The notes under the pieces are model-generated. The model did not search any database. It was not told the origin of the DNA and saw only the letters and a program-made list of their open reading frames with translations. Positions 1-64,000 of a stretch of 64,000 bases of DNA are shown piece by piece. Position 1 is the stretch's first letter; the number at the start of each line of letters is the position of its first letter. Location of the stretch: contig SXSC01000282.1 in the NCBI GenBank assembly GCA_005792355.1, positions 18,187 to 82,186 on the forward strand, given 5' to 3'. The position numbers were made by a program, and so were the translations under genes. Source of the stretch: Opitutaceae bacterium. GTDB taxonomy: Bacteria > Verrucomicrobiota > Verrucomicrobiia > Opitutales > Opitutaceae.

Positions 1-2653
<2,653 letters not shown>

Positions 2654-3373
2654 ATGCTGAACCCGCTGATTCAAGCCCTGCTCATCCTGCAAGACCGCGA
2701 TTTGAAGAGGCTGGGGTTGGAGGCCCAGGCAAAGTCCGTGCCGGGCGACATCGCGCGAGTGGAGCAAAAGATCGCCGAGGAAAAGGCGGTGATCGAGGCA
2801 TCGCGCATGGAGGTGCGCGAACTCGAAACCAAGAAGAAGCTGCTCGAGACCGAGATTGGATCAGCGGAGTCGAAAGTGGCGCTTTATCGAACGCAGCAGC
2901 TTTCCATCCGCAAGAACGACGAATATCAGGCGATGGGACACCAAATTGAAACGGTTCAGGCCGAGATTGCCGAGTTGGAGGGCAGGGAACTCGAGGTGAT
3001 GTATTCGATCGACGAGGCGAAGAATCGATTTGTGGCGGCGGAGGCGGAACTGAAGGCCAACATCTCGGGCCACGAGGGGCGCATCGCGATGTTGCGTGAG
3101 CGGGAGGCCAGCTTGGGGGCCGAGCTCAAGGGGGTGCAGGCGGAGGTCGCGTTGGCGCGCGCTCCGGTCGAGCCGCTCAAGCTGCGCGTCTATGATCGGA
3201 TCGCGGTCCGCAACCACCCGGTCGTCGTCGCGATCCACGGGGACAAGTGTGGCGGCTGCCACCTGAAGGTTTCCGGAGAGGTCGAGTCGGCGGCGCGCGG
3301 CAAGACCGTGGATCCGCTGGCGCAATTGCCGACCTGCGACCAATGCGGGCGGATCGTGTACTGGGAGGGCTGA
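2654..3373 (+). CDS. Coiled-coil C4-type zinc-ribbon protein (CdsZ/zf-RING_7 type)
   Basis: The predicted protein has 239 residues. The first 180 are a long Glu/Lys/Ala/Leu heptad-rich coiled coil. A C-terminal zinc ribbon follows, with CxxC pairs CGGC (near residue 198) and CDQC (near residue 228). This is the architecture of the conserved C4-type zinc-ribbon family (PF02591), which is common in Chlamydiae, Verrucomicrobia and many other bacteria. The chlamydial member CdsZ is linked to type III secretion; elsewhere the function is unsettled. I chose the internal ATG at 2654 (MLNPLIQALLILQ) because family members begin at this helix and the upstream 42 codons do not look like protein. The gene stands alone and is divergent from gyrB. 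Confidence 0.85.
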   Translation: MLNPLIQALLILQDRDLKRLGLEAQAKSVPGDIARVEQKIAEEKAVIEASRMEVRELETKKKLLETEIGSAESKVALYRTQQLSIRKNDEYQAMGHQIETVQAEIAELEGRELEVMYSIDEAKNRFVAAEAELKANISGHEGRIAMLREREASLGAELKGVQAEVALARAPVEPLKLRVYDRIAVRNHPVVVAIHGDKCGGCHLKVSGEVESAARGKTVDPLAQLPTCDQCGRIVYWEG

Positions 3374-3472
3374 ACCCGACGCAGCTCAGGGCGGTCCGGA
3401 GAGCGCGACGAGCTTTTGTCGCCACATTGCGGCCTCCGCCGGTTTGCCCCATTTTTCGTCGGGTGCTCGAAT

Positions 3473-3571
3473 AAGGGGTCATGCTTTACCTTTTGCCTCC
3501 AATGAATCGTCACTACCTTCATCCATTGGCGCCAGGAAATATATAGGACAAAGGGTAAAGCATGACCCCTT
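3473..3571. repeat. Long inverted repeat, REP/MITE-like
   Basis: Two 23-base arms at 3473-3495 and 3549-3571 are reverse complements with one mismatch. The left arm begins AAGGGGTCATGCTTTACC and the right arm ends in GGTAAAGCATGACCCCTT. An inner pair (CCAATG / CATTGG) lies between them, so the whole unit can fold into a branched hairpin. It occupies the gap between the zinc-ribbon gene and the convergent kinase gene. Size and form resemble REP-type elements mobilised by REP-associated tyrosine transposases. No transposase lies nearby and there is no T tract of terminator type. Confidence 0.75.
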
Positions 3572-3603
3572 TAATGGGTTCGAAAATATTCCCCGGTACG
3601 AGC

Positions 3604-6282
3604 CTACGGCTTGACGGCGGTTTTGGGCTGCCACTCGGCCGCCTCGTCCGGCCGGCCGAGCGCGGTGCAGACGAGGGCAAGTTGCTCGGCGAGAAAACCC
3701 GGGGTCTTGCGGAGGCCGGCAGGAAGTGAGGTCAGGCGGGCGGAGAGGGCGGCGTGGCTCTCACGGAGGAGTGGTTCGGCCTCGGCGGGCTGGCCGGAAC
3801 GGGCGAGTGCCTTGCCCAGTTGCCCACGCGCGTGGTGGGTGCGCCAATGATCCGGTTGAGTGCGGCCCAGCGACTCGGCAACCTGGCGCCAGACTGGCAC
3901 GGCGTCGTTGTCGCGACCGGCGAGGCCCAGGGCATCGGCGAACATTTCCCCACCCGCGAGGGTGCTGGTGCCGTCGGGGCCGTGCGCACGCCGCGCGGTT
4001 TCGTAGGCCGTGCGCGCCGGTTCCAAGGCTTCTTCGTAGCGGGTCGCAAACATGAGCATCCCGGCGAGGTTCTTGAGGTAGTTCAGGGTGGTGATGTGCT
4101 CCGGAGTGAAAACACGGGCACTGGTCTCGGCCGCCTCGCGCATGAGATCAATGGCCTCGCCGAGCTGGCCGTTGCGGCCCCGGGCCAGCGCGAGTTTTTT
4201 CATGGCCGACAGGGTGGCCCCATGTTCGGGCCCCCGGGCGCGGCGGCACCCGGCGACCAGTTCTGACAAGGTGGAATCGGCCTCCGAAAATCTGCCGAGA
4301 CTGTAGAGTGCGCTGCCCAGATGGCTGAGTGCGCGCAGGGTCTCGGGGTGGTCCGGCCCGAGTTGCAGGGACAGGCTGGAGTGGAGTCCACGGAGAGTCG
4401 GTTCGGCGTCCCGGGCCCCGCCCATCTCAACTTCGAGGGCGGCGAGCTTGACCCGGGTGCAGAGTGTTTCGGAGTGGCGGGGACCGTGGACCCGCACCGT
4501 CGCCGCCACGGCTTCGCGGGCGGGCACGAGGGCCTCGTCGAATCTCCCCAGCAGCCCCAGCACCGCGGCGTGATGCACGAGCGCGTTCCGAGTCAGCTCG
4601 TGATCGGGGCTGAGCGCTCTCCGGGCGCTTGCCAGGGTTTTTCGCGCGATCGATTCCGCTTTGGGGATTTGCCCGAGTCTTCGTTCGACCAGTGCCTCCG
4701 TTTGCAGTGCGCCAATCGAGGTAGGGTGGTCCCGGCCTTTGGCGCGGATCAATCCGGCGGACGCTGCGCGGACGAGCACGGCGGCGTCGTGGTTGCGGCC
4801 CAGTTCGGTGAGCGTCCCGGCCAGCCCGGCGGTGGTATGGAGGGTCTCGACGTCGTTGGCGCCGAGGTGCCAGCGGCGAAGCGAAGCGCTGCGGCGGAAC
4901 TGCCGCTCCGCCTCAACGTACTCGCCCAGCGAATGGTAGGTGGCGCCCAGGGTGAAGCGAACCGCGGCCTCCGCCAGCGGCGCGTTGGCGAAGCGCCCGG
5001 GTATTCTCTCCACCGCCCGATCCACCGCGGTGCGAAGCGAGAGATTGCGATCGGGCTCAAAGGCAACCGAGGCCTGCCCCAGAAAGTCCTGGCCAAGGAA
5101 ATCGGCGAGGGCTCGGTTCGAGGCGGCCTCGCCGTCGGCGCGGACCCGTTCGCGATTGATGAGCAACGCGGACACCAACGAGGCCACCGCGAGTGAAAAG
5201 GAGAGCAACCAGATGGCGGCCAGCGCGGGCCGCCGGCGGGCCCAGCTCCAGAGCTGGCCACCGGTGGAAATTGGGCGCGCCTTGATCGGCTCATTGGAAA
5301 CAAAACGGCGCAAATCCTCCGCGAGCGCAGCGGCGGTGGCATAGCGGCGCGCGGGGTCGAACTCCAGGCACTTGCCGCAAATCGTCGCAAGATCGCGCGG
5401 AACCTGCGGGGCGAGGAGCCGCAGATCCGGGGCCTCGCGGCGGACGAGCAGCCCGGGCAGTTCGGCGGGTGAAGCTCCGGCAAACGGCGTGCGACCGGCC
5501 AGCATCTCGTGCAAGATCACCCCGAGGGCGTAGAGGTCGGATGGCACGCCCAACGCGGCGCTGCCGCGACTCAGCGCCTCGGGCGCAAGGTAATGGGGTG
5601 TGCCCAGAATCGCCGTGCGCGCGGTGAGTCCGGCACTGCGGTCGAGCTCGGCGGCGAGGCCGAAATCCGCGACGTGCGGTACGCCGGCCGAGAGCATGAT
5701 ATTTGAGGGCTTCAGATCGCGGTGCAGCACGCCGGCCGCGTGGCTGTGGGCGATCGCCTCAGCGATACTCCGCAGGAGCGTCGCGGCTTCCCGGGGCGAA
5801 AACGGCTGCGTGCGAAGGCGGCGCGCGAGGTCGCCGTCCTCGAAATAATCCATCGAGAAATAGGCGTGACCGCGATCGCGGCCGGCATCGTGGACCGCGA
5901 CGATATGGGGATGGCTCAGGCGCGCGATCGTGCGGGCCTCGCGAAGAAACCGCATTTCGAGATCCGAGGTCGTGCCGCCGCCGGTGGGGAGGACCTTGAG
6001 CGCCACGATGCGGCCCAGCTGGGTGTGTTGAGCGAGATAAACCACACCCATGCCGCCGCGCCCAAGTTCGTTGATGATGGAGTAGGGGCCGAGGCGGGTC
6101 GGCCCGGCGGCGGCGCCGGCAGTTGGTATGGGCGGGGCCGAACCCGGCCGGTCCGCCATCGCCTGCGAAAAAATCCGGGCGCCGGCGCAGCGCGGGCAGA
6201 CGCCCGTCGCGTCAAACGCCCGGGCCGAGGGTCGGCCGCATTGCGGACACGGGATCGGCGGAGGAAGCGGGCGGGCGTCCAT
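3604..6282 (-). CDS. Membrane serine/threonine protein kinase with N-terminal zinc ribbon and C-terminal TPRs
   Basis: This 892-residue protein is a Hanks-type kinase. A short zinc ribbon (CPQC...CPRC, residues 12-32) precedes the kinase domain. The domain has a glycine loop GRGGMGVVYLA (about 74-84), the ATP lysine in ALKVLP (about 96), HRDLKPSNI (about 187-195), DFG (206-208) and APE (233-235). One transmembrane helix follows at about 352-375. The remainder is tetratricopeptide-like helical repeats rich in 'HP(E/T)TL', as in Kinesin-light-chain-type TPR_10/TPR_12. The kinase therefore faces the cytoplasm and the TPRs probably lie outside the membrane. It starts 12 bases after the ECF sigma gene and on the same strand. 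This sigma/kinase pairing is well known in Planctomycetes and Verrucomicrobia and suggests that phosphorylation modulates the sigma factor. Confidence 0.93.
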   Translation of the reverse strand: MDARPLPPPIPCPQCGRPSARAFDATGVCPRCAGARIFSQAMADRPGSAPPIPTAGAAAGPTRLGPYSIINELGRGGMGVVYLAQHTQLGRIVALKVLPTGGGTTSDLEMRFLREARTIARLSHPHIVAVHDAGRDRGHAYFSMDYFEDGDLARRLRTQPFSPREAATLLRSIAEAIAHSHAAGVLHRDLKPSNIMLSAGVPHVADFGLAAELDRSAGLTARTAILGTPHYLAPEALSRGSAALGVPSDLYALGVILHEMLAGRTPFAGASPAELPGLLVRREAPDLRLLAPQVPRDLATICGKCLEFDPARRYATAAALAEDLRRFVSNEPIKARPISTGGQLWSWARRRPALAAIWLLSFSLAVASLVSALLINRERVRADGEAASNRALADFLGQDFLGQASVAFEPDRNLSLRTAVDRAVERIPGRFANAPLAEAAVRFTLGATYHSLGEYVEAERQFRRSASLRRWHLGANDVETLHTTAGLAGTLTELGRNHDAAVLVRAASAGLIRAKGRDHPTSIGALQTEALVERRLGQIPKAESIARKTLASARRALSPDHELTRNALVHHAAVLGLLGRFDEALVPAREAVAATVRVHGPRHSETLCTRVKLAALEVEMGGARDAEPTLRGLHSSLSLQLGPDHPETLRALSHLGSALYSLGRFSEADSTLSELVAGCRRARGPEHGATLSAMKKLALARGRNGQLGEAIDLMREAAETSARVFTPEHITTLNYLKNLAGMLMFATRYEEALEPARTAYETARRAHGPDGTSTLAGGEMFADALGLAGRDNDAVPVWRQVAESLGRTQPDHWRTHHARGQLGKALARSGQPAEAEPLLRESHAALSARLTSLPAGLRKTPGFLAEQLALVCTALGRPDEAAEWQPKTAVKP

Positions 6283-6294
6283 GGAACATCGCGC

Positions 6295-7044
6295 TCAGCG
6301 GCGAAACACCGCGAGGAGATGCCGCAGCTCCTGTTCCGCATCGTCGGGATTTTCGAGGGTGGCGATGACCTCGAGCTTCACGAGTTCGGCGAGCCGGCGG
6401 GTGAGGCGGTGCAACCAGACCGCGACGGTGGCGCGCGAGGTGTCGAGCGTGGCGGCCACGCGCTCGTAGTCGCCCGGAGTCGGCGGGCTGTGCAGAAAAG
6501 GCCGCAGGGCGGCGAAGACGGTGGCCCGGCCCGCGGCGCGTTGTTCGTCGTCGAGGCGGCGGACGGCGTGGTCGAGCAGGGTGACGGCCCAGGACAACTC
6601 GTAGGCCTCGCTGGGATCGAGTTCCGGGTGTGCGACGGCGGCAAATTCCCGCTCCGCGTCGAGTTCGCTGAAATCGACAAAGGTGATTTGGCCGCCGCGT
6701 TTCAGCGCCGCGCCATGCGCACGCTCGCGGCCGACGAACTGGCGGAGCGCGCCGACGAGATAGCCGCGGAACCGGCCCCGCGCGGGATCGGGCCGGTCGA
6801 AAAAATCGCCGGCTATGAGGTGCGCAAAGAATTCCTGGGTCGTGTCCTCGGCGTCGGCGGCGGAGTGCCCGCGGCGGCGCAAATAGCTGAAAACGGGCGG
6901 CCAATAGGTGCGGCAGAGCAGTTCGAGCGCCGGCCGTCGCTGCGCCTCGTCGCCGCGCGCGTCCAGCACCACGCTCCACCGCGTGGACGCGAAATTGCCG
7001 CGAGGTGACGCCACTGGGGCGGGTTGCGGTCCGGTTGCGATCAT
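6295..7044 (-). CDS. ECF-family RNA polymerase sigma factor (kinase-linked type)
   Basis: The predicted protein has 249 residues. Region 2 includes 'LLCRTYWPPVFSYLRRRG' and the acidic 'DAEDTTQEFFAHLI' typical of ECF sigma-2. The C-terminal helix-turn-helix 'YERVAATLDTSRATVAVWLH' is sigma-4. The longer linker and late-starting region 4 match the ECF groups encoded next to Ser/Thr kinases in Planctomycetes/Verrucomicrobia. The ATG at 7044 (MIATGPQP) is chosen; the track's 7164 start adds 40 residues with no domain content. The downstream kinase is almost certainly co-transcribed. A perfect 7-bp-arm palindrome lies 80-100 bases upstream. No classical anti-sigma gene is present, consistent with control by phosphorylation. 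Confidence 0.88.
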   Translation of the reverse strand: MIATGPQPAPVASPRGNFASTRWSVVLDARGDEAQRRPALELLCRTYWPPVFSYLRRRGHSAADAEDTTQEFFAHLIAGDFFDRPDPARGRFRGYLVGALRQFVGRERAHGAALKRGGQITFVDFSELDAEREFAAVAHPELDPSEAYELSWAVTLLDHAVRRLDDEQRAAGRATVFAALRPFLHSPPTPGDYERVAATLDTSRATVAVWLHRLTRRLAELVKLEVIATLENPDDAEQELRHLLAVFRR

Positions 7045-7123
7045 GCCCGCGTTTATGCCCGGTCGCAACCGCCCCCGGCAACGTGTTTCATGAAAACGAT
7101 GGGGACAATGGTCACTCAAAGAT

Positions 7124-7143
7124 GGCCCTAGTGGGATAGGGCC
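7124..7143. promoter_or_regulatory. Palindrome GGCCCTA-N6-TAGGGCC, candidate operator
   Basis: Perfect 7-bp arms flank a 6-base centre in the space between the ECF sigma gene (minus) and the RNase P RNA gene (plus). It shares the core CCTA-N6-TAGG with sites at 13402 and 21727. There is no T tract, so a terminator is unlikely. The binding protein is unknown. Confidence 0.45.
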
Positions 7144-7158
7144 GGTTGGTGCCGGGCC

Positions 7159-7186
7159 TTGCATTCCGGGCGGCGCGTCGTACGGT
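7159..7186 (+). promoter_or_regulatory. Probable sigma-70 promoter of rnpB
   Basis: TTGCAT (7159-7164) and TACGGT (7181-7186) are separated by 16 bases. The -10 box ends 7 bases before the predicted first base of RNase P RNA helix P1 at 7194, the expected distance to a transcription start. The boxes are imperfect, but the position fits independently of them. Confidence 0.5.
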
Positions 7187-7193
7187 CTCCGCC

Positions 7194-7724
7194 CTTAGCT
7201 TCGGGGCCTGGTCGTCGCTCCGAGTTCTTTGATCCCAAGGCGCGGGTAACGCCGCGCCCGTTTTAGAAAGTTCGGAGAGGAAAGTCCGGACACCACAGGG
7301 CAGGATGCTGCGCCAGCTGCAAGGCGAGCGCAGGCGGCGCGCTTCAAGGCGCGTTGACGGACAGTGTCACAGAAAACATACTGCTTCGCAGTTTGAGTGA
7401 AAGGGAAAGGGAGGAGGGAGAGGGGAAACCCGATCACTCTCACCCTTACTTTCACTTCTCACTCGCGGAGCGAGGGTGAAAAGGTGGGGTAAGAGCCCAC
7501 CGCGCCGACGGCGACGTCGGCGGCACGAAAAACCCCTTCCGGTGCAAGGCAAAATAGGTGGCTGGGCGGCCCGTCCATTAGCCACGGGTATGCCGCAGCC
7601 TGCGGCGTCGGCGCAAGCGGGCGACGCGGGCCACGTCCGCCGCAAGGTGGACGTGAGAGAAATGACGACCGAAGCGTCGCAAGATGCAGCACAGAATCCG
7701 GCTTACCGGCCTCGAAGCTAAGAC
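7194..7724 (+). ncRNA. rnpB: RNase P RNA, bacterial class A
   Basis: This is the catalytic RNA of RNase P, which matures tRNA 5' ends. The 5' conserved block is GAGGAAAGTCCGGACACCAC (from 7277), followed by ACAGGGCAGGATGCTG. The central block GGTAAGAGCCCACCGCG lies near 7488. GCAAGGCAAAATAGG lies near 7545. The 3' block AGAATCCGGCTTACCGGCC ends at about 7711. Helix P1 is formed by 7194-7208 pairing with 7708-7722, with one G-U pair, which sets the ends. At about 530 nt it is longer than the usual 350-420 nt. Much of the excess is a purine-rich/pyrimidine-rich arm at 7395-7475, where the E. coli P9 region would lie. A GC hairpin without a T tract (7724-7744) may terminate it. Several ORF-track entries overlap it and are spurious. 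Confidence 0.95.
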
Positions 7725-7746
7725 TTCTCCGCGAGGCGGCGAAGAG

Positions 7747-7809
7747 TGACCAATGACCAATGACCAATGACCAGTGAGCAGTTATCGGTAATCAGTCATC
7801 AGTGACCAG
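7747..7809. repeat. Degenerate heptanucleotide tandem repeat (TGACCAA)n
   Basis: Three perfect TGACCAA units are followed by decaying copies (TGACCAG, TGAGCAG, ATCAGTC, ATCAGTGACCAG) directly after the RNase P RNA. Short tandem heptamers of this kind are replication-slippage products; no function is evident. Confidence 0.7.
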
Positions 7810-7886
7810 AGGGCGGTATCCGATACACAGTGACATGTGGTGGCGAGGTGGCGGGCAGTTTGACGCTTTTTTACCCCAATAAAAAT

Positions 7887-9062
7887 ATGAAATTGAAAAT
7901 GCTTCCGGCCGGGATGGCCGCTGGTTTGATTGCTTCGCTGTCCGCCCAGCCGCCGCCGGCAGGGGGCGGGCCCGCCTCGCGCGAGGCGGCGGCACTCGCG
8001 GAACCGTTCAAGGGCATCACGACCGACGGCACCGTGCAGCCCGGATTGTTCTCGATTCGCTCCACGGGTGTTTCGACCGAGCCGGTGCGTCAGGCTGCGG
8101 ACGCGTTCCTCGCCGCCTTGACGCCCGTGCAACGCGCCAAGACGAAGTTTCCGGTCGATGACATCGAGTGGCGGAAATGGATGAACGTCCATCGCTACAC
8201 CCGGCAGGGCGTGAGTTTTCAGGAAATGACCGAGGCGCAGCGCACGGTGGCGTTCGGGCTCCTGCGGGCGTCGCTGAGCGCGAAGGGGCTGAAGCTGTCG
8301 CAGGACATCATGAAGCTGAACCATACGCTCGGCGAACTGAACAACAACAATTTCACCGAATACGGCGAGTGGCTCTATCACATCACCATCATGGGCGAGC
8401 CCTCGGCCGATCGGCCGTGGGGCTGGCAGATCGACGGGCACCACCTGATCATCAATTATTTCGTGTTGCGCGATCAGGTGGTGATGGCGCCGGCGTTTTT
8501 TGGTTCGGAGCCCGTAGTGGCGCGCGCGGGCAAATACCAAGGGGTGTCGATTCTCCAGGAGGAGCAGGCGCGCGGGCTGGCGATGCTGCGTTCGCTGGAT
8601 GATGCGCAACGCAAGAAGGCGGTCCTCGACGTGAACAAGACCGGCAACAACAACTATGCCGAGGGCTTCAAGGACAACGTGATCGTGCCCGCCGCGGGCC
8701 TGTCGGCGGCCGAACTCAACCCGGCGCAGCGCGAAGAGCTGCTCCAACTTGTCGGACTATTCGTGGGGAATATGGACGCCGGGCACGCGCGGGTGAAGCT
8801 GGAGGAGGTCCGCGCCCACCTCGATCGGACCCGTTTCGCGTGGGTGGGCGGAGACACGGACGACAGCGTATTTTATTTTCGGATTCACAGCCCGGTCGTG
8901 CTGATCGAGTTCGATCACCAGCGGCCGGCGAACACCCGGCACCTGCAAAAAGATCCGTCGCGGCCGATCCGCGACCACATCCACGTGGTGGTGCGGACGC
9001 CCAACGGGAACGATTACGGCAAAGATTTGCTGCGGCAGCACCTCGCGACGCAGAAGCACTGA
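7887..9062 (+). CDS. Secreted DUF3500 family protein
   Basis: The predicted protein has 391 residues. The ATG at 7887 gives a short basic start (MKLKMLPAG) and a hydrophobic stretch ending in SLSAQ, a plausible signal peptide. The track's GTG at 7830 would bury it. The body matches the DUF3500 family (PF12006): 'GWQIDGHHLIINYFV', 'APAFFGSEPV' and a late 'LIEFDHQ' with 'DHIHVVVRTPNG'. The His/Asp-rich conserved motifs suggest a metal-dependent enzyme, but the activity is not known to me. The gene is monocistronic, with palindromic repeats on its 3' side. It has no visible link to the pilin genes that follow. Confidence 0.85.
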   Translation: MKLKMLPAGMAAGLIASLSAQPPPAGGGPASREAAALAEPFKGITTDGTVQPGLFSIRSTGVSTEPVRQAADAFLAALTPVQRAKTKFPVDDIEWRKWMNVHRYTRQGVSFQEMTEAQRTVAFGLLRASLSAKGLKLSQDIMKLNHTLGELNNNNFTEYGEWLYHITIMGEPSADRPWGWQIDGHHLIINYFVLRDQVVMAPAFFGSEPVVARAGKYQGVSILQEEQARGLAMLRSLDDAQRKKAVLDVNKTGNNNYAEGFKDNVIVPAAGLSAAELNPAQREELLQLVGLFVGNMDAGHARVKLEEVRAHLDRTRFAWVGGDTDDSVFYFRIHSPVVLIEFDHQRPANTRHLQKDPSRPIRDHIHVVVRTPNGNDYGKDLLRQHLATQKH

Positions 9063-9127
9063 GCCGGAACGGTTCAGCCCCAACCGCAAAAGCGACTTTT
9101 GCCCGTGACGGGAAGAAACACGAATTT

Positions 9128-9197
9128 CGTAGCTGCGAGCGCCAGCGAGTGGACGACGTTCGTTGGTTGAATCCACTCGCTGGCGCTCGCAGCTACG
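9128..9197. repeat. Perfect 26-bp inverted repeat
   Basis: The arms at 9128-9153 and 9172-9197 are exact reverse complements (left arm begins CGTAGCTGCGAGCGCCAGCG) around an 18-base loop. This is a typical extragenic palindromic element. No second copy is seen in this window. Confidence 0.85.
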
Positions 9198-9228
9198 ACG
9201 GAACTTCGGGCTGTTTCATGGGAGCCCA

Positions 9229-9305
9229 AGGTGGAGCCCGTTGTCCCCAACGGGCTGATCTGGGAGCGTACCTGCCAAAACCCGATGAGGACATCGGGTT
9301 CCACC
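9229..9305. repeat. Dispersed two-hairpin repeat, copy 1
   Basis: Two short palindromes (AGCCCGTTGTCCCCAACGGGCT and AACCCGATGAGGACATCGGGTT types) lie inside outer GGTGGA/TCCACC ends. The same unit occurs inverted at 21861-21940, and as a variant at 60367-60454. This is a BIME/MITE-like intergenic element. Confidence 0.85.
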
Positions 9306-9404
9306 ATGCAGTGTTTTCGTTTTCGGCGAGATGATGCACTCCGACCGAATTGTTCCGATTGCGGTCCCCCGCGGACACCCGGCGGGCCCGCGCCGGCACC
9401 GCGT

Positions 9405-11939
9405 TTACAGACCCCACGACGCCTTGACGGCGGCGTATTGGACGGCGGTGATGTCGCTGAAGTCGACGCGGCGATACGACATCACCGTCGGGGTGAGCGG
9501 TGGGAAGCGGCCGGTGTTGAAGAACTCATGAAAGCCCCAGAGCCGGGTCGGCGCGCTGTAGTTGCGGATGCTCCAGGGTTCTCCGGCGATGCGGCTCTCG
9601 AACATGGCGACCATCGACCCGCGGATGGCGAACGTCGCGCCCCAGTTTTCGAGCAAGCGTGGAAAGTTGTGCACGCCGCCGCCGCTCATCGTGGTGTTGT
9701 TCTTGTTGGACGGCACCTGGCCGGTGAGCAGCGCCGCGGACATCTCGGTCGCGGCGCCGGCGAATTTTGTGTCGCGGGCGGCGCCCATCGTGCCGGAGGA
9801 ACTGTCATAGGGAATCTTATACGTCGACGTGCTGGCGGCGGTGCCGTCGGTCAGGTTGGTCGAGCTGGGATTGGTGGTCGCCCAGCCGGCAACCCAGCCG
9901 GTGTCGACCCGGAGCGGGCTGAGGGCATCGTTCCAGCCCGAAGATTGGATGTACGTGGTGCCACTGACGGCGTAGGTGGGGTGCGAGAGGATGGTAATCG
10001 CGTCCGCAGCGACAGCGGTGGGCACTTCCGAGGTGCTGGCGATGCCGCCATCGGGATAACGGGCGCTGAACGTCGTGCTGGTTGTGGAGGAATCGATGGT
10101 GCCGTCGGCATTGTAATGACCGAGAATGTAGAGGGCGTCGTTGGTGGTGACGCTCAGCCCTGAAGGGGAGGTGGCGGTGGCGACCCGGCCGCGGCCGTTG
10201 ATCAGGCGCACCCCGGAATCCTTGCGGGTCTCGGCGTCGACGGAGTGGATGTAGATGCCGCCATTCCAAGCCGTGGACGAGAGGCCACCGATGGCGTTGA
10301 TCCCGCTGACCGTGCTGAAGGCGCCGGCATTAGAGGGGGTGCCGGCCGGATTGTAGATTGAGTTGGTCCAGGTGGTCGCAGTGGGGAACGCCGTGTCATA
10401 CACCGTGCTGGAGGTGGCGCCGTAAAAGGTCCGTTCAATCGCCATTTTGAGGCCGACCATATCGATGTCGATCAGCCGGACTGCCTTCGGCACATAGGCG
10501 TTGGTTGACGAACGTGAAGCGCCGAAGTTGAAGTTGGTCCGACGCATGTCGGTCACGGCGGTGGGATTCAACCGGACGATGGCGCGGCCGGTCTGATTGC
10601 CGGTGGTGTTGGCGGTGGTGTTGTTGGTCCCGTAGTCCGGCTGGCCGGGCAGAATCACCTCGGTGCCGGCGTTGGTGAAGGCGCGGAACTTGCCGGCCGG
10701 GAGGCTGACGCTGGTGCCGTTGGGCAGCCGACCGGTGCGGGTGGTGGTGCTGTTGTTCACCACGATGTACAGTCCGCAGCGGGTGGAGTATTTCTGCGCC
10801 TCGACATTAACGTTGTAGCCGGCATCGGCGGACGTCAGCGGCGCCTCGATCATTTTGCGCGCGTCGTTGACCGACTGGTCGACGCCGTCGGCCGGGGTGG
10901 TGTCCTCGACGTAGTCGCCGATCGCGACCGGATTGTAGACTTGGACGCCGTGGGCGCCGGTCATGAGGTTGCCGCCATACGTGGCGGTGGCCCAGAGCCG
11001 GAACGATTCACGGGTGGCGGCGGTTTCCGACGCCTGGTTCCACTTATAGTCGCGCCAGAAGCTGGGCGTCGTGGTGCCTGGGGCGGGCCCCCATGCCGAG
11101 ACAAGTCCGCCGGCAGCGGTGAGGAAGCTGTGTTGGTCGGTATAGGCGGTGATGGTGTCGGTCGCGCCGCTGCGGAACTTGGCGTTGTACTTGACGTCGG
11201 TGGTGTAGAGACCTTTCGCCGTGGTGACCGGACCGACAAAATACAGGTATGATCCGGAACTGCCCCACTTGCGGACGAAGAGCCTGCCGTTGGTGTGGAC
11301 ACCGCCGGCGACGGTCATGTTGCCGCCCGGCCAAAACTCGAGGTCCATGTTGTAGAAGATCGCGTGCGAGAAGAGCGGGGATGCCCGGGCCGACAGGGTC
11401 TGGGTCATGCAGGCGGTGTGAGCGGCACCGGCGGCAGTGGTGGGTGGAACAACGGTGGCCTTGGAGATGACCTTGACGTCAAACCGGAACGCGTAGCGGC
11501 CCTTCAGCGGCTCGTTGGAGTTATTGGGGTCGTTGGGATCGAAGTAGTAGAGGGCGCTGGTCGTGCTGGTGGTGACCGCGGTGATGACGCCGATGATGAG
11601 TTCTGGCGCCGTGGTGCCGGTGGTTGCGATATTGCCGCCACCCCAAAACGTCGTGGTCGGAAGGGTGATGACACCGGAGTCGGTGCCGGTGGTGAACCGC
11701 GCGCTGGTGTAGTCGGACCGGCTGCTCATCAACTGGCGGACTTGGGAGAGACCGTATTCGGAGATGGCTTCCGCGGCGTTGCGGGCCTCGATGCGCATCG
11801 CCTCGCGGTAATTCAGCCGGCGTTCGGTCATCGAGTACGACATCATGCTGGCGACGACCAGGAGCACGCCGAGCGAGATCATCAGCACGGTGCCGAGCGC
11901 GCTGCCGCGCTGGGGATGGGCGGAAGTCTTGATTTTCAT
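9405..11939 (-). CDS. Large PilX/GspK-like minor pseudopilin, cassette A
   Basis: This 844-residue protein starts with a basic leader and a single hydrophobic helix (RGSALGTVLMISLGVLLVV, residues 11-30). It lacks FTLVE and the Glu5 of normal prepilins, as GspK proteins do. After the helix comes 'MTERRLNYREAMRIEARNAAEAI', matching the N-terminal PilX pattern. The rest is a Ser/Thr/Gly-rich extracellular region. It is far longer than classical PilX (about 200 residues) or GspK (about 320). It ends an operon-like trio with the two upstream prepilin genes, spaced by 3 and 12 bases. Its likely role is a tip or scaffold subunit of a type IV pilus/type II pseudopilus; this is inference from order and N-terminus. 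Confidence 0.75.
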   Translation of the reverse strand: MKIKTSAHPQRGSALGTVLMISLGVLLVVASMMSYSMTERRLNYREAMRIEARNAAEAISEYGLSQVRQLMSSRSDYTSARFTTGTDSGVITLPTTTFWGGGNIATTGTTAPELIIGVITAVTTSTTSALYYFDPNDPNNSNEPLKGRYAFRFDVKVISKATVVPPTTAAGAAHTACMTQTLSARASPLFSHAIFYNMDLEFWPGGNMTVAGGVHTNGRLFVRKWGSSGSYLYFVGPVTTAKGLYTTDVKYNAKFRSGATDTITAYTDQHSFLTAAGGLVSAWGPAPGTTTPSFWRDYKWNQASETAATRESFRLWATATYGGNLMTGAHGVQVYNPVAIGDYVEDTTPADGVDQSVNDARKMIEAPLTSADAGYNVNVEAQKYSTRCGLYIVVNNSTTTRTGRLPNGTSVSLPAGKFRAFTNAGTEVILPGQPDYGTNNTTANTTGNQTGRAIVRLNPTAVTDMRRTNFNFGASRSSTNAYVPKAVRLIDIDMVGLKMAIERTFYGATSSTVYDTAFPTATTWTNSIYNPAGTPSNAGAFSTVSGINAIGGLSSTAWNGGIYIHSVDAETRKDSGVRLINGRGRVATATSPSGLSVTTNDALYILGHYNADGTIDSSTTSTTFSARYPDGGIASTSEVPTAVAADAITILSHPTYAVSGTTYIQSSGWNDALSPLRVDTGWVAGWATTNPSSTNLTDGTAASTSTYKIPYDSSSGTMGAARDTKFAGAATEMSAALLTGQVPSNKNNTTMSGGGVHNFPRLLENWGATFAIRGSMVAMFESRIAGEPWSIRNYSAPTRLWGFHEFFNTGRFPPLTPTVMSYRRVDFSDITAVQYAAVKASWGL

Positions 11940-11942
11940 GAT

Positions 11943-12716
11943 TTAGCCCCGGGGGGAGACGGTGAAGTTGTAGGTGTTGGTGGCCGTCGCGTTCTTCACG
12001 TTGATCTGGCTGCCCGTGTGAATAAGCTCACCCTTGAGGATGATGCTGCGATTGTAGAAATTGTAGAAAAGACCCCAGGACTGAAACACGGCCGGGTTGC
12101 TGGCCGGCACTTGCACGAGCGTGGGAGAGAGCACGCCGACCGACTCCAGGACAATCGGGTAGGATGTCGGGTTGCCGATCTCGGGGATCAATCGAAACAC
12201 CGGCAGGAGGGAACTCGGCGTGATGGGCAGGTCGATCTTTCGCACGGCTCCGCGATTGAAGGACTTGCCGCCGGCCGCGGGTGTCGGGGTCGAGGTTCCA
12301 GGTACGCGGAAGTAAATTATCAGTCGCGAGATCTTCCGGTCGTCGGCCGGATCCTTGTAGACGAGCACCATGCAGTCTCCGGAGTACCCGTCGGTCAGCG
12401 ACGTGTCGGTCATCGTGGTGGTGAAGCCTTGGTCCGGATCATTTGGGTCAACCAGGGTGTCGACGGACCGACTGAGGTTGGAATACGATGGGAAGATGCG
12501 AAAGTAGTTCGCATACGTCGCGTTTTCCGTCATCTCCCCCGTGAATTTTCTCAGATCCTTGTTCACGAGAAGTTTTCCGATGTCGTAGTGGTAGACGCTC
12601 AACACCTGAATAAACACCCCGAGAATGCCGGCGGAAACCATGGCAAACATCGTGGTGGAAACGAGAATTTCAACGAGGGTGAAGGCTCGGCGGTGGGATC
12701 GGTTGGGAAATTTCAT
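11943..12716 (-). CDS. PilW/GspJ-like prepilin, cassette A
   Basis: The predicted protein has 257 residues. The type III (class 3) signal sequence is MKFPNRSHRRA followed by FTLVEILVSTTMFAMVSAGIL. Glu5 is present and Ala rather than Gly stands before the cleavage site. The length and the Asp/Tyr/Thr-rich beta domain fit the GspJ/PilW minor pseudopilin class. The predicted start follows directly on the upstream gene (12 bases). It would be cleaved and methylated by a prepilin peptidase that is not encoded in this window. Confidence 0.8.
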   Translation of the reverse strand: MKFPNRSHRRAFTLVEILVSTTMFAMVSAGILGVFIQVLSVYHYDIGKLLVNKDLRKFTGEMTENATYANYFRIFPSYSNLSRSVDTLVDPNDPDQGFTTTMTDTSLTDGYSGDCMVLVYKDPADDRKISRLIIYFRVPGTSTPTPAAGGKSFNRGAVRKIDLPITPSSLLPVFRLIPEIGNPTSYPIVLESVGVLSPTLVQVPASNPAVFQSWGLFYNFYNRSIILKGELIHTGSQINVKNATATNTYNFTVSPRG

Positions 12717-12728
12717 GGCGGCAAGGAG

Positions 12729-13292
12729 TCAGAAGGAAGGCACGACACTACGAATGGTGCGGATCGAGCCGCGGGTCTGCCGCAGGCGGCCGCCGTCGCG
12801 GAAGGAGTAGGTGTAGATCATCGTGATGGACTTGGCGTTCGTGACGTTGGTCGCGGTGCCGGAAAGATCCTTGATCCAGATCCAGATGTTCAGCGTGAGC
12901 GTGTCCGAAGGGTTGACGGCGGGGTATTTGATCACGATCGACTTGTTGTTGTCGACGGCCCCGGTCGGAGTCGCGCCGAGGGCGGGCATGGTCGCGGGCG
13001 GACTGCCGTTGGAAAGCGTGAGCGGGTCGGTGGTGGCCTCGTCGAGCTGGGTGGCGACGGTCACGGTCCCGGAGGCCGGCGACACCGTGAGCGAGTCGTA
13101 GTCCATGCTCTTCATCTGTTCCAGGTAACCTTGCACGATGTTGATCGCGGAATTCTGAAGGATGCTCCCCTCGGAAAGCCGGCGGGTCTGGATAATCATC
13201 GCGAGCAGGCCGCCCATGACGATGGCCATGACGGCCGAGGCCATCATGATTTCGACAAGTGTGAAGGCGTGGCGGCGGCGGTCGGCGGGCAT
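12729..13292 (-). CDS. PilV/GspI-like prepilin, cassette A
   Basis: With the ATG at 13292 (MPADRRRHA-FTLVEIMMASAVMAIVMGGLLAM) the protein has 187 residues and a short basic leader typical of prepilins. The track's GTG at 13352 would add 20 residues. Conserved 'QGYLEQMKSMDYDSL' after the N-terminal helix matches the 'A..I.Q.E.E.MR' region of PilV/GspI proteins in cassettes B and C. This gene opens cassette A. A CCTA-N6-TAGG palindrome lies about 110 bases upstream. Confidence 0.78.
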   Translation of the reverse strand: MPADRRRHAFTLVEIMMASAVMAIVMGGLLAMIIQTRRLSEGSILQNSAINIVQGYLEQMKSMDYDSLTVSPASGTVTVATQLDEATTDPLTLSNGSPPATMPALGATPTGAVDNNKSIVIKYPAVNPSDTLTLNIWIWIKDLSGTATNVTNAKSITMIYTYSFRDGGRLRQTRGSIRTIRSVVPSF

Positions 13293-13400
13293 CCCACTCG
13301 AGCCGCAAGCGAAACGGACGCAGGTTCTGACCAGAGGGCGGGATAAGTTCACGCCGTCAGTATACAGGAAGTTCGGGCATGATAGTAGAGGTCTTTAGCC

Positions 13401-13416
13401 ACCTATAAAAATAGGT
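13401..13416. promoter_or_regulatory. Palindrome ACCTATAAAAATAGGT, candidate operator
   Basis: A perfect inverted repeat (7-2-7 layout) lies between divergent pilin cassette A and the GT-C/TPR gene. It shares CCTA-N6-TAGG with the sites at 7127 and 21727. A second GGCCCTA half-site follows at 13424. The 7-2-7 form is what NarL-type response regulators bind, and such a regulator is encoded at 20879-21577. Confidence 0.45.
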
Positions 13417-13493
13417 CCAAATGGCCCTAATTTCACCGGGTCGACTCCGACGCTGGCATTGCCCGGCGGAGAAAAATCTGCTGATTCGGCGGC

Positions 13494-15305
13494 GTGGCCG
13501 AACCTACCGACCCGTCAACAACGCTGCTTGCCCGGCCCGCGGTGGCGGCGGTGATCGTTGTGGTGGCGGCGCTGCTGGCCTATCAAAATAGTTTCTCGGG
13601 TGCGTTCACCCTCGATGACTTCGATGCGATCAAGGAAAACGCCTCGATCCGGCAACTGTGGCCGCTGTGGCCGGCGCTGTCGCCGCCGTCCGAGGCCGGC
13701 GTGGGCGGGCGACCCTTCGCGAATCTGACCTTCGCGCTCAACTACGCGATGAGCGGCACCGAGGTGTGGAGTTACCACGCGGTGAACCTGCTGATCCACG
13801 CGTCCGCGGCGCTGGCGCTGCTGGGCGTGGTCCGGCGGACCCTGCTGCTTCCCCGCCTGCGGGAACAGGTCGGCGCCGGGGCGGCTCCGCTGGCGCTGGC
13901 GAGCGCCGTCCTGTGGGTGGTGCATCCGTTGCAGACCGCCGCCGTCGATTATCTTTCTCAGCGCACGGAAGTGCTGATGAGCCTCTGCTACCTGCTCACG
14001 CTTTACGGATTCATCCGCGGGGTGGAGGGCGGGGCGAAGGGTTGGGGGGTGTTCGCGGTCGTCGCGTGCACGCTTGGCATGGCCAGCAAGGAGGTGATGG
14101 TGACGGCGCCGCTGATGGTTTTCATCTACGATCGCGCGTTTGTTGCCGGATCCTGGCGCGAGGCGTGGCGGGCGAGGCACGGGGTGCATCTCGCGCTGGC
14201 GGCCACGTGGCTGGTGCTGGCGTACCTGATGATCTCCTCGCCTTTGACGGAGCGCGGGGTCGGGTTTGGCCGGGGAGTCACCACGCTGGAATATGCGTTC
14301 ACGGAGTCCCGCGCGGTGTTGGTTTACCTGGGACTGGCGGTCTGGCCGGGTTCGTTGGTGTTCGATCACGGCTGGCCCTTCCTGACGGCCCGGGAGGCGT
14401 GGCCGTATGCGATCGGGCTGGGTGGCGTGCTCACCGTGGTGGCGTACGCGTGGTGGCGCTGGCCGCGGGCGGGTTTCTGCGCCGCGTGGTTCTTGGTGCT
14501 GCTCGCGCCGTCATCGAGTGTGGTGCCGATCATTCAGCAACCGGTCGCGGAAAGCCGGCCCTATCTGGCGCTGGCGGGGCTGGTCACGCTCGGGGTCTAC
14601 GCGGCTTTCCGGGTGGTCGGACCGCGGATCTGGTTGTGGTGTGGCCTGCTTGCCGTGGCGGGCATCGGACTCACCGCGATGCGCAACCTCGACTACGTCG
14701 ACGAAGTCACGCTTTGGACGGATACGATCGTGAAGCGGCCGAAAAACGCGCGCGCCCACTCCAACCTGGCCGCGGCCCTCGCGCGCCTGAAGCGGATCGA
14801 TGAGGCGGCGGTGCATGCGGGAGCGGCCGTGAAACTGCAGCCCCGATCGTATTTCGCGCGGACCAATCTGGGGGCGGCGCTGCTGCAAGGAGGATTGGTG
14901 CGGGAATCGATTCCGCACTTCGAGGCCGCCCTGCGGGCGCAGCCCCAGTCGTTGATCGCGCACCTGAATCTGGGCGACGCGCTCGTGCAACTGGGCAGGT
15001 TCCCGGAGGCGATGGCCCACTACGAGCAGGCACTCGCGATCAATCCGGAGCAGCCAAAAGTGCATCGCAACTACAGCGTCGCCCTGCGACTGGAAGATCG
15101 GATGGACGATGCGATCGCACACGCCCGGTCGGCGGTGCGGTTCGACCCGGAGAATGCCGACGGGCACTACAATCTCGGCAGCATCCTGCTGCAGGCGAAC
15201 CGCGTCGCCGAGGCGATGCCGTACCTGGAGAAAGCGCTGCGGTTGCGGCCGAATTTTCCCGACGCCATCCGCAATCTCGAGTATGCCCGGAAGATGCTCC
15301 GCTGA
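13494..15305 (+). CDS. GT-C-type membrane protein with C-terminal TPRs (TMTC/PMT-like)
   Basis: This 603-residue protein (GTG start) has about ten hydrophobic helices in residues 14-405. An early extracytoplasmic acidic motif (FTLDDFDAIKEN, about 37-48) matches the catalytic loop of GT-C glycosyltransferases. Residues 415-600 are four to five TPRs ('AHSNLAAALARLKRIDEAAVHAG', 'HLNLGDALVQLGRFPEAMAHYE'). This is the architecture of bacterial relatives of eukaryotic TMTC O-mannosyltransferases. It sits between two pilin cassettes on the opposite strand, and pilins are common O-glycosylation targets, so it may glycosylate Ser/Thr-rich surface proteins. That link is inference. The substrate and sugar donor (probably a lipid-linked sugar) cannot be read from sequence. 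Confidence 0.8.
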   Translation: MAEPTDPSTTLLARPAVAAVIVVVAALLAYQNSFSGAFTLDDFDAIKENASIRQLWPLWPALSPPSEAGVGGRPFANLTFALNYAMSGTEVWSYHAVNLLIHASAALALLGVVRRTLLLPRLREQVGAGAAPLALASAVLWVVHPLQTAAVDYLSQRTEVLMSLCYLLTLYGFIRGVEGGAKGWGVFAVVACTLGMASKEVMVTAPLMVFIYDRAFVAGSWREAWRARHGVHLALAATWLVLAYLMISSPLTERGVGFGRGVTTLEYAFTESRAVLVYLGLAVWPGSLVFDHGWPFLTAREAWPYAIGLGGVLTVVAYAWWRWPRAGFCAAWFLVLLAPSSSVVPIIQQPVAESRPYLALAGLVTLGVYAAFRVVGPRIWLWCGLLAVAGIGLTAMRNLDYVDEVTLWTDTIVKRPKNARAHSNLAAALARLKRIDEAAVHAGAAVKLQPRSYFARTNLGAALLQGGLVRESIPHFEAALRAQPQSLIAHLNLGDALVQLGRFPEAMAHYEQALAINPEQPKVHRNYSVALRLEDRMDDAIAHARSAVRFDPENADGHYNLGSILLQANRVAEAMPYLEKALRLRPNFPDAIRNLEYARKMLR

Positions 15306-15317
15306 ACCGGGCGCCGG

Positions 15318-16949
15318 TCAATAACCCAGCTGCGTCGCGTACCAGGCGCGTTCGGCGGCGGTCTGCAGTTCGCGCCACACGGTGAGAGACCAGGGTTTGG
15401 CGCTGGCGATGCGGGCGAGCGATTCGTCGTAGTGGAAATTCATGTGACCGTTGGAAGTGACGGTCTTCCCGACGAATGAACCGTGAAAGCCGCCAGCGGC
15501 GGCACTGCTGCCGCCGCCGTTGCCGGTGATTGCGGAGTTGGGTGCGAAGATGCAGGCTCGGATGTTTTCGTTGCCGTTGATCGTGGTGTCGGCCGTCGTG
15601 GTGGTGTAGAGCTGCAGCGCGCCCGCCCAGGCGTTGTTGACGTACTTGGTTTTGTTCGAGCCGGTGGTGACCATAATGGAGCCGTCCGTATAAACGAACA
15701 ACGAGGCGGGGGTTGGAATGGGGACGGTGGGAGCGGGGATGGTGATCGTGCCGGCCACCGCTGAGTTTCCGCTGCCCACAATAGTCACTTTTTTCCCGGC
15801 TTCGACGGTAGTGGTTGAGCCGAATGAAGCAGCCACGACAAAATAGTAGTAGCGACCGTCAGCGGTGTTTGCGAGGTCTCCGATGCGCGGCAACGTGGCA
15901 GGCACCGCGCTGCCGATGTTGTAATATTTGTCGAGTGAAGCGGTGGTCGGATAGGCCGGCATCGAGAACTGGTAGCTGAAATTGTAGTTCTTGGTGCCGT
16001 TGACCGTGCCGGTGTTGCCGTAGGCGACTGCCGAGCCCAACGACAGGGTGCCATTCACCACGCCGTTGGCACCAAGGTCGACCGTCCCCGTGAGGTCGGC
16101 GACCGTGGTGTTGGCCCGCGCCCCCGCGACGGTATAAGCGGTCCACGGCCCTGTGAGACTGTTGCTGGGATTCGAATTCCAACTATCCGCCATGGGATTG
16201 CCGTTCCAATTGATGCCGTTTTTCGCCACGACGCCGTTAACAAAGGGACCGTTAAACCGGAGCGTGACCTGGATGATCTTGATCACGGGGGTGCCACTGT
16301 CGTAGGGAGTGATCGTGGATTGGGCCACGATCAGGGGATTCCCGTCGTAGCCGTCGTAGCCGGCGACATAGACCTTGACGCTGCCGGTCGCGTTTTGGTC
16401 GAGCGGGAAGGTGGCGAGGGTGCGCCGGGCGGAACGGACGGTCGCGGACGCGGTTGCCCCGGCGCCGCCGCCGCCGGAGAGAGCCACGGTTGGGGGGGAG
16501 GTGTAAGCCGAACCACCGTTGGTGACGGAGATCGCCGTGACCCGACCACCGGCGACCGTGACCGTGGCCGTGGCTCCGCTGCCGCCGCCGCCGCTGAGCG
16601 TCACGGTCGGCGCCGAAGTGTAACCCGTGCCGCCGCTGCGGACGATGACGGCCGCCAGCTTGGTGTGGTCGCGGGTCCAACCGGACCAGGCGGTGTCCAC
16701 CGCCACGCCGGCGCCCATCTGATTGAAACTCCAGACCGCCTCCTCCAGCCCGGCCTCCACGAGATTGCTCGCGGTATTGGCAAACATAGTACGCTGGGCC
16801 AGTTTCAGTGAATTGGTGCACAGCTTGATGTAGCTGACGAGCGAAACACTGATGATGGCCGCGAGCATCAGCGCCACGATCAGCACGCTGGCGCGGCGGG
16901 GCCGGGCCCGGAGGCCGGAACGCGCGGGCGGTGCGTCGGTCGTGTTCAT
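15318..16949 (-). CDS. Large PilX/GspK-like minor pseudopilin, cassette B
   Basis: The predicted protein has 543 residues. The N-terminus is a basic leader plus the helix RRASVLIVALMLAAIISVSL, then 'NLVEAGLEEAVWSFNQM', the PilX-type start without FTLVE. Residues about 100-175 hold two copies of a glycine-rich module (GGTGYTSAPTVTLSGGGGSG type) that also occurs in the giant protein. Near the C-terminus 'NGHMNFHYDESL' is shared with the cassette C paralogue ('NANFHYDESL'). It overlaps the upstream PilW-like gene by four bases (16946-16949). It probably caps a pseudopilus or pilus tip with its V and W partners. Confidence 0.78.
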   Translation of the reverse strand: MNTTDAPPARSGLRARPRRASVLIVALMLAAIISVSLVSYIKLCTNSLKLAQRTMFANTASNLVEAGLEEAVWSFNQMGAGVAVDTAWSGWTRDHTKLAAVIVRSGGTGYTSAPTVTLSGGGGSGATATVTVAGGRVTAISVTNGGSAYTSPPTVALSGGGGAGATASATVRSARRTLATFPLDQNATGSVKVYVAGYDGYDGNPLIVAQSTITPYDSGTPVIKIIQVTLRFNGPFVNGVVAKNGINWNGNPMADSWNSNPSNSLTGPWTAYTVAGARANTTVADLTGTVDLGANGVVNGTLSLGSAVAYGNTGTVNGTKNYNFSYQFSMPAYPTTASLDKYYNIGSAVPATLPRIGDLANTADGRYYYFVVAASFGSTTTVEAGKKVTIVGSGNSAVAGTITIPAPTVPIPTPASLFVYTDGSIMVTTGSNKTKYVNNAWAGALQLYTTTTADTTINGNENIRACIFAPNSAITGNGGGSSAAAGGFHGSFVGKTVTSNGHMNFHYDESLARIASAKPWSLTVWRELQTAAERAWYATQLGY

Positions 16950-17620
16950 AGGGAGATGTTCCGCATGGTGAAGGAGGCCGAAACCACGTTTTCATTGGCC
17001 GCGACCGTGCCCGAGGCCGCGCCCCGGACATTGATGGAGACCTGAATGTGCTTGGTCGTGCTGTCGCTGACAGTGGTGGCGGGGATGAGGGCGCCGACTT
17101 GGTCATGCCGGGAAAAGGTCAGGCTGGTGACCTTGAGGTTGAGCGCGGCGTTGCCGGTCCGACCGACGAGCAACCGCTGCCCCGCTGGAGGGGTTCCGCT
17201 CCCGGGTGCGACATAGACTTGGCCGGTGGTGGTGCCGTCACCCGGCAGGAGGTAGAACACCTGGTTGGTGCTGTCGTAACCGTACGTCACCTTGTTACTG
17301 GTGGTCGTGTAGTTGTGGGGCACCGTGAGCGTGACCGAGGTCCTGGTGGTGGACACGCCCACCGACCGGGTGGAGTCGGTTGAGGTCATCTCGCTCGCCA
17401 TGCGCGCGTCGATCCCCAGTTGCTCGAACGCCTGGCGCGTTTGCGATTCCATCTGCGCGTAATTTTGCGCCCGCACTCCGCTGCGCAGCAGCATCGTAAA
17501 AGTGCTGAGGACACCGGCCAACACCATCGAGCCGAGCGTGCCTCCAATCAGCATCTCGACCAACGTAAAGCCCGTCGGCGGACGCGGGCGTGCCCGGCGG
17601 CTAGCTTGAAAAATAGTCAT
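16946..17620 (-). CDS. PilW/GspJ-like prepilin, cassette B
   Basis: Starting at the ATG 17620 (MTIFQASRRARPRPPTG) the protein has 224 residues. The cleavage site G/FTLVEMLIGGTLGSMVLAG has Gly-1 and Glu5. 'MESQTRQAFEQLGIDARMAS' follows the helix, closely matching cassette C ('MEGQARKALELFAEDVRQAS'). The track start at 17722 lies deep in the upstream gene and is unlikely. With 17620 the gene overlaps the 3' end of the PilV-like gene by 20 bases, mirroring the 29-base overlap in cassette C. Confidence 0.82.
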   Translation of the reverse strand: MTIFQASRRARPRPPTGFTLVEMLIGGTLGSMVLAGVLSTFTMLLRSGVRAQNYAQMESQTRQAFEQLGIDARMASEMTSTDSTRSVGVSTTRTSVTLTVPHNYTTTSNKVTYGYDSTNQVFYLLPGDGTTTGQVYVAPGSGTPPAGQRLLVGRTGNAALNLKVTSLTFSRHDQVGALIPATTVSDSTTKHIQVSINVRGAASGTVAANENVVSASFTMRNISL

Positions 17621-18068
17621 ACAGCCCGTTTTGCCCATAATAAGTGACGTAGCTCCGCGACAGCGAGCGGCCGTCGTAGCTCCGCCACGTGACCGTGAGC
17701 GTGATCTTGACCATGCCGGCATTCGTCCCGGTGTGCACCGCGGTGGCGGTGCGGGTCATGCCGGTGAAGCGGGCGCCGATATGCGTGCTCGTGAAGGTGC
17801 TGTCGATCGCGACCGCCGTCGCAGTGGCCGGGTAGTTGCCGACCGTGGTCCAGTTGAGCAACCGCATCTTCTCAAATTCGTTTTGCATGATCTGCGCGGC
17901 GTAGGTGATGTTGCGCGCGGTATCGAGCGCGAGAAACGCGCTCTGCATCACGGTGATCGAGGAGGTGAGCGCGAAGGCCATGACCGCGGCGGCGATCCCA
18001 ACCTCAAAAATGGTAAACCCGCGCTGGCGGCGGCGGGACAACGGGCGGGAGGAGAGGTCGCGGGGCAT
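17601..18068 (-). CDS. PilV/GspI-like prepilin, cassette B
   Basis: This 155-residue protein has leader MPRDLSSRPLSRRRQRG followed by FTIFEVGIAAAVMAFALTS (Gly-1, Glu5). 'AAQIMQNEFEKMRLLNW' after the helix and the C-terminus 'YYGQNGLYDYFSS' are shared with the cassette C copy ('MYAKNGLYDYYYTKAN'). It lies 9 bases downstream of cassette C's last gene, so cassettes C and B are probably one transcript. Confidence 0.85.
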   Translation of the reverse strand: MPRDLSSRPLSRRRQRGFTIFEVGIAAAVMAFALTSSITVMQSAFLALDTARNITYAAQIMQNEFEKMRLLNWTTVGNYPATATAVAIDSTFTSTHIGARFTGMTRTATAVHTGTNAGMVKITLTVTWRSYDGRSLSRSYVTYYGQNGLYDYFSS

Positions 18069-18077
18069 AGACGGAAA

Positions 18078-19619
18078 TCACGGGTCCACCACGTCGGAAT
18101 AGTCATTATTGACGAACTGGGCGGTGTAGCGATTGCGGTCGTCGGCGGTCGTGAGCTCTTTCCATTTGGAAACCCGGAAGGGGTTGCCGCCGCCGAAATT
18201 CCCGAGGGACTCATCATAGTGAAAATTGGCGTTGCCGGTCAAAGTGATGTTATTAGCGACGACCGATCCAGAAATGCTGCCGTTCCCGGTGATCGTGACA
18301 TTGCCCTGCGGGGCATAGATGATGCCGCTGATAGTGCCCTGGCCGCTGACGCTGATGTCCTGAACTCCGGTCGTCTTCGTGCCCCAAATCTGAAAATTGA
18401 TTGGCTGCTTGGCTTCCGCATCGTCAATCTTTCCGTTGCCATTCGTATCGACGCCATTGACCGCTCCCTGGCCGGTGAGCTTGATGTCGCCGGCGGTGTA
18501 GATTGCGAGGGATCCCCCGGTCGGAAGATCGATCATGCCGGAGCCGCCGCCGACATCAACGGCGAGCTTCTTGGGACTCGTCGTCGACGTCTCGGTGAGC
18601 TTGAGCACGACCTTGCCGGTGATGCGCAAATTGCCGCTGTTAAGATTAATTCTGGTGGCAAAGTAATAGTAATTCCCGTCGGCGTCGGCGCGCGCTGCCG
18701 CCACGTCCGCCGCCAGCGGCAACTCCAAGGAGGCTCCGCCGGTGCCGCCGATGACGGTGTCGGGCACGGTGAGATACGTCTTCGTCGGTGCGGCCACGGG
18801 ATCGAAACTCGCCGAGAAGTCCGTTGAAATCCGCGCCGGATCGACATTGCCCGGCGGGGAACCCGTCCCGCGAACCGATCCCCCGCTGCCGATGGTGCTG
18901 GTTGGGTCGACCCCACCGGTGGAAACAAACCCCCAGACGTCGGCTTGTTTGATGAGGACGGCATCAACGCCCACGGAGATGCTGCCGACGCTTCCGTTGT
19001 CTTTCGCCGCTTCATTTGGCCAGACCCCAGGAGTCGGATCCGCTGGGTAACGCTCGGCGGCGGTTAGGGGATCGTTGTCGGGATCTGAATTCCAACTATC
19101 CACCGAGGTGTTGGTCCCATTGAAGACCACGCTGTTCTTGGCGACGAGCCCATTGGCGAACTTGGAGGTCTTTTTCAGGGTGACCTCGATCCATTTTTCA
19201 ATGGGGGCGGCACTTGTCCCGCCAAGCGTGATGCTGGCTCGGACCGCGATGATGGGCGCGACGACGCCCTTGTAGTTTTGGACATAGACGCGCACGTATC
19301 CGGTGGCATTTTGGTCGAACCGGTAGTCCGACCATCGGCGCCAGGCATCGGAGGTGCTGGCCGAGCCGTTGTTCCGCCACCGTGGCCAGGTATAGCCCTC
19401 ATCGGCGATCATCCGGTTGATGGAGTACATCGCCTCCTCGAGGCCGTTTTCGGCCAGATTGATCGCCGCGTTGTTGTAGAGGGCTCGATTGGAGATGGTC
19501 AGGCTTGTGCGGGCCAGGTGCAGATAGCTGACGAGCGAAATGCCGATCACGGAACACAGAAGCAGTGCCACAATCAGCAGAGAGCCGCGATTCAGGTGGG
19601 AAGATCGGGTGGAACGCAT
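18078..19619 (-). CDS. Large PilX/GspK-like minor pseudopilin, cassette C
   Basis: The ATG at 19619 gives MRSTRSSHLNRGSLLIVALL and 513 residues. The track start at 19871 adds 84 residues of low-complexity Pro/Ser, antisense-like sequence and is rejected. The single N-terminal helix lacks FTLVE, as in GspK. 'NLAENGLEEAMYSINRMIADEGY' follows. 'FHYDESL' near the C-terminus is shared with cassette B. A mid-region stretch contains 'DTNGNGKIDDAE', which resembles an EF-hand/dockerin-type calcium loop (DxNxNGxID). Calcium sites are known in GspK, so this may be structural. Confidence 0.8.
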   Translation of the reverse strand: MRSTRSSHLNRGSLLIVALLLCSVIGISLVSYLHLARTSLTISNRALYNNAAINLAENGLEEAMYSINRMIADEGYTWPRWRNNGSASTSDAWRRWSDYRFDQNATGYVRVYVQNYKGVVAPIIAVRASITLGGTSAAPIEKWIEVTLKKTSKFANGLVAKNSVVFNGTNTSVDSWNSDPDNDPLTAAERYPADPTPGVWPNEAAKDNGSVGSISVGVDAVLIKQADVWGFVSTGGVDPTSTIGSGGSVRGTGSPPGNVDPARISTDFSASFDPVAAPTKTYLTVPDTVIGGTGGASLELPLAADVAAARADADGNYYYFATRINLNSGNLRITGKVVLKLTETSTTSPKKLAVDVGGGSGMIDLPTGGSLAIYTAGDIKLTGQGAVNGVDTNGNGKIDDAEAKQPINFQIWGTKTTGVQDISVSGQGTISGIIYAPQGNVTITGNGSISGSVVANNITLTGNANFHYDESLGNFGGGNPFRVSKWKELTTADDRNRYTAQFVNNDYSDVVDP

Positions 19620-19635
19620 GGCGGGCGGGAACGAA

Positions 19636-20253
19636 TCAGGCGGTGACGATCTTGTTGCGGAGGATGAAACGGGCGGAGAGCACCGTGTTCGAGGCACCGA
19701 TCTGACTCCGGCGCTCCCGGCCCAGGCTGTTGTCCATGTACCGGGCGGCCTCGAGTGAAATTTGGAGCTGCTTGGTAGACTTGCCCGCGGCCGTGAGGGC
19801 GGCGGCGGTATTGAAGGAGGTAATGGGAGTCCCGGTGATTGTGTACCCCTTGAACTGGAACGTCGTGACATCGGTGACCAACAGACGTGTCGAGGTGACG
19901 CTGGTGAGAGGGTCAGTTACCCGGCGGAAAAACGTCTTCGCGACGCTGTCATAGCCATAGGTCACGGGGATGGTATTAACGGTGAGCGAAACGTTGTTCG
20001 CGTCGGCCCACGTGATCGCGCTGGCCTGGCGGACATCCTCGGCGAAGAGTTCCAAGGCTTTTCGGGCCTGCCCCTCCATGTCGTTATAATGTTGGATGAG
20101 CACGCCGCTGCGGACGAGAAAGACGAAGGCCGACAGCACGCCGGCCAGAATGAAAGCGGACATCGTCGTCCCGATGAGGACCTCGACGAGGGTAAACCCG
20201 GCCTTCCGGCGGCGCCCGAGCGGTTCAATTGGCTTTGGTGTAATAGTAGTCAT
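19636..20253 (-). CDS. PilW/GspJ-like prepilin, cassette C
   Basis: From the ATG at 20253 (MTTITPKPIEPLGRRRKAG-FTLVEVLIGTTMSAFILAG) the protein has 205 residues with Gly-1 and Glu5. The track start at 20271 adds six residues. The body 'LIQHYNDMEGQARKALELFAED' aligns with cassette B. It overlaps the PilV-like gene upstream by 29 bases and is 16 bases from the PilX-like gene downstream. Confidence 0.83.
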   Translation of the reverse strand: MTTITPKPIEPLGRRRKAGFTLVEVLIGTTMSAFILAGVLSAFVFLVRSGVLIQHYNDMEGQARKALELFAEDVRQASAITWADANNVSLTVNTIPVTYGYDSVAKTFFRRVTDPLTSVTSTRLLVTDVTTFQFKGYTITGTPITSFNTAAALTAAGKSTKQLQISLEAARYMDNSLGRERRSQIGASNTVLSARFILRNKIVTA

Positions 20254-20731
20254 AAAGTCCATTCTTGGCATACATAGAGCGAAACGAACGCGTGTGACTG
20301 CGGCCGTCGTACGAACGCCACGTGACGGAAATGGTGATGTAACGCACGAAGTCTGGCCGGCGTTCGTCCCGCACCACGGTGCGGCTGACCTGGAATTTCT
20401 CCGCGAGGGCGGTGCTGGAGGAAAACATCGTCGCCAGGCTCACCGCTTCGGTTTCGGGCAGTTCAGTGATGCTGTCGATGGCGGTGGTCGACGTGTTGCT
20501 CCAGGACAACAGGCGGAGGCGCTCGATTTCGCTTTGTAAGATTTGCGAGGCGAGGGTGGTGTCACGCGCCACATCGAGGGCCTTGAAGCCGGTCTGCATC
20601 GCGATCATCGACGAGGAAATGCCGAGGGCCATGACCGTGGCGGCGAGGGACACCTCCAAGATGGTGAAGGCGCGCGTGTCTCGGAGCATTCGGCGCAGGG
20701 GAGAGGCTGGGCAAAGTCGAGCGAGGTGCAT
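20225..20731 (-). CDS. PilV/GspI-like prepilin, cassette C
   Basis: This 168-residue protein has leader MHLARLCPASPLRRMLRDTRA followed by FTILEVSLAATVMALGISS (Ala-1, Glu5). 'ASQILQSEIERLRLLSW' and the C-terminus 'AKNGLYDYYYTKAN' match cassette B. A GAGAGG Shine-Dalgarno-like sequence precedes the ATG at 20731. A second start at 20689 (MLRDTRA) would give a more usual short leader. The gene heads the tandem C+B array and lies 147 bases downstream of the response regulator on the same strand. Confidence 0.83.
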   Translation of the reverse strand: MHLARLCPASPLRRMLRDTRAFTILEVSLAATVMALGISSSMIAMQTGFKALDVARDTTLASQILQSEIERLRLLSWSNTSTTAIDSITELPETEAVSLATMFSSSTALAEKFQVSRTVVRDERRPDFVRYITISVTWRSYDGRSHTRSFRSMYAKNGLYDYYYTKAN

Positions 20732-20794
20732 TGACCTCTCGACTATAAGGCATGCCGCGGGTGGCGGTTAGAGGCGGACGGTTTGATTTTCGGA

Positions 20795-20809
20795 CCTAGC
20801 GACAATAGG
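20795..20809. promoter_or_regulatory. Imperfect palindrome CCTAGCGACAATAGG upstream of cassette C
   Basis: CCTA and TAGG are separated by 7 rather than 6 bases, 64-78 bases before the cassette C start. It resembles the perfect CCTA-N6-TAGG sites but is one base longer, so it is a weak candidate. Confidence 0.25.
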
Positions 20810-20878
20810 CCTGAAAGAACTGGTCACGCTGCTGCGACACCCGGAACCGGTCGGCCACGCTACGATGCGGCGATGGGG

Positions 20879-21577
20879 CTAAGGCTTGGCGGAACCCGTC
20901 TGCTGGACGTAGATCGCCGCGGCATGGGCCCGGCGTTTCACCCGCAGTTTTTCGAAGACGCTCACGAGATAGTTCTTCACGGTGTTCTCGCTGAGGGTGA
21001 GCTGCTCGCCGACCTGCTTGTTGGTCAGGCCATCGGCCACGAGTGCGAGCACGCGGCGCTCCTGCGCCGAGAGGACGGAGAGATCGGTCGCGCGATCCGT
21101 GCCGGCTCCGCCGCGCAACAGGCGCAAGACGCGCGACGTGGCGTCGGGATCGAGAATGGAGCGGCCGGCGGCGACATCCCGCAGCGCCTGCACGAGCCCG
21201 ACGGGATCGATCTCCTTCATCAGGTAGCCCTGGGCGCCGCAGGTGACCGCCTCGTAAACGAAGTTGTCGTTTGAATACGCGGTCAGCACGACGATGCGGG
21301 TCGCGGGCAGTTCCTGCAGAATCCGCCGGCAGGCGTCGAAGCCGGAGCCGTCGGGCAACCGGATGTCGAGCAGGACGAGGTCGGGTTTGTGCTTCACGCA
21401 CGCGGTGACCGCGGCCGCGACGGTGCCGGCTTCGCCGACCACGGACAGCGGCGGCTCGGTGTGGCCGGCGAGCACGGACTTGATGCCGCGACGCACGAGT
21501 TCGCTGTCGTCAACGAGCAGGATGCGGATGGGTTTCCTGGGAGATTCGGTCATAATGGAATTGGAGGGCGGTTTCAT
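20879..21577 (-). CDS. NarL/FixJ-family response regulator
   Basis: The predicted protein has 232 residues. The receiver domain runs from 'RILLVDDSELVRRG' (acidic pair DD) through the phospho-acceptor Asp in 'PDLVLLDIRLPDGSG' and 'VVLTAYS' to the Lys of 'GYLMKEID'. The C-terminal LuxR/GerE helix-turn-helix is 'LSAQERRVLALVADGLTNKQVGEQLTLSENTVKNYLVSVFEKL'. The start could instead be the ATG at 21553 (MTESPRKP). The probable partner kinase (HisKA_3 type) is at 22487-24163, separated by rpsT. Its position upstream of the tandem pilin cassettes on the same strand suggests it controls them. Confidence 0.95.
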   Translation of the reverse strand: MKPPSNSIMTESPRKPIRILLVDDSELVRRGIKSVLAGHTEPPLSVVGEAGTVAAAVTACVKHKPDLVLLDIRLPDGSGFDACRRILQELPATRIVVLTAYSNDNFVYEAVTCGAQGYLMKEIDPVGLVQALRDVAAGRSILDPDATSRVLRLLRGGAGTDRATDLSVLSAQERRVLALVADGLTNKQVGEQLTLSENTVKNYLVSVFEKLRVKRRAHAAAIYVQQTGSAKP

Positions 21578-21724
21578 CCGGTCCGGAAGTAATACCGGCC
21601 GCAGGGCGAAGCGCCCGGCGAACGACGGGCGGCGCGCTGTATCAGTTATTCGAATTCGAGGGCGAAGACAAGCGAAACACCAGGGAAAAAACGACAGCAG
21701 CCCACAAATTGGAGGGCTGGTGCA

Positions 21725-21742
21725 GGCCTATCGAGATAGGCC
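21725..21742. promoter_or_regulatory. Palindrome GGCCTATCGAGATAGGCC, candidate operator of the response regulator
   Basis: Perfect 8-bp arms around GA. A further CCTATC half-site follows at 21751. It lies about 150 bases upstream of the response-regulator start, so autoregulation is possible. It shares CCTA-N6-TAGG with 7127 and 13402. Confidence 0.45.
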
Positions 21743-21860
21743 GATTCCGACCTATCATTCTGCGAGTTCGCGTATGGTCGGTGCATTCCGGCGAGGTTTT
21801 CCGGCTCAGCCGTGTCCATTCAGTCGAGGTGCTTTTTTCCTCTGAAAACGAAACCACTGA

Positions 21861-21940
21861 AAGGTGGAACCCGATGTCCTCATCGGGTTTTTAGCCGTAC
21901 GCTCTCCAATCAGCCCGTTGGGGACAACGGGCTCCACCTT
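21861..21940. repeat. Dispersed two-hairpin repeat, copy 2 (inverted)
   Basis: This is the reverse complement of the 9229-9305 element: GGTGGAACCCGATGTCCTCA at one end and the CCCGTTGGGGACAACGGG hairpin at the other. The linker is slightly different in length. Confidence 0.85.
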
Positions 21941-22138
21941 TTGGCACAGCAGAGAAACGGGCGGCGGGTTTCTTGAACCGCCGGTCCGAAATGGTCACCA
22001 AAACGCGGTCGCCGTGGAGGTCAGCGGGAGCGAAAATTAATCAAAGGGTGAAGATCGCGGGCTGGGAGCGTTTGACAAAACCCTTGACTCTCCGGGGGGC
22101 GTTTGAGTCTTTGGCCGGCTACACCTTCCCGAACGACC

Positions 22139-22399
22139 ATGGCCAATACCAAATCCGCAATCAAAGCAGCCCGCAAGACCGTCCGCCTGACTGAACGCAA
22201 CCGCGGGGTGAAGACCCGGCTCAAGACCCTTCACAAGCAGTTGGATGCGTTGATCGAGAAGAAGGATGTCGCCGGCAGCAAATCGGCCGCCGCAGCCTAC
22301 GTTTCCGCCATGGACAAGGCTGTGAAGTCAGGCGTCGTTCACCGGAACGCTGCGTCCCGCGCCAAGTCCCACGCGGCGAAAGTTTTTGCCGCCAAGTAG
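22139..22399 (+). CDS. rpsT: 30S ribosomal protein S20
   Basis: This 86-residue basic protein is MANTKSAIKAARKTVRLTER... with the later 'MDKAVKSGVVHRNAASRAKS', the S20 hallmark ('G.IH.N.A.R.KS'). S20 binds 16S rRNA early in 30S assembly. The internal ATG at 22139 is the true start; the track's 22103 start adds 12 unrelated residues. It is monocistronic and followed by a terminator. It splits the likely histidine kinase from its response regulator. Confidence 0.97.
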   Translation: MANTKSAIKAARKTVRLTERNRGVKTRLKTLHKQLDALIEKKDVAGSKSAAAAYVSAMDKAVKSGVVHRNAASRAKSHAAKVFAAK

Positions 22400-22456
22400 C
22401 TGGACCACGTTGGGGGAGCCGTCGGCCGATCTGCCGCGGTCCCGCACGAATACCTG

Positions 22457-22488
22457 CGCCCGGTGCACGACGGGCGTTTTTTGTTTTT
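22457..22488 (+). terminator. Rho-independent terminator of rpsT
   Basis: CGCCCG (22457-22462) pairs with CGGGCG (22471-22476) around an 8-base loop, followed by TTTTTTGTTTTT. The tail reaches the stop codon of the convergent kinase gene. Confidence 0.85.
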
Positions 22489-24163
22489 AGTTGGGGGCGT
22501 CGACCACGAATGGAAAAGTCAGGGTGAGCTGGGTGCCTTTTCCGGGAGTTGATTCGAATCGCAAATGGCCACCCAATTCACGCGTCCGCTCGGATAGATT
22601 GACGCGGCCGCGGCCGGAGCCAGCCTCGGAGGAAAACGCAATCCCCTCGCCGTCGTCGACGATTTCGAGCGAGATGGTGTCAGCCACGCGGCGGAGTATG
22701 ATCTGGACATTTTCCGCCCGGCTGTGGCGTACGTAATTGCTCGCGGACTCGCGGATGATTTGCAGCAGATGGAGCCGGACGGTTCCACTCAGGCGGTCGG
22801 CCAGCGGGTCGTCGATTTGCAGGGTGAAACCGAACGGGCGCACGCCTTGCATCAAGGCGAGGGTGTCACGCGTCGCCTGGCTAAATGGGATGGGACGCTC
22901 CGGTTCAGGTTCGAGGTCGTCGATAAACGCCCGCAGATCGCGAATCGTGGTATTAAGTGTGGCGCGGATCCCGTCGATCGCGCGCTCGGCGTCGTCCGGG
23001 TTGGTTCGCAGCGTCGAGCGCACGCCGGCGAGCGTCATGCCGGCGGCGTAGACGGTCTGGATCGTGCCATCGTGCAAGTCGCGACCGAGCCGGGCCCGCT
23101 CCGCGAGCATGCGCTCCAGTTCAAGGCGCTGCTCAAAGGAGGCCTCGACCAACCGGGCGAGCCGACCCATCTCATCGCTGCGGTGTGCCAGCAGCCCGGT
23201 CGGGCCGGGATCGTTGCGCGCGAGGCTGTTTCCGATCGCGCCAAGGGGGCGCAAAACCCAGGCGTAAAGCGACCCGATGAGGAGGACCGCCGTCATCAGC
23301 GAGGTCGCGGCAAACACCAGAACGGTCGACCGAAGGTGGCGTGCCGTGATTTCAAGTTCCTCGGCGCGCAGCGTGAAGAGATAATCCGCGGTGACTCCGC
23401 CCCCCGGGCCCGGAAGGGGATGGCGCAGGGTGATTTGATGCGGCTCGGGCGGGGGCAGGGGTTCGCCGGGCGGCGCGATGCGGCCCTCACAGCGGGTCAG
23501 TTTCGAAAGCAGGCGAATCTGGGCGGCATCCCAATTTTTTTGCGCGAGGAGCCACCCGCGGGGCTCGTCGGTAAGCAGGGCATCGTCCGACGGCTGCACG
23601 GGGGCGAGATAAAGCTCCGCGAGCTCGCCGGGAAGTTGGACGAAGAAGGACTCGTCCGGGGGCTTGGCCAGCAGTGTGCGGATGGCGGCCTCCGTCAAGG
23701 GCAGCGGAGTTGGTCCGCGGCTATTTTCCCGGCGCGCCGCGTAAACCAACGATCCGTCAGGCCGCAGGACCCAGGCGCCGGAAAGTTCAAACGAGTCGAG
23801 CGAGGCGTCGATGTTCACCGCCGCCCAGCGCAGGTTCGGTCGGTCGACAAACCGCACCATTTCGTCCCATTGCGCATTTTCTTCCGTAAAGTCCCGCAAC
23901 CGCCGCGTCGTGAGATCGATTACGTCCGCCAGCAGGCGGGAGCGCTCGCGGATCTCCGAGGTCAGCAGGTCCGCCCTCGCCTGCTGTTGGACGCGCAGGA
24001 ACAAAAACAGCGCCGCCAGCGAAAGGAAAAAAACCGCGGCCAGGATCGCGCCAAACTTCGCCGCGAGACTGGTCCGGAACGACTGGAATGGTATCGGCGG
24101 GGCCACGCCCGAGGTTCGCGCCCGGGGGACGGCCGGCAATGGCAAAGTGACGCGGTGCGGCAT
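22487..24163 (-). CDS. Sensor histidine kinase, NarX/DesK-type (HisKA_3)
   Basis: The ATG at 24163 (MPHRVTLPLPAV) gives 558 residues. The track's 913-residue ORF runs on antisense to the AddB gene and is rejected. Transmembrane helix 1 is 'FGAILAAVFFLSLAALFLFL' (about 36-55). The extracytoplasmic part contains 'ENAQWDEMVRFVD' and resembles CHASE4. Helix 2 is 'VFAATSLMTAVLLIGSLYAW' and leads into a HAMP-like segment. The dimerisation box is 'RARLGRDLHDGTIQTVYAAG', with phospho-accepting His. The HATPase_c domain has 'ESASNYVRHS' (N box), 'VDDGEGIAF' (G1) and 'GGHLRFESTPGKGTQLTL'. Such kinases pair with NarL-type regulators like the one at 20879. Confidence 0.92.
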   Translation of the reverse strand: MPHRVTLPLPAVPRARTSGVAPPIPFQSFRTSLAAKFGAILAAVFFLSLAALFLFLRVQQQARADLLTSEIRERSRLLADVIDLTTRRLRDFTEENAQWDEMVRFVDRPNLRWAAVNIDASLDSFELSGAWVLRPDGSLVYAARRENSRGPTPLPLTEAAIRTLLAKPPDESFFVQLPGELAELYLAPVQPSDDALLTDEPRGWLLAQKNWDAAQIRLLSKLTRCEGRIAPPGEPLPPPEPHQITLRHPLPGPGGGVTADYLFTLRAEELEITARHLRSTVLVFAATSLMTAVLLIGSLYAWVLRPLGAIGNSLARNDPGPTGLLAHRSDEMGRLARLVEASFEQRLELERMLAERARLGRDLHDGTIQTVYAAGMTLAGVRSTLRTNPDDAERAIDGIRATLNTTIRDLRAFIDDLEPEPERPIPFSQATRDTLALMQGVRPFGFTLQIDDPLADRLSGTVRLHLLQIIRESASNYVRHSRAENVQIILRRVADTISLEIVDDGEGIAFSSEAGSGRGRVNLSERTRELGGHLRFESTPGKGTQLTLTFPFVVDAPN

Positions 24164-24310
24164 CCGGGGGTGCGGTTGCTGGTTGAAGAAGGCGGGCGGA
24201 GTTTCGGAGGGTGCCCCTTCGTTTTGCAACCTATACGGATCTCGAGGCCGGCGCCTGGCCAGCCATCGGTGAACGAAGCGAAAGGTTGTACCGTGCCACC
24301 ACGCGATGGC

Positions 24311-24330
24311 GGCGACGACAAAGCGTCGCC
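24311..24330. repeat. Small extragenic palindrome
   Basis: GGCGACG (24311) pairs with CGTCGCC (24324) around ACAAAG, in the gap between the divergent kinase and addB-like genes. It looks like a REP-type hairpin; it has no T tract. Confidence 0.55.
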
Positions 24331-24371
24331 CTCCGAAATCGACCGAAGGAGGAGGCGATGTGGCCTGACGG

Positions 24372-27287
24372 ATGATCGGGCGATGCGTCCGGCGCCCGCT
24401 GGCCGGCCTTGCGCGACCGCGCCTCGGGCTGCCAGCATCCCGGACCGTGCCGCCTTCCGCCTCCAGTTTTCGCCGCCATTTCCTCCCGTGGGACGGGCCG
24501 TGGCTGCCGCAGGTGGCGGCGTGGCTGGCGCACGGCTGGGCCGGGCCGGGGCCGCTCGATCTCTCGCGGGTGCTCGCGGTGGTGCCGACCCGGCAGGCGG
24601 GGCGGCGGTTGCGCGAGGCGCTGGCGGAGCACGCCGCGGCGCGCGGCTCCGCGGTGTTCCCGCCGCGTACGCACACCCCGGATACGCTGCTGGCGGCCGG
24701 CGTGGCGACACCGGAGGTCGCGTCCCGGCTCGAGGCGCTGCTGGCGTGGGCCGCGGTGCTGCGCGAGGTGGACCTCGCGGCGGTGCCCGACGTCCTGCCG
24801 ATCGCGCCGCCGCGCCGCGATTTCCCGTGGGCGTGGCGGCTCGCGGAGAGTTTGTCCCGGTTGCAAACCCAGCTCGCGGAGGGCGGGCTCGGCCTGGCGG
24901 ATGTCGCCCCGCGCGCCGGTGACGCCTTTCCCGAGGCGGAGCGCTGGCGGCAGCTGGCCGGGCTCGAGCGGGCGCAGATCGAAAAACTCGCCACGCTTGG
25001 TCGCCGCGAACCGCATGCGGCGCGGCGGACCGGGGCACGCGAATCCGCGCCGCCGGAGGGCATCGATCGCGTAGTCGTCCTCGGTGCGCCGGATCCCCTG
25101 CCGCTCGCCCTCGACCTGTTACGCCGGTGGGCCGGGGCCGTCCCGGTGGAAATCGTGATCCACGCGCCGGCGACGGAAGCGGCGGCGTTCGATGACGCGG
25201 GCCGGCCGCTCGCCGCCGCCTGGTCCACGCGGGTCCTGGTGCGGGCGGACTTCGAGCGGCACGTTCACCTCTGCATCGATCCGGCGGCGGAAGCCGAGCG
25301 GGTGGCGGCGTTCGCGCGCGGTTACGCCCAGCCCGACGGACGGCTGGCGATCGGCGTGGCGGATGCGGAGGTCGTGCCGCCGTTGGAGAACGAACTTTCC
25401 CGCGCCGCGATCGCGAGCTACAATCCCGAAGGGCGCGGGCGACGTGGCGAGGGCCTCCACGCGCTGCTGACCGCGCTGGCGGCTCTGGCGCGCGACCCGA
25501 CGGGCGACGTGGTGGCGACGCTGGCGCGATGTCCGGATTTCCTGGCGGCCCTGCGCGGGCGTTTTGGCGAGGGCTTCGCGACGACCCGGTTTCTGGCGGA
25601 GCTCGATGAGGTGAGGGCGCGTCACCTGCCGGCGAATCTCACGGCGTGGCGACGGGCGGTCACCGCGAAGGAAGCGCACCTCGCGCGGGCGCTGGGGTTG
25701 ATCGAGGATCTGCAGGCGACGCTGGCGCACGGCGCATTTCCGGACCACGCGATCGCGGCGCTCAACGAGCTGTTTCGCGATCGCCGTTTCGATTTGGCGC
25801 GGCCGGAGGACGCGCGCGCGGCCGGGGGTGTGGCGGCGTGGCGCGAGGTGATGCGCGAATGCGCGGCGGCGGCGGAGTTGTTCCCCGAAACGCCGCCGGG
25901 CGAGTGGTGGGACGTGGCGCTGCGCATGTTTGGCGAAGGTCGGCGGACCGAGGAAAAAGCCGCCGGGGCGCTCGAATTGCAGGGCTGGCTCGAACTGCTG
26001 TGGGAGGACGCGCCGCATCTCGTCGTCGCGGGGCTCAACGACGGGCTGGTGCCCGAGGCGGTGGTCGGCGATGCGTTTCTGCCGGAGTCGTTGCGCGAGC
26101 GGCTCGGACTGAAAACCAACGCGGCGCGGTTCGCGCGCGACGCGTATCTGTTGCAGGCGATCGCGGCGTCGCGTCAGGCCGGTTCGACAGGCTCACGGCA
26201 GGCCGCCGGCCGGCTCGATCTGCTTTTCGCGAAAACGTCCGCGGCCGGTGACCCGCTGCGTCCGTCCCGGCTGCTCCTGCGCTGTGACGACGCGGAATTA
26301 CCGCGGCGGGTGGCCTTCCTCTTCCGGGCGGTCGAGGCAACGCGACCGAATCGGCCGTGGACGCGCACCTGGAAGCTCGCCCCACGCCGTACCGCACCGC
26401 CGGCGCGGGTGCCGGTGACGGGGCTGCGGGCGTGGCTCGCGTGTCCGTTCCGATTTTACCTGCAGCACGTGCTGCGCATGGAGGCAGTTGATCCGGCGAA
26501 GGACGAACTCGACGCGCGGGATTTCGGCACGTTGTGCCATACGGCGCTTGAGGCGATGGCGCGGGAGCCGGCGTTGCGGGACTGCACGGATGAGGCGGTC
26601 CTGCGCGAATTCCTGCTGGGGGAACTGGAACGGGTGGCGCGGACGCGGTTTGGCGACGAGCTCACGCTGCCGCTGATCGTGCAGCTGGAGTCGGCGCGGC
26701 AACGGCTCGCGCGCGCGGCGGCGGTCCAGGCGCGGGAACAGGCGGCGGGTTGGCGGATCGAGCGCGTCGAGTGGGCGTTTGCGCTCGATCTCGGAGGGCT
26801 CGAAGTGCGCGGCAAGATCGACCGCGTCGACCGCCACGGGCCGACCGGCGCGTGCCGCGTGATTGACTACAAGACCTCCGACCTGGCGAGTCCGCCGCAG
26901 AAGTCGCACCTTCGTCCGCGGCGCGCCGGGGACGAGCTCCGGCCGGCGTGGGCGGGAGTCACGCTGCACGGCCGCGACCACGTGTGGGCCGATTTGCAGC
27001 TACCGCTGTACCTGCGGGCGATCGGACGGGAGCCGGACGGAGCGGCGTCACTGACTTGTGGATACTTCAACCTGCCGAAGGCGGCGGGCGAGACGGCGCT
27101 GGCCCCGTGGCCGGAACTGGGTGGGGAGTTGCTGGCGTCCGCCGCCGCGTGCGCGGACGGGGTGGCGGCGGCGATCCGCGCGGGGGAGTTCTGGCCGCCG
27201 GCGGAGGACGCGACGGGGCGGGATGCGTTTGCGATGCTGTTCCATCACGGGACGGCGGAGAGTGTGGCGTGGGAGGTCAAGCGATGA
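24372..27287 (+). CDS. addB: AddB-like PD-(D/E)XK nuclease
   Basis: This 971-residue partner of the AddA-like protein downstream belongs to double-strand break processing machinery (AddAB). The N-terminus is an inactive-helicase-like domain ('VLAVVPTRQAGRRLREALAE') without a Walker A motif. Mid-protein 'HLVVAGLNDGLVPEAVVGDAFLPESLR' is the conserved 'G...G..P...D..L' block of AddB/RexB-type proteins. The nuclease domain at the C-terminus has 'ACPFRFYLQHVL', 'DARDFGTLCHTALE', 'VRGKIDRVDR' (Asp) and 'RVIDYKTSD' (D...xK). The C-terminal Cys cluster that completes the iron-sulphur site in Bacillus AddB is not visible, so that cluster is probably absent. The start is uncertain (24372 or GTG 24447). 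The stop overlaps the next start as ATGA. Confidence 0.85.
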   Translation: MIGRCVRRPLAGLARPRLGLPASRTVPPSASSFRRHFLPWDGPWLPQVAAWLAHGWAGPGPLDLSRVLAVVPTRQAGRRLREALAEHAAARGSAVFPPRTHTPDTLLAAGVATPEVASRLEALLAWAAVLREVDLAAVPDVLPIAPPRRDFPWAWRLAESLSRLQTQLAEGGLGLADVAPRAGDAFPEAERWRQLAGLERAQIEKLATLGRREPHAARRTGARESAPPEGIDRVVVLGAPDPLPLALDLLRRWAGAVPVEIVIHAPATEAAAFDDAGRPLAAAWSTRVLVRADFERHVHLCIDPAAEAERVAAFARGYAQPDGRLAIGVADAEVVPPLENELSRAAIASYNPEGRGRRGEGLHALLTALAALARDPTGDVVATLARCPDFLAALRGRFGEGFATTRFLAELDEVRARHLPANLTAWRRAVTAKEAHLARALGLIEDLQATLAHGAFPDHAIAALNELFRDRRFDLARPEDARAAGGVAAWREVMRECAAAAELFPETPPGEWWDVALRMFGEGRRTEEKAAGALELQGWLELLWEDAPHLVVAGLNDGLVPEAVVGDAFLPESLRERLGLKTNAARFARDAYLLQAIAASRQAGSTGSRQAAGRLDLLFAKTSAAGDPLRPSRLLLRCDDAELPRRVAFLFRAVEATRPNRPWTRTWKLAPRRTAPPARVPVTGLRAWLACPFRFYLQHVLRMEAVDPAKDELDARDFGTLCHTALEAMAREPALRDCTDEAVLREFLLGELERVARTRFGDELTLPLIVQLESARQRLARAAAVQAREQAAGWRIERVEWAFALDLGGLEVRGKIDRVDRHGPTGACRVIDYKTSDLASPPQKSHLRPRRAGDELRPAWAGVTLHGRDHVWADLQLPLYLRAIGREPDGAASLTCGYFNLPKAAGETALAPWPELGGELLASAAACADGVAAAIRAGEFWPPAEDATGRDAFAMLFHHGTAESVAWEVKR

Positions 27288-30200
27288 ACGCGCGGCACGT
27301 GATGATCCGCGCATCGGCAGGGTCCGGGAAAACCTATGCGCTGACCAACCGTTTTGTGGCGCTGCTGGCGCGCGGGGCGCCGCCGGACCGGATCGTCGCG
27401 CTGACGTTCACGCGCAAGGCGGCGGGAGAGTTTTTCGACGAGATCCTCCAAAAGCTGGCGGGCGCGGCGGGGGACGCGACGCGGGCGGCGGAGCTGGCGC
27501 GCGAACTCGGACGGACGTCGCTCCAAGCCGGGGATTTTCAGCGGATGCTGCGCAGCGTGGCGGAGGCGATGCCCCGCCTGCGCCTTGGCACGCTGGACGG
27601 TTTTTTCGGACGGATTGCGCGGGCGTTTCCGCTCGAGCTCGGGCTGACGGGGGATTTCGAGATCCTGCAGGAGCATGCGGCGCGGAGCGAACGGCGGCGG
27701 GTGTGGCAGCGGATGTTTGCGCGGGCACCGCATGGGCTCGACGCCGCGCAGCGCGAATTCATCGAAGCCTTCAAACGCGCGACGTTCGGCACGGAGGAAA
27801 AAGGGATTGGCGCGCGGTTGGATGCGTTTCTCGACGAGCATCAGGAGAAATATCTCTCGGCGCCGGCGGTCGCGCGGTGGGGCGACGCAGAACGGATCTG
27901 GCCGGAAGGCTGTGGGTGGCTCGCGCCGACGGCGGAAAAGCCGGCCGCCGCGGTGGCGACCTTGCGGGGGATGCTGGCCCGCCGCGGGCTGCCGGAGAAA
28001 CAGCTCGCGCGCTGGGCAGCGTGCTTTGCGGCGCTGGCCGGGTGGTCGCCGGGGGCCCCGCTGCCCGAGGCGGTGGAATATCTGTTGAAAAACGCGCTGC
28101 TGGTGTGGGACGATGTCCGGCGCGGGTCGGCGGAGATCACGGTGGAACGGAAAAAAGTTTCGCTGGGGCCGGAGGAATGCGCGCCGCTCGCGGTGATTGT
28201 GACCCACGTGATCGCCGGGGAGCTGGCGCGGCGGCTGGAGACGACGCGCGGGATCCACGCGGTGCTGCGGAGCTACGAGACGGTTTACCACGACGCGGTG
28301 CGGCGCGGCGGGAAACTGACGTTTGGCGACGTGCAGCGCCTGCTGCTGCCGGAGGTGAGCGGCGAAGTGCTCACGCGGTCCGCCGCGGAAGGGGAGGGCG
28401 GCCGGCTGCTGATCGATTACCGGCTGGATGCGCAATTCGATCACTGGCTGCTTGACGAGTTTCAGGACACGAGCTTTGGCCAGTGGCGGATTTTGGAAAA
28501 CCTGATCGACGAGGCCGTGCAGGATGCCACGGGGGAAAGGAGTTTTTTCTGTGTCGGCGATGTGAAGCAGGCGATCTTCACGTGGCGCGAGGGCGATCCG
28601 CGGCTGTTTCGCGACATCCTCGAACGTTATAATCAGGCGGCGCCAGGCACGATCGGGGAGGAGCACCTGATACGATCGTGGCGATCGGGACCGGCGATCA
28701 TTGAAATGGTCAACGCCGTGTTTGGCCGCGGCGACGTGATGGAGGGGCTGTTCCCCGGTCCGGCGAGCGCCGACTGGAATCGCGAATGGCTGGCCCATGA
28801 GTCGGCCGTGCCGCAGTTCGGCGGGCACGCGGCGTGGTTGCACGCCGACGAAGAGGAGGAGCGGTTGTCGCTCGCCGTCCGGTTGCTGCATGAGATCCGC
28901 CCGCTGGAACGTGGTCTGGAGTGCGCGGTGCTGGTGCAGACCAATGCGATGGCGGCGACGGTCGCGGATTATCTGCGCCGGGAGGGCGGCATTCCGGCCA
29001 TCGCGGAATCGGATCTCCACGTGGGCACCGACAATCCGCTCGGTGCGGCGTTGCTCGCGCTGGTGCAGATGGCGGCGCATCCAGGTGACACGCTGGCGCG
29101 CGAACACGTGGCGATGACGCCCCTGGCCGGTTTACTCGCGCGGGCGGGCCTGGCGACGCCCGAGGCGATCACGCTGGGCGTGCTGGGGCAAATTCACGCG
29201 GAAGGCTTCGCCCGCACGCTGGAGCACTGGTTGCGCGAGTTGGAGGCCACGTTTGCCTCCGACGATGCGTTTTCACACGAACGCGGACGGCAATTGGTCG
29301 CGGCGGCGGCGCTCTTCGATGCCACTGGCAGCCGCGACGTGGCGGAATTTGTGGTGTTCGTGCAACGGCATGCGGTCCGCGGGGCGGAGGTGGCGGGCGC
29401 GGTGAGGGTGATGACCATTCACAAGTCCAAGGGGCTGGGCTTCGATGTCGTGCTGCTGCCGGATCTGGAAGGCCAGCGAATCGACCAGCGGCGGGGGGGC
29501 CTGGCCGTGCAGCGGGCGCCGGATCGCACGGTGGAATGGGTGCTGGAGTTGCCGCCGAAGCTGATCTTCTCGCAGGATGCGACCTTGAGCGACCATGTTC
29601 GTGCGGCGGAGGCGGAGGCGGCCTATGAGGCCCTCGCACTTCTCTATGTGGGGCTGACGCGGGCCAAGCGCGGAATGTATGTGATTACGACTCCGCCGGG
29701 AAAGTCGGAGTCGAGAAACTACCGGAAGCTCCTCGCGTCGACGCTGGGGGATAAGACTTGGTCGGCGGGCGATCCGCGATGGTTTGAGGCGATCCCGATC
29801 CTGGCCGCGACAAAGCCCGCCGAGAGCGTTCGGGCGGAGGTGGTCGCCGCGGACCGTGCTCCACGGCGACCGGCCCGACGGCCGTCGGCGGAGAAGGGCG
29901 GGGTGGTGCAGGCGGCGCAGCTGTTTGCACTCGAAGGTGCGGGGGCGCGGGCGGCTGAATTTGGCACGGCGGTGCACACGTTGCTGGCTGAAATGGAGTG
30001 GGGTGGGCCGCCGCCGGTCGCGGCGTGGAGGGCTCGCGGGGTGCCGGCGGGAGCCGTCAACGAAGCGGTCGCGTGTCTGCAGGCTCCGGCGTTGGCGGGC
30101 GTCTGGCAGCAGCCACCCGGGGGAGAAGTGTGGCGGGAGCGGGCGTTTGAAATTGTGCTCGATGGCGCCTGGGTGACGGGGGTGTTTGACCGGGTGGTGG

Positions 30201-30427
30201 TGTCCCGCGCCGCGGATGGTCGGGTCAGCGGAGTGTGCGTGTACGATTTCAAGACCGACCGGGTGGAGGACGAAACCCAGCTGGCGGAGGGCCTCAGGAG
30301 GCATGAGACACAGCTGAACACCTACCGGCGGGTGGCCGCCGCGATGACGGGCGTGCCGGCCGAAGTGGTCCGGTGCGAGCTGGTCTTCACTTTCAGGCAA
30401 AGATCCGTTCCGGTCCCAACGCGGTAA
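27284..30427 (+). CDS. addA: AddA-like UvrD-type helicase/exonuclease
   Basis: Starting at the ATG 27284 (MNARHVMIRASAGSGKTYALTNRF) the protein has 1,047 residues; the track start at 26948 lies inside addB. Helicase motif I is ASAGSGKT, Ia is 'IVALTFTRKAAGEFF', motif II is 'HWLLDEFQDTS', III is 'SFFCVGDVKQAIFTWR', V is 'VMTIHKSKGLGFDVVLL' and VI is 'LLYVGLTRAKRGMYV'. A C-terminal RecB-family nuclease has 'GVFDRVVV', 'VYDFKTDRV' and 'HETQLNTYRRV'. Both proteins of the pair thus have intact nuclease motifs. Together they resect DNA ends for RecA loading. Confidence 0.92.
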   Translation: MNARHVMIRASAGSGKTYALTNRFVALLARGAPPDRIVALTFTRKAAGEFFDEILQKLAGAAGDATRAAELARELGRTSLQAGDFQRMLRSVAEAMPRLRLGTLDGFFGRIARAFPLELGLTGDFEILQEHAARSERRRVWQRMFARAPHGLDAAQREFIEAFKRATFGTEEKGIGARLDAFLDEHQEKYLSAPAVARWGDAERIWPEGCGWLAPTAEKPAAAVATLRGMLARRGLPEKQLARWAACFAALAGWSPGAPLPEAVEYLLKNALLVWDDVRRGSAEITVERKKVSLGPEECAPLAVIVTHVIAGELARRLETTRGIHAVLRSYETVYHDAVRRGGKLTFGDVQRLLLPEVSGEVLTRSAAEGEGGRLLIDYRLDAQFDHWLLDEFQDTSFGQWRILENLIDEAVQDATGERSFFCVGDVKQAIFTWREGDPRLFRDILERYNQAAPGTIGEEHLIRSWRSGPAIIEMVNAVFGRGDVMEGLFPGPASADWNREWLAHESAVPQFGGHAAWLHADEEEERLSLAVRLLHEIRPLERGLECAVLVQTNAMAATVADYLRREGGIPAIAESDLHVGTDNPLGAALLALVQMAAHPGDTLAREHVAMTPLAGLLARAGLATPEAITLGVLGQIHAEGFARTLEHWLRELEATFASDDAFSHERGRQLVAAAALFDATGSRDVAEFVVFVQRHAVRGAEVAGAVRVMTIHKSKGLGFDVVLLPDLEGQRIDQRRGGLAVQRAPDRTVEWVLELPPKLIFSQDATLSDHVRAAEAEAAYEALALLYVGLTRAKRGMYVITTPPGKSESRNYRKLLASTLGDKTWSAGDPRWFEAIPILAATKPAESVRAEVVAADRAPRRPARRPSAEKGGVVQAAQLFALEGAGARAAEFGTAVHTLLAEMEWGGPPPVAAWRARGVPAGAVNEAVACLQAPALAGVWQQPPGGEVWRERAFEIVLDGAWVTGVFDRVVVSRAADGRVSGVCVYDFKTDRVEDETQLAEGLRRHETQLNTYRRVAAAMTGVPAEVVRCELVFTFRQRSVPVPTR

Positions 30428-30487
30428 AATCGGCTTTACAGCGTATCGGACGGGGCGCACGGTGACCGTTCGCTAAATTAAACCACC

Positions 30488-30589
30488 ATGGGTAACCTGA
30501 AAAAGAAACGTCGTTTGAAGATGAACAAGCATAAGCGCCGAAAGCGCTTGAAGTCGAACCGCCACAAGAAGCGTACGTGGCAGAAGTAG
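30488..30589 (+). CDS. AURKAIP1/COX24-domain mini-protein (mS38/bS22-like ribosomal protein)
   Basis: This 33-residue gene is too short for the ORF track: [20 protein letters not shown] and so on, ending in HKKRTWQK. More than half the residues are Lys or Arg. The pattern 'KKRR.KM.KHK.RK..K..R.KR' is that of the AURKAIP1/COX24 family (PF08213). This includes the mitochondrial small-subunit protein mS38 and the short actinobacterial ribosomal protein bS22, which bind rRNA. It follows addA by 60 bases and ends shortly before a strong terminator. ACCACC lies just before the ATG; no clear Shine-Dalgarno is seen. Its length, composition and position support a real gene. Confidence 0.88.
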
Positions 30590-30915
30590 ACGGCGCGTTT
30601 ATCCCCCTCATTCGATTTTGATACCCAAAGACCCGTTGCCGACCGGCGACGGGTCTTGTTTTTCGATGGCGTAGGAGGGCGGCTCCGCCCGGCCGCCGGT
30701 GGCGAGATTTCCGCTGAAAACCGACGCGGCTGAATAAATAGTAAATGGTTTGTTCCTCCGGCAAATGCCCAACGTTTGATCTTGTAACATCGGGGTGGAT
30801 TCGGAAGCTTTTGCGTCCGGTTTGCGATGCGGCTTTTACAATCGACGTCTGGCTCACCTAGCAAAAACACCCTAGTCTTGCCCTCCCACATCTAAACGAG
30901 AGCCGAATACCACGC
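30590..30915. other. Gap between mini-protein gene and pilM, with terminator and palindrome
   Basis: Besides the terminator (30630) it contains a GGGCGG-CT-CCGCCC palindrome near 30676, probably a REP remnant. A TACAAT box (30837-30842) and a CCTAG...CCTAG direct repeat (30858, 30872) lie 40-80 bases before pilM. A promoter of the pilus operon must lie here, but no -35 at normal spacing is seen. No gene is recognised. Confidence 0.5.
30630..30663 (+). terminator. Strong rho-independent terminator
   Basis: An 11-bp stem (GACCCGTTGCC / GGCGACGGGTC, one T-G pair) with loop GACC is followed by TTGTTTTT. It closes the addB-addA-mini-protein unit. Confidence 0.88.
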
Positions 30916-31968
30916 ATGCTCTTTTCCAAGAAAGCCAAAGGGTTCTTCGTCGAATTCAACGATCATGCGGTGATGTTTGCCCGGACCTCGGGCTTGAGTG
31001 CGCCATTTGAGGTGGAAGACCTGAGGGAGTGTGTGCCGAACGACCCGGCGGCGCTGGCGGAGGCGATCCGGCAGATTCAGCCGAAAAAGAGTCCCAGTGG
31101 GTACCTGCATGCGACCGTCGGGATTTTTCCGGCGAAACGACTGGTGCGGCGGCATTCGTTGGAGCTGAAGCGAACGAAGGAACCCGGCTACTTTGCCGAA
31201 CTCTGCTCCCAGCAGTTCCGCATCGAGCAGGACAAGTATTCCATCGCCATCCTTAATGCGAACGACGGGTCAGATTACGACGTGGCCAAGAGCACGCAAA
31301 AGGATGTCATTTTTTGCGGACTGCCGACGGAAGACGTCAATGCGATCCAGGCGTCATTGCTCGAAAGCGGCATCTACCCCGAACGCCTGGAACTTGGCTC
31401 CATGGCGGTCCTCGGCGGGGTGGTCGACTACCTGGCGCAGGCCAAGTCGAAGAGCCCCACGCTCGTCCTCGAAATCGGCGCGGATGCGACGCACTCCTTC
31501 ATCCTGACCGCGGGTGGAGCGGAGGCCTCCCGGCCGATCCCGCAGGGCCTCGATGCGATGGTGCCCATCGTGCAAAAAGAACTCGGACTCAAGGATGAGG
31601 AGTCGGCGCGAAAGCTTTTTTATTCAAACACCTTCGATTTCACCGGCATGGGGCCTTTGCTGACGAAGCGGCTGCTCAAGGAACTGCAGTCTTCGATTGG
31701 TTTCTACGAAGTCCAGACGGGCCAGTCGGTCGGTCAGGTGCTGTGTACGCAGCTCTCGCCCAAGCTGGGCTGGCTCGACGCGGCCATCGCGACCTCCCTG
31801 GGTATTCCCAGCTTGAAGATCGACCCGGCCGCGTGGCTTCAGTCCCGCCAGATTTCCATCCCGGAGGTCTTGGTAAAGGTCACGCAGGACGTCCGTTGGC
31901 TCGGCATCCTCGGCCTCATGGCCCAATACAACGCTGTCCATGCTGTCCCTGCTGAAGAAAAAAAGTGA
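30916..31968 (+). CDS. pilM: Type IV pilus assembly protein PilM-like (actin-fold ATPase)
   Basis: The predicted protein has 350 residues. An actin/FtsA-like fold is suggested by 'LFSKKAKGFFVEFNDHAVMF' at the N-terminus and by 'SPTLVLEIGADATHSFILTAGG' (phosphate-binding-like) near residue 178. 'RLLKELQSSIGFYEVQTGQ' is a PilM-like helical segment. PilM is a cytoplasmic platform protein that binds the N-terminus of PilN. Gene order pilM-N-O-(P)-Q downstream with overlaps supports the call more than sequence identity does. It starts the operon after a terminator. Confidence 0.82.
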   Translation: MLFSKKAKGFFVEFNDHAVMFARTSGLSAPFEVEDLRECVPNDPAALAEAIRQIQPKKSPSGYLHATVGIFPAKRLVRRHSLELKRTKEPGYFAELCSQQFRIEQDKYSIAILNANDGSDYDVAKSTQKDVIFCGLPTEDVNAIQASLLESGIYPERLELGSMAVLGGVVDYLAQAKSKSPTLVLEIGADATHSFILTAGGAEASRPIPQGLDAMVPIVQKELGLKDEESARKLFYSNTFDFTGMGPLLTKRLLKELQSSIGFYEVQTGQSVGQVLCTQLSPKLGWLDAAIATSLGIPSLKIDPAAWLQSRQISIPEVLVKVTQDVRWLGILGLMAQYNAVHAVPAEEKK

Positions 31969-32569
31969 CGCCTCCGCCGCGCCGGCGTTGCCGAACTGGC
32001 ACCCGAATTTCCGCAATTATGAAAAATTGCCGGACATCAAGGTCGTGCGCACGGCGTTCTTCGTCAACGGCGCCGCGGTGTCGCTCGCGCTGGCGTTGGG
32101 GATTTTCTTTGGTTTCAAGGAATGGCAGCTGCGGGTCGTGAAGATCCAGATTGCCGAGGAACAGCGAAAGATTGATCGCGACAAGCGGCCAAGCGATCTG
32201 GCGATTGCGCAGTACAAAAAATTTCAGACTGAGGAAGCCCGCATCAACGAGGTGGCGGCGTTCGTCAAATCGAAGCAGTTGGTATCCGGCCTGTTGATGC
32301 GATTGGGTGAGACCCTGCCGAACAACATCGCGATCGACAACGTCGACCTGCGGGCTGACGGGATGGCGCTGCGCCTCTCCGTGCGGGGAGATGCCGTCAA
32401 GGCGAGCGGTTACGCGACGGCCTATCTGGACCAGCTCAAGGCGGACAAGGAACTTTCGAATTTTGGCGAGTTTACTTGGACGGGCCAGCCCACCCGCAAT
32501 CCGTCGACCGGCCGGATGGCGGTTGAATTCAGCCTGAAGTTGAAGCCGGCGACGGAGGTGAAAAAATAA
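31940..32569 (+). CDS. pilN: PilN-like inner-membrane pilus assembly protein
   Basis: This 209-residue protein has a cytoplasmic N-terminus containing 'PNWHPNFRNYEKLPDIKVVR', one transmembrane helix ('TAFFVNGAAVSLALALGIFFGF', about 36-57), then a coiled coil and a small ferredoxin-like domain. That is the PilN layout. It overlaps pilM by 29 bases and the next gene by one base (TAATG). In known systems PilN bridges PilM and PilO across the membrane. Confidence 0.78.
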   Translation: MLSLLKKKSDASAAPALPNWHPNFRNYEKLPDIKVVRTAFFVNGAAVSLALALGIFFGFKEWQLRVVKIQIAEEQRKIDRDKRPSDLAIAQYKKFQTEEARINEVAAFVKSKQLVSGLLMRLGETLPNNIAIDNVDLRADGMALRLSVRGDAVKASGYATAYLDQLKADKELSNFGEFTWTGQPTRNPSTGRMAVEFSLKLKPATEVKK

Positions 32570-33129
32570 TGACCAGCGCGGAACAAATTGCCCTGCTCAA
32601 GAAGAACCCGATCAGCGTGGGGTGTGGCGTGTTGAGCCTGCTGCTGGTGGCGGGGATCTATTTTCGGAGCGACGAAATCCCGACGGCTGAGGCTGAACTG
32701 GTGCAGAAGATCGCCGACGCGGAGCGTCTGGCCGTGAATCTCAAGTATTCTGAGAAACTGAAGGAACAGCTCGATGCCCTGGTGGTGGCCAATAAGGAAA
32801 TCGACTCGCGCATCATTCGGGCCAGCCAGGTCGGCACCAACACCCAGTACTTTTACAAACTTGAGAGCGACACCGGGGTAAAGCTCGTCGAGTTCCGCCC
32901 AATGACGTTCTCCGCCCCGGCCAAAGGGGCCAAGAACAGCTACACCCCGGTGGGTTTTGCCGTGTCGGTTCAGGGCAGCCTGCCCCAAGTTCTTGATTTT
33001 CTGCGCTTGCTCGAAGGGGGTGCGCACTACTCGCGGGTGTTGCTCGCGTCGGTCTCCGGCAACATGACGAACCGCAAGGCGCTGCTGACCCTGCAAATCA
33101 ACCACCTCGAACTTCTCGGTTTACCATGA
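32569..33129 (+). CDS. pilO: PilO-like inner-membrane pilus assembly protein
   Basis: The predicted protein has 186 residues. A short cytoplasmic tail precedes one helix ('PISVGCGVLSLLLVAGIYF', about 12-30). A periplasmic coiled coil ('AELVQKIADAERLAVNLKYSEKLKEQL') and a compact domain ending 'LLTLQINHLELLG' follow. Topology and gene order indicate PilO, the PilN partner. It overlaps both neighbours (TAATG upstream, ATGA downstream). Confidence 0.76.
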   Translation: MTSAEQIALLKKNPISVGCGVLSLLLVAGIYFRSDEIPTAEAELVQKIADAERLAVNLKYSEKLKEQLDALVVANKEIDSRIIRASQVGTNTQYFYKLESDTGVKLVEFRPMTFSAPAKGAKNSYTPVGFAVSVQGSLPQVLDFLRLLEGGAHYSRVLLASVSGNMTNRKALLTLQINHLELLGLP

Positions 33130-33674
33130 AGACGCTGCCCGTGTTCGTAGGAGTCCTTTTCTTGTCGGTCACTGTCCCGGGTTGGGGCGCGGCCGCGCGC
33201 ATCACCTCTGATTTGGTGCCACTGCAAAAACGGCAGTCGACCTTGGAGACCGCCGAAGGACTCGCGCGCCGCAAGGCCCCGGATCCGGTCCCGGCGGATA
33301 TTGCTTCGCCCTTCAATCCGGTCGATTTCGACAAACCGGATCCATCCGACGTCCCAGTGGTTTCGAAAACGACGGGACCCGGTGGGGCGGCGAGTGGTAC
33401 GCCGGCGGTTGCCCAGCCAGCGGCGCCGCCGACGGATCGCAAGATTCTTGAGATCCTGGCTGCACAGATTCTGCCCACGGGAATGATTCGGCGAGGAGCC
33501 TCGCCCGTGCTCACTTTCCCCAAAGGCATCAAGGCGATGGAAATCGGTACACGCTTCACAGCGGGGTATGAGAATCAGGATTACGAGCTCGAACTCGTGG
33601 CCATCGACCAAACTACTTTCACGCTTCGCTACCGCGGCGAGGACATCATCCGGCCCATCAAACCTGTCCGCTAA
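33126..33674 (+). CDS. Periplasmic protein in the PilP position
   Basis: This 182-residue protein has a signal peptide (MKTLPVFVGVLFLSVTVPGWGAAA). A Pro/Ala-rich stretch (about 55-105) leads to a small domain 'ILEILAAQILPTGMIRRGASPVLTFPKGIKAMEIGTRF...YELELVAIDQTTFTLRYRGEDI'. This last part resembles the beta-sandwich HR domain of PilP/GspC ('G.....Y.V..I....V.L...G.'), which docks on the secretin. No lipobox Cys is present, unlike classical PilP lipoproteins. The call rests largely on position between pilO and the secretin. Confidence 0.6.
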   Translation: MKTLPVFVGVLFLSVTVPGWGAAARITSDLVPLQKRQSTLETAEGLARRKAPDPVPADIASPFNPVDFDKPDPSDVPVVSKTTGPGGAASGTPAVAQPAAPPTDRKILEILAAQILPTGMIRRGASPVLTFPKGIKAMEIGTRFTAGYENQDYELELVAIDQTTFTLRYRGEDIIRPIKPVR

Positions 33675-33675
33675 C

Positions 33676-35607
33676 ATGAAACGCATGCCCCAGCCGATTT
33701 TCCGTTTTGCCCTGCTGGCACTCTTGCCAGTCGCTCCGATCGTAGCCCAGCAACCGGCGCCCGTCACTCCGGCCGTGGAAGCGCCGGCCGCCCCGGCGGT
33801 CGTTCCGACGACGCCCGCGCCGGCCGCCGACTCCCCGGCGAATGCGCCGGCCCTCGCCGACAAGCCGGCGTCCGAGGCCGCAGCCACCGCCGCGGCGAAG
33901 CCCGCCGCTACTGGTGCCGACGCCGCCTCCAAGGGCAAGGATGCGGTGGGCCGCGACACGCTCTCGGTTGATTTTCCGGATGAGGACATTCGCAACATCC
34001 TGCGCAACGTCTCGGACCTTTTTGAATTGAACATCATCATGCCCGATGCGCTGCAGGGCAAGACCACGATCAAGCTGCGCGATGTCACCTGGCGCCAGAT
34101 TTTCGAAAGCGTCCTCCAGCCGGTGAGCTACACCTACAAGGAAGAGGGGAACATCATCAAGATCATCAGCAACGAAAGCCTCGCGCAGGAACCCACCTCC
34201 ACGGACGTATTCTTGGTCAACTACGCCAAGGCCGCCGATATTTTGCCCACGGTCTCCTCGCTGGTCGACGCGGCGGCCGGTGGCAAGATCGTGGTCGATT
34301 CGCGCAGCAACAGCCTTATCATCACCGAGCGCCCGTCGCGGATGAACCGCATCCGCCCGATTATCGAGCAACTCGACCGGGCGACGGACCAGGTGATGAT
34401 CGAGTCGAAATTCATCGAGGTGACGGACAGCGATGTGAAAAACATCGGGGTGAACTGGTCTTCGCTCGACAAATTCCAGATTGCGGCCGGCGGCCTGGGC
34501 GGCGCATTCAATCAGAATCGCGGGCAGGTCGGCAGCGACGGTTTCAACAGCACCCGGGGCACGACGGGGGTCAGGAGTGACGGAACCACACGCACGGGCT
34601 CCACTGGCACCACGGACGGGAGCACGACGACGAACAACGCTTCGCAGAATTCCGGTTCGACCAATACGGGCAGCGTCTCGTCGACCAACGGTACCGCCGC
34701 CTCGACGTCGACGACCGGCACCAGTGGCGGTCTCACGAATACGACAACCATCCAAGGCTCGACTGGCGTCACCAGTACGGTGACCAACGGCACAAACAAT
34801 GCGGTGACCGACGGCGTCACCAATGCGTTTAACAACCTGGCCTCGCTGGTGAACAACGACGGCACGGCCCGCAGTCTCAATGCGGTCTTCTCCGCGAGCG
34901 AGTTCAAGTTGATCCTGAGCGCGCTGCAGACGCAGAGCCAGGTGAAGATCGTCTCCAATCCGACGATCGTCACGCTCAACAACACCGAGGCCGTCATCAA
35001 CGTGGGCCAGGAACGCCCCATTCCCCGCTACCAGTACAACCAGCAGACCGGCAATCTCGAGGTCAACGGCTTCGATTTCAAACCGATCGGCGTCATTCTC
35101 AAGGTCACGCCGCAGGTGAATTCGCGGGGTTTCATCAAGCTGATGGTGGCCCCGGAAGTGAGCCAGTCGCTGAACAACGTGATTTTCAACGGCAATGCGA
35201 TTCCGATCATCGACACCCGTAAAACGAACACCCAGGTGTCGCTGCGCGACGGCTTCACGATGGGCATTGGCGGCCTCCTCACGGCTTCTTCTTCCGATAG
35301 CAACAACAAGGTTCCCATTCTTGGCTCAATTCCCCTCTTGGGCCGGCTGTTCAAGAGCGATTCGAAGCGAGTCGAGTCGACCAATCTGATCATCTTCATC
35401 ACCGCGAAGACGATCAGCGCCGAGGGCGCCTCCATCGAGCAGGTGTTCGACTCCGAGCGCGTCCGCCAGCTCAACCTCCGCCGCGAGGATCTCCCCGGCC
35501 ACCGTGACGGCTCCAATCCGTTCATTGGCGAGTCAAATTCCAGCGAAAAACCGGCCGCCAAGAAATCGTTCTTCCAAACTGCCCCTAAGGCGGAGACGAA
35601 GAAATGA
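33676..35607 (+). CDS. pilQ: PilQ-like secretin
   Basis: The ATG at 33676 (MKRMPQPIFRFALLALLPVAPIVA) gives 643 residues with a signal peptide. An Ala/Pro-rich segment (to about residue 92) precedes an STN/N0-like domain ('LSVDFPDEDIRNILRNVSDLFELNIIM') and an N1-type domain ('VDSRSNSLIITERPSRMNRIRPIIEQLD'). Residues about 288-385 are a Ser/Thr/Gly/Asn-rich insertion. The secretin domain follows: 'QVKIVSNPTIVTLNN', 'GVILKVTPQVN', 'DGFTMGIGGLL' and 'VPILGSIPLLGRLFKS', ending in 'STNLIIFITAKTI'. It forms the outer-membrane channel. The last codon overlaps an ATG that opens into the giant gene. Confidence 0.9.
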   Translation: MKRMPQPIFRFALLALLPVAPIVAQQPAPVTPAVEAPAAPAVVPTTPAPAADSPANAPALADKPASEAAATAAAKPAATGADAASKGKDAVGRDTLSVDFPDEDIRNILRNVSDLFELNIIMPDALQGKTTIKLRDVTWRQIFESVLQPVSYTYKEEGNIIKIISNESLAQEPTSTDVFLVNYAKAADILPTVSSLVDAAAGGKIVVDSRSNSLIITERPSRMNRIRPIIEQLDRATDQVMIESKFIEVTDSDVKNIGVNWSSLDKFQIAAGGLGGAFNQNRGQVGSDGFNSTRGTTGVRSDGTTRTGSTGTTDGSTTTNNASQNSGSTNTGSVSSTNGTAASTSTTGTSGGLTNTTTIQGSTGVTSTVTNGTNNAVTDGVTNAFNNLASLVNNDGTARSLNAVFSASEFKLILSALQTQSQVKIVSNPTIVTLNNTEAVINVGQERPIPRYQYNQQTGNLEVNGFDFKPIGVILKVTPQVNSRGFIKLMVAPEVSQSLNNVIFNGNAIPIIDTRKTNTQVSLRDGFTMGIGGLLTASSSDSNNKVPILGSIPLLGRLFKSDSKRVESTNLIIFITAKTISAEGASIEQVFDSERVRQLNLRREDLPGHRDGSNPFIGESNSSEKPAAKKSFFQTAPKAETKK

Positions 35608-35637
35608 ACGTGCAACCGCTCCCAATCTTTTTCCCAC

Positions 35638-35643
35638 GAGGTG
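35638..35643 (+). promoter_or_regulatory. Ribosome binding site that fixes the giant-gene start
   Basis: GAGGTG lies 5 bases before the ATG at 35649, directly ahead of a good signal peptide. This favours 35649 over the ATG at 35604, which overlaps the secretin stop. Confidence 0.7.
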
Positions 35644-35648
35644 TCTCC

Positions 35649-38600
35649 ATGAAACCTTGGCAACAATTCCTTCTCGCCGCGACCATCGGGGTCCTCAGCG
35701 CCGCGTCCGCGTTGGCGGCACCCGTCATCAGCCCGACCGGCGTCAGCGCCGCCGCGTCTTCGGTCGCACCGAATACCTCGATTGTGATCTCAATCTCGGC
35801 ATCCAATGCCGGTGCGGCCACCCCGGCTGACGACCACGCTGCCGGTGGCTCCGTCACCGGCATAGTGACCTTCACCCATCGGGTGACCGGGGCGACGATC
35901 ACGACCGGTTCGGTGGCGTTCACCAGCGCGGCAGCGGTCGCCGGTGCCGGTGGCACCGGCACGTACACCCGGAATTTCACCATTCCCACCATCACGTCGC
36001 AGGCCGGGGTTTACGATGCCTCCGTCACGCTCTCCGCCGCCAGCGCTGGAACGGCTTCGGGTTCCTTCACATCCTCGAGTGTCCTGACCGTCACGGGCAC
36101 GCCCGATTTCGACCTCACTGGCCTGACGTATCCCGCCGGCACCGCCTATCGCGGGGGCGACGTCATCGCGATGACGGTCAGCTACACCAACCGCACCTCG
36201 ACCAACGGCTCGTACAATGTGCCGTACGTCTCGAGCACCAACAGCAATGCCTCGTATTTCCGGATCGAGATCATCCTTTCGAGCAACCCGACGTTCGGCG
36301 ATGCAGACGACTTCCTGCTGACCTCGCACGACATTACCGCGTCGTCGTCCGCGCCGCTGAACGCCAACAGCACGAGCACGACGATTAACTGGAACCAGCT
36401 CCTGCCGGGAAATTTCGCCGGCTCATACTATGTGATGGCGAAGATCGACACGAACTCGGGGGTCACGGAAACGGTGGAGGCCGATCTCACGGACAATGGT
36501 AACAACATCTACTACTCGCCCGACAACAATGCCGCGCGCATCACTCTGCTCCCGACGAATTTTCCCACGGTCTACCGGACCAGTGCGAGCGGCAATGCCT
36601 TCAGCGACAACCCCTCGGTTTCGAGCGATGGGCGCTACACCGCGTTTGCCTCCGATGCGACGAATCTCGGTACGGGCGACACCAACGGGGTGCGCGACAT
36701 TTTTCTCTACGACAACCAGACGGCGACCGTCCGGAAAATCAGCCTCTCGCAGCAAGGCAGCCAGACGAACAGTGCCTCCAACAACCCGGCGATTTCCGGC
36801 AACGGCACCTATGTCGCCTTCTCCTCGGATGCGACGAACCTGATTACGAGCGACACCAATGGCTTCAGCGAAATTTACGTGGTCAATGTCCTGACGGGTA
36901 CGCTGGCCCGCATGAGTCTGGCCAGCGACGGCACGCAGGCCAACGGCGGCAGTTTCAAGCCCGCGATCAGCACCACCGGGCGCTATGTGGCGTTTGAATC
37001 GACCGCGACCAACCTGATCGCCGCCGGCACGACGGCGGGCGTGACTCACATTTACCTGCGCGACCGCGACGTGAGTGGCAGCGGCACCTTCGATACCGCG
37101 GGCAACGTTTCGACGGTGTTGATCTCGCAGACCACGGGTGGCACGGCCGGCAACGGTAACAGCATTCAGGCCAGCATCAGCGGCGGCGGACAGTACGTCG
37201 CGTTCGCCTCCGATGCGACCAACCTGGGCGGGACGGTCACGTCGGGCATTCGCAACATCTACTTGCGCGATGTTACCACCCCTACCACGACGCTGGTCTC
37301 GTTCGACACCGGTGCCGGCGCGGCCGATGGCTCGAGCCGCGCTCCGTCGATCAATCAAAACAACGGTGTGACCACTGGCAACTTCGCCGACGGTCGCTAT
37401 ATTGCCTTCGGTTCGGTGGCGACCGATTTGATCGCGTCGGACACCAACGGCGTATCCGATATCTTCGTTTACGACCGGGTGGCCGCCACGATTTCCCGGG
37501 CCAGCGTCGATACGAACGGAGTGCAGGGCGGCGATCCCTCGGCCACCACGGCGCAGCAGCTTGGCAGCATCAACCCGAGCATCAGTTCCACCGGTCGCTA
37601 CCTGGCGTTTTCGTCGCTGGTGGCCAATTTCTCCCGCGGAGATTCGGTTGGCCAGTACCAAGGAAGCGGCGCGACCGCCACGGCCTCGCTGACCTTGGGC
37701 GCCGTCTCGTCGATCGCGGTTACCGCGAACGGCACTCTGTACAGCCAGTCGAGCGTGCCCTCAGTGATTATCTTTGGCGGGGGCGGCAGCGGAGCCACGG
37801 CCACCGCCACAGTGAGCGCCGCTGGCCTCGTCACAGGTATCGCCGTGACCGCCGGCGGCTCGGGTTACACGAGCGCGCCGTCCGTCGTGGTTGCGTCCGA
37901 TGCCAACACGTCGCTCGACGTTTTCGTCGCTGATCGTGATTCGGGTGGTACCGTCACCAGTGGCGCGGGCACCTTGGGCACCGGGGGCAATATCGCGACG
38001 ACGATGGCGAGTGTGAACCGCTTCGGCTATCAGACAGGCGGCCTGCTGGGTACGCCCAGCACCGCGGCTTCGGATGTTTATCCGGTCATCAGTGGCGACG
38101 GTCGCTGGGTCGCGTTTCCCTCGGATGCGGAAAACACCGGCGGCATCGTGCACAATGCAACTAATCGCTCTTCGCCGGACTCTAATACCTTCCGCGATGT
38201 GTTCTTGCACGACCGCCGGATCAATGCGCTCCCGTCCGCGACCACTCCGCCGAGCGTTTCGATCACAAGCCCGATCACGGGCACGACTTATCCCGTCAAC
38301 AGCGCGCTCACACTCGTCGGCAGCGCGAGTGCGCCGGCTGGCACGATTGCGAGCGTGCAGTTCTTCGTGAACGGCACGAGCCTCGCGACCGATACGACGT
38401 TCCCCTACAACGCGACCTGGACACCGACGGCGGTGGGCACGTTTGCGCTGAGCGCGCTGGTCACCGACTCGTTTGGCAATCAGGCCGTCTCGAGCAACGT
38501 AAACGTCACGATTTCGGCTGTGAGCCCGAACTCACCGACGGTCAGCATTTCGTCGCCGGCGGCGGGCGCCTCGCTGTTCGCCAACTCCGCGACGACGATT

Positions 38601-41600
38601 TCGGCCACGGCGGCCGACAGTACCACGGACACGACCGGTACGATTGCCAGTGTGGCGTTTTATGCGACAAACGTGCTCATTGGCACGGACACAACTTTTC
38701 CGTACAGCGTTGCGTTCACACCGACCGCGACCGGCACGTATACGTTGACCGCGGTCGCGACGGACAACGGCGGCAATCAAACCACGAGCGCCGGCGTAAA
38801 CGTTTCCGTCACCAACCTCACAGCGCCCGCGATCAGCATCACTTCGCCCACGCCGGTTCAAATCAACTCCGCCACGACGATCACCGCCACCGCGACGTCG
38901 GGCGGTTCCATTGCCAGTGTTCAGTTCCTGGCCAACGGAACCTTACTTGGCACCACCACGGCCTCCCCCTTCACGTTTTCGTGGACTCCGACCGCTGCGG
39001 GTACCTATACTTTGACTGCCGTTGCAACCGACAATCTCGGATCGCAGACCACTTCCGCGGGCATCAGCGTCGTGGTCAGTGCCGGCACATCGCCGGTGGT
39101 GAGCATCTCCTCGCCGTCGGCCGGCACGATTTCGGTTAATAACACCCAGACCATCACCGCCACCGCCACCGACTCCACCGATGGCACACCGGTGACGGTA
39201 CAGTTCTTTGTCAACGGCTTGTCACTCGGTCCCGACACCGTATTTCCGTATACGGCGTCGTGGACGCCGACCACCGCCGGTATTTTCTCACTGCTTGCGG
39301 TCGCCACCGACAATCTCGGCAACCGGACGACGTCGTCGGCTGTGTCCATGACGGTCAGTTCCGGAACCGCGCCCTCGGGTGTCGCGATCTCGTCGCCGTC
39401 GGCGGGCGCTGCGATTGCGAACGGCTCGTCCAACACAATCACCGCCACCGCCACCGCCAATTCCGGCACGATCGTGAGTGTGCAGTTTTTTGCCAATGGC
39501 GTGACCTTGGGTTCGGATACGACTTTTCCCTACACGGCGACGTTTACGCCGGTCGCCAACGGCAGCCACTCGCTGACCGCGATGGCGACGGATACACTCG
39601 GGAACCAGACGACGAGCGCGGCGGTCGCGGTAACGGTCGCGGCGAACGCCTCGCCATCTTTCACTTCACTGACGCCGGCCAACGGCGCCTCGGTCGGGGT
39701 GGGATCGGCGAACACGGTGACCGCGGTTGTCGCCGACACCGACGGCACGATCGCGAGTGTGCAGTTTTTCGTGAACGGCACCTCGATCGGCACCGATGCC
39801 ACGTCGCCTTACACCGTCACGTGGACTCCGACGCTCGCGGGAAGCTATTCGCTCACGGCGCTTGTCACGGACAACCTTGGCGCCACGACCACGTCGTCGA
39901 CCAACACGGTCACCGTGACGGGTGGCAACCAACCCACCGTGACGATTAACGCGCCGACCACCGGTTCATCCTGGGCCGTCAACTCCACCGCAACGGTTAC
40001 GGCCACGGCGACCGCGGTCACCGGGACGATTGCGAGCGTGCAGTTCTTCGCGAACAGCGTTTCACTGGGTACGGACACGGTGTTCCCGTACACGGCCTCA
40101 TGGTTGCCGACGGCCACTGGCACCTACTCGCTGACGGCTCTCACGACGGACACGGCTGGCAACCAGGCGACAAGCTCGGCTGTAAGCGTCACGGTCGCGG
40201 CCAACCAGGTGCCGGCCTTCACCTCCCTCACTCCTGCCAACGGGGCTTCCGTGGGAGTCGGTTCTTCGAACACCGTGACGGCGGTCGTCACTGACCCCGA
40301 CGGCACCGTTGCCAGCGTACAGTTCTTCGCGAATGGGGTTTCCCTCGGCACCGACTCAAGTTCGCCCTACACCGCTTCATGGGTTCCGACCATTGCGGGC
40401 AGCTATACGATCACCGCTGCCGTGACCGATAACCTTGGCGTGACCACGACGTCATCGACGAACACCGTCACCGTGACCGGTGGCAACGCCCCGACTGCGA
40501 CCGTCACAGCGCCGACCACCGGGTCTTCAATCGCAGTCAACTCCTCGACCACGCTCACCGCGACGGCCACGGCGGCCACGGGAACGATTGCGAGTGTGCA
40601 GTTCCTCGCCAACAGCGTGGCCATCAGTACCGACACCACGTTCCCCTACTCCGCGACGTTTTCCCCGACCGCCAACGGGACTTATGCGATCACCGCGCTG
40701 GCGACCGACACGGCCGGCAATCAGGCGACCAGTTCGGCGGTCAGTGTGACGGTCGCTTCCAATGCCTCGCCCACGGTCAGCATCACGGCTCCGCTCACCG
40801 GTGCCACCGTCGGTGTTGGATCTTCGAATACAATTGCCGCGACTGCCGCCGATACCGACGGATCGATTGCGAGCGTCCAGTTCCTGATCAACGGCACCGC
40901 GTTGAGCACTGATACCACTTCGCCCTATACCGCGACTTGGACGCCGACGATTCGTGGCAGCTACTCCCTCACCACCATCGCAACCGACAACCTGGGTGCC
41001 ACCACGACCTCGTCCACGATCAGTGTGACAGTAACAGGCGGCAACGAACCGTCCGTCGCGATTTCCTCGCCGACCACCGGTTCCGCCCTGGCGGTCAATT
41101 CCAGCACCACGGTAACTGCCACCGCGACTCCCGTCACTGGCACCATCGCGAGCGTGCAGTTCTTTGCCAACGGCGGGTCCCTCGGTACCGACACGACGTT
41201 CCCGTATACGGCGACCTTCGCCCCTACCGCCAACGGCACCTACTCGCTGACGGCGGTGGCCACTGACACCGCCGGTAACCAAGCCACCAGTTCCGCCGCG
41301 AGTGTGACGGTGGCCGCGAACGTCTCGCCTTCTTTCACTTCGCTGACGCCGGCCAACCTTGCCTCCGTTGGGGTGGGTTCGGCGAACACGGTGACGGCGG
41401 TTGTCGCCGATACCGATGGCACGATTGCGAGTGTCCAGTTCCTCGTCAACGGGGTCTCGCTCGGGACGGACCCATCGTCGCCTTACACCGTCACGTGGAC
41501 TCCGACGTTGGCGGGCAGCTATTCCCTCACGGCCGTCGTTACCGACAACCTCGGTGCGACCACGACATCGTCGACGAATACGATTACCGTGACCGGCGGC

Positions 41601-44600
41601 AACGCTCCGACCGTTTCTGCGCCAACGACGGGCTCCAGCCTGGCGGTGAATTCGAGCGCCGCGGTGACCGCGACCGCGACTGCCGCCACGGGTACGATTG
41701 CGAGCGTGCAGTTCTTTGCCAACGGGGTCTCGCTGGGCGCGGCCGACACTTCCTTCCCGTACACCGCGACCTTCACCCCGACGGCCAACGGCACCTACTC
41801 GCTCACCGCCACCGCGACTGACACTGCGGGGAATTCGGCGACAAGTTCCGCCACCACGGTTACGGTCGCCGCCAACCAATCACCTGCGGTCACGATCGGC
41901 GCGCCGCTTACCGGTGCCACGGTCGGCGTGGGTTCGAGCAACACGTTTTCCGCCACGGCAACCGACGCCGACGGCACGATCGTCAGCGTGCAGTTCCTCG
42001 CCAACGGCGTCGCGGTCGGCACCGATACCACGTTCCCGTATTCGGTCACGTGGACTCCGACGGTGGCTGGGGCGATCTCCCTGACCGCGATCGCGACGGA
42101 CAATCTCGGTGCCACCACGACCTCGGCGACCATTTCCGTCACCGTGTCCGGCGGCAACGCGCCGTCGGTCAGTGTCACCTCGCCGTCGGCCGGCGCCGCC
42201 GTGGCCAATGGCTCGACCAACACACTCACCGCCACCGCCACCGCCGCCACCGGCACGATTGCCAGCGTGCAGTTCTTTGCCAATGGCGTATCGCTCGGAA
42301 CGGATACCACCTTCCCGTACACGGCGACATGGACGCCGACGGCCAATGGCACGATTTCGCTCACGGCGCTCGCGATCGACACCGCCGGCAATCAGGCCAC
42401 CAGCTCCGCCGTGAGTGCGACCGTGGCTGCGAACGCGTCGCCGTCCTTTACGTCGCTGACGCCGGCCGGCGGCGCCTCCGTTGGGGTGGGTTCGGTGAAC
42501 ACGGTGACCGCGGTCGTCGCCGACACCGATGGCACGATTGCGAGTGTGCAGTTTCTCGTGAACGGCGTCTCGATCGGGACCGACACGACTTCGGCTTATA
42601 CCGCCACGTGGACTCCGACGCTGGCAGGCAGCTACTCCCTCACCGCCGTCGTCACCGATAACCTCGGTGCCACCACGACTTCGTCGACCAACACGGTCAC
42701 CGTCACGGGCGGCAATGCCCCGACGGTCGCAATCGCTTCACCCGCCACCGGATCGACGATACTCGCAAACTCCACCCAGACCATCGTCGTCTCCGCCACG
42801 GCGGTCACCGGCACCATCACCCAGGTTGAATTCTTCGACAACGGCACGTCGCTCGGCGCTGATGTGACGTATCCCTACAACGCCAGCTGGACACCGACTG
42901 CGACCGGCACGCATGTGCTCACCGCCATCGCCACCGATTCGGCCGGCAACCGGGCGACGAGCGCATCGGTCTCCATCACGGTTGCGACGATCAGCACGAC
43001 CTTCCCGACCGTGAGCATTTCTTCTCCTGCCGCCGGAGCTGCGGTGGTGGTGGGATTTCCGACCACCATTTCCGCCACCGCTGCTGACTCCGACGGAACG
43101 ATCTCGTTCGTCGAGTTCTTCGCCAATGGCAGCTCCGTCGGAGTCGATACCACCGGCTTGTATCGCGGGTCGTTCACGCCGCTCAGCGCGGGCGATTATG
43201 TGCTGACCGCTGTCGCGGTCGACAACAACGGCAACCGGACGACGAGTGCGACGGTCACCGTCTCGGCCTCCAACGCCGGTGCGCCGTCCGTCAGCATCTC
43301 CAGTCCGACCACTGGCGACACTTACACGGTCGGCAGTGCCATCAGCCTTTCGAGCTCCGCCGCGCTGGGCAGTGGGGTTGTCGTGGGCGTGGAGTACTTT
43401 GCCAACGGGGTTGCACTCACCTCGATTCAAACACCATCAGTCGGCCAGGGTGGCATACCGTTCTACAACTTTACCTGGACGCCTGCGGCGGCTGGCACCT
43501 ATGTGTTCACGGCCGCTGCGTCTGACGCAGCCGGAAATCGGACCATTTCGGCGCCGATTACTGTCACCGTAACCAACATCGCCGCGCCGACCGTGGCCGT
43601 TACGAGCCCCGCCGCCGCCGCCACCCTGGCGGTGAATACCACGCGGACCCTCACCGCCACCGCCGCTTCCGCGGCAGGATCGATCAGCCAGGTGGAGTTC
43701 TTTGTGAACGGCGCCAGCGTGGGCGTTGACACCACGTTCCCGTACACCGGGACGTGGACCCCGACCTCGCCCGGCACGTATGCGTTGCGCGCCGTGGCGC
43801 GCGACAACCTCGGCAACCTGACGACGTCAGCCGCGATCAGTGTGAGCGTCACCTCCGGCACGGCTCCCACCGTGAGCGTCACCGCCCCAACTGCCGCGTC
43901 GAACGTTTCAGTCAACGCTGCGACCACCCTCACCGCCACCGCGACCGCCAACACTGGCACCATCGCAAGCGTGCAATTTTTCGCCAATGGCCTGTCGCAG
44001 GGGACTGATACGGTGTTCCCCTACACCGCAAGTTGGACGCCGACGGCACTCGGTACTTATTTGCTGACTGCGCTCGCGACGGACACGGTTGGAAATCAGA
44101 CGACGTCGGCGGCCATTACAGTTTCGGTGATCGATCCGGCCGCCGCCCCGTCCGTCAGTGTGACGAGCCCAACCGCCGGCACCACTGTCACAGGAGCCAC
44201 GACGATTACGGCGAGCGCCACGCCAATTGGCGCTGCGACGATTGCCAGCGTGCAGTTCTTCGCCAGCGGAGTGTCGCTTGGCACCGACGCCACCTCACCG
44301 TACAGCGTCGCGTGGACGCCGACGACGGCGGGAAGTGTCACTCTGACCGCAGTGGCGACCGACAGTCTCGGGCTACAGTCGACCTCTGCGAGCGTGGCTG
44401 TCACGGTCACCCTCGGAACGCCGCCCACCGTGTCGATTACCGCTCCGACTTCGGGCAGCACGGTGAACCGGAGCACGGCGGTCGCCGTCACGGCCAACGC
44501 CGCCGATGCCGACGGCACGATCGCCAGCGTGCAGTTCTTCGCCGACGGCACCGCGATCGGCACCGATACGGTTGCGCCTTACTCGGTGACCTGGACTCCC

Positions 44601-47600
44601 ACGGCCAACGGAAGCGTCGTCCTCACGGCGCGGGCGACAGACAATCAAGGCAATGTGGTCACTTCCTCCAGCGTGACGGTTTCCGTCGCCACCGGACAGC
44701 CTCCCGTGGTCACCATCACGGCACCGCTCGATTTGACGCCGGTCAACAATACGCAGGCCACGACGCTTACGGCGACCGCGACCGATGCGGACGGCTCGAT
44801 TGCGAGCGTGAGGTTTGTCGCCAACGGCGTGACCGTCGGCACGGCGCTCACCTCTCCGTATTCCGTTTCGTGGACGCCTGGTGTCGTCGGTAATTTTAAT
44901 GTCACCGCGGTCGCCACGGACAATCTCGGCAACACCACGACCTCCGCCTCGATCAAAATCTACTCGGCGGCGGCGCCGTCAATCAGCGTTTCCGGTGCTT
45001 CTGTGAGCCCGGCGGGCGCCAAGCCTGGCGAGTCAATCGCGGTCGCGGTCAGCGTGGTCAACGCCAGCTTCACCAACGTCGTCGACAACGTCTCCAACAA
45101 TATCGTCCCGACGGCGACGCCGGCGAATCAATGGGCGGTCGGCGGCACCGCGACGTTTAACCTGACGTTCACCCATGCGGTCACCGGCGATACCTTCACC
45201 CGCAATGGAATCACCGGCTCGGTGAGCACCGCCGTTCCCGGGAAGGACGGCACCGGCACCGTGACCGTCAACACCACCGTTCCGACTTCGACAACGCAGG
45301 CCGGTGGATACAAGATCTCTGCCACCCTCGTGAGTGCCACCGGCAGTGGTGTCACCGTGGGAACTCCCGCCTCGTTTTCCTCGTCACTCGCGGCCCTCAC
45401 GGTCACCGGCAAGCCCGACTTGGTTATTACCGCCCTCACCTATCCCGCAGGCACAGCCTACAAGGGTGGCGACATCATCGCGATGACGGTCTCGTACAAC
45501 AATCCCGTCACGAGTCCCGGCGGAGTGAACAATGTGCCGTATGTGCCGTCGATCAATGGCGACGGCTCGTTTGCGCGCATCGAGGTCATCCTGTCGAGCA
45601 ATCCCACCTTCGGAGACAGTGATGACTTCTTGCTCACTTCCCACGATCTCAGTTCCACGATTTTGGCCAATGGCACCAATACGACGATCAGCTGGAATCA
45701 GCTTCTCCCCGGCAATTACGTTGGCTCGTTCTATGTGATGGCCAGGATCGACTCGCTCAACCGCGTGTCGGAGACGGTGGACAACGATTTGTCGCTCAAC
45801 GGCAACAACACGTGGTTCAACGAGACCGACGCCGCGCGGATTTCGATTCTGCCCGCCAACTTCCCGACCGTCTACTGGGCGAGCCCGGGCAGCAATGGCT
45901 TCAGCGACAATCCCGCCATCTCGGGCTCCGGGCGTTACGTCGCCTTCGCCTCTGACTCGACGACTCTCGGTACGGGCGACAGCAACACAACGCGGGACAT
46001 CTTCCTCTTCGATAGCCAGACCTCGTTGGTCCGCCGTATCAATCTGTCGCTGCAAGGCCAGCAGGCCAACGGGCCCTCGAACCAGCCGGCGATTTCATCC
46101 GACGGCGGGTTTGTGGCGTTCTCCTCCGAGGCGACCAACCTCGTGCTGGGTGACACTAATGGATTCAGCGACATCTTTGTGGTCAATACATTGACTGGTG
46201 CCATCTCGCGCGAAAGCGTCGACAGCTCCCTTGGCCAGGCGAACGGCTCGAATTTCAAGCCCGCGATCAGTTCGGATGGCCGTTATGTCGTCTTCGAATC
46301 CACCGCGACCAACCTCGTCGCCACGCCGGTTGTCGCGTCCGGTGTCACACACATCTATCGTCGTGATCGCACCACGGGTACAACGGTTCTCGTTTCCCAG
46401 ACTTCCGGTGGAGTTATTGCCAACGGCAACAGTTTGCAGGCGACAGTGAGCGGCGACGGCCAGTTTGTGGCCTTTGCGTCCGACGCCACCAACCTTGTGG
46501 CCGGCGACGTCAACGGTGTGCGCGACATCTTCCTGCGCGATGTCACCGGTGGCTCGACCATCCGCGTCAGCGTTTCCTCCGGCGGCGTTGCCGGCAACGG
46601 CGCGAGCCGCGCGCCGTCGATCAATCGCAATCCGGGGGTGGCCACCGACGGTCGCTACATCGCTTTCGGTTCCGAGGCGACAAACTTGGTCGCGGGAGAT
46701 TCCAACGGCGTGTCCGATATTTTCGTCTATGACCGCGTCGCCGCCACGACCGTGCGGGTCAGCGTTTCGAGCGCCGGCGTCGAGGCCACCGATCCTTCCG
46801 CCGCCGGCCTCAAACTCGGCAGCATCAATCCGAGCATCAGCTCCACCGGCCGCTATGTGACGTTTGCCTCGCTCGCCAACAATCTCGCCACCGGCGATGC
46901 CGATGGCCGCGTCGCCACTCCCGCAGTCGATTCGAACAGCGCGGTCGACGTTTTTGTGCATGACCGCGATTTCGATGCCGATGGCATTTTCGACGAGACC
47001 GGCCCCACCGACCGCTCGACCACGCTCGTCAGCGTAAACCGCTTCGGCTACCAGACGCTCAGTCTTCTCGGCACTCCGAGCACCTCGGCTTCCGATATCT
47101 ATCCGGTGATCAGCGATGACGGCCGTTGGGTCGCGTTGCCGTCCGATGCCGAAAACACCGCCGGTCTGGTCCATGGCGCCACTAACCGCACGTCGCCTGA
47201 TTCGAATGCCTTCCGCGACATCTTCCTGCATGATCGTCGCATCAACGCCGTCGGTGCTCCCGGTACGCCGCCCACTGTCACCATTACGAGCCCCGGCACG
47301 GGAACCTCCGTCCTCGTGAACAACGCCGTTCCAGTCACCGCGAGCGCGACCACGACCAATGGCGTGGTCGCCAGCGTCCAGTTCTTTGTCAACGGCGTCA
47401 GCGTCGGCACCGACACCACCTTCCCCTACGGCACAACGTGGACCCCGGCCGCCACCGGATCCTACACTCTCACCGCGCTGGTCACCGACAGCTTTGGCAA
47501 CCTGGGTGTCTCGTCCAACATCGCCCTGACCGTCAACGCCGCGCCTAGCGTCGGTATCACGGCGCCGGCGGCCGGCGCTCTCCTCTCGGTCAATGTGGCC

Positions 47601-50600
47601 ACCACGATCACGGCCACGGCTGCGGCCTCCAACCCGGGCGCGACCATCGCGAGCGTGCAGTTCTTCGCCAACAACGTCTCGGTCGGCACCGATGTCACCG
47701 CGCCCTACACCATGGCGTGGACTCCGACGACCGCGGGTAACTTTGCCCTGACCGCCGTCGCCACCGACAGCAACGGCATCCAGACGACCTCGGCCGCGAT
47801 CAACGTGCGGGCGGGTTCGCCGCCCACGGTCACCATCACTCCCCTGGCTGGTAGTGTACTCGTCAATACATCGCAGACGCTCTCCGCCGCCGCCACTTCC
47901 CCCAACGGTACGATCGCGAGCGTCCAGTTCTTCGTGAACGGCGTTGCGCTCGGCGCCGCCGATGCGAGCTTCCCGTACACCGCGGTTTGGTCCCCCACCG
48001 CCGTCGGCAATTTCACCCTCACCGCCGTGGCGATCGACAGCGTCGGCAACAGCACGACCTCGGCTGCGGTCACCGGCGTGGTCACAAGCGGCACCGTGCC
48101 GACCGTCAGCATCACGGCGCCGGCCAATAATGCGGTTGTCGCGGTCGGGTCCTCTGCCTCCGTCACGGCCACCGCTGCGGCCACCACCGCCGGTGCCACC
48201 ATCGCCAATGTGCAATTCTTCGCCAATGGCGTGGCCGTCGGTGCGCCCGACACAACGTTTCCCTATGCTGCGACTTGGACGCCCACGGCGCGTGGCACCT
48301 ATAGCCTGACGGCTGTCGCCACCGATACCGCCGGCAACTTCACCACCAGTACGGCCGTGAGTGTGACAGTCGACACCAATGTGGCGCCGACCGTGACCGT
48401 GACGGCACCCGCGACCTTGGGAGTCGGCGTGGCGACGGCCGTGACCGCCACTGCGGCCGACAGCGACGGTACGATTGCCAGCGTGCAATTCTTCGCCAAT
48501 GGAACGGCGATTGGAACGCCCATCACCGCGGCGCCGTACACGATTAATTTTACCTCGGCGATCGCCGGCAGCATCGCGATTACCGCGAGGGCGACGGACG
48601 ATCTGGGGGCCGGCACCACCTCGGCGCCGGTGACCATTACCGTCTCGGCCGGAAATGCTCCGGCGGTGGCGATCTCTTCTCCGGGTTCCGGCTCCGCGAT
48701 CCCGGTCAACGTCGCCCAGAGTGTCACGGCGACGGCGACGGCGGCCACGGGTTCGATTGCCACCGTTGATTTCCGGGTGGTCACGGGTGGAATCACCACC
48801 GTGCTCGCGGCCGATACGACCTTCCCCTATGCGACCACGTGGACCCCGACGGCGGTTGGCGCTTACACTCTCACGGCCACGGCGACGGATTCCAACGGCA
48901 ACCAAGCCGTCGCTTCGTCCGTGATCACCGTGACGGCGACCGGCAACGCGGGACCCTCGGTGAGTATCTCCAGCCCGCTTGGTGGTGCGACGTACACGGC
49001 CGGCACCCCGGTGGTGCTCTTTGCCAACGCGAGCGACTCGAATGGCTCCGTCTCGAGCGTCCGCTTTTTGGTCGACGGACAAGTGGTTGGGGGGCTCCTC
49101 GCGAGTTCGCCTTATACTACCGTCTGGACTCCGTCGGCCGCCGCGACCTACGCGATTACCGCCATCGCGGTGGACAGCGACTTCAATGCGACCACCAGTG
49201 CGGCCATCAGCGTGACGATTTCCGCCGCGAGCGGAGTGGTTCCCACGGTTACCATCACGAACCCCTTGGCCGGGGCGGCGCTCACCACCCGTTCGACCGT
49301 TCCGATCGTCGCCGGCGTCTCCTCGGTGGCGGTCACCTCCGTCCAGTTCTTTGACAACGGCGCGCTGCTCGGCACCGACAACACTTCACCGTTCTCCTTC
49401 GACTGGACACCTTCGACCCCTGGAACCCACCGGCTCGTCGCCGTGGCCACGGCCGGTGCCAACATCGTCTCGTCTGCGCCTGTGGATATCGCCGTCACCG
49501 CGGCTACCAGCCCCGTTGCGCCCACCGTCGGTCTGACGTCACCGTCCGCTGGCGCCGTGGTGTCCATTGGAACCACACCTCCGGCCACCGTGACGCTGAC
49601 CGCCAATGCGTCCGACACCGATGGAACGATTGCGCGGGTCGACTTCTTGGTGAACGGCACGCAGGTGGGTTCGGACAGTGCTTTCCCCTATACTATTCCG
49701 TTCACCCCCACGTCAATCGGCTCGTATATCGTCACCGCGGTGGCGGTGGACAACGCCGGAAACGTGAATACGAGTGCCAGTGTCACGTTTACGACCATCG
49801 CGTCGAATGCCCCCACGGTGACGATAACCGGCCCGGCGGCCCTGGCCAGTCTTCCGGTCAATGTCGTCCAGCAGGTCGACGCGACGGTCGTGCCGGCGGC
49901 CAACAGAACGATTGTTAGCGTACAGTTCAAGGCCAATGGCGTTGATATTGGCGGACCGGATACGACGTTTCCGTACAGCGTCAATTGGACGCCCACGGCA
50001 CCAGGGGCGGTGACGCTCACGGCGGTCGCCACCGACGACAACTCCATTCCCGGAACTTCGAACGGTGTGGCGGTCACAGTTACGCCGGGCACGCCTCCGA
50101 CGGCCGCGCTCACGAGCCCATCTGCGGGAGCCAGTCTCACGGTGGGTGTTGCCACGACCCTTACCGCGACGGCGACGGCGGTGGCTCCGGCGACGATTTC
50201 GAGGGTGGAATTCCGCGTGAACGGAGTTTCGCAGGGAGTCGATACGACTTTCCCGTACAGTGTCTCGTACACTCCGGCCGCCGTGGGCATCGGTCTGCAA
50301 TTCACCGTGGTTGCGACCGACAGCTTGGGTAACACTTTCACCACTCCCGTTTCCGCGGTGAATGTCGTCTCGCAGCCCGGGCCGACCGTCTTGCTAACCG
50401 CCCCGTTGGGTGGGAGCACCATCGTCGTTGGAACACCGACAACTGTTACGGCGACCGCCGTACCGGTGGCGGCCGGCACGACCGTTACGAGTGTGCAATT
50501 CTTCGCGAATGGCGTCTCGATTGGCACGTCGGTGGTTACGCCATATTCGGTGAGCTGGCTGCCGACCACGGGCGGTGCCTTTGCCCTCACCGCCAGGGCC

Positions 50601-53600
50601 ACGGATAGCAACGGCACCTCAACGGTTTCAGCTGCCGTCAACGTCGCCGTCACCACCCCTCCCGCCATCGTGACCATCACGGGTCCAGCTGCCGGCGCGA
50701 CCCTCGCGGTCAACACGCCGCAGACCATCGCGGCCACAGCCACCACCACGACCGGTACTGTCACCAAGGTGGATTTCTTCGTGAATGGCGTGGCGCTCAC
50801 GTCGGACACCATCTTCCCCTTCAGCGCGGCCTGGACTCCGCTCACCCCCGGCATCTTTGCTCTGACGGCGAAGGCGACTGACAATTTTGGCACCGCCACA
50901 GATTCGGCGGTCACCACCGTGACGGTTGCCGGCGGCAATGTGCCTACGGTCGCAATTTCCACTCCGCTGTCCGGCAGTACCGTTACCGCTGGTACTCCGC
51001 AATCAGTCGTCGTCAACGCCGCTGCGGCCAACGGCACAATTTCCAGTGTCGAGTTGTTTGCCAACAACGTGACGCTCGGCAGCGACAGCACGTTCCCCTA
51101 CAATTTCACTTGGACGCCCGGCGGTCTCGGTGCGGTGTCGCTTACCGCTATCGCCACGGATTCGCAGGGCAATCGCTCGGTGAGTGTTCCGGTGAGTGTC
51201 ACGGTCGCCGGCATCAGCATTGGTGCGCCCGCGGTGTCGCTGACCGCTCCTGCCGCCGGAGCCTCGCTCCCGGTTGGAGTTGCCACGCTCATCACGGCCA
51301 CGGCCACCGACGCCGACGGTACGATTGCGCAGGTCGAGTTCTTCTCCAGTGGCGTCTCCCTCGGTGTCGATACGGTGTTCCCGTACAACTTCGCCTTCAC
51401 TCCTGGAGCCACGGGCAGCTATGTTCTCACGGCCCGTGCCACGGATAACGGTGGTAATGTTGTGACGAGTGCGGCGGTAAACGTCTCCGTTAGTGGCGGC
51501 ACGGCCCCGAGTGTTGCCATTTCAGCTCCGGCCAGCGGTGCGGTGCTGGGGGTGAACGCTCCGCAGACCATCACAGCAACGGCCACTTCCTCGACCGGCT
51601 TCATCGCGAGCGTGCAATTCTTCCTTAACGGCGCTCCGCTCTCCACCGACACGACCTTCCCGTATTCCGCACCGTGGACCCCTGGTGCCATCGGATCCTA
51701 CACCCTGACTGCGCGGGCCACCGACAACCTCGGCAACATCACCGACTCCGCCGTTGTGGCTGTCACGGTCGGGGCCTCTGCCGCGCCGACGGTGTCCCTC
51801 ACCAATCCGGCTACGGGCAGTTCCTACACGGTCGGCACACCGCTGACGGTGGCCGCGAACGCCGCCGATTCCGACGGCTCCATCGCCGAGGTGCGGTTCT
51901 TCGTCAATGGCGTGCCACTCGGCGCCGCCGACACGGTCTCACCCTACAGTGTCGTGTGGACCGCCAACTCCGTGGGTGTCTATTCGCTCTCCGCGCAGGC
52001 GACCGATAACAATGGCAACGTCACGACCAGTTCGGCCATCACCGTCACGATCGGGGCCAACGCCGCGCCGACCATCGCGCTGACCAGTCCCGCGACAGGC
52101 AGCTATAGCCTTGGCAATCTCGTGCTCGTCGCGGCCAATGCCAACGACTCCGATGGTTCCATCGCCAGCGTCCAGTTCTTCGCCAACGGGCTCGCGATCG
52201 GCACGACGACCTCGGCGCCGTTTAATGTCAGCTGGCGTCCGACTCTCGCCGGTACTTTTGCGATCACGGCGCAAGCGACCGACAATGTGGGCAATGTGGC
52301 CACCGCCGGGCCGGTAAACGTGGGTATCACCGCAACCGCAGCTCCGGCCGTTACGATTACCAATCCCGTCGTGGGCACGCTCTACGGCGTCGGTAATGCG
52401 ATTCCGTTCGCCGCCGCCCCGAGCGGTGGCAATGGCCCGATCGCGCAGGTGCAGTTCTTCGTGAATGGTACGAGTCTCGGCACTCCCGACAATGTTTCGC
52501 CGTATTCGGCCATCTGGACGCCGAATGCGCCAGGGCTCTACAGTCTGCTGGCCATCGCGACCGACAGCGCGGGGCTCTCGTCATCGAGCTCAGCCACGAT
52601 GAACATCACCATCAGCGGCAACGCGGCGCCGACGGTGGCGATCACGAGCCCGCAGAGCGGCACCAGTGTCAATGGCGGTGCGACCGTCAACCTTACCGCT
52701 ATGGCCGCGGATGCCGATGGCACGGTTGCGTCGGTGCGCTTTATCGCCAACGGCAACGTGGTCGGTACGGCGACGGCCATCCCCTACAACACCGCCTGGG
52801 TGCCGAGTGCCGCCGGTTCCTATTCGGTCACCGCTCAAGCGCTGGACAGTTCGGGCAACGTCACCAATTCCTCGCCGATTACGGTCTCGGTTGTCGCCAA
52901 TCGTGCGCCCACAGTTTCTCTCACGGCGCCTGGCAATGGATCAACCGCGCGGGTCGGTGGCTCCACCGTGCTCTCGGCCACGGCAAACGATGCTGATGGG
53001 ACAATTGCCAGTGTGCAGTTCTTCGCCAACGGGCTCGCCATTGGCCCCGCCGATACAACCGCACCTTACACGACCACCTGGACTCCGGGAGCCGAGGGCA
53101 TCTACCGGATTTCCGCGACGGCGCTCGACAACTCCGGTGCCGCCACCGTTTCCAGCGAGATTACGGTGCTGGCCATTATCCCCGGGGCCAAGGGTGCCGA
53201 CATCACCTATACCGGAAACTACGCCGGACTCGCCGAAACCGGACGATTCGCCGCGATTAGTGTCCGCGGCAACAACGCCACCTTCATCGGATTCTCCACC
53301 ACGGCCCCCAACCGCGTCTATTTCTTCTCCGGCATGCCGGTCGAGGTCACGGGCGGATTCTCGCAATTTGATACGCTGGGCCGGCCGCTGATCTCGGGTA
53401 CGGCCACGGATACCGGTGCAACGGGCACGCTCGACGGCGGGCGGGTCACATTCATTGGCACCGTCGGATTTGGCGCCGGAACGGGTGTCGCCTCCGGCTA
53501 CTACACTGGCGGCCTCAGTGGCCGGCCGGACAGCACCTTCGTCGCCATCGTCGGGCCCGATGGCTCGATTGCAGTCTATGCGGCAGACGGCACCTTCCGC

Positions 53601-54590
53601 GATGCCGGTGCCAGCACCCTTACCGCGTCGGGCAGCTTTAGCGTCACGACCCAGTCCGGTGTTCGCTTCATCGGCCGCGCCGATCCGGCCACCGGTTTCC
53701 TCACCGGTTCGATGACCGGCGGACTCGGGGGGACTTTTTCGGCCGCCGTCTCGTCCGGAGTTTCGTTTAGCGACGGCTTCCTGAAGAATCTGTCAACTCG
53801 CGGACAAGTTGGAGCGGGCGGCGACATTCTCATCGCCGGATTTGTGGTGGCGGGCGACGTGCCGAAACAGGTGCTCATCCGTGCGATCGGTCCGTCGCTC
53901 TCGGCCTTTGGTGTCACGGGTGCGCTGGCGGATCCGATCCTTCAGCTCTTCACCGGCAACTCGCTCTCGAACACCAATGACAACTGGGGCGGCGCCACCG
54001 CCATCAGCACCGCGGCTAATCTGGTCGGAGCCTTCGCTCTTGCCCCGACGAGTCTCGATGCGGTGATTCTCGCCACGTTGCCACCGGGTTCCTACACGGC
54101 TCAAGTCAGCGGTGCCGGTGGTTCGACCGGTGTGGCGCTGGTGGAAATCTACGACGCCGACACCCTCCAGCCGTTCTCGACGCAAAAGGTGACCAACGTC
54201 GCCACGCGTGGCGTGGTCGGCACGGGCCAGGGCCAGCTCATCGCGGGCTTCGTGGTTACAGGCAACACCTCCAAGAAGGTCCTCATCCGCGCCGTCGGTC
54301 CCACTCTCGGAGCGGCGCCATTCAGTGTCCCGGGCGTACTGGCGGATCCGCAGCTGCGGCTGCTGCAAGGCGCGAGCACCGTGGTGCGTGAAAACGACAA
54401 TTGGGAAATGGGCAACGATCGGGCCCTCATCATCGAGGCGTCCGCCAAGGTGGGCGCCTTCCCGCTGGCCGTCGGTGCCAAAGATGCCGCCATCCTCCTC
54501 AACCTGCCGCCGGGTTCCTACAGCGCACAGGTCACCGGTCCGGGTACGACCACCGGTGTCGCGCTCATTGAGGTCTACGAGGTGCCGTAA
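35649..54590 (+). CDS. Giant secreted Ig-repeat protein with two beta-propellers
   Basis: This 6,313-residue protein begins with signal peptide MKPWQQFLLAATIGVLSAAS, cut near residue 24. Layout by hand: N-domain (25-150), CARDB-like domain (about 151-304), TolB/PD40-type propeller (304-860, repeats of 'DGRYVAF.S.ATNL..GD.NG..DIF..D'), 24 Ig-like repeats of about 93 residues (863-3105), a second N-domain, CARDB-like domain and propeller (3106-3871), 21 more Ig-like repeats (3871-5842), a 200-residue domain, and two C-terminal repeats of about 135 residues ('ILIAGFVV.G...K.VLIRA.GP.L'). The Ig units fit Big_9 (PF17957)-type domains: 'PTVSITSP', 'GTIASVQFFANG', 'PYTATWTPT', 'AVATDNLGN'. I noticed no Cys. 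No anchor motif is seen. It is probably an extracellular adhesin or sheath. It directly follows pilQ in the same operon. Confidence 0.9.
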   Translation: MKPWQQFLLAATIGVLSAASALAAPVISPTGVSAAASSVAPNTSIVISISASNAGAATPADDHAAGGSVTGIVTFTHRVTGATITTGSVAFTSAAAVAGAGGTGTYTRNFTIPTITSQAGVYDASVTLSAASAGTASGSFTSSSVLTVTGTPDFDLTGLTYPAGTAYRGGDVIAMTVSYTNRTSTNGSYNVPYVSSTNSNASYFRIEIILSSNPTFGDADDFLLTSHDITASSSAPLNANSTSTTINWNQLLPGNFAGSYYVMAKIDTNSGVTETVEADLTDNGNNIYYSPDNNAARITLLPTNFPTVYRTSASGNAFSDNPSVSSDGRYTAFASDATNLGTGDTNGVRDIFLYDNQTATVRKISLSQQGSQTNSASNNPAISGNGTYVAFSSDATNLITSDTNGFSEIYVVNVLTGTLARMSLASDGTQANGGSFKPAISTTGRYVAFESTATNLIAAGTTAGVTHIYLRDRDVSGSGTFDTAGNVSTVLISQTTGGTAGNGNSIQASISGGGQYVAFASDATNLGGTVTSGIRNIYLRDVTTPTTTLVSFDTGAGAADGSSRAPSINQNNGVTTGNFADGRYIAFGSVATDLIASDTNGVSDIFVYDRVAATISRASVDTNGVQGGDPSATTAQQLGSINPSISSTGRYLAFSSLVANFSRGDSVGQYQGSGATATASLTLGAVSSIAVTANGTLYSQSSVPSVIIFGGGGSGATATATVSAAGLVTGIAVTAGGSGYTSAPSVVVASDANTSLDVFVADRDSGGTVTSGAGTLGTGGNIATTMASVNRFGYQTGGLLGTPSTAASDVYPVISGDGRWVAFPSDAENTGGIVHNATNRSSPDSNTFRDVFLHDRRINALPSATTPPSVSITSPITGTTYPVNSALTLVGSASAPAGTIASVQFFVNGTSLATDTTFPYNATWTPTAVGTFALSALVTDSFGNQAVSSNVNVTISAVSPNSPTVSISSPAAGASLFANSATTISATAADSTTDTTGTIASVAFYATNVLIGTDTTFPYSVAFTPTATGTYTLTAVATDNGGNQTTSAGVNVSVTNLTAPAISITSPTPVQINSATTITATATSGGSIASVQFLANGTLLGTTTASPFTFSWTPTAAGTYTLTAVATDNLGSQTTSAGISVVVSAGTSPVVSISSPSAGTISVNNTQTITATATDSTDGTPVTVQFFVNGLSLGPDTVFPYTASWTPTTAGIFSLLAVATDNLGNRTTSSAVSMTVSSGTAPSGVAISSPSAGAAIANGSSNTITATATANSGTIVSVQFFANGVTLGSDTTFPYTATFTPVANGSHSLTAMATDTLGNQTTSAAVAVTVAANASPSFTSLTPANGASVGVGSANTVTAVVADTDGTIASVQFFVNGTSIGTDATSPYTVTWTPTLAGSYSLTALVTDNLGATTTSSTNTVTVTGGNQPTVTINAPTTGSSWAVNSTATVTATATAVTGTIASVQFFANSVSLGTDTVFPYTASWLPTATGTYSLTALTTDTAGNQATSSAVSVTVAANQVPAFTSLTPANGASVGVGSSNTVTAVVTDPDGTVASVQFFANGVSLGTDSSSPYTASWVPTIAGSYTITAAVTDNLGVTTTSSTNTVTVTGGNAPTATVTAPTTGSSIAVNSSTTLTATATAATGTIASVQFLANSVAISTDTTFPYSATFSPTANGTYAITALATDTAGNQATSSAVSVTVASNASPTVSITAPLTGATVGVGSSNTIAATAADTDGSIASVQFLINGTALSTDTTSPYTATWTPTIRGSYSLTTIATDNLGATTTSSTISVTVTGGNEPSVAISSPTTGSALAVNSSTTVTATATPVTGTIASVQFFANGGSLGTDTTFPYTATFAPTANGTYSLTAVATDTAGNQATSSAASVTVAANVSPSFTSLTPANLASVGVGSANTVTAVVADTDGTIASVQFLVNGVSLGTDPSSPYTVTWTPTLAGSYSLTAVVTDNLGATTTSSTNTITVTGGNAPTVSAPTTGSSLAVNSSAAVTATATAATGTIASVQFFANGVSLGAADTSFPYTATFTPTANGTYSLTATATDTAGNSATSSATTVTVAANQSPAVTIGAPLTGATVGVGSSNTFSATATDADGTIVSVQFLANGVAVGTDTTFPYSVTWTPTVAGAISLTAIATDNLGATTTSATISVTVSGGNAPSVSVTSPSAGAAVANGSTNTLTATATAATGTIASVQFFANGVSLGTDTTFPYTATWTPTANGTISLTALAIDTAGNQATSSAVSATVAANASPSFTSLTPAGGASVGVGSVNTVTAVVADTDGTIASVQFLVNGVSIGTDTTSAYTATWTPTLAGSYSLTAVVTDNLGATTTSSTNTVTVTGGNAPTVAIASPATGSTILANSTQTIVVSATAVTGTITQVEFFDNGTSLGADVTYPYNASWTPTATGTHVLTAIATDSAGNRATSASVSITVATISTTFPTVSISSPAAGAAVVVGFPTTISATAADSDGTISFVEFFANGSSVGVDTTGLYRGSFTPLSAGDYVLTAVAVDNNGNRTTSATVTVSASNAGAPSVSISSPTTGDTYTVGSAISLSSSAALGSGVVVGVEYFANGVALTSIQTPSVGQGGIPFYNFTWTPAAAGTYVFTAAASDAAGNRTISAPITVTVTNIAAPTVAVTSPAAAATLAVNTTRTLTATAASAAGSISQVEFFVNGASVGVDTTFPYTGTWTPTSPGTYALRAVARDNLGNLTTSAAISVSVTSGTAPTVSVTAPTAASNVSVNAATTLTATATANTGTIASVQFFANGLSQGTDTVFPYTASWTPTALGTYLLTALATDTVGNQTTSAAITVSVIDPAAAPSVSVTSPTAGTTVTGATTITASATPIGAATIASVQFFASGVSLGTDATSPYSVAWTPTTAGSVTLTAVATDSLGLQSTSASVAVTVTLGTPPTVSITAPTSGSTVNRSTAVAVTANAADADGTIASVQFFADGTAIGTDTVAPYSVTWTPTANGSVVLTARATDNQGNVVTSSSVTVSVATGQPPVVTITAPLDLTPVNNTQATTLTATATDADGSIASVRFVANGVTVGTALTSPYSVSWTPGVVGNFNVTAVATDNLGNTTTSASIKIYSAAAPSISVSGASVSPAGAKPGESIAVAVSVVNASFTNVVDNVSNNIVPTATPANQWAVGGTATFNLTFTHAVTGDTFTRNGITGSVSTAVPGKDGTGTVTVNTTVPTSTTQAGGYKISATLVSATGSGVTVGTPASFSSSLAALTVTGKPDLVITALTYPAGTAYKGGDIIAMTVSYNNPVTSPGGVNNVPYVPSINGDGSFARIEVILSSNPTFGDSDDFLLTSHDLSSTILANGTNTTISWNQLLPGNYVGSFYVMARIDSLNRVSETVDNDLSLNGNNTWFNETDAARISILPANFPTVYWASPGSNGFSDNPAISGSGRYVAFASDSTTLGTGDSNTTRDIFLFDSQTSLVRRINLSLQGQQANGPSNQPAISSDGGFVAFSSEATNLVLGDTNGFSDIFVVNTLTGAISRESVDSSLGQANGSNFKPAISSDGRYVVFESTATNLVATPVVASGVTHIYRRDRTTGTTVLVSQTSGGVIANGNSLQATVSGDGQFVAFASDATNLVAGDVNGVRDIFLRDVTGGSTIRVSVSSGGVAGNGASRAPSINRNPGVATDGRYIAFGSEATNLVAGDSNGVSDIFVYDRVAATTVRVSVSSAGVEATDPSAAGLKLGSINPSISSTGRYVTFASLANNLATGDADGRVATPAVDSNSAVDVFVHDRDFDADGIFDETGPTDRSTTLVSVNRFGYQTLSLLGTPSTSASDIYPVISDDGRWVALPSDAENTAGLVHGATNRTSPDSNAFRDIFLHDRRINAVGAPGTPPTVTITSPGTGTSVLVNNAVPVTASATTTNGVVASVQFFVNGVSVGTDTTFPYGTTWTPAATGSYTLTALVTDSFGNLGVSSNIALTVNAAPSVGITAPAAGALLSVNVATTITATAAASNPGATIASVQFFANNVSVGTDVTAPYTMAWTPTTAGNFALTAVATDSNGIQTTSAAINVRAGSPPTVTITPLAGSVLVNTSQTLSAAATSPNGTIASVQFFVNGVALGAADASFPYTAVWSPTAVGNFTLTAVAIDSVGNSTTSAAVTGVVTSGTVPTVSITAPANNAVVAVGSSASVTATAAATTAGATIANVQFFANGVAVGAPDTTFPYAATWTPTARGTYSLTAVATDTAGNFTTSTAVSVTVDTNVAPTVTVTAPATLGVGVATAVTATAADSDGTIASVQFFANGTAIGTPITAAPYTINFTSAIAGSIAITARATDDLGAGTTSAPVTITVSAGNAPAVAISSPGSGSAIPVNVAQSVTATATAATGSIATVDFRVVTGGITTVLAADTTFPYATTWTPTAVGAYTLTATATDSNGNQAVASSVITVTATGNAGPSVSISSPLGGATYTAGTPVVLFANASDSNGSVSSVRFLVDGQVVGGLLASSPYTTVWTPSAAATYAITAIAVDSDFNATTSAAISVTISAASGVVPTVTITNPLAGAALTTRSTVPIVAGVSSVAVTSVQFFDNGALLGTDNTSPFSFDWTPSTPGTHRLVAVATAGANIVSSAPVDIAVTAATSPVAPTVGLTSPSAGAVVSIGTTPPATVTLTANASDTDGTIARVDFLVNGTQVGSDSAFPYTIPFTPTSIGSYIVTAVAVDNAGNVNTSASVTFTTIASNAPTVTITGPAALASLPVNVVQQVDATVVPAANRTIVSVQFKANGVDIGGPDTTFPYSVNWTPTAPGAVTLTAVATDDNSIPGTSNGVAVTVTPGTPPTAALTSPSAGASLTVGVATTLTATATAVAPATISRVEFRVNGVSQGVDTTFPYSVSYTPAAVGIGLQFTVVATDSLGNTFTTPVSAVNVVSQPGPTVLLTAPLGGSTIVVGTPTTVTATAVPVAAGTTVTSVQFFANGVSIGTSVVTPYSVSWLPTTGGAFALTARATDSNGTSTVSAAVNVAVTTPPAIVTITGPAAGATLAVNTPQTIAATATTTTGTVTKVDFFVNGVALTSDTIFPFSAAWTPLTPGIFALTAKATDNFGTATDSAVTTVTVAGGNVPTVAISTPLSGSTVTAGTPQSVVVNAAAANGTISSVELFANNVTLGSDSTFPYNFTWTPGGLGAVSLTAIATDSQGNRSVSVPVSVTVAGISIGAPAVSLTAPAAGASLPVGVATLITATATDADGTIAQVEFFSSGVSLGVDTVFPYNFAFTPGATGSYVLTARATDNGGNVVTSAAVNVSVSGGTAPSVAISAPASGAVLGVNAPQTITATATSSTGFIASVQFFLNGAPLSTDTTFPYSAPWTPGAIGSYTLTARATDNLGNITDSAVVAVTVGASAAPTVSLTNPATGSSYTVGTPLTVAANAADSDGSIAEVRFFVNGVPLGAADTVSPYSVVWTANSVGVYSLSAQATDNNGNVTTSSAITVTIGANAAPTIALTSPATGSYSLGNLVLVAANANDSDGSIASVQFFANGLAIGTTTSAPFNVSWRPTLAGTFAITAQATDNVGNVATAGPVNVGITATAAPAVTITNPVVGTLYGVGNAIPFAAAPSGGNGPIAQVQFFVNGTSLGTPDNVSPYSAIWTPNAPGLYSLLAIATDSAGLSSSSSATMNITISGNAAPTVAITSPQSGTSVNGGATVNLTAMAADADGTVASVRFIANGNVVGTATAIPYNTAWVPSAAGSYSVTAQALDSSGNVTNSSPITVSVVANRAPTVSLTAPGNGSTARVGGSTVLSATANDADGTIASVQFFANGLAIGPADTTAPYTTTWTPGAEGIYRISATALDNSGAATVSSEITVLAIIPGAKGADITYTGNYAGLAETGRFAAISVRGNNATFIGFSTTAPNRVYFFSGMPVEVTGGFSQFDTLGRPLISGTATDTGATGTLDGGRVTFIGTVGFGAGTGVASGYYTGGLSGRPDSTFVAIVGPDGSIAVYAADGTFRDAGASTLTASGSFSVTTQSGVRFIGRADPATGFLTGSMTGGLGGTFSAAVSSGVSFSDGFLKNLSTRGQVGAGGDILIAGFVVAGDVPKQVLIRAIGPSLSAFGVTGALADPILQLFTGNSLSNTNDNWGGATAISTAANLVGAFALAPTSLDAVILATLPPGSYTAQVSGAGGSTGVALVEIYDADTLQPFSTQKVTNVATRGVVGTGQGQLIAGFVVTGNTSKKVLIRAVGPTLGAAPFSVPGVLADPQLRLLQGASTVVRENDNWEMGNDRALIIEASAKVGAFPLAVGAKDAAILLNLPPGSYSAQVTGPGTTTGVALIEVYEVP
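39651..42995 (+). repeat. Amplified 557-bp two-domain repeat inside the giant gene
   Basis: Six consecutive units start near 39651, 40209, 40767, 41323, 41879 and 42438. Each encodes one 'SPSFTSLTPANGASVGVGS'-type Ig domain followed by one 'PTVTINAPTTGSSWAVNS'-type domain. The spacing (about 557 bp) and high similarity set them apart from the more diverged flanking repeats. The last half-unit (from 42718) is diverged. Confidence 0.85.
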
Positions 54591-54617
54591 CCCGAATCCC
54601 TCCAGGCCGGGTTTTTC
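54589..54617 (+). terminator. Probable terminator of the pilus/giant-protein operon
   Basis: AACCCG (54589) pairs with CGGGTT (54608) around a 13-base loop, followed by TTTC. It overlaps the end of the stop codon and touches the convergent gene's stop. The stem is short, so the call is moderate. Confidence 0.45.
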
Positions 54618-55228
54618 TACCAGAGCCCGGCCATGAAACCGGTGGCGGCCTTGATCGCCACCACTCCCGCGTTCTTTGCCGCGTGCGCCGCAAAGCACGG
54701 CAACAGCGATCGCTGCGGATTCCATGGCGCGAACCTCGCCGTATAGAACCACAGCGAGGCGGCCAGCACGACCACCGTGCTCCAGGCTCCTTTGCGCGTG
54801 AGGGTCAGCCGAAAGCCGGCGTCATCCCACTCCCAGAGAAATGGATGCAGGAGGGCGAAGGCCACGGATGCCGCCCCCGCGCCCAACCAGAGGACGGCGC
54901 GTCCCCGATTTTCAACTACAAGCCAGCCGCGAAAAATCAGCTCCTCCAGGACTGGAGCCCCGCCGATGGCATAGAGCGCCAGCAGCCACGTCATCCGTGA
55001 TTGCTCCGCCGCGACACCCAGGGAGATCTCCCCGGCGGTCTCGGCGGCCAGCAATCCCAGCGCTCCGACGATGGCAATCACGGTTGCGCGCGCCGGGGCC
55101 AGCGTGGCGCCGGGCAGCGGGTGAGGGTGGGGGCGTCCAGCACTGGCCGCGCGGACGTCATCGCGCCAGAGTTTCGCCCCGTAGGCGCCGGCGACGGTCA
55201 AAAGGATGAGCAGGATGGGATGATGCAC
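54617..55228 (-). CDS. CPBP-family intramembrane metalloprotease
   Basis: This 203-residue membrane protein has five to six hydrophobic helices. The three CPBP/Abi (Rce1-like) motifs are present: 'APVLEELIFRGWL' (EExxxR, near residue 94), 'VAFALLHPFLW' (FxxxH) and 'CFAAHAAKNAGVV' (HxxxN). These form the glutamate/histidine active site. Substrates of bacterial members are mostly unknown; some process peptides or prenylated proteins. It is convergent with the giant gene and divergent from the prenyl synthase. Confidence 0.87.
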   Translation of the reverse strand: MHHPILLILLTVAGAYGAKLWRDDVRAASAGRPHPHPLPGATLAPARATVIAIVGALGLLAAETAGEISLGVAAEQSRMTWLLALYAIGGAPVLEELIFRGWLVVENRGRAVLWLGAGAASVAFALLHPFLWEWDDAGFRLTLTRKGAWSTVVVLAASLWFYTARFAPWNPQRSLLPCFAAHAAKNAGVVAIKAATGFMAGLW

Positions 55229-55348
55229 GGGTGGATCGGCAACCGCCGGGGGTGGCCGGCGTACGTAATCGATTCGGGGGACTTTGCGCAGTAAAATCCG
55301 TGACTATTGATTGGTCATTTCCGATTGGGGTCCTAATTTCCTGCCGCC

Positions 55349-56425
55349 ATGAGCAGCGCATACCCGCAGTCCGCCGAATGGGCCGCCGCATCCACCCTGC
55401 CCGGAACGGCGGCGGGGCCAGTGGTGGCCAAACCACACGCGTTTGCCGGTGTTTTCGCGCTGCTTGCTGCGCACCTCGCCGAACTCGATCGTTTCCTGCA
55501 CGGCCAACTGGGCGCGTTCGAGCCGGAAATCCGCTCCATGGTCGGATATTGCATCGACACCTCCGGTAAACGCATCCGCCCCGCCTTGGTTTTCCTCAGC
55601 GGATGGCGCGGACCGGGGGTGGTTCCCCCCGACCTGGTGCGCGTCGCCGCCGTCGTGGAACTCGTGCACCTTGCCACCCTGGTGCACGACGACATCATGG
55701 ACGAGGCCGACCTTCGCCGCAGCCGTCGCACCGCTTCGCGCCAGTACGGTCCGACCGCCGCGGTGCTGCTCGGGGATGCGCTCTTTGCCCATGCACTGCA
55801 CCTCGCGACGCAGTTCCCCACCAATGAAGTCTGCGCCGCAGTGTCGGATTCCACGCGCCGGGTTTGCGCCGGGGAGATCGTGCAGACCCTGCGCCGGGGT
55901 TCGACCGAGGTCACTCGCGCCGACTATCAGCGCATCGTCGACCTGAAGACCGCCGAACTTTTTCGCGTCTCGTGCTTCCTGGGCGCCCGCCTCGGGGACC
56001 TCGAACCGGAATATGTCGCAGCGGCCAGCCGCTTTGGCCGGCACCTGGGCATCGCGTATCAAATTTTTGATGACCTGGTCGATTTTTTCGGCGAGGAGCG
56101 GCGCATTGGCAAGACGCTCGGCACGGATCTCGCGAGCGGCAAACTCACGCTGCCGCTGCTGGCCCTGCTCGAGCGCTTGCCGGCCGCCGAGGCGGCCATG
56201 CTCAATCGCGAAATCACCGGCGAACGCCCGCCCCAGCTGGCGCTGCGACTCCGGCAAATGGGGGAACTCGGGGTGTTTGCCGAGGTGGCGGGAGCCGTGC
56301 AGACCCAAGTCGACGCGGCCTGCGCGGCGCTGCGTCCGTGGCCGCATCTCGCCCCGACACCCCTGTTGCTCGGGCTGGGTGAGATTTTGCAGGCTCAAGT
56401 TGCCGGGTTGAAGCGATCACCCTGA
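55349..56425 (+). CDS. Polyprenyl diphosphate synthase
   Basis: The predicted protein has 358 residues. It makes long-chain isoprenoid diphosphates (quinone side chain, octaprenyl/heptaprenyl type) by adding isopentenyl diphosphate. The first aspartate-rich motif is 'LVHDDIMDEADLRRSR' (near residue 113), the second 'YQIFDDLVDFFG' (near 240). 'GKRIRPALVFL' and 'GTDLASGKLTLPLL' are the other family signatures. The amino acids before the first DDxxD are small/aliphatic, which fits a long-chain product, but the exact chain length cannot be read. Confidence 0.92.
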   Translation: MSSAYPQSAEWAAASTLPGTAAGPVVAKPHAFAGVFALLAAHLAELDRFLHGQLGAFEPEIRSMVGYCIDTSGKRIRPALVFLSGWRGPGVVPPDLVRVAAVVELVHLATLVHDDIMDEADLRRSRRTASRQYGPTAAVLLGDALFAHALHLATQFPTNEVCAAVSDSTRRVCAGEIVQTLRRGSTEVTRADYQRIVDLKTAELFRVSCFLGARLGDLEPEYVAAASRFGRHLGIAYQIFDDLVDFFGEERRIGKTLGTDLASGKLTLPLLALLERLPAAEAAMLNREITGERPPQLALRLRQMGELGVFAEVAGAVQTQVDAACAALRPWPHLAPTPLLLGLGEILQAQVAGLKRSP

Positions 56426-56561
56426 GACTCGGGCACCGGGCAGGCTGGCGGTGAAGATCGGCTCCGGCGCAGCGCTGCTTCGCGGCCCAGCGACCGGCCA
56501 ACCGGGAAATTCGCGCGGAATGTGCTTTTCGACGCGTTTTCGATTTGCGCCCGAGCCCGCG

Positions 56562-57218
56562 ATGCAATCCTGTTTCGGCGTGATCGAAGCGACCAAAGTT
56601 CTGGGCAAGACGCTTGTCGCGTCGCCGGAGCGCCAACAGGAGGCGGATGCCGACCTCGATGTCGTGCGTCGGGTGCAGGCGGGGGATGTCGCCGCCTTCG
56701 ATCACTTGATCCTCAAGTATCGCGAGCGAGTCTACGGTATCCTCTATAACATGACATCGAATCGGGAGGACGCGGCGGATTTGACTCAGGACGCCTTCAT
56801 CAAGGCTTTCCAGTCGATCCACCGCTTTGGCGGCCAATCATCGTTCTTTACCTGGTTATACCGGATCGCGGTCAACTCGACCCTGAGCCACCTTCGCAAG
56901 GCCCGGCTGCGATCTTTCTTCAGCCTTGAGAATCTCGATTCAGACGAACCGATCTCGAAGGAAGTTATTGCCGCGCTGACAGATAAGACCGGCGCGGATC
57001 GCGATACATTCGTTCACGAACTGCAGGAAAAATTGAACGATGCGATGCAAAAGCTGTCTATCAAGCATCGTACTGTGGTTACATTATTCGAAATCGAAGG
57101 CCTTGGCCACCATGAGATCGCGCAGGTCATGAACTGTTCTGTCGGCACTGTGAGATCCCGCCTGCATTACGCAAAGCAGCTGCTGCAGTCGGAATTGCAG
57201 CCCTACATCCGCCGATGA
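56562..57218 (+). CDS. ECF-family sigma factor (RpoE/SigW-like)
   Basis: The ATG at 56562 (MQSCFGVIEATKVLG) gives 218 residues; 56520 and GTG 56451 are alternatives. Region 2 is 'VQAGDVAAFDHLILKYRERVYGILYNMTSNREDAADLTQDAFIKAF' with 'FFTWLYRIAVNSTLSHLRK'. Region 4 is 'LSIKHRTVVTLFEIEGLGHHEIAQVMNCSVGTVRSRLHYAKQLLQ'. This matches classic RpoE-like ECF sigma factors. The next gene overlaps by ATGA and encodes a one-helix membrane protein, the usual place for an anti-sigma factor. Confidence 0.92.
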   Translation: MQSCFGVIEATKVLGKTLVASPERQQEADADLDVVRRVQAGDVAAFDHLILKYRERVYGILYNMTSNREDAADLTQDAFIKAFQSIHRFGGQSSFFTWLYRIAVNSTLSHLRKARLRSFFSLENLDSDEPISKEVIAALTDKTGADRDTFVHELQEKLNDAMQKLSIKHRTVVTLFEIEGLGHHEIAQVMNCSVGTVRSRLHYAKQLLQSELQPYIRR

Positions 57219-58057
57219 AGCACGAGAACAAGCGCGCCATTTCGGTCGAAGATCTTTTGCGTCTAAAACGTGCCGAACGTCCCCGGGGTGAGTTCTGGGA
57301 AGAATTTGACCGTCAATTGCGGGCGAAGCAGCTGGCTGCTCTGGTTGGCCGGCGTCCTTGGTGGCAGGATCTGTCGCGTATTTTTTCGAGTTTTGGCCGC
57401 TATCATCTTCCGCTCGGAGCGGCGACAGTTCTCGCGGTCACGTTTGTTTCAGTCCGGGTCAATCAACCCTCGGTCTCGGCGACAGATGCGGAATCGGCGC
57501 CCGCGGTTGTCATGTCAGTGCCTGTGCCAGCCGCCGTGTCGACGCCGATCCGAGTTGAAAGTGACGCGGTGGGATTGGTTTCGGCAGGTTCGACTGCGGC
57601 TGAAGTATTAACACAGTCGCAGGCCCAAGACATTGTTTCCCCGACGGCGGTGGCCGCGCCCAACCCGGGCGAATTCTCCCGGATGATTCCCTTGATGGGA
57701 GTGGCGCTTTGGCAGCCGGAGGAAACCGGCGCGACGCGGCTCCCGCGCTTCGTCGATTCCGCGTTGGCCGCGACGGCCGCGGCGGAGCCCGTCATCTCGC
57801 GCAGCCGGTTGAGCCAGAGCAGCCCCTTCGAGACCCGGACGCTGCCCTCCCGCGCCGCGATTGAACCGCTTCAGCAGATTTCCACGCCAAGCGAGCGCCG
57901 CGGCTCCCGGATTCTCTTGGCGATGGTTTCGATGACCACGGTCGAGAACGCGATGCGCACCACCGAACGGGCCGCCAGCCGCCTCTCCGAGGATCAGCTT
58001 TACGACCAGATTCATCGCTTCGGTGCCCGGGGTGCCGGAGTGAACGTGAAGTTCTGA
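57215..58057 (+). CDS. Putative membrane anti-sigma factor
   Basis: The predicted protein has 280 residues. A basic cytoplasmic segment ('EDLLRLKRAERPRGEFWEEFDRQLRAKQL') precedes one transmembrane helix ('YHLPLGAATVLAVTFVSVRV', about 68-87). An Ala/Pro/Ser-rich periplasmic region with no recognised domain follows. No zinc anti-sigma HxxxCxxC motif is seen. The role is inferred from translational coupling to the ECF sigma gene and the topology; otherwise I do not recognise it. Confidence 0.65.
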   Translation: MKHENKRAISVEDLLRLKRAERPRGEFWEEFDRQLRAKQLAALVGRRPWWQDLSRIFSSFGRYHLPLGAATVLAVTFVSVRVNQPSVSATDAESAPAVVMSVPVPAAVSTPIRVESDAVGLVSAGSTAAEVLTQSQAQDIVSPTAVAAPNPGEFSRMIPLMGVALWQPEETGATRLPRFVDSALAATAAAEPVISRSRLSQSSPFETRTLPSRAAIEPLQQISTPSERRGSRILLAMVSMTTVENAMRTTERAASRLSEDQLYDQIHRFGARGAGVNVKF

Positions 58058-58080
58058 CGCAGCCTCGACGGTGCTTTCGC

Positions 58081-58111
58081 AAAACCCCGCTTTCTGCGGG
58101 GTTTCTTTTTT
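58081..58111 (+). terminator. Rho-independent terminator of the sigma/anti-sigma pair
   Basis: AAACCCCGC (58082) pairs with GCGGGGTTT (58096) around TTTCT, followed by CTTTTTT. Confidence 0.88.
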
Positions 58112-58146
58112 CCGAACCTGTCGCCCCACGTATCTGCTCTGCTCCC

Positions 58147-58563
58147 ATGCCCGTCCATCAAGCGACGCTGACCATCCCGACCCGGGGCCAAGGGACTTAC
58201 GAGATCACCGCCGCCGTCGCCCGGGAGGTTGCGGGCAGCGGCGTCGAGTGCGGCCTGGTGTCGGTTTTCTGCCAGCACACCAGTTGTTCGCTCGTGACCA
58301 TGGAAAACGCGGATCCGTCGGCGCGACGGGACCTGGAGGGGTGGTTGAATCGTCTGGTGCGGGAGGACGACGCAAACTTCGAACACACGCTCGAAGGCCC
58401 CGACGACATGCCCAGCCACATCAAGATGGCGCTCACCCGGACGAGCGAAACCGTTCCAGTGGCCGCGGGGCGAATGCTGCTTGGCACGTGGCAGGGAATC
58501 TTTCTCTGGGAACACCGTCGGGCTCCGCACTCGCGCAACGTCATCGTGACGGTGGTGGCGTAG
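58147..58563 (+). CDS. YjbQ family protein (UPF0047)
   Basis: The predicted protein has 138 residues. Family signatures are 'GLVSVFCQHTSCSLVTMENADPS', 'DANFEHTLEGPDDMPSHIKMAL' and 'GTWQGIFLWEHR', including the conserved His/Asp/Glu residues. Members from E. coli and others show weak thiamine phosphate synthase activity and may be secondary; the true role is unclear. A perfect GCGGCC-TTC-GGCCGC hairpin follows the stop. Confidence 0.92.
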   Translation: MPVHQATLTIPTRGQGTYEITAAVAREVAGSGVECGLVSVFCQHTSCSLVTMENADPSARRDLEGWLNRLVREDDANFEHTLEGPDDMPSHIKMALTRTSETVPVAAGRMLLGTWQGIFLWEHRRAPHSRNVIVTVVA

Positions 58564-58572
58564 GAAGGGACA

Positions 58573-58587
58573 GCGGCCTTCGGCCGC
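58573..58587. terminator. Hairpin between convergent yjbQ-like and fumarase genes
   Basis: GCGGCC and GGCCGC are separated by TTC. There is no T tract on either side, so termination here is only likely because two convergent genes meet. Confidence 0.35.
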
Positions 58588-58623
58588 GGAACCAGGAGCC
58601 AGCGGGGGACGGGCGGGATTGCT

Positions 58624-60267
58624 TCAGTGCTTCGCTGACAGGCAGGCGCCGCAACCATTCACGAAGAAATCGTTGCCCTTGTCATCGACCAAAATGAAGG
58701 CCGGAAAATCCTGCACGTCGATTTTCCAGACGGCCTCCATTCCCAGCTCGGGATATTCGAGCACCTCAACGTGCCGGATGTTTTCCTTGGCGAGGATTGC
58801 CGCGGGCCCGCCGATGCTGCCGAGATAAAATCCGCCGTATTTCTTGCAGGCGTTCGTCACGGGCATGCCGCGGTTGCCCTTGGCCAGCATCACCAGCGAA
58901 CCGCCATGCGATTGAAAGAGATCAACATAGCTATCCATCCGGCCGGCAGTGGTCGGGCCGAATGATCCCGACGCGTATCCCGTGGGCGTCTTCGCCGGGC
59001 CGGCATAGTAGACCGGATGGTCCTTCAAGTACTGCGGCAGGCCCTGGCCGGCATCGATGCGTTCCTTCAGTTTGGCATGGGCGATGTCGCGCGCGACGAT
59101 TAAGGTTCCGGTCAACGACACCCGGGTCGTCACCGGGTGTTTCGAGAGTTCGGCGAGAATCTCGCGCATGGGACGGTCGAGATCGACGCGGACGATTCGG
59201 TCGTCCTTCCAGAGGCGGCGGGCCGCGGGGATGAAGCGTCCGGGGTTCGGCTCCATTTTTTCGAGGAAGATTCCGTCCCGCGTGATCTTTCCCTTGATAT
59301 TGCGATCCGCGCTGCACGAAACGCCCATGGCCACCGGGCAGCTGGCACCGTGGCGCGGCAGCCGGATGACCCGCACGTCGAGGGCAAAATATTTTCCGCC
59401 GAACTGCGCGCCGATTCCCGTGGCCCGTGCAATTTGCAGCACCCGCTCCTCCATCGCGAGATCCCGGAAGGCGCGACCGTGCTCGTTGCCGGTCACCGGC
59501 AGGGCGTCGAGATATTTCGCCGAGGCCAGTTTCAGTGTCTTCATGCACGCTTCCGCGCTCGTGCCGCCTACGATAAAAACCAGATGGTACGGCGGGCAGG
59601 CCGAGGTGCCGAGCAGCGGCAGCTTCTCGGCGACGAATTTCTCGAAGCTCTTCGGGTTCAGCAGCGCCTTGGTTTCCTGGAACAGAAACATCTTGTTCGC
59701 CGATCCGCCGCCCTTCGCCACGAAAAGAAATTCATACTTCGCCCCTTCCGTGGCCATGAGATCGATCTGGGCGGGAAGATTCGTTCCGGTATTGACCTCG
59801 TGCCACATGTCGAGCGGCGCGGTCTGGGAGTAGCGGAGATTTTCCTTGGTAAAACATTCGTAGATCCCGCGGGAGATCCACTCGGCGTCGTTGGCGCCCG
59901 TCCAGACTTGCTGGCCCTTTTTCGCGATCACCGCCGCGGTGCCGGTATCCTGACACATCGGCAGGATGCCCTCGGCGGCGATTTCAGCGTTTTTGAGCAG
60001 GGTCAGGGCGACATAGCGATCGTTGTCCGAAGCCTCGGGGTCGTCGAGGATGGCGGCCACCTGCTGCAGGTGGCTTGTCCGCAGCATGAAAGAGGTGTCG
60101 TGCAACGCTTGTTGCGCGAGAAACGCGAGAGACTCGGGTGCCACCTTGAGCATCTCCCGGCCCTCAAAGGTCGCGGCGCCCACACCTTCTTGGGAGAGCA
60201 GGCGGTACTCGGTCCCATCGGGACCAAGTGGAAGCGGATCCTGGTAGACGAAAGCTGGCGTGGCCAT
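58624..60267 (-). CDS. Fumarate hydratase, class I (iron-sulphur)
   Basis: From the ATG at 60267 ([15 protein letters not shown]) the protein has 547 residues, almost exactly the size of E. coli FumA/FumB. It interconverts fumarate and malate in the TCA cycle with a 4Fe-4S cluster. Cluster cysteines are in '[13 protein letters not shown]', '[14 protein letters not shown]' and '[14 protein letters not shown]'. '[13 protein letters not shown]' and the C-terminal '[30 protein letters not shown]' are also class I hallmarks. The track start at 60363 adds 32 residues upstream. It is a single gene. Confidence 0.95.
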
Positions 60268-60366
60268 GGGAGCAGTTTGGCCAGATTTTGCGGCCTGTAA
60301 AGGGGCGGTGCGGCACGACGAAACTTCTCGTCGTGCCGTGAGCCCTGAGGCGTGACGATTCAATTC

Positions 60367-60454
60367 AAGGTGGAGCCGGCGGCTGGCCGGCAGACTCCTC
60401 CTCGGGCTTTGAGAGCGAACCGTTCAAGACCCGATGAGGACATCGGGTTCCACC
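60367..60454. repeat. Dispersed two-hairpin repeat, copy 3 (variant)
   Basis: It shares AAGGTGGAGCC at one end and the ACCCGATGAGGACATCGGGT hairpin with TTCCACC at the other with the 9229 copy. The first hairpin is replaced by a CCGGC...GCCGG palindrome. The flank TGCAGTG beyond the end is also shared with copy 1. Confidence 0.75.
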
Positions 60455-60482
60455 CTGCAGTGCATTCCGATCGGGAGGGTCG

Positions 60483-61472
60483 TCACACGATCTTGAATTT
60501 CGGGAGATCCTGGCCGTCGATCAGCCCGACCGGCCGACCCCGGCGGTCGATCACAATCAAGTCGTCTATCTTGTGCGCTTCGAACAGCCGCAGCGCGTCG
60601 ACGCCGAGTGCGTCCTCGGCGATCACCCGGGGTCGGCGCGTCATGAACATCGCGACAGGTTTTTGGAGAAAATCCGGCCCGGTGAGCGCGCCACGGCGGA
60701 AATCCCCGTCGGTGAGAATGCCGGTGAGCCCGCCGGTTTTTTTCGCCACCAGGGCAATGCTGCCGCTCTTGGCCTTGGTCATCGCGAGAATGGCCTCCTG
60801 AGTTGACACGGTGTCGGGCGCGGTCGGCAACCGATCACCGGTGCGCATGATGTCGCTGACGCGGAGCAGGAGCACCCGGCCGAGGTTGCCGGCCGGGTGG
60901 TATTTGGCAAAGTCGTCGCGCGACAGTCCGCGGGCCTCCAGCAACACCATCGCGAGCGCATCACCGAGCGCGAGGGCCGCGGTCGTGCTCGCCGTCGGAG
61001 CCAGCTTGAGGGGGCAGGCTTCCCGCGGCACTCGGTACAGGAGCCTGAGGTCCGCATTGCGCGCGAGGTCGGAGTCCGGATTGCTGGTGAACGCGACGAT
61101 GCGCACCCCGAATCGCTTCAGCAGCGGCACCAGGCGCAGAATCTCGTCGGATTGACCGCTGTTACTCAGCAAGAAGGCGAGGTCGCCCTCGTCCACCAGC
61201 CCGAGATCGCCGTGCAACGCCTGCGTCGCATCGAGGAAACAGGAGGAGACTCCGGTGCTGTTAAACGTGGCCGCAATCTTCGCGGCGATGTGGGCGCTCT
61301 TGCCCACGCCGGAAAAGATCAATTTGCGCCCGGCGGCGCTGGCGGCGTCGACCGCCCGGGCGGTGGTGACAAACTCTCCGCCGAGGCGTTGCGCCGTTTT
61401 CGCCAGGGCGGCCTGTTCGATGCGAATGCACGCACGGGCGCGGGCGAGGACGGTTTTCGAGGAGAGTGACAT
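60483..61472 (-). CDS. kdsD: Arabinose-5-phosphate isomerase (KdsD/KpsF)
   Basis: This 329-residue enzyme converts ribulose-5-phosphate to arabinose-5-phosphate, the first step toward Kdo of lipopolysaccharide. The SIS domain (about 30-170) has 'IFSGVGKSAHIAAKIAATFNSTG', 'DATQALHGDLGLV' and 'LLSNSGQSDEI'. 'AYHPAG'-type 'FAKYHPAGNLGR' and two CBS domains (from about 200; 'VSDIMRTGDRLP', 'GILTDGDFRRG', 'VIDRRGRPVGLIDGQD') complete the KdsD layout. Its presence indicates an LPS-bearing outer membrane. Confidence 0.93.
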   Translation of the reverse strand: MSLSSKTVLARARACIRIEQAALAKTAQRLGGEFVTTARAVDAASAAGRKLIFSGVGKSAHIAAKIAATFNSTGVSSCFLDATQALHGDLGLVDEGDLAFLLSNSGQSDEILRLVPLLKRFGVRIVAFTSNPDSDLARNADLRLLYRVPREACPLKLAPTASTTAALALGDALAMVLLEARGLSRDDFAKYHPAGNLGRVLLLRVSDIMRTGDRLPTAPDTVSTQEAILAMTKAKSGSIALVAKKTGGLTGILTDGDFRRGALTGPDFLQKPVAMFMTRRPRVIAEDALGVDALRLFEAHKIDDLIVIDRRGRPVGLIDGQDLPKFKIV

Positions 61473-61547
61473 TTAGAGTTTGAGTCGTCGGAGAGACGTG
61501 CGGAATTTAAGGCGAACGACTGCTCGTTCAATTCCTATTACTGCCTG

Positions 61548-62423
61548 ATGCCTGTCCGTCGCCAATTTTTCACCGTGCTCGTTTTGCTGCTGGCTCTGTT
61601 CGGAGCAGGCTGCGGCGATCGGGAAGGCGCGGCTCTGCCGGCGGAAATCGACGACCCCTATTACCTGCAAGGCAAACAGCTTCAGAAGCAGGGCCGGAAT
61701 CCGGAGGCGCTGAACGCGTTTCTGAAGGCCATCGATCGGCGTGGTGATAATCCCTGCCCCGAGTCGCACCTCGAGTCGGGGCTCATCTATCTCAATCACA
61801 CCAAAGATCCACTGGCGGCGTGTTATCACTTTCGGCGATATCTCAAGGCCCACCCAAATTCGAAGCAAACGCCGTACGTCCTCGGCATGGTCGAGGCCGC
61901 CAAACGCGAGTTCGCCCGCACGTTGCCCGGCCGCCCGCTGGACGATCAGTCGGTGCGCATGGCGTTCGACGAGGAGGTGGGCAAGCTGCGGCGCGACAAT
62001 GAGGAGCTTCGCGCGGAAGTTGCCGTCTTGCGGGGCGGCGGGGCCGTCCCGGTCAACCGGATGCCGCGCATGATTTCGCTCTCGCCGGAGGTGCTGGCAA
62101 CGCCGCCGCCCGTCGCCGCGAGCTTTGATTCGCCGGTCACCCCGGCGCCCGCTACACCGCGCATCATCCCGGCGACTCGTTTGCCTGTTGCCACCTCGCC
62201 GCAAATCACCGCACCGGCTCCCCGCGGCGGTGCGCCGATGGCCGCGTCCACGCGCTCCGGCGCCTCCGCCGTCCGGGCCCACACCGTCGTCGCCAAGGAC
62301 ACACTCTACAGCATCGCGCGTCGGTACAACGTGAAGGTCGAGGAGATCGCCGCCGCCAACCCCACGACCGTGCCGAAAGTCGGGGCGTCGCTGCGGGTGG
62401 GCACGGTCCTGAAGATCCCGTAG
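61548..62423 (+). CDS. TPR/LysM envelope protein
   Basis: The predicted protein has 291 residues. A basic start and hydrophobic stretch end in LFGAGC; the Cys suggests a lipoprotein, though Gly at -3 is unusual for a lipobox. TPR-like helices follow ('KQLQKQGRNPEALNAFLKAIDR', 'PLAACYHFRRYLKAHP'). Then come a short coiled coil ('DEEVGKLRRDNEELRAEVAVL'), a Pro/Ala-rich linker, and a C-terminal LysM domain ('HTVVAKDTLYSIARRYNVKVEEIAAANP', about 244-290). It probably anchors to peptidoglycan. It is divergent from kdsD by 75 bases. Confidence 0.85.
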   Translation: MPVRRQFFTVLVLLLALFGAGCGDREGAALPAEIDDPYYLQGKQLQKQGRNPEALNAFLKAIDRRGDNPCPESHLESGLIYLNHTKDPLAACYHFRRYLKAHPNSKQTPYVLGMVEAAKREFARTLPGRPLDDQSVRMAFDEEVGKLRRDNEELRAEVAVLRGGGAVPVNRMPRMISLSPEVLATPPPVAASFDSPVTPAPATPRIIPATRLPVATSPQITAPAPRGGAPMAASTRSGASAVRAHTVVAKDTLYSIARRYNVKVEEIAAANPTTVPKVGASLRVGTVLKIP

Positions 62424-62461
62424 CCGCCGGACGGATCTTCATTGCCGCTGACGATCGCCCG

Positions 62462-63613
62462 ATGCCTCGCACCTCGCAACGCACGTCGGTTTTCACCGAG
62501 TCTCTCATCCGCGAAATGTCGCGGGTCGCCGCGCGCCACGGCGCCATCAATCTGGCGCAGGGTTTTCCCGACTGGGATCCCCCGGCGGCGCTGATCCAGG
62601 CCGCGAAGGAGGCGATGGATGCGCACCGGCATCAATATGCCGTGACGTGGGGCTCGGCCGAATTGCGCACCGCGCTCGCGGCGAAGCTGACCCGGTTCAT
62701 GGATGTGCCGGTCGAGGCGGAGCGCGAACTCGTCGTCACGTGTGGCGCCACCGAGGCGATGATGGTGGCGATGATGACGGTCTGCGATCCCGGCGACCAG
62801 GTGGGGCTCTTCTCCCCCTTCTACGAGAACTACAGCGCCGATGCGATTCTCACGGGCGCCCGTCCGGTGCACGTCCCGCTGCACCCGCCGCAGTATCACT
62901 TCGATCCGGCGGAGCTGCGGCGGGCGTTCGCGGGCGGGCTGAAGGCGTTTGTGCTCTGCAATCCGTCCAATCCCTGCGGCCGCGTCTTCACGCGCGGTGA
63001 ATTGCTCCAGCTTGCGGCCCTCGCCGAGGAGTTCGACGTCTGGATCCTCACCGACGAGGTCTACGAGCACATCGTCTACGCGCCGCACCGGCACACCTAT
63101 TTCTCGACGCTGCCGGGCATGGCGCCCCGCACGCTGATGTGCTCGTCGCTGTCCAAAACGTTCTCGATCACGGGCTGGCGCCTCGGTTATGTCCACGCCT
63201 CATCCGAGGTGATCGCGCAGGCGCGCAAGGTGCACGATTTCCTCACCGTCGGGGCGGCGGCGCCGTTGCAGCATGCGGTGGTCACCGCGCTGAATTTTCC
63301 CGCGAGCTACTATGATGAACTCGGCGCGAAATACGCGGAGTCGCGCGACATCCTGCTCGGCTACCTCGACCGCACCGGGCTGAGATACACCCGGCCCGAG
63401 GGCGCGTATTTTGTGATGCTCGACATCTCACCGTTTGGCTATGCGAGCGATGTGGAGTTTGCGCATTGGATGACCCGCGAAATCGGCGTGGCGCCGGTGC
63501 CCGGCTCGAGTTTCTTCGCGCCGGGGGAGAATCGCTTCGTGCGGCTGAATTTTGCGAAGTCGCCGGCCACCCTGCACGCGGCGGGGGAGCGCCTGCTGAA
63601 GCTGCGGCGGTGA
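62462..63613 (+). CDS. PLP-dependent class I/II aminotransferase
   Basis: This 383-residue fold-type I enzyme has 'INLAQGFPDWDPP' (substrate loop typical of kynurenine/glutamine/methionine transaminases), 'VTCGATEAMMVAM', 'CNPSNPCGRVF' (Asn), 'WILTDEVYEHIVY' (Asp-x-x-Tyr) and the PLP lysine in 'CSSLSKTFSITGWRLGY'. The C-terminal Arg for the carboxylate is in 'ENRFVRLNFAKS'. It most resembles the KAT/YbdL-type subgroup, which often recycles methionine from its keto acid. The exact substrate cannot be settled from sequence. It follows the LysM gene by 38 bases on the same strand. Confidence 0.9.
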   Translation: MPRTSQRTSVFTESLIREMSRVAARHGAINLAQGFPDWDPPAALIQAAKEAMDAHRHQYAVTWGSAELRTALAAKLTRFMDVPVEAERELVVTCGATEAMMVAMMTVCDPGDQVGLFSPFYENYSADAILTGARPVHVPLHPPQYHFDPAELRRAFAGGLKAFVLCNPSNPCGRVFTRGELLQLAALAEEFDVWILTDEVYEHIVYAPHRHTYFSTLPGMAPRTLMCSSLSKTFSITGWRLGYVHASSEVIAQARKVHDFLTVGAAAPLQHAVVTALNFPASYYDELGAKYAESRDILLGYLDRTGLRYTRPEGAYFVMLDISPFGYASDVEFAHWMTREIGVAPVPGSSFFAPGENRFVRLNFAKSPATLHAAGERLLKLRR

Positions 63614-63645
63614 AGCGGCGAGCACCACGGCTCCCGCCGGCGGCG

Positions 63646-64000
63646 TCAGTGCTTTTCTTCGCCGGGGGCGGCGTGCTTGGTGGCGTTGGCCATCATCAGC
63701 CTGTCCGTCCAGGCGAGGGCGATCGCCGAGATCACGAACACGCAGTGGATGACGATCTGCCACATCACGTCGTGGTCTTTGTAGGTGGTCGTTTCCAGGC
63801 GCACTTCGATGAAGGTCTTCAGGAGATGGATTGAGGAAATGCTGATCAGCGCGGTGGCCAGCTTCACCTTGAGCGCGCCCGCATTGACGTGGAATCTCAG
63901 GTATCCCGCGCCACCTCCCAACAGCGTGAAACTCTGGGTGCCGCCGTCGAGCATGGGGCGTGGTTTGAGCGGGAAGCCGGTGTTTCCCAATTGGCTGGTG
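63646..64000 (-). CDS. UPF0114 (YqhA) family membrane protein, 5'-truncated by window edge
   Basis: The minus-strand frame stays open to base 64000; the track's TTG at 63990 is only an in-frame codon. The visible 118 residues contain 'FHVNAGALKVKLATALISISSIHLLKTFIEV' and two hydrophobic helices ('MWQIVIHCVFVISAIALAWTDRL'), the C-terminal half of the UPF0114/YqhA family. Members have three to four membrane helices and no firm function. The missing N-terminus lies beyond the window. It is convergent with the aminotransferase gene. Confidence 0.87.
   Translation of the reverse strand, partial: TSQLGNTGFPLKPRPMLDGGTQSFTLLGGGAGYLRFHVNAGALKVKLATALISISSIHLLKTFIEVRLETTTYKDHDVMWQIVIHCVFVISAIALAWTDRLMMANATKHAAPGEEKH

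Follow-up and report, generated by a model that had tools for sequence, protein, structure and literature searches.

A large gene for a secreted protein was found directly behind the secretin gene pilQ of a pilMNOPQ operon in an Opitutaceae draft genome, and this linkage to PilQ holds across the genus, in much of Opitutaceae and in some further families of Opitutia. The window, that is, the whole stretch of 64,000 nt that was analysed, lies on contig C243; the draft genome measures 8.4 Mb, is split into 416 contigs and has a completeness of 98 and a contamination of 5. The position behind pilQ is called the slot here. In the window it holds a gene for 6,313 residues; in relatives it is filled with proteins of different size and domain content, or is empty.

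The operon consists of five contiguous genes on the + strand with the secretin last, an order kept in relatives: pilM (30916..31968), pilN (31940..32569), pilO (32569..33129), a pilP-like gene (33126..33674) and pilQ (33676..35607). The earlier note had described these genes as overlapping or touching, and the ORF coordinates agree, with overlaps of 29 nt (pilM/pilN), 1 nt (pilN/pilO) and 4 nt (pilO/pilP) and a 1-nt gap between pilP and pilQ. A strong terminator-like hairpin with a 13-bp stem and a T tail (30628..30657, +; consensus scan only) separates pilM from the UvrD-like helicase/nuclease gene before it, and a separate transcription unit likely starts there. PilM gave a significant yet weak match to TIGR01175 (4.1e-12, under the cut-off of that model) and is kept with pilNOPQ in relatives. 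No HMM family match was obtained for PilN, PilO or PilP, whose identities rest on order, size and topology: position and a single TM segment for pilN, position for pilO, and a signal peptide with a Pro-rich linker for the pilP-like gene. The identification of the pilQ product as a secretin is firm. It matched PF00263 above cut-off (2.6e-45), PF03958 and STN, as well as PilQ and GspD structures, and scored 254.8 bits with TIGR02515, just below the cut-off of 284, and 229.6 bits with the GspD model. A type II secretion system, which would have a GspL/M/C organisation in place of a separate PilM, was rejected because the PilQ model scored higher than the GspD model and the PilM-like gene is a separate one; the operon belongs to the T4aP type. 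The pilMNOPQ operon is co-transcribed in most T4aP bacteria (PMC6060248). The window shares the gene order, the overlaps and the secretin type of that classical operon, but adds a terminal gene for a giant surface protein. A long Ser/Thr/Asn/Gly-rich low-complexity loop precedes the secretin domain of PilQ (residues about 265-405; window 34470-34890) and varies among relatives. This loop was alike in slot-filled and slot-empty loci (p = 0.5; few measurable loci).

The giant gene has a reading frame that is open from 35604 and overlaps the stop codon of pilQ. The start that yields a signal peptide is the ATG at 35649, preceded by ACGAGGTG and located 41 nt past pilQ, so the ATG over the secretin stop and the true start with GAGGTG reported in the earlier note were both recovered. 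The 41-nt junction (35608..35648, +) carries this Shine-Dalgarno-like GAGGTG, and a consensus scan of its + strand gave no terminator- or promoter-like site. Because the spacing is tight and no terminator lies between, the giant gene is predicted to be cotranscribed with pilMNOPQ. Its assignment as the last gene of the pilMNOPQ unit, made in the earlier note, is supported by position, spacing and the conserved linkage to PilQ.

The slot gene of the window (35649..54590, +; defined by its ORF and a repeat HMM) encodes a secreted modular protein of 6,313 aa, all parts of which are given here on the + strand. A Sec signal peptide seen in the sequence (MKPWQQFLLAATIGVLSAASALA; 35649..35717) is followed by N-module 1, an all-beta, CARDB/Ig-like region found only in the slot gene within its own genome (35721..36548), and by a first beta-propeller (36549..38249). 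This propeller matched PD40 of Pfam and is TolB-like; the AF2 model of the N-module and propeller, of low confidence (pLDDT 64), was used only as support for a TolB-like propeller, through a fold match to TolB (2w8b/2ojh). Ig-like (Big_7) domains 1-24 come next (38250..44960, repeat HMM), then N-module 2, a duplicate recognized by similarity to the first (44973..45848), a second PD40 propeller recognized by Pfam and by similarity to the first (45849..47258), and Ig-like domains 25-45 (47271..53168, repeat HMM). The protein closes with an all-beta pre-tail domain (53184..53768; AF2 pLDDT 89), the marker of Ig-type slot genes, and a C-terminal tail of two tandem jelly-roll-like domains (53787..54587), also modelled at pLDDT 89. 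By an iterated repeat HMM the Ig domains number exactly 45, of which 24 fall in residues 868-3104 and 21 in residues 3875-5840, a copy number that may be affected by assembly in a MAG; Pfam Big_7 and PD40 both match the protein. The two copies of N-module plus propeller are 60% identical, and the gene is therefore an internal duplication. A counterpart ORF of 6,357 aa with the same duplicated N-module is present in an independently assembled genome (G023, PilQ 81% identical). Thus each number given in the earlier note for length, signal peptide, two propellers and 45 Ig-like domains proved right on checking.

The conservation of the slot was examined by locating orthologous pilQ genes in relatives and reading the downstream DNA. 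In all 21 genus genomes with readable downstream sequence (21/21, the window genome counted), the next gene after pilQ was a large secreted gene on the same strand, and in three other genera of the family (G029, G032, G034) Ig forms of 1,285-1,459 aa were found. Named genomes were scanned and yielded 80 Opitutia loci, in part from the same genomes; downstream sequence was resolvable in 73 (window counted). The slot was filled in 50/73 loci, with 27 PD40+Ig, 18 Ig-only and 5 RCC1 forms typed by HMM, and was empty in 23/73; these counts include genes cut by contig ends when at least 450 aa were seen. The earlier note had proposed to check synteny of pilQ with an Ig-repeat gene of >3,000 residues; a large same-strand gene is present in every readable congener and in 50 of the 73 loci. 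The distance from the pilQ stop to the slot-gene start was -4 to +62 nt in 45/48 measurable cases, with a median of 41.5. Moreover, about 711 other ORFs of the same loci held no separate multi-Ig gene; the sole background ORF with at least two Ig domains was the rear portion of a slot gene that is interrupted. These results indicate that the pairing of pilQ with the giant gene is not due to chance. That interrupted gene (L152, 11726-19486) is split into two ORFs, one of 1,385 aa and a second from 15848, and may be either a pseudogene or an assembly error.

Downstream of the giant gene, the window has a convergent gene for a CPBP-type protein (54617..55228, -; identified by sequence motifs, not by HMM), which is a conserved downstream flank, and a polyprenyl synthetase gene (55349..56425, +; PF00348), which lies directly behind pilQ in many empty-slot loci. 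Empty-slot loci commonly have the CPBP gene, the polyprenyl synthetase gene or both directly behind pilQ, just as these genes follow the giant gene in the window. Since empty loci commonly rejoin the downstream flank of the giant gene, the slot gene is an optional operon-terminal cassette in a conserved block.

The contents of the slot vary widely. Slot genes read to a stop encode about 1,100 to 6,357 aa, and slot genes other than the giant carry 4-27 Ig domains where these were counted, some being cut by contig ends; the extreme size of the giant is lineage-specific. Four kinds of content were recognized, PD40+Ig, Ig only, RCC1+CARDB and YCF48+Ig. An RCC1 propeller, with CARDB where detected, occupies the slot in G027, L176, L180 and L184 and in a genome of another family (G044), and a YCF48-like propeller with Ig-like domains occupies it in yet another family (G056). 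Short slot forms have no propeller. On the PilQ tree, content shows 12 or more changes and presence 5 or more, both being far more clustered than in shuffles. The occurrence of three propeller families at one operon position means either that secreted propellers are favoured there or that the machine needs one.

The pre-tail domain allowed the co-occurrence of the Ig-type slot gene with PilQ to be followed. It is essentially single-copy in its own genome (one other match, E 7e-4) and normally occurs once per genome, three very weak matches aside; a plasmid search for transfer of this domain gave no match. Among genus genomes with PilQ, 22/23 had the pre-tail, the exception (G005) being cut by a contig end, while an intact pre-tail was found in 0/3 of those lacking pilM and pilQ (G006, G009 and G019, the last only 70% complete). 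G016, whose contig ends after pilM, was left out. The co-occurrence gave a Fisher p of 0.0015, uncorrected for kinship. A pre-tail without PilQ was seen only as a stub in G009 and as a weak match elsewhere in G033. PilQ often occurs without a pre-tail gene and hardly the reverse, which is the pattern of a machine-dependent accessory.

Slot gene and PilQ were lost together in two distinct events. Compared with G014, G009 aligns in two blocks and lacks a single 10.3-kb piece between them, which took out pilM-Q together with the first 83% of the slot gene and left a 404-aa stub. At the locus itself (L204, G009:C37, compared with L121), the 10.3-kb deletion is clean; it begins shortly before pilM and ends within the slot gene, with the minor pilins and pilT kept. 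In G006 the loss is IS-associated and begins inside pilM, of which only the start is left with transposase-like sequence next to it. The locus concerned (L214, G006:C48) has pilM cut after about 50 codons beside a transposase-like ORF, and the minor pilins and pilN-Q are missing. Both G006 and G009 kept pilT. A shared deletion proves linkage, not dependence, and co-loss is expected for any neighbour.

The tail behaves differently from the pre-tail. It gave 103 matching segments genome-wide in the window genome (roughly 80 proteins), and the PilQ-less G006 and G009 still had 33 and 39 matches, where close relatives had 50 and 53. As a group, proteins with this tail are therefore not PilQ-dependent, and a PilQ-independent surface route probably exists for them. 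Export of all tail-bearing proteins by PilQ was rejected because the tail family is still abundant after the loss of pilM-Q; the tail as a pilus-specific signal was likewise rejected, since it persists without pilM-Q and since the RCC1 forms and the G029 form are without the usual tail. Export of the giant by PilQ, as suggested in the earlier note, is unproven, given that its tail is common to many proteins and still abundant in genomes without pilM-Q. The modelled fold of the tail weakly matched the tandem collagen-binding domains of ColG (5iku, TM about 0.2-0.3) and suggests binding rather than pilus docking. The tail as a known solved domain was rejected, there being no PDB sequence match, and the fold match is a lead only.

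The window genome has a pilB-pilT-pilB-pilC cluster on C21, in which PilT scored 459.5 bits against a cut-off of 319.1 and the PilB/GspE and PilC/GspF homologues were strong, some being just under cut-off. Three minor-pilin triplets lie on the opposite strand, about 15-26 kb from the giant gene (9405-20731, -): triplet 1 (18078..20731), with PilV-, PilW- and PilX-like members and DUF7305; triplet 2 (15318..18068), with PilV-, PilW- and PilX-like members; and triplet 3 (9405..13352), with prepilin-like N-termini and a PilX-like member of 844 aa. The triplets are consecutive, and prepilin N-termini occur in all three. Their PilX-like members, of 597, 543 and 844 aa, are unusually large, and two carry DUF7305.

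PilY1 is located at the pilus tip, is needed for pilus priming or adhesion, and is usually, not universally, encoded in an operon with minor pilins. No PilY1 was present beside any of the three triplets in the window; M. xanthus likewise carries three such clusters, and a PilY1 accompanies each of them (PMC13190605). The PilY1 family PF05567 was absent from the scanned pieces of the giant and from its own genome. It was also absent from 57 relatives and present in 1/388 Verrucomicrobiota genomes, in a search in which the control genomes gave no match and that one genome shows that the model does detect the family. This lone match lies on an 8.7-kb contig (L217, G102:C32) with genes unlike those of the group, and is probably binning contamination. 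The giant as a PilY1 was rejected because it has no PF05567 and sits after pilQ rather than among minor pilins. The earlier note had suggested a PilY1-like tip factor as one possibility. This stands in so far as no canonical PilY1 fills the tip role; it fails in that the sequence of the giant is not that of a PilY1, the propellers lie in the N-terminal part and the short forms lack them altogether.

We favour the reading that the slot protein is an optional operon-terminal T4aP accessory, an adhesin displayed by the pilus or by PilQ, to which we give not quite an even chance. Operon position, linkage, turnover, co-occurrence with PilQ, the T4aP motor and minor pilins, and the lack of a canonical PilY1 support it. 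The slot protein may work like PilY1, and we infer its transcription, export route, tip location and adhesion in the following way. Sec would carry the protein to the periplasm, in keeping with the signal peptide, and the pilus machine would display it outside the cell as an adhesin. It would ride on the pilus through the PilQ pore, as PilY1 does on the minor-pilin tip complex, with a propeller or Ig head engaging minor pilins or a surface. The Ig array would form a long stalk, reaching roughly 0.2 micrometre at most if each of its 45 domains spans about 4 nm, and the part that binds a surface or glycan would be the jelly-roll tail. Against the accessory reading, 23/73 loci keep pilMNOPQ without a slot gene, which is not a core part; because of these empty slots the pilus machine presumably works without it. 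What counts most against the accessory reading is that the tail family outlives the loss of PilM-Q. A further proposal, conceivable but doubtful, is that the pilQ end is a dedicated display slot for interchangeable giant surface proteins, that is, a non-homologous replacement of PilY1 with at least three propeller families (TolB/PD40, RCC1 and YCF48) and a reach set by Ig copy number.

The abundance of the tail in PilQ-less genomes, its 103 segments in the window genome and a jelly-roll fold that suggests binding rather than pilus docking would also fit a surface adhesin that is independent of PilQ and only co-regulated with the pilus. Such a protein would cross the outer membrane by the route of the other tail proteins, and its operon placement would make adhesin and pilus together on meeting a surface. 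However, the slot is kept in the RCC1 forms and the G029 form without the usual tail, the pre-tail and N-modules are specific to the slot, and the swapping of unrelated propellers at one operon position suggests a partner there; we consider a PilQ-independent adhesin rather unlikely. Another reading is a permissive site behind pilQ that repeatedly gains large surface-protein genes with no functional tie. Empty slots are common, presence changed 5 or more times across the PilQ tree and such genomes hold many giant repeat genes, but mere hitch-hiking is improbable when the gene is always on the same strand at tight spacing, none is found elsewhere in the same loci, tree clustering is strong, all 21 readable genus genomes have it, and the pre-tail family without PilQ is limited to the G009 stub and the weak G033 match.

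The slot protein could also stay inside the cell envelope. Being encoded with the alignment subcomplex PilMNOP and PilQ, and having a Sec signal peptide with no evidence of an outer-membrane crossing signal, it might be a periplasmic or outer-membrane scaffold that anchors or spaces the PilQ channel in a TsaP- or FimV-like role and is not displayed. However, its size of up to 45 Ig domains and the variation in copy number better fit an extracellular stalk, no LysM or other peptidoglycan-binding Pfam domain was found in the scanned pieces of the giant, and the gene is dispensable in 23/73 loci. We consider a scaffold improbable as well.

The favoured T4aP accessory was compared with known systems. 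The PilY1/PilC tip adhesins (PF05567; PMC13190605, PMC7541494) are likewise Sec-secreted beta-propeller proteins genetically tied to T4aP, with an N-terminal region that varies by lineage; minor-pilin sets, too, lie in the same window as the giant. However, the defining propeller of PilY1 is C-terminal, whereas that of the slot genes is N-terminal and PD40/TolB-like, RCC1, YCF48-like or absent, and the slot gene is without PF05567, follows pilQ and encodes proteins that can reach 6,357 aa and dozens of Ig domains. Amuc_1098 of Akkermansia, in the same phylum, is a PilQ-type secretin proposed for type IV pili (PMC4960237), but the Amuc_1098 and Amuc_1101 equivalog models scored far below cut-off on the window and no giant Ig gene is described there. 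BAP of Acinetobacter (PMC4647330) also has long Ig-like arrays with domains of 80-110 aa, whereas the giant has propellers, a jelly-roll tail, no RTX domain detected and linkage to a pilus secretin. The C-terminal 496 aa of the giant gave no family match. Giant RTX adhesins secreted by type I systems have C-terminal RTX repeats and a type I signal and no Sec signal peptide. The giant as such an adhesin was rejected, given its Sec signal peptide and the lack of a C-terminal family match. The earlier note knew of no described pairing of this kind, and indeed the open-licence literature yielded no pilQ-linked giant Ig or propeller gene, no other pilQ-linked adhesin and no giant Verrucomicrobial protein, though absence there is no proof.

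Nearly all of the 388 sampled Verrucomicrobiota genomes lack canonical PilY1, though relatives of the window genome encode T4aP machines, and the giant gene that closes the secretin operon, conserved yet swappable, is a concrete candidate for what these pili carry. If displayed on the pilus, the giant would rank with the largest known proteins associated with pili and would suggest that unrelated propellers can replace tip adhesins wholesale.

The tandem jelly-roll tail, which matched nothing in Pfam or NCBIfam and of which relatives have tens of copies, seems to be a Verrucomicrobial surface-protein domain not yet catalogued. Further giant surface-protein genes may exist in the window genome away from pilQ, where tail-bearing open frames of 7,887 and 4,837 aa were observed at G000:C25 near 22374 and at C333 near 13529-14512.
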